Shown here in pieces: positions 1 through 64,000 of a stretch of 64,000 nt of DNA. Position 1 is the first letter of the stretch; every line of letters begins with the position of its first letter. Source of the DNA: Proteromonas lacertae (Eukaryota > Sar > Bigyra > Opalinata > Proteromonadidae); the NCBI GenBank assembly GCA_002245135.1, contig NGBS01001166.1, forward strand, positions 62,001-126,000. The letters run 5' to 3'. The position numbers and the translations under genes were made by a program. The notes under the pieces were generated by a model. The model did no database searches, was not told the origin of the DNA, and saw only the letters and a program-made list of their open reading frames with translations.

Positions 1-587
1 CTCAATTTCTTCTATTAATAATACAATATTGATAATTGCTGTAAATTTTTCAAAATCAATTTGATTTTTTAAGGAATTATTGAAAAACTATTACGAATAT
101 AATTTCAAAAAACATATACATTAAGTAATTTACTATTAATTGCTGGATAGCATTTAATACAAAGTTGTGAGAGTAGTTTAATGCAATTAATACGAGAAAT
201 GCAATCATCATCTGTGTAATAGATTATAGAGGAATATACCTGGACTGGATTTTAAAATATCAAAAGAAAGACTGAGATTTTCAAGATACATCTTAAATAA
301 TATATATTAAACATATGATACATTTCCATCCCTTGGACAAAGTCGAATATAACGTAATGATCTGAATATAGTTGTACTTGGCATTGACATTTGTGAAAAA
401 CTAGATAATAATATTTGAAAATAATACTATTCAGCTGCAAATTCTATTGCATTCTCTGGACGATTTTCAAGCAATAAAAGTAAGCAATCTTTCAGATATT
501 TATTGACTCCACTTTTATCTATTATCATAAGTCGATAGTATATATACTAAGATAATCATTATTTGTTCTTGTTGAATCACTACTCAT
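1..587 (-). CDS. TPGS1: Tubulin polyglutamylase complex subunit 1-like protein, 3' end missing
   Basis: The start ATG lies at 587 on the minus strand and the gene runs off the left edge. Splicing several short GTAT...AG introns (for example about 515-543) joins pieces into one frame: an N-terminal segment with LKDCLLLLLENRPENAIEF followed by AEYF, then SLRYIRLC, then QIDFEKFTAIINIVLLIEE. The LLENRP...IEFAAEYF block is the RIIa/Dpy30-like helix pair seen at the start of TPGS1, and the later blocks fall in the order expected for that family. TPGS1 is the scaffold and localisation subunit of the complex that adds glutamate chains to tubulin tails in cilia and basal bodies. The assignment rests on motif resemblance, so another RIIa-domain ciliary protein remains possible. 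About 190 residues are visible, and the C-terminus lies outside the window. Confidence 0.55.
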
Positions 588-748
588 CTTGCTGCGAAAA
601 TTAGAAATTTGAAAAAATAAGAAGGTTTATGGTTTTCTGGTCATTTTTTCAATTTAATTTTATTCCTGATAGAAAAAACAAATCAAAGAAATATTTACAG
701 AAGAGTAAATAATAATAATATATAAATACACTAACCTTTAAAGAAAAA

Positions 749-2254
749 TTAAAACATACTCCAACCACCAGTTAATGCTCTCCTTTTCCTTATTAAACCT
801 ATTTCTTCTGGAGTAAATCGCAAAACTGTAGCAATAGCATTTTCCATATGCAATCTAACATCATTCTCACCAGCACTCATATACTGAATTATTAGGTTCT
901 TTAAATACTCTTCTTGTGTTTTTGCTAATGATAGTGGAGATGTAGTAGGTTTACCATCACCACCCTTCAACAGATCTACCTGTCTTTCCAAAAATGATAT
1001 TTTTTCATCATATTCTGATTTCATTTTCATTGATTTTCTTTTGTATTCATTAAACTCTGCTTCTAATCTCATAAAATTATCTTTCTCTCTAGCTTCTTGA
1101 ATAGTATCAGATACTTGATGTTTTTGAACCTCTTTATTGGCTTGATTATATTGAGTTCTCCATTGAGCAGCATCAGCTCGTAGTTTTGTAATAATTTGTT
1201 TTTGTTCACACACCAAATTTTCAAATTCATCTTTCTCATTCTCCAATTCTTGCACTTTTCTCTTTAACTGCTCATTTTTGTCTTTTAATATTGCAAATTT
1301 CTTCTCTGCTTCTTCTAATTCATGTTCTGTAGTTTGTTTTGATATTTCATGTACTTTTATATCAAGTGTAGTATTCTTTAACTATTATAGCAGAGAGAAT
1401 GATTATAATTTATACAGTTTCTAGTGTATTTGCCTTTTGTCTCAAATCCATTTCTGATTTTACCCTGTATTGTCTAAAATCTTCATTTAGTTTATCATAT
1501 TGATCTTGTAAATCTAATAACTTTTTATTCTATTGAAAAATATTAATAAAACGAAGAAAAGAATATAAATACTATTTTTTCAACATCTTTTGGTGATAAT
1601 GAATATGTTGGTAGTTGTAATTGCACATCAGAACCTGTTACTAAATCTACTAAATCTTCTTCTTTGATCCATTGACAAGGTCTGTTAATATCATCGTCAT
1701 CTTCATCATCACTGAATTCTGAAATAACCTTTTGTGTTTGGCACATCTTACATCGTGTGTTATCATTAATATTTACAAATGAACATTGAGCACACTTCCA
1801 TGTCTCACTATCACTGAAAAATTCTACCAAACACCATGTCTGGCCATTTTGATTTATTCTATGATACACTTTGGATGGGACACGAGAGTCTAGTAAATAT
1901 TATACATATCAATTCTTACCTGGTATTTCTACATCACCTGTGAATTTCTGTTTCATTTGTCTCAATTCTTCCTTTTGTGACTATTGAATCAAAATATAAT
2001 GAATACATCGATTCTTCTCTTTTGATCATCAATTATCTTCTGATTCTCAGCGAAACCTTCCTTCATTTTTGCTGTTAATTTTGCTATTGCTGAATCTTTT
2101 TCATCTAGCTTCTTTTTAGAATCATCCAGTGCTTTCTTCGACATTTGAACCAGCCTTATTAATTTATCCATTTTTTCTTGCTACAACATAGAGAAAATAA
2201 GGGATATACCTGATTGGATGAACCTTCAGTAGCATCCTCAGTAGGCGAATTCAT
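749..2254 (-). CDS. Golgin-like coiled-coil protein with RanBP2-type zinc finger and GRIP-like C-terminus
   Basis: Six exons joined by five short introns (24-45 nt, GTAT/GTAA...TAG) read from ATG 2254 (MNSPTEDATEGSSNQ) to the TAA at 749-751. The order is a short acidic start, a Lys/Glu-rich coiled coil, one RanBP2-type zinc ribbon (WKCAQCSFVN...NTRCKMC, a W-x-C-x2-C-x10-C-x2-C pattern), an acidic linker, and a long coiled coil. The end reads EYLKNLIIQYM...AIATVLRFTPEE, which fits the GRIP domain pattern (EYLKN...PVI..LL.FSPEE). GRIP domains bind Arl1-GTP on the trans-Golgi. RanBP2 fingers bind RNA or ubiquitin. The combination is unusual. The coiled-coil and zinc-finger calls are firm; the GRIP call is good but not certain because the key Tyr context is only partly visible. 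It is divergent from the Hsp110-like gene, with about 110 bp between starts. Confidence 0.65.
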
Positions 2255-2362
2255 AAAAACAGGTTTTTAAAATTAAATATAAATTGAAACGGGTATATTT
2301 TTACTTGAAACGAATATTATTTTTGAAACAGAAATAAACGTTTCATTTGATAAGTAGATGAA

Positions 2363-5300
2363 ATGAGCAGCAATTCAAATAAAAATATATGTGGAATAGA
2401 CGTTGGAAACAAATACATCGTTTTGTCTTTGTATAGTTCTCAATCCAACATTACAAAATTGTTTGAAGATAGTTATGGGAAGAAGAAGATTATGTATAAA
2501 TATATCAGTCTAAACTGAATAGAAATATGATAAGTTTTAGAAAGGAGGGAAGATGTTTCGGATTAGAAGCAATTAATAATGTATTAAAACTCTTTCTATT
2601 ATAGGAACGCAAATATTTTGAAGATACTCTACACTTTTCAACTGAGTTATTCAAGAACAAAGGTGATTTTATCCCAGAATTATCGCTAAGTTATTATTTC
2701 CCCAATTATCAAACTTTATTTACTACTAACGCTGATCAGAATATATTATTTAAAGTATTATTAATGTTTTTAGATATTTAGATACAAGTTTCAAATGAAG
2801 AGTATTCTATAGATCAATATTTCTTAATGATATTATTTTATATTAAAAGTTTGTTTGAACAACAGAATATCAGAATAGATAGCTGTATACTATGTGTTCC
2901 ACCCAAATTTGGATCAAATACAGTTAATCATATAAAGAAGTTATTAGAAACGTCCAGTATAGATATATAAACATATTATTTATTATGTATAGATATGAAA
3001 TGTGAATATATTATACCATCTTATATAGCAACAGCTTTAACGTATGGATATGAGAATAACAGTTTGTTAAATAAACAAGATATAAGATATACATTATTCA
3101 TAGACATGGGATATGTAATAACATCAATAACAGTAGTAAAATATATAAAAGGAAAGTGTAAAATATTATCCAATTCATCTAGTACAAAGTTAGGTGGTAG
3201 GATGATAGATAAAATAATTTTAGATGAATTTCAAAAAGAAATATTAGAAAAGCATACTATTAATATATATGATGATTTTGAACAGTATGTTAAAGTAAGA
3301 AATGCAGCTATTAAAGCAAAAGAACAATTGGCAGATGAAGGAATTGATAGTGTTCCAATATTGTTTGAAGGAATATTACCAAATAACGAAGATTATGAAA
3401 CAACTCTATGTCTAAATTCATTATTAGCAAAGAATGTGTTTTTATCACAACTGACTGAGCTTATTGATAAAGCAATAATTAGAGCAGGATTAATTGATGA
3501 TGAGATTAAAGTATTAATTCCTACTTTAGCAGGTGGTTCAATGAGAATCCCAGGAATTCAAAACTACATAATTCAACACTTTGAAGAGAAATATAAGAAT
3601 AAAATATTATTTAATAATACTTTAAATTTAGAGCAGAATCAAAGCTTTGGCTGTTGTTATTATGGTGCAATAATGATAAAGAGATGGGAATATGAAGTGG
3701 AAGATACAGTAGACAGTGTGAATGATAATATCATATTTCCTATGAAACAGAATGATGATGAGTATTATAAGAAAATATATAAGATTGAACTTGCATTACA
3801 ACAAAAAGATAAAGAAAAGTTTGAAACACTTGCTGAGGAACAGAAGAAGCAAGAATTGAGGAATATGCAATCAGATTTTGAAGAATCATTGTATTTTATT
3901 ATTTATATTATATTATAGAACATCATTTAAGAAAAGAGTTACATCCAAATCAAAACTATCTGCTTATAAAAATTTTGAAAAAGAAGTAACAGTAATAGAA
4001 GATAAATATAACAGTGACAAAGATAACATCAATAATTTAAAGGAATGTTCCACACTTTTATCTACAAAATCAGGCAATTTCGAGACTTTAACAATGTTGG
4101 ATGACAAATTTAATAGCATAAAGAAAGAGATAATGGAATGTGAGAATTTGATTAATTCAAATGAAAATATTAATGGTATTTCAGATTATCAGTTACAAAT
4201 AGAAAATTATAAGAAAATAATTGAACAATATCCTCAAGGTAAAATAGAGGAAAAGGACTATAAATATAAACATAAAGAATTTAGTGATATATTTGATAGA
4301 TTGGTGGAGATATTTAATAATTTGAATAAAATAATTAACCAAACAAAAGAACAGAAAGATTGTGATGATTTGTTCCATAAATTATCTAATTTAATGTATA
4401 TATTTCTTTTCATTTTCCATTTTCAATATATATATATAGTAAGAAATATGAAGATTTATTAAACGTAAATATCAATTATTCTGAAAGAGATGTTTCAATG
4501 GAATTTATAAACAATGCAAAACAAGAATTATCAACAACTTTATCAATAAATAACTACTTTGAACAGAAAACAAAGTATTTGGATATATACAGAAAAGTTG
4601 ATGATGAATTTAGAATCTTACAGTATCATTTAGGTAAAAGAGATATTAAAAAAGATATAGAAGATTTGTATGAAATAATATCAAAAAGAATACAAGAGTA
4701 TTATCAACTATTACAACAATCGAATCATATAGAAGATTATAAACACTTCAATGGCTATATTATTGATATAAAATCTAAGTTAAATCAATTAAGACAAAGT
4801 CAAAATTATGTAAAGACAAAAGAGCATTATGAAAAGATTATAAAGTCACTAGATGCAATGTTACCTCGTCTATCTGAAGCAGTTGATTATTATTTTAATC
4901 ATTTAAAAGAAAAGAAATTAGCAGTTATATTACCATTATTAAATACATTTAGATATAAAACTGAATTGATAGGAAATCATTGTCAAGAGTATAGTATATT
5001 TGTTACAAGAGCTGAGGAATATTTGAATGAACCAAATAGAACAGAGGAAGAATTTGATAATTTTATCACTCAATTAAAACATAATTTATCACAGTTGGAT
5101 AAATGGTTTTATGAATCAAAATATGATGCTGTATATATTATTGTTTTTGTTATATTATATTTTATTATTAAATAGGCGAAATATAAAACTAAACCAGAAC
5201 AAGCTGTAATATTAAAGAATCAGTTGGTTGAAATAATAAAGAAGTTTATACTACCAAGTAAATATAGACCTTTATCTCAGATGTTAGCTGATGCTTCTCA

Positions 5301-6313
5301 CTTTCTTAATGATACTTCCGAATTTTTAGATAAGTCAATCGAATCAAAAGAAAATTCCAAATTACATAAGGCAAATACAATATTTTATTGTATCACTCCG
5401 ACAAATATATGAAGCGACAATCGTAACTGATGCTGATAAAGAAAGAGAAAAACAAGAAAAGAATAAATTAGATAAATTGAAAGAAGAATATAATGGCTTA
5501 CTAAGCGTCTTATCAAAAATAGTAACAAAAATGTCATTAGGAAATGATGAAAGAGCAAAAGAAAATGAAGAGTATTTGCAAAAACTATATGATTGGGTTG
5601 CTAAAACTCATACAAAAAGTTCATATGAAAGAGAAATAAAGACATTAAGAGATTATATTTCAAGATTAGAAGAAAAAGAATCATCTAGAACTTACAAGCG
5701 AGAAATTAATGATATAAAGAATCAAGTATTTACATGTAATGATATTAAATTTAGTAATTGTTTAGCAATTAGAGTGTATGGTAATAATAATATATTGTGT
5801 GATTCTCAAAGAAGTATAATTCAAGGATATTCGAATATAATTGAAAAATGTTCATCTTGTATAGTTGTTAATGATTTTAATAAAATATCTGATTCTGTTC
5901 AAACTAAAGTTTATGGTAAACAAAATACAATTTTTAATTCAAAAGTAACAACAATTATTGGCAATGAGAATCTAATTGAAAGTGGTAAAAGTGTTGAAAT
6001 TACTGGTAATGTAAATCAAATAAATAAAAGTAATAGTGTTGTTGTAACTGGAGAATCTGTTAGGAATGAAATTAATGAATGTTATGATGTAGTAGTAATG
6101 GGTAATGAAAATTCAGTTTATAAATGTAAAAGAGTGGAAGTGAATGGAAATAATAATAGTATAGTTGAAAATGAAACAGTAGTTAATTGTGGGAAAGGTA
6201 ATGCTTGTACAAATAATAAAGATTTAACAGTAGGATCTAGTAGAAAGATAATAAATAAAGAAAATGGTGATGATGAAAATAACTCAATGATAGAGAGTGA
6301 AGAAGGTAATTAA
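2363..6313 (+). CDS. Hsp70-superfamily (Hsp110/Grp170-like) protein with C-terminal beta-solenoid
   Basis: The start ATG is at 2363. Introns of 24-45 nt at about 2491, 2602, 2760, 2961, 3891, 4397 and 5131 join the exons. The N-terminal ATPase domain shows the phosphate-1 motif as GIDVGN, then a region aligning with the Hsp110 'R.TPS.VSF...R.FG' block, CVPPKFG, IPSYIATALTYGYEN (the EPTAA region, degenerate) and AGGSMRIPGIQ (the GG.TRIP motif). The middle is alpha-helical and rich in Lys and Glu, like Hsp110 C-terminal halves. The last ~170 residues (about 5740-6250) are repeats of V-x-V-x-G-N-x-N-x-I with Asn, Ser and Cys, typical of a right-handed parallel beta-helix. The 5385-5412 segment needs a +1 shift before the stop at 5410 (or a 25-nt intron ending AAG) to continue as QIYEATIVTDADKE. 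No ER signal or retention tail is seen, so it is probably a cytosolic nucleotide-exchange-type chaperone. The role of the solenoid is unknown. Confidence 0.7.
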
Positions 6314-6451
6314 TATATAAATCTACATAATTATATATTCAGAGTTGTTATTTTAATTTAGTTTTGAGTTATTTATTAAAAATAAGTTGAATTTAAAAAT
6401 TATTATGAATAACTGAAAAGAAACGACTATATTTTCATTTTAGAATTTAAA

Positions 6452-9400
6452 ATGTCATTTTCTTTCATAAATGAAGTATTATCGTCAATTTTACCATGTG
6501 ATTGTGAAGTATGTATGCTAGTTTATTTTTCTAGATAAAGCAGAGAGTAGAAAAGAGTGTAAATGAAGTTAATTTAGTAGTTCAACACCAAGATGATGTT
6601 GAAATTGGTGAAAATATTTAATGTATGTGTAATGAAAGAAAAGAAGATATTAAAATTACTAGAGAACAACTCTTTGTTGTTAAATTGTTGTAGATCCTTT
6701 ATTTATCCTTCTTTAACATATCAATATAATGATAATAATGAATTTATGAAAATATCGCGAATATATTATTCAAGAGACTTAGAAGAGATAATTCAAAGTA
6801 ATTTATTGTCAGGAAGTGATATTTGTAGTTTGATATGTTCTCTATGTGATAGTTTGATGGTATTGAATGAATTAGATATAGTTGTTGGTAATTTGAAGAG
6901 TTCAAATATAATATATGAAGAAAATGGTGAAATAAAATTATGTGATTTGTTCTTGAATTTGTTGAGAAAAGAAGAAGAAATGAGAATGTATGACATCTGC
7001 TTCAAAAGCCCAGAAGAGTTGAATGGATTAGAATGTAATGAGAGAAGTGTGATATGGTCAATTGGCTGTATATTATATGAAATGATTTGTAAGAAATTAC
7101 CATTTAATGAAGATAATAATATGAATAAAACCCTGAATAATATCATTAGAGGTAGATTTTGTGGTTATATGAATGATGATGATATTATGAAAGAAATTGT
7201 TGGAAGAATGCTGAAAGTGAAGAATGAAGATAGAATGAGTTTGAAAGAGTTGAGAAAAGAAATGATAAAAGTGAGTGAAATATTGAAGACTGACAATAAT
7301 TTGATGATATGCAATGAAAGAAAAGAAATGTTATATAATAATGATAAAAATATAATAACACTCCCGATAATCTATCTACCAAAGTATTATCTTGAGAGTA
7401 ATAAATGGAAAGAAATTCGAGATAGATTGATAGAATCTTACAACCGTAAAGCTGATGAAAAAATATTAGGAATATTATTGATAATGAAATTAGACAAAGA
7501 AGATGAATCAATAATAAACAAACTGAAATTCCAAATCCATCATAAATGTAAAGAAAAAAGAAAGGAATGTTATTTAGATAAAATAATATTTAGTAGCCAT
7601 AGTACATTTGATAATGATTTAATTGTTAGTTCATGGTGTATTTGTTTATGTGAAGAAGGAGTGAACTATTTGTTCAGAATAATGAAATTAATTAATCCAA
7701 CAAAACTTAAGTTTAGTATGGCATTCAAATATCAATTATTATTTGGATTTAGTTTAAAACACTTATCAAACCTACAAGTATTAGTTTTAGAATCATGTAG
7801 TCTTTCTTTTCATTTCGTTCAATCATTTGTTAAATCAATTCCATTTTTGAAATTGAAATTTGTAAATCTTCAATGTATTTTTTTCAATTTTTCGCTTATA
7901 ATTTGAATTAGATAATCCAATTGGTTTAAAAGGATTCAGATTGTTACTTCCATATTTACATTTATTAATCAACAAATACGATATATTAAATCTTGAAGGA
8001 ATGAATTTAGATGATGAATCAATGATATTATTATCAGAAGAACTATATAAATATGCAAATCTTGCATGGATTAATATTATGCACAACAAAAATATTCATT
8101 CAAAAGGATTAAAAGCTTTATTCTCCAAATTTCCTATTTCAAAAATAGTATTTGATTTTAAGGGAAGTGAAGAATTACTGATTGACAAAGACATTCCAGA
8201 ATTAATCGAATACATCAAAAACGAAGATGATTATGAAAGTGAGTATTATGATGATATTCTGAATGACTTAGATCTGAATAATTTAGAAATAGATGATGAT
8301 TTTATCAAATCATTTATGTCTTTAAGATCAAATGAATTAAAGAAAATAAGAATGTTATATTTGAGTAGTATTATTTGATATTTCTCTATTATTTAGATAA
8401 TAAACTAACATATAATAGTGTAGAAATACTGATTAACAATTTGACTATATTTTCAAATCTAAAACATCTTGCATTAAACGAAAATGAAATAGGAGATGAA
8501 GGAATGAAATTATTATCTCCACATTTAGATCTGTTAAAAGACTATGATAATAACATTAACTGTTCAAGTATAATTGTAATTTTTAATGTTATAAATAGAA
8601 ATGGGTTTATCTTCAACTGGATTAAAACAATTAATAAGTGGTTTAAAGAATATAAATGGAAAGATTTTACTTGATATAAGTGAAAATAGTATAGATTCAT
8701 CAGGAATAGAATATTTGATAAATTATGTGAAAGAGAATGGCAATACAGAAAAGTTAAATATTCACAGTATTATTATTTGCTCATATATATAATAGATAAT
8801 CCAATTGGAAATAAAGGATTAAGATTATTATTGAATAACTTAAATATTTTAATATTAATAACTAATTATCCATATGAAATGGACTTAAGCAACATATCAA
8901 TAGATGATGAAAATGTAGTGTTATTATTAGATAAACTAGAATCTTCAGAATGTAACACAATCAATTTAAATGGAAATAATATCAGAATGAATGGATTAAA
9001 ATTACTTCATTCTAAATCATTAGAAAAAGAACAATATCCATTTATAAAGATGAAGAATTCTTCATGGAATGTTGAAGAATTGGATTATTATTTGGATTAT
9101 TGTATAAAAAGAAAAGAAAATATGGATATGAAAAAAAATATGATTTTTCAAGTATAATAATTATATTTTTAGTGAAATAGATATGAATCTGAATGATTCT
9201 CACATTTCATTATCAAAAATTGATATATCTAATAATAGAATAACTTCAAAAGGGTTGAAAGAATTTACAGATTCTTTAACAAAAGATATATATGATGCAT
9301 CAATATTTAATAATCCAATTGGAGATGAAGGAGTAGAGCTAATTTGTGAACATTATAGTATATTTGTTAATTTTTATCATGATGATGATAATGTAAAATA

Positions 9401-9701
9401 TAAACATTCGTTAAATCTTTCAAGTAATATATATGATATTTTTATTGTTTGAATAGATATAGGAATGAGTGAGAAAGGATTGAAGATGTTAATAGAAAGA
9501 TTAGATAAATATAGACCATTAAATAAGATTAATATATCAGGAAATGAATTAAATGAAAGAGAATTGAAACTGATGATAGATAATAGAGAAGCATTTGATG
9601 ATTTAGAAGAATTAACAATAACAGTGAAAGAAAATATTGATCAATCAGAATTAAAATCATTTTTAGAAGCATTTTCAACAGTAAAAATAATCAAAATCTG
9701 A
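6452..9701 (+). CDS. Pseudokinase with C-terminal leucine-rich repeats
   Basis: The first exon starts at ATG 6452 (MSFSFINEVL) and a 26-nt intron follows. A +1 break is needed near 6601-6621 to reach the kinase-like frame (CVMKEKKILKLLE). The kinase fold is recognisable: DIVVGNLKSSNIIYEENGEIKLCDL sits at the catalytic loop and DFG region, CFKSPEE matches APE, and VIWSIGCILYEM the F helix. The HRD Asp is replaced by Asn (VGNLKSSN) and DFG reads DLF, so catalysis is doubtful. The second half has about eight LRRs of the ribonuclease-inhibitor type (NNPIG..G...L, L.L..N.I). Introns at 7875-7911, 8365-8396, 8568-8598, 8767-8795, 9152-9180 and 9424-9456 all interrupt the repeat at the same place with the same phase. 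The 9131-9138 run of eight A seems one base short: with nine, the frame gives KKKYDFSN joined to MNLND across the intron. Probable signalling or scaffold protein. Confidence 0.65.
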
Positions 9702-9709
9702 GTTAGGCT

Positions 9710-9730
9710 GGGACAGGGACAGGGACAGGG
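9710..9730 (+). other. Potential G-quadruplex in a gene-end spacer
   Basis: Four GGG runs separated by ACA follow each other just downstream of the stop of the LRR gene, and another GGGAC lies at about 9740. This fits the standard G3-loop-G3 quadruplex pattern with three-base loops and stands out sharply in a sequence that is mostly A and T. It sits between two convergent genes (stops at 9701 and 9957). A role in 3' end formation or transcription stop is only an inference. Confidence 0.6.
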
Positions 9731-9956
9731 AAATATCCTGGGACAAAATCAAAAAGAATATCCTTTAGCAAAACTCAGATCAAGTTAAATGGAATATCAG
9801 GAAAAGGAAGAATTATAAAATGAATTCTTTAATATTGAGTAGATAATATATGTTTTTAGTTATATATAACAAAACAATTAAAATAATAAAATAAGAATGT
9901 TATTTATATATATAAAAAATAATAATTTAACAATTTTATAGCTCTTTTATATCTTT

Positions 9957-12900
9957 TTAATCAACTCTATCTAAAGCAGTCAATCCTTTCTCTGCTGCAG
10001 TTTCTACCAACACTGTTGTAGGTTCTTGAATTAATATAGCTATAAGAACTGAACCTAATAGAGAAATTGCCCAATACTGACTTTGTTCTTTTGTATATGT
10101 TAAACCATAAAGTAATGTAACAAATGTCATAATAACAACATAACAGAACATAAAGAAATTTGCTAATACTACCATGAAAGCTCTCATCTTTCTTGATCTT
10201 CTCCATTCCAAATATTCCTTCTTTCTTTTAGTTCGTACTAAATTGATTGATTTCCTTAAAGCAAGTACTATTTTCAATGTTACTGAACCATCAGGATCAA
10301 CATCACTGTAATTGGTCATTGTTGTTGTATTGGCTGATATTGTTGTAGTATTGTTTGCAGTATCATCTTGCTTTATACTACTTTCAGCAGTTACATCTAA
10401 ATCGGGTATAACAACTTCAATTTTAAATGAAATATATGCAAATAGTAATACTATCTTCACTAATAATATAAATGAAGCAATAACGAAATAAGTAACATAT
10501 AAACCAGACCAATCATTTAATGTATCATGAAGTCTTGTTCTACATGATGGAAATCCTCCTTGAGCTAATATTAATGGAGTTGTACAATCTGTTACATTAT
10601 AATCACTAATTGTATTATAACCACAACATTCTAAGTTTTTTTCGACATATACTAATAATTCGTCAAATCCTGGTGTAGTTGTCCATGTTTTCCATATTGA
10701 ATAGGTTGATGATGTAGTGTCATTCCATAATACACAATATATTACAATTGCTATAATATAAACCATCAATAATAATATGTTGAATATAATCAATGAAGAT
10801 ATTTGACATTTCTTTTGATCAGATACAACCACAAATAATGAAGAAGTTTCTAACAAAAATACCACAAATAGGAAAGCAAACACTATACTGAAATAGCCTG
10901 ATGGTAATAAACATAAAAATGTTACAAAGAAAATCGCATTTAATATATCATATGCTAAATCTGTTGTTATTAAACCAGCTTGTAAATAGAATAAAGTACT
11001 CTTTGCATGTCTTTTAAAGAATCCTTTTAATTTCTTCCACATTGTAATAATACCTCTAACCTTTCGTTTAACAGTACCAGATGAATAATTATTAGCATAT
11101 TTATATAAATATGGTAAAATGATTGTTGCTGGTAACATTGCTAATGATGAAGCAATCATTGTAAATGCTAATTGTCCAGCATTTCTATCTGATGTTGCAT
11201 ATAATCCTGCATTAACAGCACAACTAGTCAATACTTCACATAATAAAATAATAACTCTTTGATGTCTATTTACGATTGTTAATTCTTTAACTGTTGTACA
11301 TGATGGAGATAACCAACTGTGATGATTTCTTATGTTGAATATAAATTGATCAGTAAAATCTTTTTCTCTTCCTGTTTCCCAATCTTCATCATCTACAAAA
11401 TACCCAAATCTCATGAATGAGAATGACTGCCAATCTTCTAATCTGTCATATTCCTTATAATCATAACATTTATATGCCATTATTAGAATAATACCAATGA
11501 ATAGTATTACGCATGTAACAATTAATACAAATGTATAATCACCTTTGAAATCAATCTTTAAAGCAGCTTCATTCAAATTACCAACTTCATTTATTTTTGG
11601 AGAAATATCTTTTTTATTTGATGTAAATTTATTCTTTATTTGTGTTCCAGCACAAATCAAATATCTAGAACCTCCATCATTAGATATAATACCAACTACC
11701 ACTAATTTCATTTCTCCATTCAAAGTGTCATTAGTTGGAGTACATTGAATATGTATTAAATCAGCATCTTGTGTTAATCTTTGAAGTATATAAACTACTG
11801 AAGGAGTAGTGCCAGTACTAGCTTTAGATCCTCTTGTATTTGGTGAGTAAACTTCGATTGTTACATAATTTGAAGTAATATTTTTAACAATTTGTGATGA
11901 ATCTGGATTATCTAACCAACTAGTGATTATTATAGTAGAATCTTTATTTTCAATAATCTTTTCACTACTAATATATACTGTTGATTCTCCTACATATCTT
12001 TCTGGATCGATTATATAAGATTCATCAGCTTTGATAAATTCAATACTCACTGCAGATGATGTAACTGTTAGTGGTGGAGCATATAATGATTTAGAATACA
12101 TCAATCCTATTTGTTTGTACAAATCTGGATAATTTTTACCATACTGTTCAACAGGTCTATCTACATTACTATCATTAGTAAGTAATAACTGTTGATTCCA
12201 TTCATTATCTATTATTAATGATGTTGTTTTTACAACATTCACAACCAAATCACTTGGTATTTCAATCTGTTCATTATTAGTATTTTTGTCATTTACTATA
12301 TTTCCTGTTTCTGATATAATATGGTGCAATAAATCATTGATTGTCTTTACATCATCTTCATTGATATTAGTTGGATATGTAATTAATGAATTCAATGCTT
12401 TTGACTGTAATTCAAAGCCACCAACTATTGTATTTTGATAGATTGTCTCATTCATTGCTTTAACTATATTACTCTTAAATGTAACAAGTGAATTATAATC
12501 ATTTTCATTGTATTGACATGCTGAACCTTTAAACCCATTATTACATTTACAAATCGAATGACAATTAGGATCAGACTCTCCACAAAGATCTTTTGTTCTT
12601 ATACATTTTCCATTTCCAGAACACTCACTACCAACTAATTTTCCAGTTCCTTCTGTAATGTATTGTCCTGGACATAATTTTGGAGGTGATACACATACAA
12701 CTGTACAATTTCTATATTCTGCTATATCACCATCACAGGTAGTATTACTATCAGTTGATAAACATTCTCTATATCTTGACTGAACTCCTCTTACTGCATC
12801 TCCATTATACACTCTACAATAACCACTACATTCAGTCCAATTACTCCAATTACTCCAACTTCCGTTTGTATTTATTTCTGTGTTACAAAGACTAATATCT

Positions 12901-15900
12901 GCTGGCTTTTCTTCTACACCAACTTCACATGCTTTTCCTCCATATTGTGATTCATTGACACATATATAATAAGTTGATTCTATACATCCAGTTTCATTAC
13001 TATATTTGTATTTCTTTTCTGTTCTTGATTTACCATCGATTGGAATATGATTTTGACAAACTTCTCCATAATACTCTTCAGTACAATTACAATAACCATT
13101 AATACAAGTTCCATCATTCATACATTGATCATTTCTTTCACATACGATATTCAATAGTGTTGAGAGTGTTGAAACTTTTACATAATAAGTATCATTATTA
13201 TTATTACTATTATCAGAGGATATATAACTTGATTTTAATTCTTCACTAAATGCTCCTGTTGAATAGATTGGTAAATCACTAACTGATTTAGTAATTGAAC
13301 CATATTCATCTTTAATAAATACAACTAAATATAACTTAAATCTATCAGTAACACTTCCAACTGGTAATACACCTTTATATTCTTGATTTTCACTAAAATT
13401 TGATTGTAAATATTGTATTTCATTATCAATCATAACTGCAAATCTATATTGCATATTTATAGCTCTCCAATCACCAGCTGTTATTGTGTATTCTTCTGGG
13501 AATGTATAATTTGTTGAACTTCCCTCCACAACAATTGATACTGATTTATCAACAACATTAAACTTATAATATACAGTAACTTCAGAATCTCCTCCATCTG
13601 TTATTGTCAAAGTTAAATATTGATCTTCAGTTGATGTAATATTCTCACAACTAACATATATTGTTGGTGTATTATTCTTCGATATTATTGGAGTATATAT
13701 AGAATCATCAGTAAATGACCAATAAAAAATCATTTCAGTTTTATCTACATCATCTGGTGTTATTTCTGCAGTTAATTTGAATATATCAGTTGGAGCAAAT
13801 GTATGTTTATCAGGATATGATATTATATTAACATAGAACATTATACTATCAACTCTAATAATGAACTTATAACTTGCTGATCTTTCAAATCCATCATTAA
13901 CAAGTAACTTCTGATTCATATTCACCTTCTTCAAGTATAAGACTTTGTTCCACTGATGAAAAAACATTACTGGTTTTAGTATTGTATTCATTATTACCAA
14001 TTTTCCATATATATTTATATGTACTACCTAAATTATCTTCATCTACAACTGTTGCTGTGATGTTAATATCATCAGAATAATTGTATAATTGATAATAATT
14101 CTTATCAATTGTTACTTGTAGTGAAGAATATGTTACTTCAATATCCATTGTTTGACTTTCTTTAACTTCACCAGCAGTTGCATTACACATAATTTGATAT
14201 TTACCAGCTTCTAAACTACGTGGATTAATCTGCAAGATTTTATTATCATCATTAAAAACTAAACCACTTACTTCCTTACCTTCTTTATTTGTTACTTTCC
14301 ATTCTATAGTAATTGGTGTTACTGTTGCTTTACATGTTTTTAATTCAACATTTGCATATATTCTGTATGTTCTTGATCTTAAATAGTATTTTTCACTCTC
14401 TGGTTTACTCTCTTCTAATTCCATAAGTATGAAATCTTCTTTACTATAGAATACATTTGAATTAACACTTTCTACATCATGCAAAAATGATGCAACTGAT
14501 AATTTGATGTTATAATTTGTATCATTATTAAGATAATATGGTTTAATTAACCATTCACTTGAATCACTAGAGAATGATTGAGCATTTGTGTCAATATTAC
14601 TAATATTCCATTGATAATTGACTGGATGTGATATATCACTAACATATGTAACAGTACTTGTTAAATTCAACACTTCACAAGCCAATACTTTTGGTTTTAT
14701 ATTAATCTTTGGATTTAATAATGGTAATCTACTTGATTTAACTACAGTATAAATACCAAAACCAGTCATTTGAATATTAACAACTGGATTTGGAATTCTC
14801 TTTATATAACCTTTTTCTAGCACTAATTCACCATCTCTAGTAATAGTAAAGTTTTCACCTAATGATATTACCATATGAGTAATATTAACTATTTCACATT
14901 TTCCATTAACACCAAATTTATTACCGTAATCTTTAAATAATTTACAGTTTACATCATCTTCTAAATCTTCATATTCTTTTGTGAATAATACATCTATTGT
15001 TTGACCATCTATAAATTCAGCACTTTCTATCATTGGAGTCATATATGTAAATCTATAATTTCCTTCAGTAGTTTTCTCTCCTAAGTACGATTTTCTAATG
15101 AAATTTGGTTTGATTGTCAAATTGGTTGTTGGTGTAAAAAATTTGTCATAGAAACCAATATTTTGATATGTAATTTTGAATGTTCGATTATTTATCCAAC
15201 TACAACTTGGAGTAAACACATCAGCCAATCCTCCAACATCAATTTCATATAAATTATCACAATTATCTCCACTTTGAACATATCTATCATTTACATAACA
15301 TGGCATATCAAAATCAACATAAATAGCTGCTTCATAATCACTCACATTTACTATTAATACTTTAGGAGCATCACTTGTATCATATTCAAGATTGGATATA
15401 TTATAATTAGCTTTACTTTCTATTTCATATAAATTCTCGCTCTCTGGATCTTGTTTTGCTGTATGAGTTAATAATGTTGTCCATTTTTCATTTTCTTTGT
15501 TATTCTTTACTTCTATTTCTGCTTTGAAACTATTCTCTTTGTTCAATGTAACAATGTAAGTTGATAAATTGAATAATTCTGATTTTTCAATTGTTATATT
15601 AATTGGATATATTGGATTTCCTGCTACTGTAACATTATATGTTAATGTCTTATTGTTGTATGGATTAAATTCTAATTGTGGTGGTTCAAATGCAACTTCT
15701 GGATAGACATAGTTATGGAATATTATTGGATATTTATATGTTGGTTTTTTAAATCGATGATCTTCTGAATTGATTGTTATTTCCAAATTCTCATTCACTA
15801 CAACACCTTCTTCCATTTGTTCTTGTGAAACAGTTATATTTGCATATGTTTGTGTACTATTTAATATAATTGTATCTTCTGAGCATATTAACTTTTCTGG

Positions 15901-18900
15901 ACAAACTATGCTAATCACAACATCATCAACAGGTTCATTATTACTTAAATTGAAGAATAAAGTCAAATTCCTTTCAAATGCAATATTGTCATAAACTGAA
16001 TAATTGTAAACTGATTCTAATGTTACATTTTCTAAGAGAACTGATAGATTATATGGTGAATAAACTTCATAATTTTCATCATTTGTTGTTAGATTCATCA
16101 TAATATCAAATCTAATGAAATTATAAGAAGTGTTCAATTGAGTAATTGTGATTTCTTTTGGATTAGTATCTAATAGTGTAAATTCAGTCTCTGAACAGGA
16201 TATATTTTCATCACATTCATATTTGAAATTCACTTGTTCATATGGTTTTGATGTTAATGCTATTTTAGCTTTAACTTGGTTTGGTGGTTCATTATATTCA
16301 AGTACAACATTTATTGTATTATTTTCTTTATCAGTAACATTAATCATTATTTTATTATCTATATTCAATACATCTGTTGAAAGTGGGTAAATAAAACTAC
16401 CAGTACAATTGAATGTTAGATTTGGTGTACTTTGTTCATCATTTTTTATTGTATAATACCAATTAGCTGATGATAGTGGTGTATATCCTACTGTTGGTTT
16501 ACTTCTAGTAACTAATTTAGTATGATTGTCATTAACTTCATTCCATTTACATTCTATTGCTTGAGCTACTGGCATTTGTAATTGCATAGTAAAATCAGAC
16601 CCTTCTACAACTTCATCTGGAACTGTGTCGAAATATAACATTCTTGAATCTTGATTAATAACACTCAATTTCACAGTTTCTTTTTGTATTTCTACATTAT
16701 CTTTCATAAATCTCAATACTATTTTAATGACTGTTAGAGCTTCATCATTTAATACACATTCAGTTTGAGGTAATTCTATTCTAGAATATGGTAAAACATT
16801 GGAAATAACAAATGGTTCTAACGGGACATTAATACAATTACCTTCATTATCTGATTGAATAGAAACAGTAATACCACTAATAGATGAATTGTGTGGGATT
16901 AGTTGGATATAGTATGATTCTAAACTAGTTGGATAAATCGCATAATTTGGAATATCAGTCTGAATAATAATGCTGTTGATTGATTCATTGAATAATATTT
17001 TATCATTAGAATCATATATTATATCACCTGAATAAAATTTGGAATATTCTTCGTTTATTTTACTTCCATCATAGAATGGTAGATAAGATGAATAAATATT
17101 AGTATTTGATGCTGTGTAATAACCTAATATATATGAATATGGTTGTTTTAAAATATCTTCTCTTGTCATTTTCTTTACATCAACATCTTTTGGAGTATTT
17201 GCATTAGTAGGTAATATATTACCAGATATTAATATTGAACCGAATATATTATTTATTGATGCTTCTGTAATACCAGGTGCTTCACTATTATGACAATACA
17301 TAAAATATTCACTTTCTGCTGTTGTTAGATGAATATATGTATTATTAAATATTGCTAATGCAGAATTTGGTTTTCCTACCATAAAAGAAACCTTTGGATT
17401 TGTCACCTTTATGTATGAATGAGATATTATTGAAATATTTCTTGATTCTAATATAAATACAGATGCAATAGATGGGGTATTAGTATTAAAACTCATTTCA
17501 ACCCAACTATCTCTGATTATAACTTGTTGATATGAATATCCAATCATTCCACTAACATAACTATATGGTTTATCCATGGTATAACCATTTCTTACTAACG
17601 AATAACTTCTTTCAATTGTTAAATCGGAATATGCCACAGAACATAGCATACTCAATTTAGATATCTTACTATCAACAACAACAACAACATCCTTTATATC
17701 AATAAATGAATCTGATATTACTGTTGGTGATTCTATTGATCCAATCATAACACTGGAGAATAATAAATCATCACTATTCTGAATCATATTAATTGTATTA
17801 CCTTTCACAAATAAACCCATCAAATTATTAATGTAAAATACTTCTGAAGCAAACATTGAATAATTATGACTAGTCATTAACAATGTGATTGTATCAAAAA
17901 TAATACCAACATGGAATAATGTACTATTTGATATTCTTGTTCCTACAATACCTCCTTCATTTATATCTGTTGTTGATACAGTAATATCTCCATCAAAGGT
18001 GATGTGAATATCATATAATTCAGTACTTTCAATACTTCTAAATATTCCACCAACGAAATTCACATCACCATTATAATTGTTCAGTTTCTGTACTTCCACT
18101 TTGAAATATAAATGTTGGAAATGATTAAGACTAGTAATAGGGAAAACAGTCAATTGTTTTTGTGTTATATCACTTACACTATAATGTAATGTAATTACTG
18201 TATTTTCTCCATCTCCGACCATTGATTCAATATATAATACATCTTCATTCATCATATCATAGATATTAAACTTATCCATATCTATTGTAATTGGTTTATT
18301 TAAATAGATTGTATCATTACCACTGTATATTAAATTATACCATTCTTCATTACCTGCAACTGCTACTGGTTTTACTAATGTAAAGTTTAATAAAACAAGA
18401 TTTGGATCAACTAAATTCAAATAATATTTATCAGTTTCATCTTCAATACAATCCTTTATATTAATATAGAGTTGTCCATTCATATTAATATCATTAAAAC
18501 TACATTTACCAAAAGTAAATTTAACAATTTCATTTCCTTTATATGTTGGTTTTTGTTGGAATGTTAATACAGTTTCCATTTTATATGATCTTTTCTTTAT
18601 TAGTGCAGATGTTGATAATACAATAACTGGATGTATTACACTCTCACTATACTTCACTTTACCATCTTCAAATATCATATCAACATCTCCAAAGAGATTG
18701 TTTTTATCAACAATTAATGATCCATCATAATAAACCATTTCTTCATAATAATAACTACTAGCAACATCAGAAAATTTTCTGAAATTATTAAGTGGTTTTA
18801 ATTGAATGATTGAAGCCTGGTTAAGATTAGAAATATTGTAAAGATTTGTAGGTAAAAACAAATTATTATCAAAATAAACATGTAACATTCCATAAACATC

Positions 18901-21900
18901 AAGGTTATTGTTATTGTATGTCATTGATGAAGAACCTTCTTTTACATGTAAATATGAATTTGATATTACTAATGGCGATTCATTAGTTGAACTTGCTATA
19001 TAACTTGTATTTTTGAAATACTCAACATTGATTATATTCAATGTCATATATGAGTTTTGTAAGTATAATGTTGAATCTATACTAGCAATTAATCCACCAT
19101 ACCATAATTTATCAGAATCTGCTACTATTCTAACTTCATTCACATCAATCCATGAATCTCTTATTGTCACAGATTCCTTTGCTTCTCCTATCATACCACC
19201 TAGTTTTTGTAAGTGTGAATTCATTGCTTGATTTTCTCTAACAAAAACAAATGATTTAATAATAACAACTTCAGCTAATGTTCTAGCAAAGAATAGACCT
19301 TCAACTGATTTTACAATACTTGACTCTTCTGAGTTAATATCTACAAATGAATATGAGATAGTTGTATCATTAACTACACTTCCAAATAAACCACCTACAT
19401 AATAAACTGCTTCTTGATTATTTGATCCTCTGTTTATCTTATCACCTTTAGCGAATATACCATAAAGATTATTAATTCCTTTTATTTCTGAAGCTATTAA
19501 TCCACTTACACTTTCTGAATCTGTTAATTCCATTTCAATAGTGTTAAATTCAACTCCAACATGAATTAATGTACTATCAATAATCGAAGAAGCAAGTAAA
19601 CCATTATTCGATACTTCCACTGTTACTTTCTCTGATAATAAAATATGAATATCATATAGTTTACTATTGTATATTTCACCAATAATACTATCTTTAACTA
19701 TGGTATCTGCGTTAGTTACATTGATATAGAAATAAATGTGATTAATTGCACAATTCTGAATTATTGGAAATACTCCCAATGATTCTTCAGTATTAAACAG
19801 TAAAGTAATCATTGTATTTTCACCATCTCCAGTTAAGCTTTTGAAATAAACATTTCCATATTCAGAAATCATATCATCTGGATTATATTTACTCATGTCA
19901 ATTGTATAATTCTTGGTTAAAACAATATCAGCATTTCCAGAAAACATTAAATTATACCATTCTTCATTTGTATCTGGTTGAATCTTTTGTGGAATTGCAA
20001 GAATAAGAGGAATAGAAATAGTTCTACTATCAGCTAATGTAATATTTACTGATGCCGTGTTGATACTTGGATATGGTGAATCAAAACATTCACTAATGGG
20101 TAAATCAAAGTATGAAGGAATTGTCAATCTTCTATTCTCACATTTTCCTACACTCCAAGTCACTTCATTACTGTCAGAAGCATGTATTGGATTCTTCTGT
20201 ATGTTAATTGATAAATACATATCCCAACTGAAATAGTGAAAGATTGAGTGAACTGGATAAAAGAGAAGTGGTTTATTGTTATCAACAGAAGGGTTTTTAG
20301 GATCATCAAATTTAGTAATATCCACTATCTCAAAGATCTTATAACTATCAGTAAAAACATTACTCTGAGAGTGATAAACCATACCCTCATAGTATAACAT
20401 ATCATTATTTATATCATAATTCTTGAGATTATCTTTTACATCATTCATATTATCCTTCTTAATAATCTGTGTTATACTTTGAGTTGGATTAAAACTAGCA
20501 CAATTACTATAAACAAATAACTCTCCATTAATAGTAGATTTATCTTGACTATACAAATATGGAATACTATCATCATTATTTGCACAATTTGCATAGTTTA
20601 CATACACATATGAATTCTCATTCTCCAATGTTAATGTCTTTAGAGACGCAACTTCAGATACTAAATATGATTTTTTATTACCCGTGAATTCATTATTAAA
20701 GAATAATCTAACATATGTATTTGATATCATTACTGTAGAAGTTTCTTTTATATAACCAAAATAGCCACCAAAGTTATTCACACTAGAACTTCCAAAACGA
20801 TATTCTGACCAACAATATTGTATTTTCACATTACTGTCTGTTGATAAACTGTAAATAAAACCACCAATACTGGAATATTTTATTAAATCAATTGTAGATT
20901 TAATAACAATGAATGAATTACTAATAACCAAATTCTTTTCATTGCTATAAACAAATCCACCAACGTCAGCATAATCTGTAAATGTAAGCTTATTGATATT
21001 AACATATGAATATGATATATTCGTATTTCCAGTATTTCTATTGATTAATAAACCAAACAATTTCATAGTATTTACATTAATTTGACTAGCTACAACAAAT
21101 AAACCATATAACTGACAATCACCGCTTGTTTCTAATGCAATTATTCCTCCACTACTATAATAATTAATTAGATAACCAGAAGTAACTCCAACATGATTAA
21201 AAACTGAATCAATAATTTTTGAAGCAAATAAACCATTTCCAGAATATGTATATGAATTTTCAAATACAATATCAACATTATACAGTGTAGAATTCTTTAC
21301 AGTACCAAATAACGAACCAGACAATGTTTGTGTTAAATCAGACTTTATTGAAATATGCACATTTGATATTACACCATTTTCATAATCATCCAATAATTGT
21401 ATAGTACTATCTGCAGAATACTCTAATCTGATATTTATATTTTCAATTCTACTACAGTTAGTTTTCATTATTTCCCAATTTTTCATATCTAATGTAAAAC
21501 TGTTTGAAGAAGCTTCACAAGTTTGTAGATAATTTATAAAGTCACTATTTACCTGTAGATTTCTTTGATGATTAGGTAAGACTATATAAATATACATAAT
21601 TACAGAAATATACCTTCCATGTCAAACATTGAAGTAAGTTGTTTCTCACTCACATAACATACAATTTCAAAATGAAAACTACCTCTTTCTTCAGGTATAC
21701 CATCAATATTTCCTGTATTTTCGTTAAATTGAAAACCACTGGGAATATGCGATTTTAATGAGTATTTATCACATTTCCTTAGTGGTTTTAATGTATAAAA
21801 CTTTTTACCTATTATCAAATCCTCGTCTGGGATATTGTAGTCAAATTTACCTAAATAAATATATAATATTCGTATATACTTTCAACATCGTTATTATTAT

Positions 21901-22048
21901 CCTTGCTCCTACTGTTTGCTAATATTGAATCTACAATTTTTGATTCAGATGTAACGACATTTGATAAAACTCCTGATATTAAGAATATAACTAACCAATT
22001 ATAAGAATGGTATGGTATACCTGTGACAAAAATCAAACACTTTTTCAT
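9957..22048 (-). CDS. Giant polycystin-1/REJ-type membrane receptor with beta-helix ectodomain
   Basis: About 4,000 residues. ATG 22048 begins MKKCLIFVT, and splicing a 30-nt intron gives a clean signal peptide (MKKCLIFVTVIFLISGVLS). Further introns lie near 21851-21880 and 21568-21600. The N-terminus has a putative-Ig repeat (PSGFQFNENTGNIDGIPEE). Then come three related modules of about 450 residues, each starting near EEWYNL.(F/Y)SGN or an equivalent and rich in GLFGSV...N(T/S)TISYSFV, a beta-helix/GLUG-like pattern. Next are beta-sandwich/REJ-like and PKD-like regions, EGF-like cysteine modules (CMNDGTCINGYCNCTEEYYG), a thrombospondin-1 repeat (WSNWSNWTECSGYCR), and another EGF. A juxtamembrane region leads to about nine transmembrane segments. 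The first intracellular loop and following text (HHSWLSPSC..., VNRHQRVIILLCEVLTSC) resemble the polycystin-1 membrane part. Near 10,620 a CCGYN...PSC loop between two helices looks like a tetraspanin large loop. One surplus base near 13902 breaks the frame within SEVT/VNDGF. Confidence 0.7.
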
Positions 22049-22205
22049 AATCGTCTTAACAAACAAAATATTTGAATCAACAGTTGTAACTATCAAGCCT
22101 GTTTGATAAATACTGTTACTTTTTTGTAATTCAAAAATACTCATCAGTTAACAAATATTTTCACTCTTTTATTTAAAAATAACAATCAACATAATTTATT
22201 ACTTA

Positions 22206-23059
22206 TTATATAGAAGTTTTTGACTCTGTAAATGTTCTCATTTCTTCTCCCCATATTGTTTGTTCTATAGCGCATCCCAATCTTGCAAGTGTTATAACTA
22301 TGATATTTTAATATAATAATAATACTTTGAATCATTACATATGGTGTAAATCCATATGCACTTAATAACTTAGTTATAGCTTCTTTTACTACAGGATCTT
22401 TGCAAAATATTTCAGGACTTTTAACCATATTTCCATCTTTCTTTACTAAATTCAATTCTATAAAATCTGTATCAATAAACATAGAGGATTGCATCTTAAT
22501 TAATGCTTTTGTATCTTTGCCTTTTCTTGCCAATTCAACATAATGTGTTGCTTTTACTGGTTTACCTATCATATCACCTAAAACAAAACCTTCTTTTTCA
22601 TCTTGTATTAATTCAATCATTACTTTAGCTGATGCATCTTCCAACTTACTTGACACTATTAAATGGTGTGTGCCTTCTTCATATGTAATGTTTAATCCAC
22701 TACATAATATAAAATAAATAAATTACTGTTGCTGTAGTTCTTTACTAATAATACTGAAATCATGCTTTGCCTCTATTAATATATAAGCACATAGCAATAC
22801 CATCATATGTTTGTGTATTTGGAAAACTTTGATTATCGAATGTTTCACCAAGAATACGTAATCCTTCTCCCATATTCACTGGAGGTATTCCTCGAATATG
22901 TGTCATTCCTTCACTATCGAAACTTGAACCTACAATACATAACATTGTGTATATTACCTTCAAATCTACAATTCTTTAAAAATCTTGGTAAATTGCATTT
23001 TCTGATAGTATTTAAAGTTCTACAAAACCTAAAAATAATAGAAGAACAACTATATACAT
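22206..23059 (-). CDS. Conserved protein of unknown function, possibly mitochondrial
   Basis: Exons join as MFCRTLNTIRKCNLPRFLKN, FEGSSFDSEGMTHIRGIPP, VNMGEGLRILGETFDNQSF, YILIEAKHDFSIISKELQQ, GLNITYEEGTHHLIVSSK, EKEGFVLGDMIGKPVKATH and EEMRTFTESKTSI, ending TAA at 22206. Introns lie near 23029-23057, 22941-22968, 22684-22710 and 22296-22323. The text reads like an ancient conserved globular protein of about 265 residues, but I do not recognise the family. The Arg-rich, acid-free start would suit a mitochondrial presequence (weak). The start codon appears split by the first intron (AT at 23059-23058, G at 23028). One surplus base near 22786-22792 must be skipped to pass from GIAM into YILIEAKHDF. 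No catalytic motif was identified. Confidence 0.55.
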
Positions 23060-23153
23060 CGAATTTCAAAATGCAAAATATTATTTCAAAAATATACTCG
23101 TTTCGTTGGTCATTTCATAGTATAAATAAAACAGTCACAAAACTTAAATATTT

Positions 23154-25263
23154 TTATTTCTTAAAAGATTTAAATACTTCTAAATCACCTTCATGTATTG
23201 ATGGCTTCATTTGTTTAAACCCTTCAACAAATTCAGATTTTGATATAAACTCCAAATTTTCATTTTCTCTTAGTGATTTCATTACAATCTCTTTAATACA
23301 ATACTCAATTTCAGCACCACTAAAACCTTCTGACAATAATCCCAACTCATAAAAATCCAATTTATCATCTTCACTTATTGGCAAATTCTTAGTATATATT
23401 TTAATAATCTCTATTCTTGCATCTATATCAGGTAAAGGAATATATAACAAATCATCAAACCTTCCTGGTCTTAATAGCGCTTTATCTATCATATTTGGAT
23501 TATTAGTTGCACCAATTATTATTATATTATCCATATTATTTGACACTCCATCCATTTCAGTTAGAAAAGTTGATAATACTCTATTCTATAAAGAAAATAT
23601 AAGTATTAAAAAATGTATATACTTCTAATGAACTTCCTTTAGAAGATTTCTCTCTATTTGAAACTAAACTTTCAATTTCATCAAAGAATATTATACTTGG
23701 AGCTGAACTTCTTGCATGTTTAAATAAATTCCTTATTGTTTGTTCAGTTTCACCAAAATATGGAGAATATAATTCTGCACCATTTAAAGAATAAAACGAA
23801 TATTTTATTGAATTAACTAATGCTTTTACTAACATTGTTTTACAACATCCTGGTGGACCATAAAGCAATAATCCTTTAATTGGTTTTATATTTAACAATT
23901 CATACTGTTCTTTGTATTTAATTGGCCATTCAATTATCTGCTGAAGCCTGTATTTTACATCTTTATATCCACCAATCATATCCCATGTTATTTTGGGTAT
24001 TGATAAAGCGTAAGATCTGTGTAAACTTGGGGGAACTTTGGCTTGAGCTTGTAATAATGTTTTATAATCTAAAGATGGAAATGCTAATTAAAATAAAAAT
24101 TATCATAATAATTAAATACTATCATTTTGAATAGTTTCAAGAATTGCACTTTTACATATCATTTCAATATCAGCACCAACATAACCAGTACATGAATAAG
24201 CAAATGAATATAAATTATCTTCACATTCTTTTGTTAATTTCATACACTTCAAATACAACTATATTTATATAATAATTATAATACTTTTAGCATTTGATAC
24301 TTTGATTCTGTGGATGGTGGATTAATATATATTTCAAAATCCAATCTTCCTCCTCTTCTCATAGCATCATCAATATCATTTTCTCTATTAGTAGCACCGA
24401 TAATAATCAAATTCTTCTTACTAATAAATCCATCAATAAATGTCAAGAATTGAGTTGTTATTCTGTTTTGATAAGTCGAAGAATTCTTTCTTAAAGGGCA
24501 TAACGAATCAATTTCATCAATAAAACATATCACAAAATAATTGGATCTTAATAAATCATCTATACTATTAAATAATTCTCTTAATTTTGATTCTGATTCA
24601 CCTACTATTGGACTATAAATATCCACTCCATTTATTACTATCAATTTGATATTATCTTTTTTTACTGATAATTCATTATATACAGACCTTACAACATGTG
24701 TTTTACCTACTCCTGGTGGACCATAAAGCAATATTCCATGAGGTAAATTGATATGATTCTTTTCTATAATATCATTATAACATAATCTATAAAGTATTAA
24801 TTCCTTTATTAAATCATATGTACTATCTAAACCACACACTGATTTAGATTGCTCTTGAATAGAAGGAGTAGGTATTGTATTATTTTGTTCTATTTGAGTT
24901 TTAAAAGGTATTAAATTTATAATTATTTTAGTTTGTGATGATATTAACAGATATGATGTTGTGGACGAAGGAACTGTACTAAATATACATAAATACATAT
25001 ATAAATACAGAACAACTTTACCTCTTACTTTAGGATAGTCAAATGAGAACTCTTCACCCAATTTAATAATTTCATTCAATAACATAAGTTTCAATTGAGA
25101 TATATATAGTGTCTTCTATTCATTATATTACATTATGAACAAATACATGTTTTAATTCCATTGATACATCTTCCAGCATTTGAAAATCAAATGTAACACT
25201 AGCTAATTCTATTGGTTTGATAACTTCATGTTTAGATGATGAATTATGATCGAATAATTTCAT
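23154..25263 (-). CDS. AFG2: AFG2/SPATA5-type tandem AAA+ ATPase
   Basis: Starts at ATG 25263 (MKLFDHNSSSKHEVIKP) and ends at TAA 23154. Introns of 30-70 nt lie near 25107-25137, 24977-25024, 24258-24290, 24086-24135 and 23586-23625. Two AAA+ modules follow a short N-domain. D1 has Walker A GPPGVGKT, Walker B VICFIDEIDSLCPLR and sensor IIGATNREND. D2 has GPPGCCKT, IIFFDEIESLVSNRE and IIIIGATNNP...LLRPGRFDD. The CP.R after the D1 Walker B and the GPPGC(S/C)KT in D2 are typical of Afg2/SPATA5 rather than Cdc48. Afg2 releases Rlp24 and other shuttling factors from pre-60S ribosomal particles in the cytoplasm. D1 reads AMRRGGRLD, so its Arg fingers should be compared with the family. All exons join in frame with no break. 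It is convergent with nothing; the next plus gene starts 166 bp away. Confidence 0.85.
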
Positions 25264-25428
25264 TGTCAAGCTTTCTAGCTCAAGCTAATTTAAATTTACA
25301 TGCAGAATCACTCTATACCTACAAGTAATTCCGAAAAAATCACTGAAGTATATAAATTGCACATGTTATAATCATGTGAATAGTTTTTCTCAAAGAAAAC
25401 TGTTGATTTTAGGTTAATCTCTAAGTTG

Positions 25429-28366
25429 ATGGATATACTGAAGAAATATGACAATTTTGAGTATAATATTAAAAACTATTTTTTTACTAGAAAGTCATTT
25501 GAAGATTGCTTAAACATGATTTTGAATGATTTCAAAGATGTTCCATTTTACGAAGATTTACAGAATTTTGTATTTGAACTGAGTGATGTATATATATTTG
25601 CTAAATGTTATTACATTAAAATAGAAATCATTAGATAATTTCGATTTACTTTATCACACCTCTTTTGAAAAGTATGTGATAGGTAATAATATGGTATATA
25701 AATATATAAATATGTGCTAATAGCATTTAAAACAATATTTGGATTTTCAGAAACAGAATAAAGCAAATATTCTTGATGGATTTTTTCAACTATCAAAAAG
25801 TGATATTTCCATAATATTCAATAATTCTTATGGTTCATTGAGATATATATGTTTTAAAATCACTTGTGAAATGGATAAAGCTCAATTACAAACTGTAATA
25901 AGAAATCAAAATGATAAGTATCATTATCAATTATTATTTTTTATGAATAGAAATGATGGTTATTATTTTCAAAAACCAGGTGATGTACTACTTCCATTTT
26001 ACATCCAGAAAATTCTACCAAAATCTTTACCAACTACCAGTTATGAAATATACTGTCCACTATATGGTAAATTACCTTATACAATAAATGAAGATGAAAT
26101 ACAACATTATTTTCAAAGAGATGATGATAATATAATTGATACAACAGGATTATGGAATGAAAGTTATGAAAATTCTAAGAAGAATTGTATTCATGGTGAT
26201 AAATGTAATAATAGCAACTGTTATATAGGAAGAAGGGATTATTTATTTCATATGATTACTGGTGATTTTAGAGATGTATTTGGTGATTTAATTGCATTGT
26301 ATAAAAGAAAACATATCAATGATAAGACATTTAAATATGTTTGTATTGAAGATGATAATAATAAATTACATTCGGTGTTTGGTTTGCTGATGAGAAATGA
26401 ACTACAAATGGAAGTGGAGACTATATTGAAAGATGCAATGTGTAATAAGAATAACAATAAGCAAAATAGTCAACATAATGTGAATATACAAAATCAATCA
26501 GATTATAATAAAATAAAAAGTGAAATAAATGAAAAATTACAGAAGTATCAACAGAAACAAGCATTATTAGCTAATAGCAATAATCAACAACAACAAACAG
26601 GACAGAATGAAACTCAAGTTAATATTCAACCACCGCAACCTCCACAACAACAAAAGCAACAACAGAATAATCGTCCTCAGCTGTTACAACGACAATATCA
26701 AGAGCCAATTGAAAGAAAACAACCTCCACAACAATCACAATCAATTCAACCACCAACTCAACAACAACAACAAAGTAATGAAAAAGGTTTACCAGAAAGA
26801 CTTCAGCAATCATTCATTCCATTTAATAAGATGCAAGAAATTCAGAATAAAGAGAACCCATATAAACCAACTCAACCACCATTCTTTAATAATAATAACA
26901 ACCCGTTTCAACAACCACAACCACCATTCTATAATAATAATTGTAATAATAATCCATTTCAACAATCTCCTTCTCCGCCATTCTATATTCCTAATAGTAA
27001 TAATCCATTCTATCAATTACAGCAGCAGCAGCAGCAACAACAACAACAACAACAACAACAATTACAAAATAATTCATTTTCTGTTCAAAATTACCCACCA
27101 ACACCAGTTTTTCAACAACAACAACAACAACAACCTATTCAACAACAGCCAGTAGAACAACAACCAAAATCAACACCACCATTATTTCATTTCAATCCCA
27201 ATGCAGAATACACCAAGATTTTCCAATGAATCAACAAGTTAATAGTGGTATGACTAATCAATTACAAAGACCTATTAGCCAGAATATTCCAATACACAAA
27301 GTACAACCACCAAGACAATTTACAACACCAAAAAGTCGTTTAGTGATTAATAAATCATTAAGATCAAGTTCACCAATTAGAGTAACAAATACATCAACAC
27401 CAATGAAATTAGAATCATCTCCAATTCGTTCATTTAATGATAATAAAACTGTGGATGAAACACAATCCACAACCACCATTAGAATTACCATCACAACCAT
27501 TAGAATCACAACTTTATATCCCCTCTCCTCATTCATCTTTTTCTGCTAGAAATTTATATCATTCTAAATCACCAATGAGGCCAAATAGTGTTTTATGTGA
27601 AAAAATCAGTGCAGAAGCTGAAAATAATAACGAAAAAGAAGTGGAAATAATATCATCACCAAAATCAATTGTTCATTATCAGTTAGATGATGATAAAAGA
27701 TGTAGAATATGTAATACAGAAGAACAAAGAAGTGTATTATTACACTGTAATACATGCAATATTTATGTTCATGAATTATGTTATAAATTTACAGATGAAT
27801 TAGTTTCAGAAACAATGGAAATGGAAGGGATATGTGAAAGATGTTCATTATTAGAAGCAAGACCAGATACGCCTAAACGATGTATTTTGTGTAGTTTAGA
27901 TGTAAATATATATATTATATTATTATTATTTTATTATTGATAGATTGAAGGAGAATCGTATAGACAAACGACAGATAATTTGTTAGTTCATAGTGTATGT
28001 TTAATAGAATTATGGTCAAGACATAATGAATTGCTTAAAGAATATGATAGTTCTAAACTGACTGAAGTTATTAAAGATGAAATAAATACTCATGTTTGTA
28101 GTATATGTAAGAACAAATGTGGTTGGTGTATAAAATGTAATATTGAATCATGTAGTGTTTATTTTCATTCATGTTGTATCTTAAATGAATATAGAAAGAA
28201 TTATTTAGTATTGAATGATGATGAATCATATTGTTGCATTAGACATTTGGTTGATAAAATGAAGAGAAAAAGAGATGATGATTATGATGATTATAACAAT
28301 AATAACCAAGATAATGATGATAGTGATATTAATCATGTAGTAAAAAGGAATAAAATAGTTGGTTAA
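25429..28366 (+). CDS. PolyQ/N protein with PHD and extended PHD zinc fingers
   Basis: Starts at ATG 25429 (MDILKKYDNFEYN). Introns lie at about 25586-25622, 25682-25720 and 27902-27943. A 300-residue N-terminal globular region that I do not recognise includes a Cys-rich piece (CIHGDKCNNSNC). It is followed by a low-complexity stretch rich in Gln, Asn and Pro, with an uninterrupted CAG/CAA run near 27020-27062. The end has a PHD finger (CRIC...CNTCNIYVHELCYKF...CERC) joined to an extended PHD (CILC...VHSVC..., VCSICKNKCGWCIKC...YFHSCC...YCCIRH), as in JADE/BRPF/AF10 chromatin readers. A nuclear role in reading histone tails is inferred. The frame is broken at 25759 (TAA, one surplus base), between 27205 and 27229 (opposite direction), and near 27466 (one surplus base: QPQPPLELPSQPLES is clearly the right reading). 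C-terminal residues are basic and acidic with a KRKR-type nuclear signal. Confidence 0.65.
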
Positions 28367-28420
28367 TAATACAAAATTATCAATACATAAAATAATTATA
28401 ATTATATGAAATATTCTTAA

Positions 28421-29973
28421 TTATTCTTTTTTTTCATTAACAGTAAATAAATATTCCCATCTATTAGAGCCATCATCTGGTTCATCACTTAATTCAGCAC
28501 ATTCTTTCCATTTTACACTTTCATTATTTAATACTTTACCTTCAGGACAAGGAAAGTATTTGATCAATTGTTAATTCAAACAATTCCTCAAGCATTCTGG
28601 GAAACATAAACTGTTTAAATGGAACTTCAGTAGGATCATAATCAAGAGAAGGATTAGTATTAATTTCTATTAATTTCACATTCATATCTGTATCTATCAT
28701 AAAATCATAGCCAAACATTTGAAAACAATATTTATAATTACTCGAATTAATAGTATGCTGAACTGAGGATATAGTAACATTTACTATATTTAAAATTTGG
28801 TTATGAAATGAATCAGAATATTTTGATCCTTCTTCATCTCCATATTTTGACTGTAAATATTTTCTATATTGTCAATCTTGTTACTTTATTAGAGATTTCA
28901 AATTTACCAAAATCAGAACTTTGTCTTTGAATTGCATCATTTGTTAAATGAACCATTTTATTGTTAATATCTCCTAATACATACTTGGTAGATGAAGTTC
29001 TAAGATAATAGTCCTTTATATATAAAACAATCTAAAGATAATTTAGTTTCAGGATTTACTCTGAGAAATACAAATACTCTTATATCAAATTTTCTTCCTC
29101 TGTAGAGTAATGGATTTTCCATATATTTTTGTACAACCCATTGTTTTGCCTTTTTCTCTATTGTTTTTGATTCTTCATCACTTTCACTGTCTTTTATTTT
29201 ATTTACTTTTGATAATAGTTTATCATAATTATCAAATAGTTTTATATTCTAAATAATAATAATAATATATATATATATATATATATACTGTTCCTCTATT
29301 TGCTCCAGGTGGTTTTATTATCCAAATATTCTTTGATTTGATTGGTTCTTCACATTTACATATGTTTCCATCTTCAGATTCAAATATCTTATTACATTTC
29401 ATACAAGTGATAGAATGTTGGTTAAATGAATATGTAAATTGCTCAAGTTCTTTGTCAGATTTGTTTCCTGTAAGAATATATGTTTCTGGAATTATCTTTT
29501 TCATTTCTACATTATTATTGTCCAGATATTTTGCTAAACTTAAGTACATTCCTTTTTTAGATGTTAAAGCACCTGCTCCATGTTCAAAATGGTTAATTGA
29601 TACTTTTTGATGCTTCTCTGTCTTTGTTTTCAACATATCAAAGTGACATTTCTTAACATATGGTATCCAACTGCAATATAATATATTTCATTCAATATCA
29701 TACTATAAATTCCAATCATTTTCATCAAATTTAGTTACAGTTCTCCACCATGGTCTCATTCTAAATGTCTGCAATATTAGCCTTGAATTATTGCCATGTT
29801 GCACGCTGTACTACTCATATTTATAAAATTTCTATTAATACTTTATAAAATTTGTTTGAAGGAGGTAAAGAAGGACATTTTGGTATTTTAGTTCCAGCTT
29901 CAGTTGTATTTGGTTTTGATTCGTCTTTTTTCTCTGTTGGTGTTATGTTTTTGGTTGTTTCTTCTTTGGACAT
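28421..29973 (-). CDS. Tubulin-tyrosine-ligase family ATP-grasp enzyme, frame broken three times
   Basis: ATG 29973 (MSKEETTKNITP) to TAA 28421. Introns lie near 29816-29847, 29672-29704 and 29251-29286 (an AT repeat). TTL-family landmarks are GNNSRLILQTFRMRPWW, NHFE followed by LTSKKGM, IWIIKPPGANRGT, WVVQKYMENPLLYRGRKFD, IRVFVFLR, YYLRTSS, MVHLTNDAIQ and EINTNPSLDYDP (ATP/Mg-binding Glu and Asn). Members add Glu, Gly or Tyr to tubulin; the pattern is nearest the TTLL3/8/10 glycylase-type group (weak). A Cys4 knuckle (CMKCNKIFE...CKCEE) is inserted before the KPPGANRG motif. Within the last 600 bases three surplus bases are needed to keep the conserved frame: near 29015 (YKDYYLRTSS), 28869-28877 (after VTRL, before QYRKYLQ) and 28559 (TIDQ/YFPCPEG). 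The gene may be decaying, misassembled or recoded. It is divergent from the kinesin gene 65 bp away. Confidence 0.7.
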
Positions 29974-30038
29974 GATAAAAAACGAATTTAAAAGAAACAA
30001 TTTAAATTTTTAAAGATCAAGCCAAGCCATATTTGAAA

Positions 30039-32274
30039 ATGGTTAAATCCAATATCGCAGTCTATGCAAGGATTAGACCTTTGAGTGATGGGGAAATAGA
30101 AAATGGAGACACTCTGTCATACAAAGTAATGGTTTCTGAAGATGGTACTCCAAGAGCCATTGAATTTTCTAACAGTGAGCTTAAAAACACATACATTAAT
30201 AAATTCATGGATAAGCATACATTTTATTTTACTAGAGTATATTCATTTTATTTGACATAAACAGGTTTTTGATGAAACTTCAAGTCAGGATGAAATATAC
30301 AAAATAGTTGCTAAACCTGCATTATATAGTGTATTAGATGGATATAATTCCACTTTATTTGCATATGGACAAACAGGAAGTGGAAAGACTTACACATTAA
30401 CAGGTGGTGATTTTTATAAAGATCGAGGAATAGTTCCAAGAACTTTAACATCAATATATGAAGTATTATCATCAATTATCATAATAATAGGAATTTAAAA
30501 AGCGAGATTCAATGAGTTATAGTATAAAAATATCATACATAGAGATATACAATGAAGAAATATTTGATCTATTAGATCCAAGTCATTCCACAAAGAAACT
30601 AGAAAAATGGGAAAGGATCAAGATCAGAGAAGATAAAGATGGTAGTATGAGTTTAGTTAATATGAGATTACAGGAAGCTTTATCAGAAGCAGATGCATTA
30701 AATTTATTCTTTTTAGGAAATGTTAATAGAGTTACCAGTGACACTCCGATGAATAGAACATCTAGTAGAAGTCATTGTATATTTACAATAACAGTAGAAG
30801 GTAAAAATACAACTACAGATTTAACAACATTGTCTAAATTACATTTAGTTGATTTAGCTGGTTCTGAAAGAGTCTATAAACAAGAACATAGTGAAACAAC
30901 GAAGAAAGAAGGAAAATATATAAATTTATCACTTCATTATTTAGAACAAGTTATTATTAGTTTATATGAGATGAATAGAGGAAAAAGAGTTCATATTCCT
31001 TACAGAAACAGTGTAATGACATCAATATTGAGAGATAGTTTAGGAGGAAACTATAAGACTGTATTTATAACAACATTAAATCCACAATCACAGTATTGTG
31101 ATGAAAGTATATCAACTTGTAGATTTGCAGAGAGATGTAGTATGATTGAACACGAAGTATATTATTTATTGTTTATATTTTGATAGGTGGTAGTAAATAG
31201 TGAAGTTGATTTATTACAAAGAATACAAAAACTAGAGAATGAGAATCGCTGAGTTAAAAAGACAATTAAGAAGTATTGAGATGAATCAAGGAGTATGTCC
31301 TCCTGTATTAACAGAAATGAATATGCCTACAAAACAGAGATATCAAAGTTTAGTTTCTGCTTATTTAAAATCGCAAACTGATTATATTCCGTTGAAGAAT
31401 CTGAATGATGCTCATGTATAATTACTTATATATATATCTATAGGAATGTATTGCTTTATTAAGAGATAATGCATTATATGCTGTAGATTTAGTCTTAAAA
31501 GAACAAAATACCAATAAACAATTGAATAGTAAGATAATTGGAACAAGATAATAAGATCAAACAATTAGAGAATGAATTAGATCAAATCTATAAATACAAT
31601 CCTGTCATTCCACCTTCACCATCAGCTGGTGATAATAATAATAACTTACTAGTCAATACTCCTTTATACTATAAAACATCTAATACTGCTTCTATTCCAC
31701 CACCACTACCATCGCGTATATATATATAATTATATATATTTAATCAATAGATGTTGATCCAATACTTTCATCTGTATTAATGGATGAATATTTAAACACT
31801 ATGATAACTCAAGGAACAGTATTTTTGAAATATAAACAGAATAAATCACCAGAAACACGATTGTTCTTCATTTCACAGTCTTTAGATCATTTGATGTGGA
31901 AGAATATAGAAACGAATGACTTGAGAGGTGATATAAAACTATCATCAATTGAAACAATAATACCAGGTTGTTGTACTCCATCATTTGATAAGAGAAAAGA
32001 GTATATATATATATATATATATATATTCTATTATATATCTATACTATAGTACAACTCCATCAAAATGCTTTTCGTTGGTAATGAAAGGAAATAAAACAAT
32101 TGATTTACAGATTATTGACTCTTTATCAGTATATTGTGTTTATTATGTTTATTTTTGTGATAGAATCATATAGAAGATAATGATTGTAGATTTAGAGATT
32201 TGTGGTGTCAATTCTTTAGTGAATTGATAGATTATAATAAGAAACACCTTAATGACACTCCTAAAGTAATTTAG
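30039..32274 (+). CDS. KIF6: Kinesin-9 family motor (KIF6-like) with C-terminal PH domain
   Basis: Starts MVKSNIAVYARIRPL at ATG 30039. Introns include 30237-30264 and one of 28 nt near 30465-30492, and others near 31157, 31418, 31698, 32000 and 32131. The motor has GQTGSGKT, NRTSSRSH and LVDLAGSER, plus INLSLHYLEQVI and IPYRNSVMTSILRDSLGGN, which are very close to KIF6. The neck reads EVVVNSEVDLLQRIQKLE then ELKRQL, matching KIF6 order. Kinesin-9 motors work in motile cilia. After a short coiled coil and a proline-rich linker there is a PH-like domain (GTVFLKYK...TRLFFISQSLDHLMW...IKLSSIETIIPG, CFSLVMKGNKTIDL, LWCQFFSELID). Surplus bases occur at 31241-31252 (LENE/IAELKRQL) and 31534-31551 (before EQDNKIKQLENEL). 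Ends TAG at 32274, 98 bp from the convergent vigilin gene. Confidence 0.85.
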
Positions 32275-32372
32275 AAATATATTTTTCGTACTTTTATTAT
32301 GATATTTTTGCTATAATAAACCAAATCAACATTAATCTTATATATAAGAGAGAAAACCAATAATAAAATTGT

Positions 32373-35300
32373 TTATAGTCTTACTGTATATCCACCTACT
32401 GCTGATTTATAATAATTATTATCTTGTGAAGGGGTTGTATTTGTGTAACCAGTTGAATTAAAATCTTCACTTGCTGATTTCTGATAATAAGGTGAATCAG
32501 ATGGTAATTTGCTAAATAATTCACGTAAAGTGTTATTCTCTTCAGAATGAGTCTCTGCTTCCTTCTGAATTTGCTGTTTTATTTTACGTTTTTGTGATTT
32601 TGATGCTTTTGGAGGATAAAATTTACTTGTATCTTCAAATGTAAGTCCAGGAACTATATAATATAATATTAAAATAAATAAATATATATAAATATACTTG
32701 ATGGTTTATTAGATTTACCTTCAAATGATGGAGGTGGTGGTATATTATTGAGATTATTATTGAGGTTATTATTATTGCTTACGCTATTACTAGTATTATC
32801 ATCTTTGTTATTGTTTCTTTCTTTTCTCTTTTGATTACTCTCTTTTTCTCTTTCAGTTCTAGTGGCATTGTATTCTTTAATTATATTTTCAATCATTTCT
32901 TTAGCTTTCTCAGCTTCTTCTTCAGTTGATCCACGAATATTGACAGTATTATCTTCTTTATCGACTGTGATATAAGTACCAGTATCATTTTCAACTTTCT
33001 TTATTGTACTTCCTTTATTTCCTAATATTGCACTTATTGCTTGATGTGGGATAGATACTACTTTATTTAACTTACTAGTTTCTACAATTAATGTTTCAAT
33101 TAATTGTTTTGCTTTAATTACACTCTCTTCTGAACCATTTATAAATATATCAGAGTTATTTCCAACTGTGATATTTGCACCACTTTCTTCTCTCAATTTG
33201 TTGATTTTTGCTCCTTTTTTACCTATAATTACTGGTATTACATTTGCATCAGCATATATTACAACATTTTCTTTTCTTATTCTTTCAATAAATTCATTAA
33301 TTTGTTGCTTCACTGCATCAATAGCTTCTTTTGTACCAGAACACCAGATATTGTGGTTGATTTCATCAATGTCTAATTTAGCACCTGTTTTCTTACCTAA
33401 TTCATTCAATTGGTTCTTTTCATGTGATAAAAATGATAATTCAGTATCACTGATTCGATGAGAATAGAACAGATCAGGGAAATAGAATATTAACATATTT
33501 AAAATCTTTGATTTAGCTTTAGCAAGACTTGATTCAGTACCAATCACCAAACAACTTCCTTTAATTCTATCAAATTCAATTCTACATCCAGTTTCCTTAA
33601 TCACTCTATTAACATTGAAATCACCTCCTTCTAATTTATCAATCTGATCTGCTGTTAAATCAAACTTAAATCTTACTCGATTATTGACTACATCACTTAC
33701 ATATTCATATCCTTTTTCTGCTTCAGTATAATTACCTTTAATTACAATATTGAGATTTCTAGTGGCGACTTGAAGTTCTTCTTTTCGTGGTAGTCTTAAA
33801 TGAGCACCTGTATCATCCTGAATCTTTTTAACTAATGCAAAATTATCAACAATAAATTGTGCAATTGTATTTTGATTGACTGGAACATGTTTTTCAATTT
33901 GGACAGTATCTTTAATGTATTTATCAATAGCTTCTTTAGCTGTTTTACAATCATTTTCATATCCCCATAATATGAATTGATTTTCATTCTTTGAGGTAAT
34001 ATTGACATTATACTTAGTTTGAAAGTCTTTTAATTTTGCTCCACCTTTACCTATTACTATTCCTTTAAACTCATTATTCACTTGCATTGTCATTACTGTT
34101 CTTCCTTCTAAACTTTCTTCAATTATCTTCTTTGCTTTTTGAACATTATCTTCTTTACCAGATATTGAAATATGTTTGAATTTAACACTATAATTAATAG
34201 TAGTACTAGTTTCAGTCTGGACTTTATCCAAATTACTTCTCCTTAAATAAGGACATGCATCAGCAACATCTAATGTAACAGGAATAAAAGCATTCTCTTT
34301 CAAATAAGTTGATATTAATTTCTTTATTTCTTCAATACATTGTTTTACATTCTCTTCCAATCCTCTTACTATAATTAAAGTTTCATTTTCATGAGTCTCT
34401 ACTATTGGTTTCTCTTTAGGAGATCGTGGTGAGAGAGTATCTTCACTATCTGTACTAATCTTTCTAACATGTCTTACTTTGGGTTGTTTCCTCTTCAATC
34501 CTGAATCGATTTGGACTTTGAATTGTTCTTGTAGTTTCTTTATTATTGTACCTTCTTTACCTATTAATGCTGGTACTAATGCAGCTGTGTCTACATATAT
34601 TTTACCTAATTCATTATTATGTAAAAACTCTTTCACTAATTCTTCAGCTTTAGTGACTTGATCTGTCAAACCTGATAATGTAATAGATGCTTCTTCTGAT
34701 TTAGCTTCAATATCAATAAATGCTTGTGATTCAGCTTTAATCTTATTAATAGAAGAACCATTTGCACCAATAATTAAAGGTAATAAATATGGATCAAACT
34801 CTATTCTGTCTAATGTAAAATCATTAAGTAACACATCAAATTCCTTCTTTCCAGCTTTAGCAATCTCTGGTGTTGGTCCACAGAAACGTACTCTTGTCGT
34901 ATCTTTATCAATATAAACATTACAATGAGTCTTTTCTTCTATTTCTTTTAATTTGGCATTATTATTGTTTCTTAATACACTAATAGCTGCAGAATGTGTT
35001 TTTACTTCAATATTACATTTCTTGTAGTTTTCCAAGTGTTGTTCTAGTAATTCTTTGCCTTTATTTACTTCATCTTCTGTACCTTTTATTACTACAAATG
35101 GATTCTTCTTATCTCTACTGAAGTTGAAATTGGCTTTAGAGATTGATTTCATCTCGTTCACTTTCTCAAATGAGTTGGTAGTGAAATAATAAACAATTCT
35201 TTGTTCATCAAATGGTACTTTTAATTCGATTTCTTTATTTTCTTTAATCCATTTATTGACTATATTATTGATCTTGTTTTTATCCATATTTCTACCATAC

Positions 35301-36472
35301 ACTTTCAATTCAGAGGTTGTAAAATCAACAATAAATTCAGCACCAGTTTCATCGTGTAATAATTGTATATATCTTACACCACCATTGGATTTATTATTAT
35401 TATTATTGGCACTTTCAGGAGTGGACATTAATCTTTGACAGAGATTCTTATCTATTTTAAACACTAATTGATCTATTAATATTTATATATGATAAGAATA
35501 ATATATTAAAATACTTTGTGAGAATTCGTGTATTAACTTTCTTGCTCTTTCTAATGCCTTCATTCCTCCTTTTCCTAATATAGTTCCCTTTTCTTTATCA
35601 ATACTTAAGTTAGTCCTTGTTTCATTTTGGATTGATGTAATGTACTTGCCTTTATTAGCGAGTAATACTTTGACTAAATCATTAGGTATATCGATTTGTT
35701 CAGTGGTTTGTACTGACATATCTTCTAATATGTCTCTGGCATTGGATATATTCTTTTCTATTTAATAAATAAAAATATATTCGTTTCAAAAATAATAAAA
35801 AAATATAGTCGTTATATATACTTAAACCATAAATGAATAATGATGACTTTGGCTTGGGTGCTACTGCTATATATACTCCTAATTCATTTTCTAACGAATG
35901 TAAATTACTTCTTTCTTTTCCTATAATTCTTGGAAGAGAATCTACTGGAATTGGCACTTCTTCTGATTCTATATCCTTTAAATTGATTTCTTTCTTTTGT
36001 ATTTGTGATATTCTCTTCTGTGCCTCAGCGCGAGCAATATCTAACTCTATGGTTAAAAGAGACTTTCGTAATGTATCTAATTCAATTTTTATCTCATTCT
36101 TTTCTGCTCTCTTCTTCTGGATATTGGAATTATATTGGTAAAATGCATCTATTCCCTTCTTTTCTTGGTTTAATTTCTTCATACGACGTAAATGTTTATC
36201 ATATTCAATTTTACTTCCTCCTGCATCTTCATGATCAAAAGCAAATTGTTCTCTTTGAATAATTTGATCATACTCTTCAGCAGAATATTTTGGACGTTCT
36301 GGTAAATTATCCTCCAACTCATCTATTTCCCTGCTCAATGCAATCATTTGTTCCTATTTAAAATAAAATATTTAGGTGATTATACAGTTTGACTCTTAAT
36401 TCTTTCATATATGGCTGTTTTTCTTTGATTTAGAATGTTTAACATGTTATCAGTTGATGTATTTCCTTCCAT
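32373..36472 (-). CDS. Multi-KH vigilin/Scp160-like protein with Bfr1-like N-terminal coiled coil
   Basis: ATG 36472 (MEGNTSTDNMLNILNQR) to TAA 32373, about 1,300 residues. Introns lie near 36349-36380, 35764-35827 (64 nt, the longest normal one), 35465-35506 and 32657-32700. Residues about 1-170 form a charged coiled coil (IDELEDNLPERPKYSAEEY..., KKLNQEKKGIDAFYQY). Then come about a dozen KH domains, some with the full GxxG loop (IGKEGT, IGKGGAK, IGKKGAK, LGNKGST, IGANGSS) and others degenerate. The tail is Asn- and Pro-rich with a coiled segment. Vigilins bind many mRNAs on ER-bound polysomes. The coiled coil resembles yeast Bfr1, the partner of Scp160, so the gene looks like a natural fusion of the two; that reading is my inference. 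All exons join in frame without breaks over 4.1 kb. Confidence 0.75.
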
Positions 36473-37205
36473 TGTGATAAAATTAGTTTATTGAACCTAT
36501 AAAACATTACAAATATGTAAATGAAGAGATTGAGTTAGTGTGTTTATAAAAACATTGAACCATTGTAATAAAAATGCAAACATAAAATCGTGTAATAAGT
36601 AATATACATACAAAGTATCTTATAACCGAGGAAAATAATTAAAAATACTTTAGAAAAAATACTTGCATCCAAGCTAAAATTCTTGCATTTCAAGTTTTAT
36701 AGCCGTTTCAATGATCCAAGAAAATCTTGTTTTATCCTCCAACTATCGCTTATGTGGTTTACTAAATGAAATATATTCATCTAGCTCACATTTGTGATTA
36801 TTTTGCTATGTTAAAATACTAGAAAGTCCAGCTAATTGTGTATTTTGCTAATTTAAGCATATTACAACGTATGATACTAGAACAACGTTAATGAATATGA
36901 AATAATTTCAAAAATTCCATCAATCGTTTATCTTTCAGATCATTTGAGGATTAGGGTTTTATTGATGAAGAATTATTATTTTATAGCAATAGTGATTGTA
37001 GAATAGATATTAATGAATTTTAATCAATGTACTTGCTGTTGTGAAAGTTGTTCTTACTCAATTTTGCAATACTTATACAATATTATAGAAATAGTTGGGA
37101 ATGTATATTAAATGATAATGATGAGTATAGATGTAGAATTGTTTTTTTCTGTATTTTAACAAGATATAATTTGTTAATCTAACCAAATTTAAGAATTTTG
37201 TATAT
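36473..37205. other. Spacer between vigilin-like gene and tRNA, no gene seen
   Basis: About 730 bases that hold no long open frame on either strand and no spliceable chain of exons that I could find. It is AT-rich with scattered short ORFs under 30 codons. It must include the promoter of the vigilin-like gene at its left end. A single TTAGGGTTTT-like stretch near 36953 is not repeated. I see nothing else in it. Confidence 0.6.
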
Positions 37206-37277
37206 GGCTTAGTGGTCTAGTGGTATGATTCTCGCTTTGGGTGCGAGAGGTCCCGGGTTCGATTCCCGGCTGAGCCC
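37206..37277 (+). tRNA. tRNA-Pro (anticodon TGG)
   Basis: A complete 72-nt cloverleaf without intron. The acceptor arm GGCTTAG pairs with CTGAGCC (one G-T pair), the anticodon stem CTCGC/GCGAG encloses loop TTTGGGT with anticodon TGG, and the T arm has CCGGG-TTCGATT-CCCGG. A run of T (about 37278-37283) directly after the gene serves as RNA polymerase III terminator. It is an island of normal GC content within AT-rich spacer. Confidence 0.95.
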
Positions 37278-37401
37278 TTTTTTTATTTTTGTTTTTTAGA
37301 TTTATATAAATGGTTTAAATTATTCTTATTTATTTTACACAAAAATAATTCAACAAAGTAATAATATAAAGAATTAATAATAAGATTTAAAGGTATTTTC
37401 T

Positions 37402-38835
37402 CTATTCACTGTCAATTATACCTTCTTGACCTATCGCAAACGTAGCTTCACTTTCAGCTCTATCAGGACTATCATAGATTTTACTATTTACATCAATATA
37501 AACATATTTTTATATTTTTATATTTATATACCATATTCGATTATTACCTTTACCTTTTCGTAAGTATAATCGAGTAGTTGAAGCATGAGCTAGTATATTC
37601 CCACCAATTGGTTTCTTCGTATCAGCTACAAACATCGTATTAGCTCCAGGATCAGCTGTTACTTGATTTACAATTAAAACAGCAATATTGAATTCTTCAC
37701 ATACTATTATTCATCAATATTTATATATATTAATATATATATATATACATTTCTTTAAACTACTTAAATGTTTGTTTAGTTTTTGTTGTCTTTCAGATAA
37801 TTCACCTCGACCAGAAAAATCAACTCGAAATAAAGCAGTTATACTGTCAATTATTAATAATCGAAATGGACATTCATCTTCTACTATCTTCGCAGCTACA
37901 GCTGTTAAGATTTCCATTTGATGTTCATGAGTATAGGCTCTTGCTAATAAGATATTATCAAGGACATCATTACTATTCAAACCATATCTTTGACTGATTT
38001 CGATTATTCTTTCAGGTCGATTAAAATCAATAAATTAAATTGAAACTAATTGTTATAATATTATCATATTATCATATTATTAAAATGATATAATGTTCCT
38101 TCAGTATCAATAAATATCACTTTACCATTAGCTCCATTCATTTCTAAAGGTAATTGACTACTCACACATAATGTATGACTTAATTGAGTTTTACCACTTC
38201 GAAATTCACCAAATACTTCAGTTATACTCATCGTTTCTATTCCACCTCCTAATAAATTGTCTAATTCTTTACTTCCTGTTGTGATCTTTATTATTTTCTC
38301 TCGTTGATGTAATGATTCACTATTAATATTATATTATATAAAAACACATATTTATACTTTCCAGTTATAAACCCAAAACTCTATTAATACATCATTATAT
38401 ATAAAATATAATATATATTTAACTACTTTTAACTATTCACATATTATATATTATACAATTAGAGATAGATATACTTTCTTGCAAGCTTGAACGATCTTTT
38501 CAACTTTACCTTCACTTAATCCTTTAGTATTACATAAATCCTATTCAATACATCACACATATACAACATATATTATATACCTTCGTGGTAGCTTTACAAA
38601 TCAAACCAACTGTGTAATAACCGCCTTCTTTCAATTTTTGAATCTCACTCGCGTTGATTCCCAATTGCTAAAATCAATTTAAATACTCAGATAACAAACT
38701 TGTAAACAATCAACTGTTTGATAACTTGTTTCTTCTTCTTCACACAAATCATCAACTTCTTCAATATCATTGTCCATCCTGAAACAAATTATCAACAATA
38801 TTGTACCTCTTTCGAATTGAAACACTCAATGCCAT
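37402..38835 (-). CDS. DMC1: Meiotic recombinase DMC1 (RecA/Rad51 family)
   Basis: ATG 38835 ([10 protein letters not shown]) to TAG 37402, with about eight introns of 24-68 nt. The N-terminal helix-hairpin-helix reads [20 protein letters not shown] and [15 protein letters not shown], as in DMC1. The core has [18 protein letters not shown], Walker [24 protein letters not shown], and [13 protein letters not shown] with Walker [21 protein letters not shown]. It ends with [37 protein letters not shown] and [29 protein letters not shown] and [19 protein letters not shown] are DMC1-type rather than RAD51-type. The enzyme forms filaments on resected DNA and performs strand exchange between homologues in meiosis, so the organism probably has sex. 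The junction between FIDTEGT and RPERI (38026-38093) lacks normal GT-AG ends. No frame breaks elsewhere. Confidence 0.9.
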
Positions 38836-38952
38836 GATTTTTTAAAAATTGATCACTTTTCAATAAATGCACCAATTTTAATGTTTGAAATGATTTGATA
38901 AATATAGTCGTTTTGAGATTGGGCTTGAGTTATAACAGTTTTTTTAACGAAA

Positions 38953-40554
38953 ATGGCTAGTTTAAACCTGTGGATAACAAGAACTACTAATAGTGATAAG
39001 AAAAGATATGATTTATCTCAATCCCTATCAAAAAGACCTACAGGAAAGACACCAAAGTTTTATCTTCAAAAATCTCAAACCCTTCATGATCAGGTTGTTG
39101 AAGATGCAAATAAAATGCCTCCTATGTATATTGATTTTTATTAATGTGAAAATAGTAAATCTATGGTAAAACATCCAGTAGTTTTGCAGAAACCTCTTTT
39201 AACTTCATATTATGCTGTATTTATAAATATTAAATAAGATCACTTAATGTATAATTTATTTAGAAAACAATGTCTCAAAGTCAAACTTCACCCATAAAAA
39301 GTTATTCAGAAGAGACTAGACCAGTAACAGTACCACAATGGAATGACAAAGATCTAATTCAATCACAGTATGAATCAGAAACAATGGCTAGTCAATTCTA
39401 TACTGCTTCAAAATATGGAATAAATTTAAATCGTCCTTCAGATACAGCAAGAATAGAAAGTAAAGAAAAGGAATGGAGAATATTAAACAAATATAAAGCA
39501 AAGTTAGAAGAAGATAGAGAAAGAAGAGAACAAGCAGAAAGACGTAGAAAAATCGAAGAACAAAGACAATTCACGGAATTACAAATTGAACATCATAAAA
39601 GAATAATAGCTTCAGAATCAAATTATAAAATATCAGAAAAAGAACAAGTAGAAAGAGATGTAAAAGATTATTGGGATAATGAACGAAGAAAGAAAATAGC
39701 TGCTTGGGAATATGGTCAAAGAGTAAAACAAGAAAGAATTGAACAAATTGCATCAAAACAGAAGAGAATGGAAAGAGAAAAAGAAAAAGAAAAAATTATT
39801 GATAAAAGAATAATAAAGAAAGCATTGAAACAAGAAGAGATTGAAATTGAGAAAGAAAGATTAAAGAAAGTACAATTGAGAATAGAACAACAGAAATTGA
39901 TGAAACAGAATGAAATAGATGAAGAATTGAGGAAGACTGAAGCAGCTAAAGAAATAGAAAAAGATAAAATATTGATGAAAGAATATTCAGAGAATTTAGA
40001 TAAAGAAGATAGAGAAAGAAGAAGAAGATTTATTGAAACTTATAATAAGAAACCACCAGCTATCTATGAGGAATTATATAAGACAGAAGGTTATGAAGTT
40101 ATATTAAAGAGAGATGAAGCAAAAGCTGAGAAATATATGAAAGCCAAATTAAAGGAAGATGATAGAATTGAAAGAGAAAAACAAGAAAGACTTAGAAAAT
40201 TGAATGTATCTATAAATATATATTAATTATCCTAAATAGTATGATACACAACAAGCACAATTGATCCAAATGGCTGAAAAGAGAGTAAGAAAAGACTTGA
40301 AGAAAGTAGAAGATGATAGTGTTGGAAGACAAATATTATTAGATACACAGAATTATTATGATGAAGAGAGAAGAAAGAAAGAGTTAAAACGACAAGAAGA
40401 CTTAGCATATGGTAAGAAACTACTAAAACAAAGAGATGAAGTTAGACAGAAGTTGTATGATGAAGAATTAGGAGCAATGGATGACATGGAAAAAACATTG
40501 AATAAGACTTTATTATCTCAAGCAATGACTTATAGAAGTAAACAATATACATAA
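38953..40554 (+). CDS. Flagellar-type coiled-coil protein (trichohyalin/plectin-homology-like)
   Basis: ATG 38953 (MASLNLWITRTT) to TAA 40554, about 480 residues. Introns lie near 39135-39163, 39221-39265 and 40208-40242, with all junctions in frame. After a short basic start, the region from VPQWNDKDLIQSQYESE onward becomes almost entirely one long helix of Glu/Arg/Lys repeats (RERREQAERRRKIEEQRQF, KQKRMEREKEKEKI). This is the TPH-like composition of CFAP45, CFAP53, MNS1 and similar microtubule-inner proteins of axonemal doublets. I cannot say which member. A cytoplasmic coiled-coil protein that is not ciliary is also possible, because charge-rich helices look alike. It is divergent from DMC1 (118 bp apart) and convergent with GCP4. 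Confidence 0.55.
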
Positions 40555-40701
40555 GAGATTTTGTTTATAATAATAATATATTTAATGAAAATTAAACCAA
40601 TTTTTCTATATTTTGAAACACACACACACACAGTATATCTAATTTATATAATTATATATATTTCTTTTTTTTTAATGAAAACTAAAACAAATTTTATTTA
40701 T
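40555..40701. other. Short convergent spacer with CA repeat
   Basis: An AT-rich spacer between two convergent stops. It holds a short (CA)n run near 40617-40632 and a T9 run near 40667. No gene is seen. Confidence 0.6.
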
Positions 40702-42990
40702 TCAATTATTCTCATAATAATCATTCATATCTATTTTCAATAAAATATATTCCAAATATTTAGTCATTCCAGTTTTTAATCTAGTTTTTAATATTTTCAA
40801 AAAGAACTTCAAATCTGATTTAAACTTCTTCATATTTTCATCTATCTTTTCTTTATAAAACTCATATTTCGATATTGAATCTCCATGTGTTGGTAAGATA
40901 AGCCCTTGATTTGAACCATACAAATCCTTCAAATTCAATTCAGAAAAGACATTAAACATAAACAATCTATAATTTCTAGCAAAATCTAATCCAGTTTGCA
41001 ATATAGTCTTTATTATATTCATAAATGAGTTTGTTTTACCACTTAACAATATATTAGTCATTATCCCATTTAAATATTTGTTATGTAATTCAATTATATT
41101 GGATAGATTGGTGCTTTCTTTCATGGATTTAAGCATAGTATTGTATGAGTTTGGATCTAGTATTAAATCAATCACACCGCTATAAAAACAATCAATAAAA
41201 TGCTTTATTTCACACATATTCAACTGTAATTGATGTGAATCAATATGAATTGAAACGAAATTAACATCAGCACGATAAAGATATAAGTATTTATTCCACA
41301 CTAAAATAGATTTATACAAAGAATTCATTTCATATTGCACTCTTCTTATAGTTAATAAGTATTGAAATATCATATAATACTTATTCATTATTTCATCAGT
41401 TAATATGATATTAAAAGGCCAAGGAGTTTTGTATTTTATATCTAAAGAATCTAAACAGTTTATATCATCAAAAGGCTTCACTTCTTTGGAAAGATTAATA
41501 GAAATATCAAACATTTCAATATGAAACAACTCTTTTAATCCTTTTCTACTAGATAATACTTCATCTATATAATTGTTCAAATGAATTGATAAATTCACAC
41601 TATCTTGCCATGGTTGATGAGATTTTAATAAATTGTAGACATATTTACTAAAATCATAAATATATTCTTCTTCTTTACAAAAATAAAAGTCTCTTAAACT
41701 ACTAAAATGATTTTCTAAATCATATTTCTCGAAATAAATGGTGATTAATTGATAATTAATATATTCTATTCTCTTATAAATTTGATCATTAAAACACTGT
41801 TTGAACAATATATCAAATGAATATATTCTATTATTATTATCATTATTATATATCTTAATAAATTCATCCAATATAATTGTATTGGAATGTGATATAGTGT
41901 TGTAGAAATCCTCTGTATTAGTACTTTCTATCTCTCTCATTGTATAAAGTGTATGTAATGACTCTCCTACATTATATATTGATGATATTGTGTCTATTAA
42001 AAATGAAGGAATCATTACAGTTATTATTTCATTATTATCTTCAATTATTTGTTGGTTTGATATTATATATATTGTGTTATTATCTTCATCTGTAGTTTTT
42101 TCTATGTAAAATTCATTATTTATATCTACAAATGTACCAGTGGATAACCATTGATCTAACAGCAATAAATAAGGTTTAAATGAATTGTAGAATAAAGTAT
42201 AACAAATTTTATTATAATCTGAATATTGTAAATCTAATTCTGTGTTAATGTTTTGATTTTTATATAGTTGATTCTCTAGTTGAGTCATTTCACATTCTTT
42301 ATATAATACACTATATAAGCGATAAACTATTGCTCTCAATGGATAGTGATTATCATTGATTGCTATACATTTATCAATTAATACATATAACTTATGTATT
42401 AATGATGTATATAGTGATAAATAAGATATTAAATTAATCAATGTGATTGCCACAACATCTGGTTCCTCTTCTTTGGTATTTATTAATTGAATAAAGTCAG
42501 GATTTGATATATCTCCATATTCAGTTTCATTATTCTCATCATCATATTCAATACTGTTGAATTTTTGTTCTACATCATGTACAATTGATTCTAAATCTAT
42601 TTGAATATCACGAATTGTGGATAAAAATCCTTCTAAAACACAAGATTGATAAAAATGTAAAGGACTTTCTTTGTTTTCAGGATTGATGATTGTCCTAATA
42701 GAATTTCCTTCATTTATCGTAATTAAAAATCTATTTAGTATATTTGACAATGCTTTGGGTGATATGTGAGATAAACATATTGGTTTATCACTAACTTTGA
42801 ATAAATAACTACCGTCAACTCTTTCATATATACTATCAGAAAAACCTAACATTGCAAACAATATTTCTCTAACTACATCAGATTCTGAGAAAGGACGATA
42901 AGGAACTCTAAGTGGAAATGCTTTTACAATTATATCAGTGAGATCTGTAGGATAAAATACCAATGGTACAATATCATGCTTTGCATTCAT
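40702..42990 (-). CDS. TUBGCP4: Gamma-tubulin complex component, GCP4-like
   Basis: A single uninterrupted frame of 762 residues from ATG 42990 to TGA 40702, the only long intronless gene here apart from the big receptor exons. The start VREILFAMLGFSDSIYERVDGSY and LKV-like text fit GCP4, which begins at an equivalent MIHELLLALSGYPGSIF position. The middle has LFYNSFKPYLLLLDQWLSTG, and the C-terminal Spc97/Spc98 half shows LRDFYFCKEEEYIYDF, WPFNIILTDEIMNKYYMIF, and FQYLLTIRRVQYEM. GCP4 is a grip-domain subunit of the gamma-tubulin ring complex that seeds microtubules at centrosomes and basal bodies. GCP5 or GCP6 cannot be ruled out, but the compact length favours GCP4. The short N-terminal extension (MNAKHDIVPLVF) is extra. 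Confidence 0.7.
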   Translation of the reverse strand: MNAKHDIVPLVFYPTDLTDIIVKAFPLRVPYRPFSESDVVREILFAMLGFSDSIYERVDGSYLFKVSDKPICLSHISPKALSNILNRFLITINEGNSIRTIINPENKESPLHFYQSCVLEGFLSTIRDIQIDLESIVHDVEQKFNSIEYDDENNETEYGDISNPDFIQLINTKEEEPDVVAITLINLISYLSLYTSLIHKLYVLIDKCIAINDNHYPLRAIVYRLYSVLYKECEMTQLENQLYKNQNINTELDLQYSDYNKICYTLFYNSFKPYLLLLDQWLSTGTFVDINNEFYIEKTTDEDNNTIYIISNQQIIEDNNEIITVMIPSFLIDTISSIYNVGESLHTLYTMREIESTNTEDFYNTISHSNTIILDEFIKIYNNDNNNRIYSFDILFKQCFNDQIYKRIEYINYQLITIYFEKYDLENHFSSLRDFYFCKEEEYIYDFSKYVYNLLKSHQPWQDSVNLSIHLNNYIDEVLSSRKGLKELFHIEMFDISINLSKEVKPFDDINCLDSLDIKYKTPWPFNIILTDEIMNKYYMIFQYLLTIRRVQYEMNSLYKSILVWNKYLYLYRADVNFVSIHIDSHQLQLNMCEIKHFIDCFYSGVIDLILDPNSYNTMLKSMKESTNLSNIIELHNKYLNGIMTNILLSGKTNSFMNIIKTILQTGLDFARNYRLFMFNVFSELNLKDLYGSNQGLILPTHGDSISKYEFYKEKIDENMKKFKSDLKFFLKILKTRLKTGMTKYLEYILLKIDMNDYYENN

Positions 42991-43065
42991 TCGTAATTTT
43001 AAATATTCAAATTAATTTTGACCAAACATGTTCGATATTTTATTTTGAAAAACAGTTGTTATATA

Positions 43066-45644
43066 ATGAGTGTGATGTCTGATGATGATAATTTAAGTTC
43101 AGAAATAGAGAAATACTTACAAAGTATTCCTATTACTTAGTATTATTTGAATAGAGCAAAGAGAAAGTTCTTCTCCTAAACAGCAGAGTCCTAAGTATTA
43201 ATGATGTGATAATATAATAGACTTGACGCTGCTCAACAAAATGTAAATATGAAAGGGCCATTATGGACAAAGATTAGCAATTCAACAAAAAAAGAAATAG
43301 AAAAAAGAAGACCTCAATCTGCCAGACCATATTTACACAATAAAGTAGTGGAAGTACATGACAAATCAAGAGTAACAGATTTTCGAATAACAAAATTCAC
43401 CAATATGTGGAATATGCCGTTTTCCACATCAACACAACAACAACAACGGCATAAAAAAGAATTGGAATTAGCTAAAGGAATACAACATCCTCGTCCAATG
43501 TATATATTCTAAATCTCATAATAATTATAGTGATACATGGGTAAATGGAACATTTGAGCAACCTCTTCCAACTACAATGAATTTAAATTCACGTGCAACA
43601 TCTAGTCCAATATTAGAGTCACAAACAAATTCAGAAATGCGAATTACAGATATTGATGATTATGATGATGATTATGAGAATAATAAAAACAATGAAAATA
43701 AAACAATAAATAAACCACAGCCACCTTCATCTAAACCCAATAGAAATAACCATTTTGTAAGACCATCAACAGCTAAAGAGAAAACAAAAGATGAATTTAT
43801 ACCAGGAAATATGGAATGGAATTGCCAATATAGATTTAAAAAGGTAGATGAAAAAAACACTAAGCCACTTTCGAAGGATGAACAAAAACAGAATATAATG
43901 AATAATATAATAGCAGAATCATATGAAATTAGTAAAGATGATTTTTCTAAGAAGTGTTTTAGTGAATATATACCCGATACAGTAATACCCAATAATCAAA
44001 GAGTTGTGATAAGATCTCCATGTGTTCCAATCGATTTGAATAATTCAAAGAATTATTTATGTTTGTATGATGAAAAGGAACACTTGTGGGAAACTATTGT
44101 ATATATATATATTTAATTATATTTTTATAGACATTTCCAGCATTGAATCCAAGTGGAAGACAAGATGTTTTGAGACTAGATGAATGGATTACTCATTCAA
44201 TTACTGAGCTACAGAAAGGATTTGATGGAATAAAGAATAAAGATATAGAAAATACAAAAGTGTTTATAGATGGAATTATAAAGATATATAATATATCATT
44301 AAATGAAATTGTTAAACAAGTATTTATAATGGTTATAATATTTATTAGATGAGAAGTGAATGCATTGAAAGAAGTGATTTATTGAATAGAATATGGGATT
44401 GTAGAAATGAAATATATGAAAAGAAGATATTATTATTGAAGAAAGAAAATAAAGAATTGAATGAAGTAATAGAAAAAGATATTGAACAAATGAAACAAAT
44501 GAATCAACAAACTGTATATAAATATAATTATTAACTTTTATCTACACTTATAGGCAGATGAATATTTACACAAAATAAACACAGAAGTAGAAGTGAATAG
44601 AAGAATAGCTGATTTGGCAAGAGAAGATGCAAAGAAATTGAGCGAATTAGCAAAACTGAGTGAAGATCGATTAGCTGAAAGGCTAAAAAGAGAACAAGAG
44701 TTGACAGAAGAAATAAAAATACTAAAAAGAGAGAAAAAGCAGTCTGAAAAGAAGTGTGATGAAATGTTAGAGAAATGTGAAAGAATACAAATACAGTGTC
44801 AACATGATTATACATTTTATGATGTATTTATTATGATTATAGTTATTTATAAATAGACTGTAAATCGTAGAAACAAAGCATATGAAATGTTTTGTGAAAA
44901 ATCAATAGCATTTGTGTCAGAAATTGATGATTTAGCATCCACACGTATAATTATAATTATAATTATCTATTATTAGAAAATCAATATAAAAATAAAAACA
45001 CCACAATGATGCAATTGAGAAGATACTTAAAACAAATAGAAATTCCAGAATCAAAGAAAGTATTTGAAACAATACAGAATCACATGGATAAAATAGCAGA
45101 AACACTCGCAGCAAAGATCAGAAAAGAATACAGTGAAATAGAAACACAAACAGACATTACACTTGAACCATTTAAACTGTATGATATATCAGAACCATCT
45201 TCTATTTCATCACTTTCACAAACATCTTCATTATTATCAACTAAACCAAGTAAATCAAAGCCAAATATTAAAACTCAAGTAAACCAACTTGCTAAGAGTA
45301 TAATTCGAAGAGGAAGTAAAGCATCCTTCACTCCAATGTCAAGAAAAGGATCTAAAGCAAATATGACGCCTTTGGGAAGAAGAGATAGTAAAGCAATATT
45401 GAAATCAATGCCAAGAACAGGAAGTAAAGCGAATATATCTGCTAATATTATGCAAAGAAGAGACAGTAGAGCAATTTTAGATTTATCAGCTAAAAAGAAA
45501 CCAATGTCACTATCTAGAAGGTTTAATTTGAGTATAGATCCAGAATCTTCTTCACAATCAGCAGTTACTCCTTTAATCACACCTTCTACTCCATATGCTG
45601 ATATGTCACAGTCATTTAATGATTCAACTTATAGTAATAAATAG
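43066..45644 (+). CDS. Axonemal dynein light chain domain protein (AXDND1-like)
   Basis: ATG 43066 (MSVMSDDDNLSSEIEKYLQ) to TAG 45644. About nine short introns (for example near 43124, 43200, 43500, 44098, 44311, 44514, 44821 and 44944) all join in frame. The N-terminal half is basic and low-complexity with one LNPSGRQDVLRLDEWI block. The central helical region LNEIVKQMRSECIERSDLL, IWDCRNEIYEKKILLLKKE and EKDIEQMKQMNQQT resembles the dynein p28-type light chain domain (Ax_dynein_light), in which EC.ERG.LL..IWDR is diagnostic. The tail is Ser-rich with a repeated RRGSKA/RRDSKA motif near 45300-45480, a likely basophilic kinase target. It probably works in the axoneme or sperm-like flagellum. 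The family is inferred from the motif. Confidence 0.6.
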
Positions 45645-45857
45645 TTAGATTTTGATTATTTTCTTTATATTGTGAATTAAAAAACATTATCAAAAAAAAG
45701 TCAAAACTAGGTAGAAAATTAAGGAAGACTATCTTATTAATAGCAACGAAGTATATAATCTTTAATATTACATAATTATATGTAAATAAATTAATAAATA
45801 AATATTGAATGAAAATCCTACTTCAAGATGATTGATTCTTTCTAAGTAAATAATATA

Positions 45858-46704
45858 TTACACATTATACTTTGTATTATAGGGATTATGACAATTAAAA
45901 CATCCACATAAATCCGTACAAGCTACAGTTTGTCTTTTACAGGAGCAATAGGCTTTAGTGCAATTCAAATCATTTCTTTTACAATTACATCTTCCTGGAG
46001 GTGAATAAATCTATTTATAAAAAAAACAAAATTATAATAATTAAAACCTTTTTTGAAAAAGATGAATGAACTGGATTTTTACATGGACCGTATTGTGGTA
46101 TTTTACAGGTGCATTCATCACAACATGGTCTGCCCACTTGAAAGCATCGACATCTTGCATTTTGACAATGTCCTTGACAATTACATACAACAGAGGATGA
46201 TGAAGACTTTCTTTTACTCGGTATAGTAATTGTATCAGCTTCCTAAACATTTTAATTATATAATTATCATACTATTGAATGATTAGATCCAATTGAAGTT
46301 TGGGAAGAGATAGTTAATGATATAGGAGCAGTTAGATTAGAATGAAATAGACATTGACAAGGAGTCGCATCATTTTCTGATATTATTTCCAAATATCCAG
46401 GTATCATTGGCCTTTGTTTAACAATTGGGTTGGGTAAAGGTGTAAATGGTATTCCTTGAAAATTATTTGGTACAGGTAAAGGACTGAATTGGTTAGTCTG
46501 CCATAATAATTGTAATGGATTGAGATTGACCGGATTTGGGGGTGTTGGAGGTGGAATGTCATTGAAATCAAATGTAGTAGGCTCAATATTTTGATTATTA
46601 CTACAGGTCTGTACTTCGCCAAAATTATTAATGGGATTTGGAACTGCTGCTCTAGCTTCCGCATTTTCATTGAGAATATTATGATCAGGGTTAAAATTAT
46701 CCAT
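45858..46704 (-). CDS. CXC-domain (tesmin/TSO1/LIN54-like) protein
   Basis: ATG 46704 (MDNFNPDHNILNENAEA) to TAA 45858, with introns near 46233-46262 and 46009-46044. A Pro/Asn-rich N-terminal half is followed by two cysteine-rich CXC repeats: VVCNCQGHCQNARCRCFQV...CCDECTC and RCNCKRNDLNCTKAYCSCKR...CTDLCGCFNC. Such repeats bind zinc and recognise DNA (CHR elements) in the DREAM/MuvB regulator LIN54 and in plant TSO1. The first repeat is somewhat irregular. A nuclear DNA-binding role is inferred. It is followed in the same orientation by a second CXC gene upstream (47375-48693). Confidence 0.7.
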
Positions 46705-46830
46705 TTCTTGCTGTTAAAATTCCAATGGTTGATACAAAAACATAAAAATCAAATCAAATTAATTAAAACGACATAATTTTTTAATACTGATTATTGTATC
46801 TATTTATTTTTAAGGTTTAGTTAGATTTCT

Positions 46831-46983
46831 ATGCTAAATGTGATAAGACAGACAGGAGTAAAAAGCGTTTTAGGTTATTCAGTCTATAAAGAATCATTTC
46901 AATTTATTAAAAGTTATTTTAATTGGTTGATCGCTCAAGCATTAGTTTGGTCTATAAGAAATACATTTCTTGGTTTTTCTTAA
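46831..46983 (+). CDS. Possible small membrane protein (50 residues)
   Basis: An unspliced frame from ATG 46831 to TAA 46981-46983 in the spacer between two minus-strand CXC genes. The product has an amphipathic basic start (MLNVIRQTGVKSVLGYSVYK) and one hydrophobic segment (FNWLIAQALVWSIRNTFLGF). This is the pattern of small inner- or outer-membrane subunits of mitochondria-related organelles, and it has ordinary codon usage without low complexity. It might have an upstream exon ending near 46815. I do not recognise a family, and it could be chance. Confidence 0.4.
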   Translation: MLNVIRQTGVKSVLGYSVYKESFQFIKSYFNWLIAQALVWSIRNTFLGFS

Positions 46984-47374
46984 TACTTTTTTATTTTTTT
47001 CTGTGTTTTTTAATTGTCAGATGTTCATGACTATTTTTGTTAATTTATAATACACTTCAAATTCACAAATATAAAACCAATCTGCAAATCTAGGAAAATA
47101 AGTTGTATACAGTGGCCAATTGTGCACTGGGTTGTACATATATTTTGACACTCCATGGTTGGTAGCAAAAGAGACGTACAGCAAATGTAAAGTAACATAG
47201 TAAAATAAAATATGTAAGCACATACATATAATAGTTTGTTTAAAATATTTATGTTCTAAACAAACATATTTTTAAACCCATTTCAACAAAATAATAAAAA
47301 AAAGAAATCAATAAACAATGTGTATATATGTAATATTTACTGTTACTTATACATTATTGTCAAAATCCAAATAT

Positions 47375-48693
47375 CTAAATAAAAACTTTCCTTAAATTGC
47401 ATGTACAACTACAGTCTTTTCCACAGTGAAGATTATTCTTTCTACAAGAACACTTCCCTTTTCTACATCCAGCTTTGGTGCATGAGCATTTTATAGTTTT
47501 TGGCTGACTCATTTTTCTCTCCCTCTTCTCTTTACCATTTTCACAAGTCTTACCTTTCAATCTACAATAACAATCACTATTACATTCTACTCCACTCTTT
47601 AAACAACTACAATTACCATTACTGCAATTACCTGATTCACATCTACAACTAACATGTACTACAGTTGCTTTCATGCTATTATTATTATTATTGTAATTAT
47701 AACCATAACCATTATTGCTGTCAATACTATCATTACTATTAACTCTAGGTAATAAAAACGGATGACGATAATATTGAGAAGTTGGAATTGTTTCATTTTT
47801 TATTCTCATTCTATTATTCACAGAAGCAGGAGGGGGTGGAGGAGGTTCTTGCTCTATTTGCTGTTGATATTGTTGATTTAGCTGTATATAATTCTCTTCT
47901 CGTGTATTTTTATTCATATGATAACGATGAAGGCCTGGTGGATGTCTTTCATAATATACTGGTGGAGGTCTAGTGGGTGATAAAGGAGGAGGAGGAGGTA
48001 TTTGTAATGGTTCTATAACTAACTGAACTGAATCATTCAGATCAGATTCAGTTGAGATTGATATTGAATTATTTGAATATATCGTGTCATCATCATCATC
48101 ATTAATTGAGTCATCCATGATAAATGAGTTTAAAGAAGGCTTTGGATATGGTATAGTTCCCGCATCATTAACACTTTTCTTGTGTACGGTTCTACATGGG
48201 TACGGACTAGTTGCAGCTGAATGAATAACTCTTTCAGTACCACTTTTTAATGTAGGACGGAACTTTAAACTGTTTGATTTGGTCATTTTATAATTTCCTG
48301 AGTTAATTGATTGTTCTGTTCTATCAAATTTAAACACTTCCTCTACCTCATCATTTTCAGCAGAATAAGGTTCTTCATATTCGGTTTCATATGGCTTAGA
48401 AACATCATTTGATTCGCCCTGAATATCATTCCGCTCAATTACAATAATTTCACCATTAAATAAATTTTCATATTTAAACCCACCAACGCCATGATTAGAG
48501 GGCGCCAATTCATTACTAGAATAAATTACAGATATAAATACTTTAATGCATGGTAATTATCTTCAGTATCACTAAATAAAGCAGTTGGTGAAAAACTACT
48601 ATCAGTTATCTCACTCTCTAAATTATCCACATTGAAGGAACTGTCATCTTGTTTTTGACCAAATGGATCATCGTCATGATTTCTGACTGACAT
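47375..48693 (-). CDS. Second CXC-domain protein with proline-rich middle
   Basis: ATG 48693 (MSVRNHDDDPFGQKQDDSS) to TAG 47375, with one 26-nt intron near 48513-48538. The N-terminal third is acidic and Ser-rich, the middle has several polyproline stretches (IPPPPPLSPTRPPP, EPPPPPPASV) and a Gln/Asn-rich part. The C-terminal 90 residues form two cysteine-rich CXC repeats: VSCRCESGNCSNGNCSCLKSG...CNSDCYC and KCSCTKAGCRKGKCSCRKNN...CGKDCSCTCN. It is likely a zinc-dependent DNA-binding regulator, like the gene downstream. The two CXC genes may be diverged duplicates, but their N-terminal halves share nothing obvious. Confidence 0.7.
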
Positions 48694-49063
48694 TTATAAT
48701 ATTTTGGCGCCTAATCTAATCCAACTTTAAGTTATTTTTATATGTGGTAATTTTATTGGTTATTCATAATATTCAAAAAAGTATTGAAATACGCCTTGCT
48801 TGCAGCTGATTTTTTTAATTTAGGATGGCTGCTAATCCTGTTTATTTTGTGACGGCTTTATATCTAAACCTTTAGCTATACATGCAATGATTTTGAAATA
48901 AAAACATAACAGCTATTTTTTTATTCCATTTTGAACAACATTTATTATTTTACATACTTGAAGATAATTACATTTCATTAATTATATGTGAGTCAGAATG
49001 AAGTAACAATTGCATTACAAGAAATATATATATAATTTAACTAAATCTACATAATATTATTCT
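48694..49063. other. Spacer between CXC and IQ/EF-hand genes
   Basis: About 370 AT-rich bases. It should hold the promoter of the CXC gene at its left end and the 3' end of the next gene at its right. A 16-codon frame starting at 48825 could be extended by a frame change to about 25 codons, but this is too weak to call a gene. Confidence 0.5.
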
Positions 49064-50243
49064 TATTTCCTCTTCTTACAAAACACAATATGCTGTGCCA
49101 ATTTAAAAGGTCGTGTAGACACTAATTTACATCTAGGACACTGAAAATCTGGAGGATTGACTTGATCAAAATGTTTTAACACATTATTACGATAAATATT
49201 AATATACTTCTTCTGCATACATGTACTATATATTCATATAAATTGAATAATATTATACACAGATATAGAATCCATTTCATTGGTATTTTTCACACCCGAA
49301 AATGCACCTCTGCTTCTAGCAATGATTTTATGAATTGATGATGATCTAGTCCATTTACCACGATCTATAATAACAAATAATAATATAAATTATATACAAT
49401 ATTTAAACCATCTAAAGAATGATTTAAATGTAATTTGATTTGTGTTTTTGGGGTCACAATATCTCTGTAAATGATCTTTGAGTGGTACTAATTGGAATAT
49501 ATCATACACCAAATATTGAACTTCATTAAATGTCAAATACCCTTTATTTGATATATCACACTTCTTGAACAATATTTCCAATTTATCACCTTCTTCGTCA
49601 GCAGAGAATTTACGTGTTAATAATGGCTCAGCTTCTTCTCTCAATTTCTGCTTCATATCATCAATTGTTCCTTTCTTTTTTGTATCTGTCAGTTTGTCTT
49701 TACAAGCGATGATTGCTTGGTTTTCAGCATCTCTTATTGTATCTTCACGATAACATTGTCTTAATTTCTCACTTTTATCGTATCTTAGATAGATTAACCA
49801 CCTTCTTACATATTTTTGAATTATAATTGCAGCATTTTCTTGTTTTCGTTTTTTCTGTCGTAACTATTATTGTATATATATATATATATAAATAAATAAA
49901 TAAATTATACTATTTTTGTTCTTTCAGATTCGATTCCCTCCATTTCATGTCTCAATTTTGAGTTTTTATTAGTTGTATCGAATGGAGAATCTCTATCTGT
50001 AAATGACGAGGAATATAAATATATTGGAGCATCACTGCCACTAGCAGAAGTCAATCGACTTCTACTTGAGTGTACATGGTACTCTGTTCTGGAAGAAGCA
50101 TAAAGAATTTTTGGTTCATCTTCATCAGCCACTGAATTAGGAAAAACGAACTCACATATTGGTTTTAAACGACTATGTGACTTTTGAGAATCAGAACTGC
50201 GCTCTGAGTTTTGATTACGAACAAAGTTTGGCCTATTTAACAT
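49064..50243 (-). CDS. IQ-motif and EF-hand-like protein with C-terminal zinc knuckle
   Basis: ATG 50243 (MLNRPNFVRNQNSERSS) to TAA 49064, with introns near 49868-49914, 49363-49395 and 49220-49254. After a Ser-rich start there is one IQ helix (AAIIIQKYVRRWLIYLRY), which should bind calmodulin. A coiled segment follows, then a calcium-binding-like pair whose first loop reads CDISNKGYLTFNEV (D-x-S-x-K-G-x-L fits an EF loop), and a second part (CDPKNTNQITFKSFFRWF). The last exon has CPRCKLV...QHIVFC, a C2HC knuckle. Such sets occur in centrosomal and axonemal proteins, but I cannot name the family. All junctions are in frame. Confidence 0.6.
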
Positions 50244-50440
50244 ATCTAGTTATGTAGTGACATATAACGATTTAAAAAAGAAAAGAAAACAACCATAAAA
50301 TTTCAAGCTTTGTATTTGAAGATGTGTAACGAATAAAAACACAATAAACAAAATATATCTTGTTATAAAACGATATATATAATATAGATATATATCACTA
50401 TTGTGGGAAAAAATAGAGGACATTTTTATAATACTTTTTG

Positions 50441-53400
50441 TTACAACAGAGACTCATCTCCTTCACAAAGCAGTAGAGAAGAGAATTGTTGGATATAATA
50501 GTTGATATAATCATCATCATCTGTTCCAAATATACTTGTCAACTCATTCTTTACAATTGGATCTTCACAACTTGGAACAATTCCAGATTGACTTTTGTCT
50601 TTGATATATTCATAAGCAATTTGATATACCTCACCACCCAAATATTCTTCAAGTCTTGCAGATAAAATAGACGAATCTTCTGCTTCTGGTTGATTAATAT
50701 ACTCAGTTTGTTGATAATCATACTCATTTCCATAATTCTGGCTATAATCCTGATATTGTTCTTGATACTGTTGTGATTGTTGTTGTTGTTGTGGATAATA
50801 CTGTTGATATTCATCAGGATAACTTTGAGGTGAAACATATGAATTATTACTATTATAATTATTTTGTTCATCTTCTTGAGAATCTGAATAATCTATTGTT
50901 AAATTCTTAGGAATATCTACTGGATGTAGATGTCTATCATTTTTCCTTTGTCTTATCACTGTTCTATCATAGTTCATACCTACATCTTCATCACGACTGT
51001 AACTTCTATATGATTGAGGTGTAATGTAATTATTATTATTATTATTATTATCTTCTTCAATATCTTCATCCACATCCATATCATCATCATCATCATCATC
51101 ATCGTCATCTTCACTATCATCACTATCTCCTTCATAATCATTATGTAGTGATTCATATTTCGGTCTTTGTTCGTGTAATGGTAAAGGAGAAGATGACTGT
51201 ATTCGTAACTTTGAGGATGTGATAGATGATGAAGATGATGATGGTGGTGGTACTTTGGGTGGTAAATAAGATGGTGATTGTGGTGGAATAGGTGGTAATG
51301 ATGAATAACTGTCAACTGATACTTTGTCTTCACTATCAACGTGATTTCTTGTCTCTGGAATTTCATCTTCTGAATAAGTGTCATCTGTATCATCTGCTGT
51401 TATATCAGTTTCATAATTCAGTCTCTTTTTTGATGATGATGATGTTTTTATTATTTCTTCACTATTATTATTATTATTAACAATATTCCTTTTATTTGAG
51501 ATACTTTTTGTAGTATTAACTTTTGGTGAAATTCGGTCTTTTTTAGGTGTTGAATTATTGATACTTTTATTGGAGGATTTTCTTACATTACTACTCTTTG
51601 ATTTAACACTCAATCTCTTCTCCTCTTCATAATCATCTTCATCATTATTAACAACATCCTGTTGTTGTTGAACAATATTTCTACTATTCCTTCTACTACT
51701 ACTGGACTTCGCTTCTTCTTTTATAATTACACTGCTTCTTTTACTGGATGTACTTTTTACACTCATTCTTTTCTTCCTACTGGTACTGTTATTGTTAATT
51801 ATCTCTTCGTCATTTCTGGATGAACTTCGGCTATGGTGGATAATACTTTTTACACTCTTTACACTATTCCTTTTACTACTACTACTGCTGTTTTTAAAAC
51901 TAATCCTTTTCTTATCTTTTACTTTCTCTCGTTCTTCTTCTTCTTCATAATCATCATTTTCACTTTCATCATCTTCATCTTCACTGATTGTTTTGGTTCT
52001 ATTAATCCCCACTGATAATCGATTACTACTACTTTTAGCATGAACTATTTGAGTCCCTTCTTGTGAATCTAATAATGCTAATTCTTCATCTTCATCATCA
52101 CTTGTACTATCTTCTGTACCAATCTCTTCTTTCAATTGTTCACATTTCTCTTTTGTACGTTGTAATTCTTCTCTTAATTTCTTCTCTTTTTGCTCTAATT
52201 CATCATTTTCTATACTATCTATTATACAAGGTGCCATTCCTATTGCCCAACTATCACTGGCTTGATCAGGCTTGAATGGAGGAGAATCTGAGGAACTTCT
52301 TTCTGAATTTGATACAAATTTCATTGAAGCTATAATATAATATAATATAATTATATATATGAATATACATCTTGATTTATCAATTGCTAAACTTGGTACT
52401 GGAGCTGGTATTGATACTGGTTCTGGTAATCGTGATGATGCTGGTCTTATATTCCTCTTTTGTGATTTCTGTTGAATTTGTTTCAACTTTGACTCTGGCT
52501 TGGGACTTTGTGATTTTATCTCTCGTTTCTTTATCTTCTTTCACTCTTACTAATGCTTGTTTTATTATATTTGTCTTTTCTTTAGCAAATGATAATTCAT
52601 TCTTCTTTTTATCAATTACATTCTTTGGAATCTTTTCTCCTGGCTTTGGTAATGGTCCTGGCAATATTGATTGTGATTCTAATCGTTTATCTAATTCATC
52701 CAACATACCTAAGTGATTTAATTGTATTTTCAATGAAGAAATCATTTCATTATTATCATCAGAATACATATCTTTTACTGCACCAAGTATTGCATGTTGT
52801 ATCTTTATTGTACCATCTCCAGAGAAATCAGCAGGCCTTGTAGCTAAATCTACTAAATAATCTAATACACGAGGTTTAATAAAATCACTTTTTAATACAT
52901 CAGATAAAGCTGGTCTTTTGGTTGGATCAACGGCTAATAATTGTCCAATTAAAACACTCAATTCTTTACTATATTTACTGGAAATTGGTTGAAACTTACC
53001 AACTGTAACAATACGACTTAAAGCAGCCAATGAATTAGCTTCAAATGGATGATGAAGTGCAATCAATTCATATAATATACAACCACAACCCCACACATCA
53101 ACTTTAAAATCGTAAGGCTTATTCTCAAATACCTCTGGAGCCATATAATACGGTGTACCAAGTGCAGTTTGTGCCATTGCATATGTACCATCTAAGGATT
53201 TGGATATACCTAGATCTCCAACAACCAATCGACCATTTCCTAATAAAAACATGTTTTGGCTCTTTATATCTCTATGTAGTATTTTATGTTCATGAAGGTA
53301 TTCAATACCTAGTAACATTTGTACAAAATAGTTGAGAATTACAGATTCTTTGATTGTTTTATTCAGTTTCTTTGCTCTTTTGTATATTGCTGATAGATCA

Positions 53401-53727
53401 CTTCCATCACAGTACGTCATGCATATACATAGATAACTACCATCTTTGGTCAAAAAGCTTTCCTAATAAAATATAGATATAATATTCATGCCTTGTATCC
53501 AATAATATTTGGATGTGATAAGCTTTTCATTAGAGCTATTTCTTTTTCACAAGTACGCTTTTCCGGAGTAGTTATGCCTTCCATATTGATCATCTTAAGA
53601 GCATAGTATTTCTTTTCTTTTATATGCCTAGTTAAATAGACCTAATTGAATTAAATATAATGAGCTATACATCTCCATATGATCCCTTACCCAAAGTTCT
53701 AACTTTTTGATAATTTCTAATAGACAT
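50441..53727 (-). CDS. NEK1-type NIMA-related protein kinase with long acidic tail
   Basis: ATG 53727 (MSIRNYQKVRTLGKGSYG) to TAA 50441, about 1,050 residues. Introns lie near 53643-53671, 53463-53491 (a GC-AG intron) and 52330-52369. The kinase is complete: GKGSYGDVY, YALKMI, HRDIKSQN, GDLGISK (DLG in place of DFG, as in NEKs), TALGTPYYMAPE and DVWGCGCILYEL. NEK1-like kinases regulate cilia and centrosomes. The tail is Ser/Asp/Glu-rich with coiled coil and polyQ, and ends ILSARLEEYLGGEVYQIAYEYIKDKS...GD(E)SLL, like the conserved NEK1 C-terminus. One surplus base near 52506-52509 separates the kinase frame (KIT) from the tail frame (SPKPESKLKQIQQKS). Without skipping it the protein would end 40 residues later, in a poor-quality frame. 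Confidence 0.8.
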
Positions 53728-53984
53728 CAGGCTGGTGTACAGAGAATAAGGATTCTATTGTTTATGAAATTATAGGGTTTGTATTTAACGAGAAAGGACA
53801 AGAAACTCAAAACTTGTAACTATCGTAACAAAAAATATTTTTTGAAACCCCACACTTTTTTGATGTTTTTTCTTCAGTAGAATGTTGTGATAGAAATCAT
53901 CTGCATACTAAATAATGTGAATGAAAGATAATGATTATGCTATTAATAAACCAAACAATCAACAGAGTAAAAAAAATAAATAAA
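53728..53984. other. Spacer between NEK kinase and guanylate-kinase-like gene
   Basis: About 257 bases between the NEK start and the stop of the next minus-strand gene. No ORF or repeat stands out. Confidence 0.5.
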
Positions 53985-54845
53985 TTAAAGAGGTAAGTTA
54001 TAAGTTTTACGCACAGCAAGTAGATGCTTATACCATTTATATAATTGATTTTTCAAGTCATTATAAGTTGATTCTAAATTATCATTCACAAGAATCTATT
54101 ATTCAATAATAACAATAACATATACTAAGTCATAAAAGCCATGATCAGCAAAATCCAAATCAGCATTCAGTTCATTCATTGTTTTCTGAATAATTTCCTC
54201 ACTTTCACCTCTCTTTTGCAATCTTTGTTCTAAAACTTCAGGAGATGGCGGTTTAATAAATATATAGAATGGTTTCTGCTCAAATTTCTTACATTTATTA
54301 TATTCTTTACTTCCTTTTACATCAGTTTCTAATAAACATATTTTACCATCTTTTGTTATATTATCGTAAGTCTGTTTTGCTATTCCATATCTATTGCCTT
54401 CTCTATCTTCTTCTACTCTTAAGAATTTACCTTCCTCGTGCATTTCACTCATTTTATCTGTTGAGATAAATATTAAATTTTGATCAGTTGAATTAGGAAC
54501 TTTAGTTGTATGTTTTGGAGCAACTTGGAAGGCTTTTGGAAATTCGCTTAATATTTTTCTAACTATTGCATGCTTACCTGCACCATTTGGACCACATAAG
54601 ATAATTCCTTTTTGTTGTTTTAATAATTCTGAAAAATAGTCAGATGCATATTTATGTAAGTTTCTAGGCTTTCTTAACAATACAGAAGTAAAGAAATCAT
54701 CAACTAAATTTCTTAATTCTGGATGGGCTCTCATGTAAGATGCATTATTTGAAAGAAGTGCTTCCTATATTTTATTATTATAGATAATATTCAATACTTT
54801 CTTAATATTGAAGTCTGCAATCTCATCAAATGTTAGGTTCTCCAT
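53985..54845 (-). CDS. Guanylate-kinase-like protein with Dpy30/RIIa-like N-terminus
   Basis: ATG 54845 (MENLTFDEIADFNIKKEAL) to TAA 53985, about 265 residues, with two introns (near 54765-54796 and 54096-54126). The first 70 residues are helical (ASYMRAHPELRNLVDDFFT, YASDYFSEL), resembling a Dpy30/RIIa docking pair. The rest is a guanylate kinase: GIILCGPNGAGKHAIVRKIL, a divergent substrate loop (THTTKVPNSTDQNLIFIS), YGIAKQTYDNI, CLLETDVKGSK, FIFIKPPS-like text and ending DLILVNDNLESTYNDL (the VNDDLE motif). The P-loop has His in place of Ser/Thr after GAGK, so catalysis is uncertain. Docking domains of this kind bind A-kinase anchors or radial-spoke partners, which suits a flagellar location such as LRGUK-like proteins. 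Confidence 0.7.
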
Positions 54846-54963
54846 AAAAACAAAAATATTAAAATAAAAACGATTTTAGACTTGAGAAAGCTTGATTCTA
54901 TTTTGAATTTTTTCAAGCGAATAGTTTATTATAGGAATAGAAGAAAAATAAATATTATTTATT

Positions 54964-57900
54964 ATGAATAGAACAGCATATAATGATACACATATGTTAA
55001 ATTCAACATCAAAAAGCGGTAATCGTCAAAATAGAAGTAACACCTTAGGTGAATCTACTATATACCCAAGATCTGCTGATACATCAGTGTCATCAGTATA
55101 AATATGCTAATGTTTTATTTATTATAGTCAACTATACAAGAAGCTAACAACATTAGTGGTTACAATCCTTCAAACTCATCATTTACCTATAATAAAGACA
55201 GTCAACTATCAAAATCATCATCAAGATTTGAGATGAATGAATTGCTAAGGCAACAATACACGAAAATAAAAGAATTAAGAAATGAGAATAATCGATTAAA
55301 AGCAGCTAAAGATTCATTCATCCATTCAGTAACTCAATTAGAACAAGAGAATCAGAATTATATGATAAATAATGAACAACTAATAGAAGAGAATAAGCAA
55401 CTCAATAATCAAACTATTCAACTACAAAATGAATATGATATTCTCTTTAAAACCAACCAGCAATTAATGGATGATAATAAAGTATTAAAAAAACAGAATG
55501 ATACATTAAATAAAGAGAATAGAAGACTACTTCAAATGAGTCATGGTACAGAATCAACAATGATTGATCAAAATGCAGATTATGAAAAAACAATGAGAAA
55601 TTTAAGCAATGAAAATCAAAAGTTTAAAACATATATATCACAATTAGAAGATGAAAATACCAAATTAAACAAACACATTACAAGTTTAGAAAAGACTTTA
55701 AATGGTGCTGAAATAAATCAAGTGAATGATTTGAAGATTGATGAATATAGAGCTGCATTGAATAAAGCAAAAGATAAGATTGAAAAGTATAGAAATATTA
55801 CACAAAAACTAAAAGATAAAGTAAAAACATACCAATTAGTATTTTTTATATATTTTATTTATTATCATTTTATTTAAATAGAAATTGAAAGAAGTAGAGA
55901 GCCAATCAATTAATAATAAACACAAGTCAAATGGATGATGATACACTCTCTGAAACTTCAACAAGATCGAATATAGTAAGTGAACAAGAAGAACAAATCA
56001 ATAAATATAAAGATCAAATCAACAAACTAATCGATGAGAATAAGAAAATAGTTGAAATCAACAATTCTAATCAAGAAACAATAATGCAACAAGGATTAGA
56101 AATAACTGAATATATGGTCCAAATAGAAGAAATATCTCAGAAGTATGAGATATTAGTTCAAGAGTTTGAAGAATTAAAAGAACAACAGAAACAAGACGAA
56201 GGACAAGAAAATGATCCAAATAATTCAGTAATTATAAATGTAGATCATAATCCATCATTGTCATATTTGATTTACAATATGGTTGAGTTGTATGAAGAAG
56301 AAAGAAGAATAATTGAAGTATATAATGATGAAATATCAATAAATGATAATTTGAAAGAAGAAAATATAGAATTAAAAGAGCAATATCTTCAGCTAGATGA
56401 GTATCAATCTATTGATATGTTAAATGAAGAAAGGGATGAAGATAATAATGACTATATTCTTAATGATATTATTACAATTGAAGAAATAGATGACAGAGAA
56501 GAGTTAATAACTAAAATACAAATATTAAATGAACAAAATGACCAATTGCAGAAATTGATAGATGTAATTAAACAAGAAAATGAGAATTTGGCAAATAGAA
56601 CTAAAGATGCTATTGAAAAAATAGAACAATTAGATATAACTGAATAACTCTTTTAGAAAAAGAATTCAAACAATGGAAAGAGACTATTCTTCTTTGGTTC
56701 AAAATAATCAAATTCTAAAGAATGAAAATGAGAAATACAAATTCGATTTAGATAAATATGAAGAGATGGAAAATGAAATGAGAATAATAAAAGAAGAATA
56801 TGAAAAGATAAAGATAGATAATGATAATATAACAAAAGAGAGAGATACATATTTAGAACAATATAATTCGCTAGCAAATTACATTCACTGAAGAACAAAA
56901 GAAGAAAGAAGAGGAAGAAACAAAATCAGTAGAAAATGAAAACAATAACAACAATGATGTGTATGATATGATGTCTCAGATTATATCATACATAAATGAA
57001 GTATATACAAAGAATGACCAAGAATTCAATAAACTATTTGAAATCATTTCCAAACTTTATACACAATATTATGCCTATGAATATTCGCAATGTGATTATT
57101 TAGTTTTCCAACCAAATGATAATCTCAAGAAAGAGAATGGCGAAGAAGATGATTCTGATGATGAAAAAGAGAAAATAAATGAAGATGAATATTACAAATT
57201 ATACAATGAACATCAAGCAGTTATTAATCAATATGATGAACTAAAATTAGAGAATGAAAAGCTGATTGAAGAGAGAAAGATGGTTGATATATTGTGTGAA
57301 ACAACATCATCAAATATGAACAAATCAATTGAATATATCCATATTTTATTAACTGCACTTCATTATCCATCAGGTAATATATATAGAAACATATACTCTA
57401 CATTCTTAAGAGATATTGAAGATAAATTGTTATATTATATTGACATATTTGATATTAAAATGGATTATAAACAAGAAGAAGAGATATGTGATAGAATAGA
57501 ATCAGAAATAACAGTTTTGTGTGATAATTTCATAATTTATCCAAGAGAAAATAGAAAATTGGATATAATGAGAAATGAAGTGATAAGTCTAAACAATAAC
57601 AATAAAAATAATGAATTAGTAATTTCAAAAACAAGGAGATATGTTAATACTCCATTTCCAAAGCCAAAATCTAATAACAATAATAATAGTAGTTATTTGA
57701 ATTCAACAGTAATACCAAATAATACATCACTTTCTAATTCAATAATAATGGATGATGATATTGAACAATATAAGAATAGATACAATGAAATATACAACAA
57801 TTTAGAATCTCAGAATACAATTCTTCAAGCAGAATATTCAAATGTAAAACAGATGAATAATGAAATCTCAAAGACTATTCTTGAATTACAAACACAATTA

Positions 57901-60900
57901 TATGAAGAAAAATCACAGAATTATATACTGAATTTGAGTTTATCCAACCTTCAACTTGAATATAACAACTACAAAACATTTGTAGCTCAAAATAAAGAAA
58001 TATTGGACAATAAAAACATTAGTGATGTGGTTATGAAATATAGAGATTTAAATATACAATATCAATCAGTAGAAATAGAAAAATCAATATATCTCAAACA
58101 AATTGAAGAATATAAAAACAGATATAGCATAATTGAAAAACAATGTCGACTATTCCAAAGTAGATTAGAAGATAATACAAAGAAAGTGAGAATAACTGAT
58201 GAAAAATACACAAAATTATTAAAGAAATATTTGAAATTAAACACTGAGAATAAACTGATGTTAGACAATTATAAATCATATCAAAAACAACTTACAGCAT
58301 ATAATCGTCAGAATTCAGAATTATTGAAAGAGAATAAAGAATTATTAGACAATAGAGTTGAACTATACAAAAGAATATCTCAATTTGAAGCTGATATTGA
58401 TTATTATAAAGATACTAATGCAGTAATATCAAAACAATTACATACATTATCAATTTCAAATAACATAATTAGTAGGTCAAATTATACATTACAAAACCAA
58501 TACTTTGACTTATTGAATAATACAATTGACAATGATTCAATCAATCATGAAGAACTCTTTAGATATGATGTAATTCATTTTGATAGAGTGAATGAAGAAT
58601 ATAATTTGGATGATAATTTATCTTATCATGTTACAGATTCAAATGGTTTATTCTATGGTGGTTGTTATTTGCAGTATGAAGAGTATAATGCTTTGCTATT
58701 AGAATTCAAAGAAGAAGAAAAAGAAGAGGTTATTCTGTCAGAAGAGATATTTAATGATTTAGATTTAATAATGGAAGAAGAAACACTTCAAAATATAAAT
58801 TACATGGTTGATTCTATATGTGATAATTCTTCTAATAATTCAATTGTAAATACTGATAGAATAAATGTATTATCAGATGCTATATCCGAAGAAAAGGAAG
58901 AGATAAATGTTGCAGAATCTTCAAATTTGAACATAGTTTTCATGCCTTTTGTTTCAATAGATCAAGAAAAGAATAAAGAAATAACTTTAGAATCATTTGA
59001 TAATATTGAAATGACATATGATGAGAATGAAAGTGAAGATATATTGAGAAATGAAACAGAAATATTCAATTATGAAGATAAGATAAAAGATGAAGTAAGT
59101 ATTATTCCACAAGAAACAATTCATGAAATAGAAAGAGAAAATGTTGAATTAACCAAATTAGATTATGAAAGTATAGTTTTACAATCAGATAAAGAGGAAT
59201 TAATACTAATGGATACAGGTGATTTAAATGTAATAAACATTGATAATGATAAAGTAACAGAAGAAGAAGATGTGAAGACTGAGGTAGTAGAAAAGAGAAA
59301 TGAAGATGTTTTAGAGGTTATTTCATCTGAGATTGTTAATTATAATTACATATCTGAAGAGAATACAGTAATTCAATCAAATATTATTGGTGAATTAATG
59401 GACTATTCATCAGAATATATCGTTTATGATAAACTAGAAAATATACAAGAAGATGAAGAAGTGAAAGAAGAGAATGTAATTGTAAATGAAGAAATAGGTT
59501 GAATATATAAATGATGAGGTGAATGAAGTTGTTAGTTTAGATATTGTAAATAGTATAAATGATATAGTATCTGATATGTTAATGAATGAAATTGTGAGTA
59601 GTATAAATGATGTAGAAAGTGAATATGTAAGTAATGATAAATTAGAGAGTATAAATGATGTTCAATCAGAGATAGTGAAATTAGAGTTGATTGAAAGTAT
59701 AAATGATGTTGAAGTCAGAGATTGTAATTTCAACAATAATTGAGAATATAAATGATATTCCATCTGAAATTGTGAAACTAAATGTAGTTAATAGTATAAA
59801 TGATATAGAAAACGAGTTTGTAATTACAGATAGTAATGAAAGTATAAATGACACTCCATCCGAGATAATGAACTTGGAGATAATAGAAAGTATAAATGAT
59901 GTAGAGAATATAATAACAACGAATGAAATTGTGAATGGAATAAATGATGTCAAAAGTGAATATATAACAACAGATTCAATAGAAAGTCTCAACGATGTTG
60001 AAAATGAAATAATGAAGTTAGATATGATTGAAAGTCTTAATGATGTTGAAAATGTGGTTGTATCACTTGATGTTGTGAATGATTTCAATGATGTTCCATC
60101 AGAATTTATCGCAACTGAAACAATCGAAGGATTATTTGATGTAGAATCGGAAGTGATTACATCTACTCTAGTTTGTAGTTTGAATGATGTTGCTTCAATA
60201 TATATTAAAACTGATAATTTGGATGGAATAAATGATGTAGAAAGTGAAGTAATTCAATATAATAATGTTGAAAGTATAAATGATGTTGAATCAGAAGTTG
60301 TTACATCTGTAGAAGTGAATAGCATAAACGACGTTGAGTCTGTTTTCTATAGAACAGAATATATTTATGGAATAAATGAAGTAGCATCTGAAGTATTGAA
60401 ATCAGATTTAGTTGAAAGCATTAACGATATGGAGAATGTTGTACTAAGTAATTCAACTGAATGTATAAATGATGTAGAAAGTGAATATGTAATTAATGAT
60501 AAATTAGAGAGTATAAATGATGTTCAATCAGAGATAGTGAAATTAGAGTTGATTGAAAGTATAAATGATGTTGAAAATGTAGTTATCAGTGATTCCATTG
60601 AAAGTATAAATGATGTTGAAAGTGAGATTGTAATTTCAACAATAATTGAGAATATAAATGATATTCCATCTGAAATTGTGAAACTAAATGTAGTTAATAG
60701 TATAAATGATATAGAAAACGAGTTTGTAATTACAGATAGTAATGAAAGTATAAATGACACTCCATCCGAGATAATGAACTTGGAGATAATAGAAAGTATA
60801 AATGATGTAGAGAATATAATAACAACGAATGAAATTGTGAATGGAATAAATGATGTCAAAAGTGAATATATAACAACAGATTCAATAGAAAGTCTCAACG

Positions 60901-63039
60901 ATGTTGAAAATGAAATAATGAAGTTAGATATGATTGAAAGTCTTAATGATGTTGAAAATGTGGTTGTATCACTTGATGTTGTGAATGATTTCAATGATGT
61001 TCCATCAGAATTTATCGCAACTGAAACAATCGAAGGATTATTTGATGTAGAATCGGAAGTGATTACATCTACTCTAGTTTGTAGTTTGAATGATGTTGCT
61101 TCAATATATATTAAAACTGATAATTTGGATGGAATAAATGATGTAGAAAGTGAAGTAATTCAATATAATAATGTTGAAAGTATAAATGATGTTGAATCAG
61201 AAGTTGTTACATCTGTAGAAGTGAATAGCATAAACGACGTTGAGTCTGTTTTCTATAGAACAGAATATATTTATGGAATAAATGAAGTAGCATCTGAAGT
61301 ATTGAAATCAGATTTAGTTGAAAGCATTAACGATATGGAGAATGTTGTACTAAGTAATTCAACTGAATGTATAAATGATGTAGAAAGTGAATATGTAATT
61401 AATGATAAATTAGAGAGTATAAATGATGTTCAATCAGAGATAGTGAAATTAGAGTTGATTGAAAGTATAAATGATGTTGAAAATGTAGTTATCAGTGATT
61501 CCATTGAAAGTATAAATGATGTTGAAAGTGAGATTGTAATTTCAACAATAATTGAGAATATAAATGATATTCCATCTGAAATTGTGAAACTAAATGTAGT
61601 TAATAGTATAAATGATATAGAAAACGAGTTTGTAATTACAGATAGTAATGAAAGTATAAATGACACTCCATCCGAGATAATGAACTTGGAGATAATAGAA
61701 AGTATAAATGATGTAGAGAATATAATAACAACGAATGAAATTGTGAATGGAATAAATGATGTCAAAAGTGAATATATAACAACAGATTCAATAGAAAGTC
61801 TCAACGATGTTGAAAATGAAATAATGAAGTTAGATATGATTGAAAGTCTTAATGATGTTGAGAGTGAAATAACAACCTTACCATTAATCGGAGAAGTAGT
61901 TGATCAACCATCTATTATAATTCATTACAATACTAACACATTACAATACATTCCAGATGATAAATTAATAGCAAATGAAATAATTACATCTCTTAATGAT
62001 GAAGAATCATCATATTCAATTTCTTTTATAAAGAATATGTTAGTTGATACTGAATCTGAATTGGTTGTAGATAATGCTATAACATTAACAACAGATACAT
62101 CATCATTATATATCACTTATAAAGAATCAGATTACATTCATTATGATAATAATATTCTTACATCAAATACAATTGATATGATAAAAGAAGAATCTGAAGA
62201 GTATGTTGTATGTGGTAATGAATCATTAATTTGTAAATCTCACAAATGTGAAAGTGTTATAATGAAAGAAATTGCTTTAGAATATAAAAGGAAACTTCAA
62301 AAAACAGATGTACAAGTAAAAATAGATTATCCTAATCAATCAAAATATACATTAGTTCGAAAAAGAGATATTGAAACAATGTATCCCAACAAAAAGTACA
62401 TTTCAAAAATACAAATTCCTGTAATGACAGTAGCAGCTCATAAACCATATATCCCTCTTAGACATATATCCATATCCAACTATGCTATTAATCTCTAATT
62501 ACAAAAATTATAAAAATGAGTATATCCTGTTAAAGCCAAAATATGAAACTCTCAAACTTAACAATGCTACTAATATGGATACAATTAAACAACTTCAATA
62601 TCAAATAGAACAGCAAAAAGATGCTATCAGACAATTAAACGAAGATAGACTGAATATGGTTAGTAAGACTGAATATAACTCTTTACTACAAAGAATTAGA
62701 GAGTTGGAATTACAACCAATGACTAAAACTTTTCCTGAAACTCAAATAATGTCCTCTTCTTCTGCTTATACACCACAAAATTCACATTCAATGTCTAAAT
62801 CCATGTATACTCAATTAGAACCAAGAATATATAACCCTACATATTCTTCAAACAATAGTCATTTAGTAAGTTCTGATATCATTCAGCCATCATCATTTTA
62901 TGATACTCCCAACAACTCAAGAGTGAGATCTTCACAACCTCTCAACAAATCCTTTAATTCTTCATTTCAGCAATCTATTCAATCAATAGTAAAAGAAACT
63001 GTTGAACAAACATTACAAGACATGGATTTGGATATATAA
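54964..63039 (+). CDS. Giant coiled-coil protein with 16-residue SINDV repeats
   Basis: ATG 54964 (MNRTAYNDTHMLNSTSKSG) to TAA 63039, about 2,650 residues. One 32-nt intron lies at 55096-55127 and one near 55840-55880. The first 1,500 residues are a long coiled coil with heptads of Leu, Ile and Asn/Gln/Glu, as in basal-body and centriolar filaments. Residues encoded at 59550-61870 are tandem 16-residue units of the form E-S-E-(V/I)-x5-(V/L/I)-E-S-I-N-D-V. A last helical part and Ser-rich tail follow. The frame needs a surplus base skipped at about 55905-55938, 56645, 56889, 59495-59502 (or a 22-nt intron ending at 59495), 59711-59720 and 62490-62498. The downstream reading frame always resumes with the same repeat or heptad text, so one gene is likely. 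Function is unknown. Confidence 0.6.
59718..61861 (+). repeat. Perfect 906-bp tandem repeat (2.4 copies) inside the coiled-coil gene
   Basis: Copies start at 59718, 60624 and 61530 (spacing 906 in both cases) and the third ends near 61861, where ESLNDV continues with a different sequence. Copies 1 and 2 look identical by eye, including all codons. Each is 302 codons made of 19 smaller units, seventeen of 16 residues and two of 15. A diverged partial copy (59608-59711) lacks one 15-residue unit and ends where the frame breaks. The identity implies recent duplication or gene conversion, or a long-read assembly artefact. Confidence 0.85.
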
Positions 63040-63275
63040 TATAAAATTAAATGTATGTTGATATTTTTTAATAGTTACGTAATTATACCTTTATTTAATT
63101 TTTCTTTTTGACTTTGCTGTTATAGTTCTACATAAACAAAAATGTTTGGTGCGAAAATGTACATCCAATTTTTTACTGTAATTACATAAAATGTGCAAAA
63201 ACCCCCTTAAATCTTTTGTTTTTGTTAGTTAATCAAAAAATTAAGTCTAATAAAGAGCAGCCCAAGCCATTATTT

Positions 63276-64000
63276 ATGAGTAAATCAACGATTGTGGAGC
63301 ATATGATAGATACTCCAATTGAGGACCAAGTAAGTTAACTAATTTAATTTAATAGCTGTCACCAGGTGATATAACAGCACAGATTAGAAGCGACAAAGTT
63401 CTTTCACCTATATCGATAGTATATTATTTTTTTAAAGCTCATTATAGCCACCTGCGTTAAGTATTAAGTCAAATGCTATACTGACTGACGGTTCTTCGAA
63501 TACAACCAATCTATCACACGTAATGACACCTTTATCTCATCCTAGCGTATAAATTGCTCCTTTATATAATAGTTGATACTGAGACACTTTTTTAAACCAC
63601 CAACGTTTGAAGTATTTTTTAAATATTTATATATAATAGAAAAAAGAGGATATAGCAGCCATTAAGATACAATCACATTTTAGAAGGCATAGAGTTCAAA
63701 ACTATTTTCTACAACATGAAATTATGCGAAGAGTATAATAATTCTATCATGCACATATAATTTCTATAGAAGCAACTCGAGTTGTCAATCAAACATGAAG
63801 ATGTACAACTGAGGTTGTATATGAAGATGAATATAGAATATGACGTATTACATGACCACTTTATACAGGACAATAAAGGAGATGGGATCTCTCGTAAAGG
63901 AATATTTCAATAGAAATACATTAGATAAAAGAATTGAATATTTAGAGGAAGTATTCTTCAAAATAACTGATACTGAAGATGTAAACTATATAACAAAAGA
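63276..64000 (+). CDS. IQ-motif protein, 3' end missing
   Basis: ATG 63276 (MSKSTIVEHMIDTP) running off the right edge. Introns of 25-37 nt lie at about 63329, 63418, 63547, 63612 and 63736, with GTAA/GTAT...TAG ends. Residues after the Ser/Thr-rich start include an IQ-like helix (IAAIKIQSHFRRHRVQNYF) followed by coiled coil. One surplus base near 63874-63876 is needed to continue (KEMGSLVKEYFNRNTLDKRIEYLEEV). No family is recognised. Calmodulin binding is inferred from the IQ helix. Confidence 0.55.

What the first reader, a model, noticed from the sequence alone, without database searches (positions are those of the whole stretch)
5224..63915. About nineteen +1 frame breaks against two of the other sign
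In genes read on both strands, I find single surplus bases near 5390-5412, 6601-6621, 13902, 22786-22792, 25759, 27466, 28559, 28869-28877, 29015, 31241-31252, 31534-31551, 52506, 55905-55938, 56645, 56889, 59495-59502, 59711-59720, 62490-62498 and 63874. Each restores a conserved or heptad/repeat frame if one base is skipped. Only 9131 and 27205-27229 go the other way. Random indels would not be so one-sided. The skip is not simply at the stop: homology places it upstream in TTL (29015), KIF6 (31241-31252), NEK (52506) and 27466. Density varies strongly (six in the coiled-coil gene, three in TTL, none in GCP4, vigilin or AFG2). Possible causes are insertion-biased consensus error, gene decay, or widespread +1 recoding.
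Basis: partly seen in the sequence, partly recalled or inferred. Interest (0 to 1): 0.75.

Follow-up and report, generated by a model that had tools for sequence, protein, structure and literature searches.

The report
Assembly indels posing as frameshifts
The many one-base reading-frame breaks in this protist DNA are best explained as leftover single-base errors in the genome assembly, plus a few short introns, and not as a new way of reading genes.

Summary
The one-sided excess of +1 breaks is real in the given sequence but is most likely an assembly artefact. Of 19 reported +1 sites, two (22786-22792, 25759) disappear with short GTAT...TAG introns. Seven of the other 17 are fixed as +1 by relatives or paralogs. 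A scan with equal penalties of the 17 as +1. Of the two reverse sites, 9131 looks -1 against a paralog; 27205-27229 is -1 or two +1.

Recoding is not supported. Relatives (92% and 77% identical) have uninterrupted proteins across six sites, where the extra base lies two to six codons before the zero-frame stop. Of 38 paralog loci, 17 read at least 2.9 kb without a frameshift call; 15 others carry calls of both signs (15 '+1', 7 '-1').

Indel error is shown elsewhere in the assembly. Four contigs holding one locus differ by one mismatch column but 26 single-base indels; one copy has ten insertions and no deletions, another eleven deletions and no insertions. A per-contig sign bias thus arises without biology. 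The window's own sites were not checked against reads, and no second copy of them was found.

The parts
28421..29200 (-). Tubulin-tyrosine-ligase-like gene with three +1 breaks (around 29011-29017, 28866-28875, 28551-28562); a relative has one open frame across all three
   Evidence: Relative P0027 (261 aa, 92%, 93%) continuous across all three; tblastn of P0027 switches frame there; coordinates
54964..63039 (+). Coiled-coil/repeat gene with +1 breaks at about 55915-55930, 56636-56647, 56871-56880, 59491-59501, 59712 and 62457; intron 55839-55881
   Evidence: Relative P0147 (992 aa, 77% over 55% of the query) unbroken across the first three; scan calls five of the six; repeats; coordinates
6463..9701 (+). 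Kinase-domain gene of a family with about 40 copies; +1 at about 6599-6621, probable -1 at about 9130-9142 (eight A), several 29-37 nt introns
   Evidence: Pfam, paralog search, frames and alignment, tblastn, scan
30015..32049 (+). KIF9-like kinesin with introns 30237-30264, 31157-31186, 31416-31443 and +1 breaks near 31247 and 31546
   Evidence: Kinesin motor hit; three-frame view; scan; coordinates
50441..53453 (-).
   Evidence: Pfam Pkinase; three-frame view; scan
9957..22132 (-). Probably one very long gene with a single +1 break at about 13902
   Evidence: ORFs of 2566 and 1347 aa overlap there; three-frame view; scan
2992..6313 (+). Gene with three introns and one +1 break at about 5390-5412
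   Evidence: three-frame view and scan
25500..28366 (+). Gene with introns 25588-25624 and 25694-25723 (which remove reported site 25759), a -1 or double +1 at 27205-27229 and a +1 at 27466
   Evidence: three-frame view, scan, exon joining
22773..22800 (-). 28-nt GTAT...TAG intron that removes reported site 22786-22792
   Evidence: exon joining gives one open frame

Best explanation
The window is part of contig C375 of a 50.2-Mb, AT-rich eukaryote draft assembly. Most of the breaks are single-base insertion errors left in the consensus, of the kind known from long-read assemblies. The errors are patchy and can be of one sign within a contig or stretch, probably because such stretches rest on few reads with a common indel bias (inferred). 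Shown: other contigs of this assembly carry indel-only discrepancies between copies of one locus; relatives lack the extra base at the six sites they cover. Inferred: that the window's own extra bases are such errors, and that long reads were used.
For: Four contigs holding one locus (C798, C405, C386, C385) have 1 mismatch column in 3,724 aligned columns but 26 single-base indel events by my count against the majority: C385 10 insertions/0 deletions, C386 0/11, C405 1/4, C798 none; 25 of 26 alter the length of a run. C778/C158: no mismatch, three single-base indels, and one 931-column gap. Upstream on C375, contig C725 differs by 34 mismatches and 21 gap openings over 6.2 kb; 17 of the 18 one-base gaps lie in the first 2 kb. 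There the scan reads one 2,654-nt coding stretch without a frameshift call in C375, but three pieces in C725. Relatives have continuous proteins across six window sites. Among 38 paralog loci the scan gives 15 '+1' and 7 '-1' calls, and 17 loci total at least 2.9 kb of coding with no call. The ligase-like gene with three breaks is 92-93% identical to its relative; unbroken vigilin is 88-89% identical to its own. In a long-read T. [quoted passage not shown]
Against: No reads were available. No second copy of the window's broken sites turned up: searches of 3000-6500, 25000-33000, 55500-60000 and 60000-64000 returned themselves as the only long near-identical match apart from internal repeats. 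Three longer queries (1-12000, 50000-64000, 12000-25500) did not list the window itself, so they are uninformative on this, and sites 13902, 22786 and 52506 have no usable test. Some extra bases need not lengthen a run (28869-28877, 56889), unlike 25 of 26 events. Not all contigs are bad: C195/C581 and C796/C48 show 10 and 38 mismatches with one and no single-base indels. The relatives are other species or strains, and P0027, P0147 and P0001 need not come from one organism, so true recent insertions in this strain are not excluded. No tool names the sequencing technology.
Confidence: 0.91

Rival explanations
1. Widespread +1 ribosomal frameshifting (recoding) that skips the surplus base during translation.
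For: Strong excess of +1 over -1 in the window; protein frames continue and are conserved on both sides of the six sites covered by relatives.
Against: Those six sites are not at a stop codon and share no obvious codon; the relatives are unbroken there; 17 of 38 paralog loci read at least 2.9 kb with no call, and -1 events occur as well; nearly identical copies differ at such sites.
Confidence: 0.02
2. Real recent insertions: pseudogenes or polymorphic frameshift alleles in this strain.
For: Relatives are only 77-93% identical, so strain-specific insertions are possible; contig pairs with true-looking SNPs exist.
Against: Breaks hit several unrelated conserved genes at once while protein conservation stays high in the one case compared; the sign bias toward insertion is hard to get from mutation (inference); indel-only copies show that errors of this kind exist in the assembly.
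Confidence: 0.05
3. All breaks are unrecognised short introns of length 3n+1.
For: The scan uses many short GTAT...TAG introns (26-73 nt, some of them false), and two reported sites vanish with them. Paralog L037 lacks two of the family's introns cleanly.
Against: At the six sites placed by relatives the aligned protein leaves room for one base, not for an intron. Of the 45 intron lengths printed, 17 and 17 leave remainders 0, 1 and 2 (counted by hand), so there is no 3n+1 excess.
Confidence: 0.02

Closest known systems
Residual indel errors in long-read assemblies
   Same: Single-base indels without matching substitutions break open frames; patchy density. PMC8445201 (abstract and passages seen) reports that 98% of error-suggesting variants in a long-read T. 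brucei assembly were indels or complex; PMC8812927 (abstract start in search listing only) says residual errors are most commonly homopolymer-length errors.
   Different: Here the bias is almost wholly toward insertion in the window, some extra bases need not lie in runs, and the reads were not seen.
Euplotes +1 ribosomal frameshifting
   Same: Many genes need a +1 step to be read to the end; neutral gain of sites means relatives can lack a site.
   Different: In Euplotes the shift occurs at internal stop codons, predominantly after AAA (PMC10235951, abstract and passages seen). Here six of six located sites lie upstream of the stop, and -1 events occur elsewhere in the genome.
Short spliceosomal introns
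   Same: GTAT...TAG introns of 28-37 nt explain two reported sites and frame changes in the kinase family.
   Different: They do not explain the six sites placed by relatives, where a single base is surplus.

Membership tests
Euplotes-type +1 frameshifting | Shift takes place at an internal stop codon | tested here: not met
   At 6 of 6 sites located by relatives the extra base lies two to six codons before the zero-frame stop; the other sites are not located precisely
Euplotes-type +1 frameshifting | AAA (most often) before the stop | tested here: not met
   No common codon at the six sites, read by eye
Euplotes-type +1 frameshifting | Shifts only forward (+1 or +2) | tested here: not met
   Single-base deletions in contigs C386 and C405 and -1 calls among paralogs; a single -1 frame change could also be +2, but the deletions could not
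Euplotes-type +1 frameshifting | Peptides or footprints through the sites | not testable with these tools
   No such data at hand
Residual assembly indel error | Copies of one locus differ by indels without substitutions | tested here: met
   1 mismatch column against 26 indel events in four copies, elsewhere in the assembly, not at the window's sites
Residual assembly indel error | Extra base absent from close relatives | tested here: met
   6 of 6 sites covered by P0027 and P0147; the other 11 sites are not covered by a relative
Residual assembly indel error | Reads disagree with the consensus at the sites | not testable with these tools
   No reads at hand
Decaying genes (pseudogenes) | Relaxed protein conservation | tested here: inconclusive
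   Ligase-like gene with three breaks 92-93% identical to its relative, vigilin without breaks 88-89%, which speaks against decay; the coiled-coil gene is 77%; the relatives may be different organisms
Short introns | GTAT...TAG stretch whose removal restores the frame | tested here: met
   Met at 22786-22792 and 25759 only; not met at the six relative-placed sites

The most novel reading that the evidence does not exclude
A subset of the extra bases is truly in the DNA of this protist and is read through by a +1 step that needs no stop codon, in a lineage that has only recently begun to accumulate such sites.
Probability: 0.02. Interest if true: 0.9.

Novelty: not a real feature. Interest (0 to 1): 0.08.

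Why it matters
If true, stop-independent +1 reading in many genes would be a second violation of triplet decoding besides Euplotes. As it stands, the finding is a caution: a strongly one-sided sign of frame breaks can come from assembly error, because in this assembly the sign of the indels can be fixed contig by contig, and gene models from it would need polishing before use.

Tried and rejected
Rejected: introns as the general cause (two sites only); recoding (relatives, paralogs, position relative to stops); gene decay (conservation, weakly tested). I first took 9131 for a plain intron (so written in notebook entry 1) and 27205-27229 for two +1 shifts; the frames of paralog L016 make 9131 a -1 next to an intron, and 27205-27229 stays open. 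A first idea that every extra base lengthens a run did not hold: at 28869-28877, 56889 and possibly 59711 it need not. I looked for a second copy of the broken stretches in the assembly; none was found with the usable queries. Three longer queries did not list the window itself and are not counted as negative. A first tblastn script gave nothing because of a wrong option and was run again. Limits: the codon-model scan was trained on the window itself, misses some breaks (paralogs L046, L048 and L052 are broken or 41 but have no call) and replaces some by false introns, so its counts are rough. Only 20 of the 31 listed ORFs were scanned against Pfam.

Full report
Setting. The window is G000:C375:62001-126000 of an unnamed 50,220,264-base, 1,181-contig eukaryote assembly, 24-30% G+C, with a tRNA-Pro.

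The sequence has short introns. The kinase-domain gene at 6463-9695 has about 40 copies in the genome (lower bound). I fetched 38 loci including the window's own. Alignment of 14 of them shows stretches of roughly 25-50 nt beginning GTAT and ending TAG at places where frames change; copy L037 lacks two of them cleanly. With equal penalties for +1 and -1 and with such introns allowed, a codon-model scan reads most longer genes of the window through introns of 26-73 nt, some of them false. Two reported sites disappear: 22786-22792 by a 28-nt intron and 25759 by introns of 37 and 30 nt.

What remains is one-sided. Seventeen reported +1 sites are left. Seven are fixed by outside evidence: 6601-6621 by the paralogs, three in the ligase-like gene by relative P0027 (two also by P0028) and three in the coiled-coil gene by relative P0147. 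59711 is supported by the frame of the repeats around it; two later copies of that stretch, at shifts of 906 bases, carry no break but differ in sequence at the very site. The scan of the 17 as +1. It misses 29015 and 55905-55938, where it prefers introns against the relatives, and 63874 at the window end. Its total is 17 '+1' and 2 '-1' calls, with three '+1' calls off the reported list (9155, 30008, 47491) and one '-1' call (47956) opposite a gene on the other strand; at a stricter penalty the total is 6 to 1, and at a higher intron penalty 21 to 2 with four intron regions misread as +1. Site 9131 is a probable -1 against paralog L016, in or near a run of eight A. 27205-27229 is undecided.

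Relatives are unbroken. A search with the read-through ligase-like protein found P0027 (261 aa, 92% identical over 90% of the query), continuous across the three sites. The coiled-coil query found one relative only, P0147 (992 aa, 77% over 55% of the query), continuous across three sites. Placing P0027 and P0147 back on the window with tblastn shows the frame changes. At these six sites the extra base lies two to six codons before the zero-frame stop. The relatives are not the same strain: the unbroken vigilin is 88-89% identical to its nearest relative P0001. The broken ligase-like gene is thus at least as close to its relative as an unbroken one, though the relatives may be different organisms. 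Eleven of the 17 sites are not covered by a relative.

The same assembly contains demonstrable indel errors. C798, C405, C386 and C385 hold one locus: 1 mismatch column in 3,724 aligned columns, but 26 single-base indel events by my count against the majority. C385 has ten insertions and no deletions; C386 eleven deletions and no insertions; C405 one insertion and four deletions; C798 none, and its first exon matches in one open frame. 25 of 26 change the length of a run. Real alleles would hardly show that ratio (inference). C778 and C158 repeat the pattern on a smaller scale (three single-base indels, no mismatch, one 931-column gap). Other pairs, C195/C581 and C796/C48, show 10 and 38 mismatches with one and no single-base indels, so quality is uneven. 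Upstream of the window, C725 differs from C375 by 34 mismatches and 21 gap openings over 6.2 kb; 17 of the 18 single-base gaps lie in the first 2 kb. There the scan reads one coding stretch of 2,654 nt without a frameshift call in C375, but three pieces in C725.

Genome-wide recoding is not supported. Of the 38 paralog loci, 17 total at least 2.9 kb of coding with no frameshift call; 15 carry 15 '+1' and 7 '-1' calls; six have shorter coding and no call. The count includes the window's own copy, with two '+1' calls, one of which is the misread 9131 region. In tblastn of the first exon, 18 of 38 copies match in one open frame, 5 in one frame with stops, and 15 in more than one frame. Eight of the 15 change frame around residues 390-425, where a further intron is likely (not tested); the other seven show seven +1 and four -1 changes. 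Euplotes, the known case of mass +1 reading, shifts at stop codons, predominantly after AAA (PMC10235951, abstract and passages). That is not met here.

Conclusion. The breaks are most likely residual insertion errors of the consensus, with the one-sided sign explained by a per-contig bias that this assembly shows elsewhere. The part not shown is the read evidence at the window's own sites; no second copy of them was found with the usable queries. Literature: PMC8445201 (abstract and passages) describes long-read indel errors breaking genes in a protist; PMC8812927 was seen only as an abstract start in a listing.

Noticed in passing
window 6463-9701; L016-L053: A family of about 40 kinase-domain genes with several short introns downstream of the kinase exon; one copy (L037) lacks two introns cleanly, which would suit a study of intron gain and loss.
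   Followed up: partly
window 59801-60900 against 60707-61806: A stretch of the coiled-coil gene recurs at a shift of 906 bases with 100% identity over 1.1 kb; a very recent duplication or an assembly effect.
   Followed up: partly
   Followed up: no
L040 and L041 (contig C681): Two inverted copies of the kinase gene on one contig, 96% identical, one of them broken more often.
   Followed up: no
window 55839-55881: A 43-nt intron in the coiled-coil gene has no counterpart in the protein of the relative P0147; intron loss or a spliced source.
   Followed up: no
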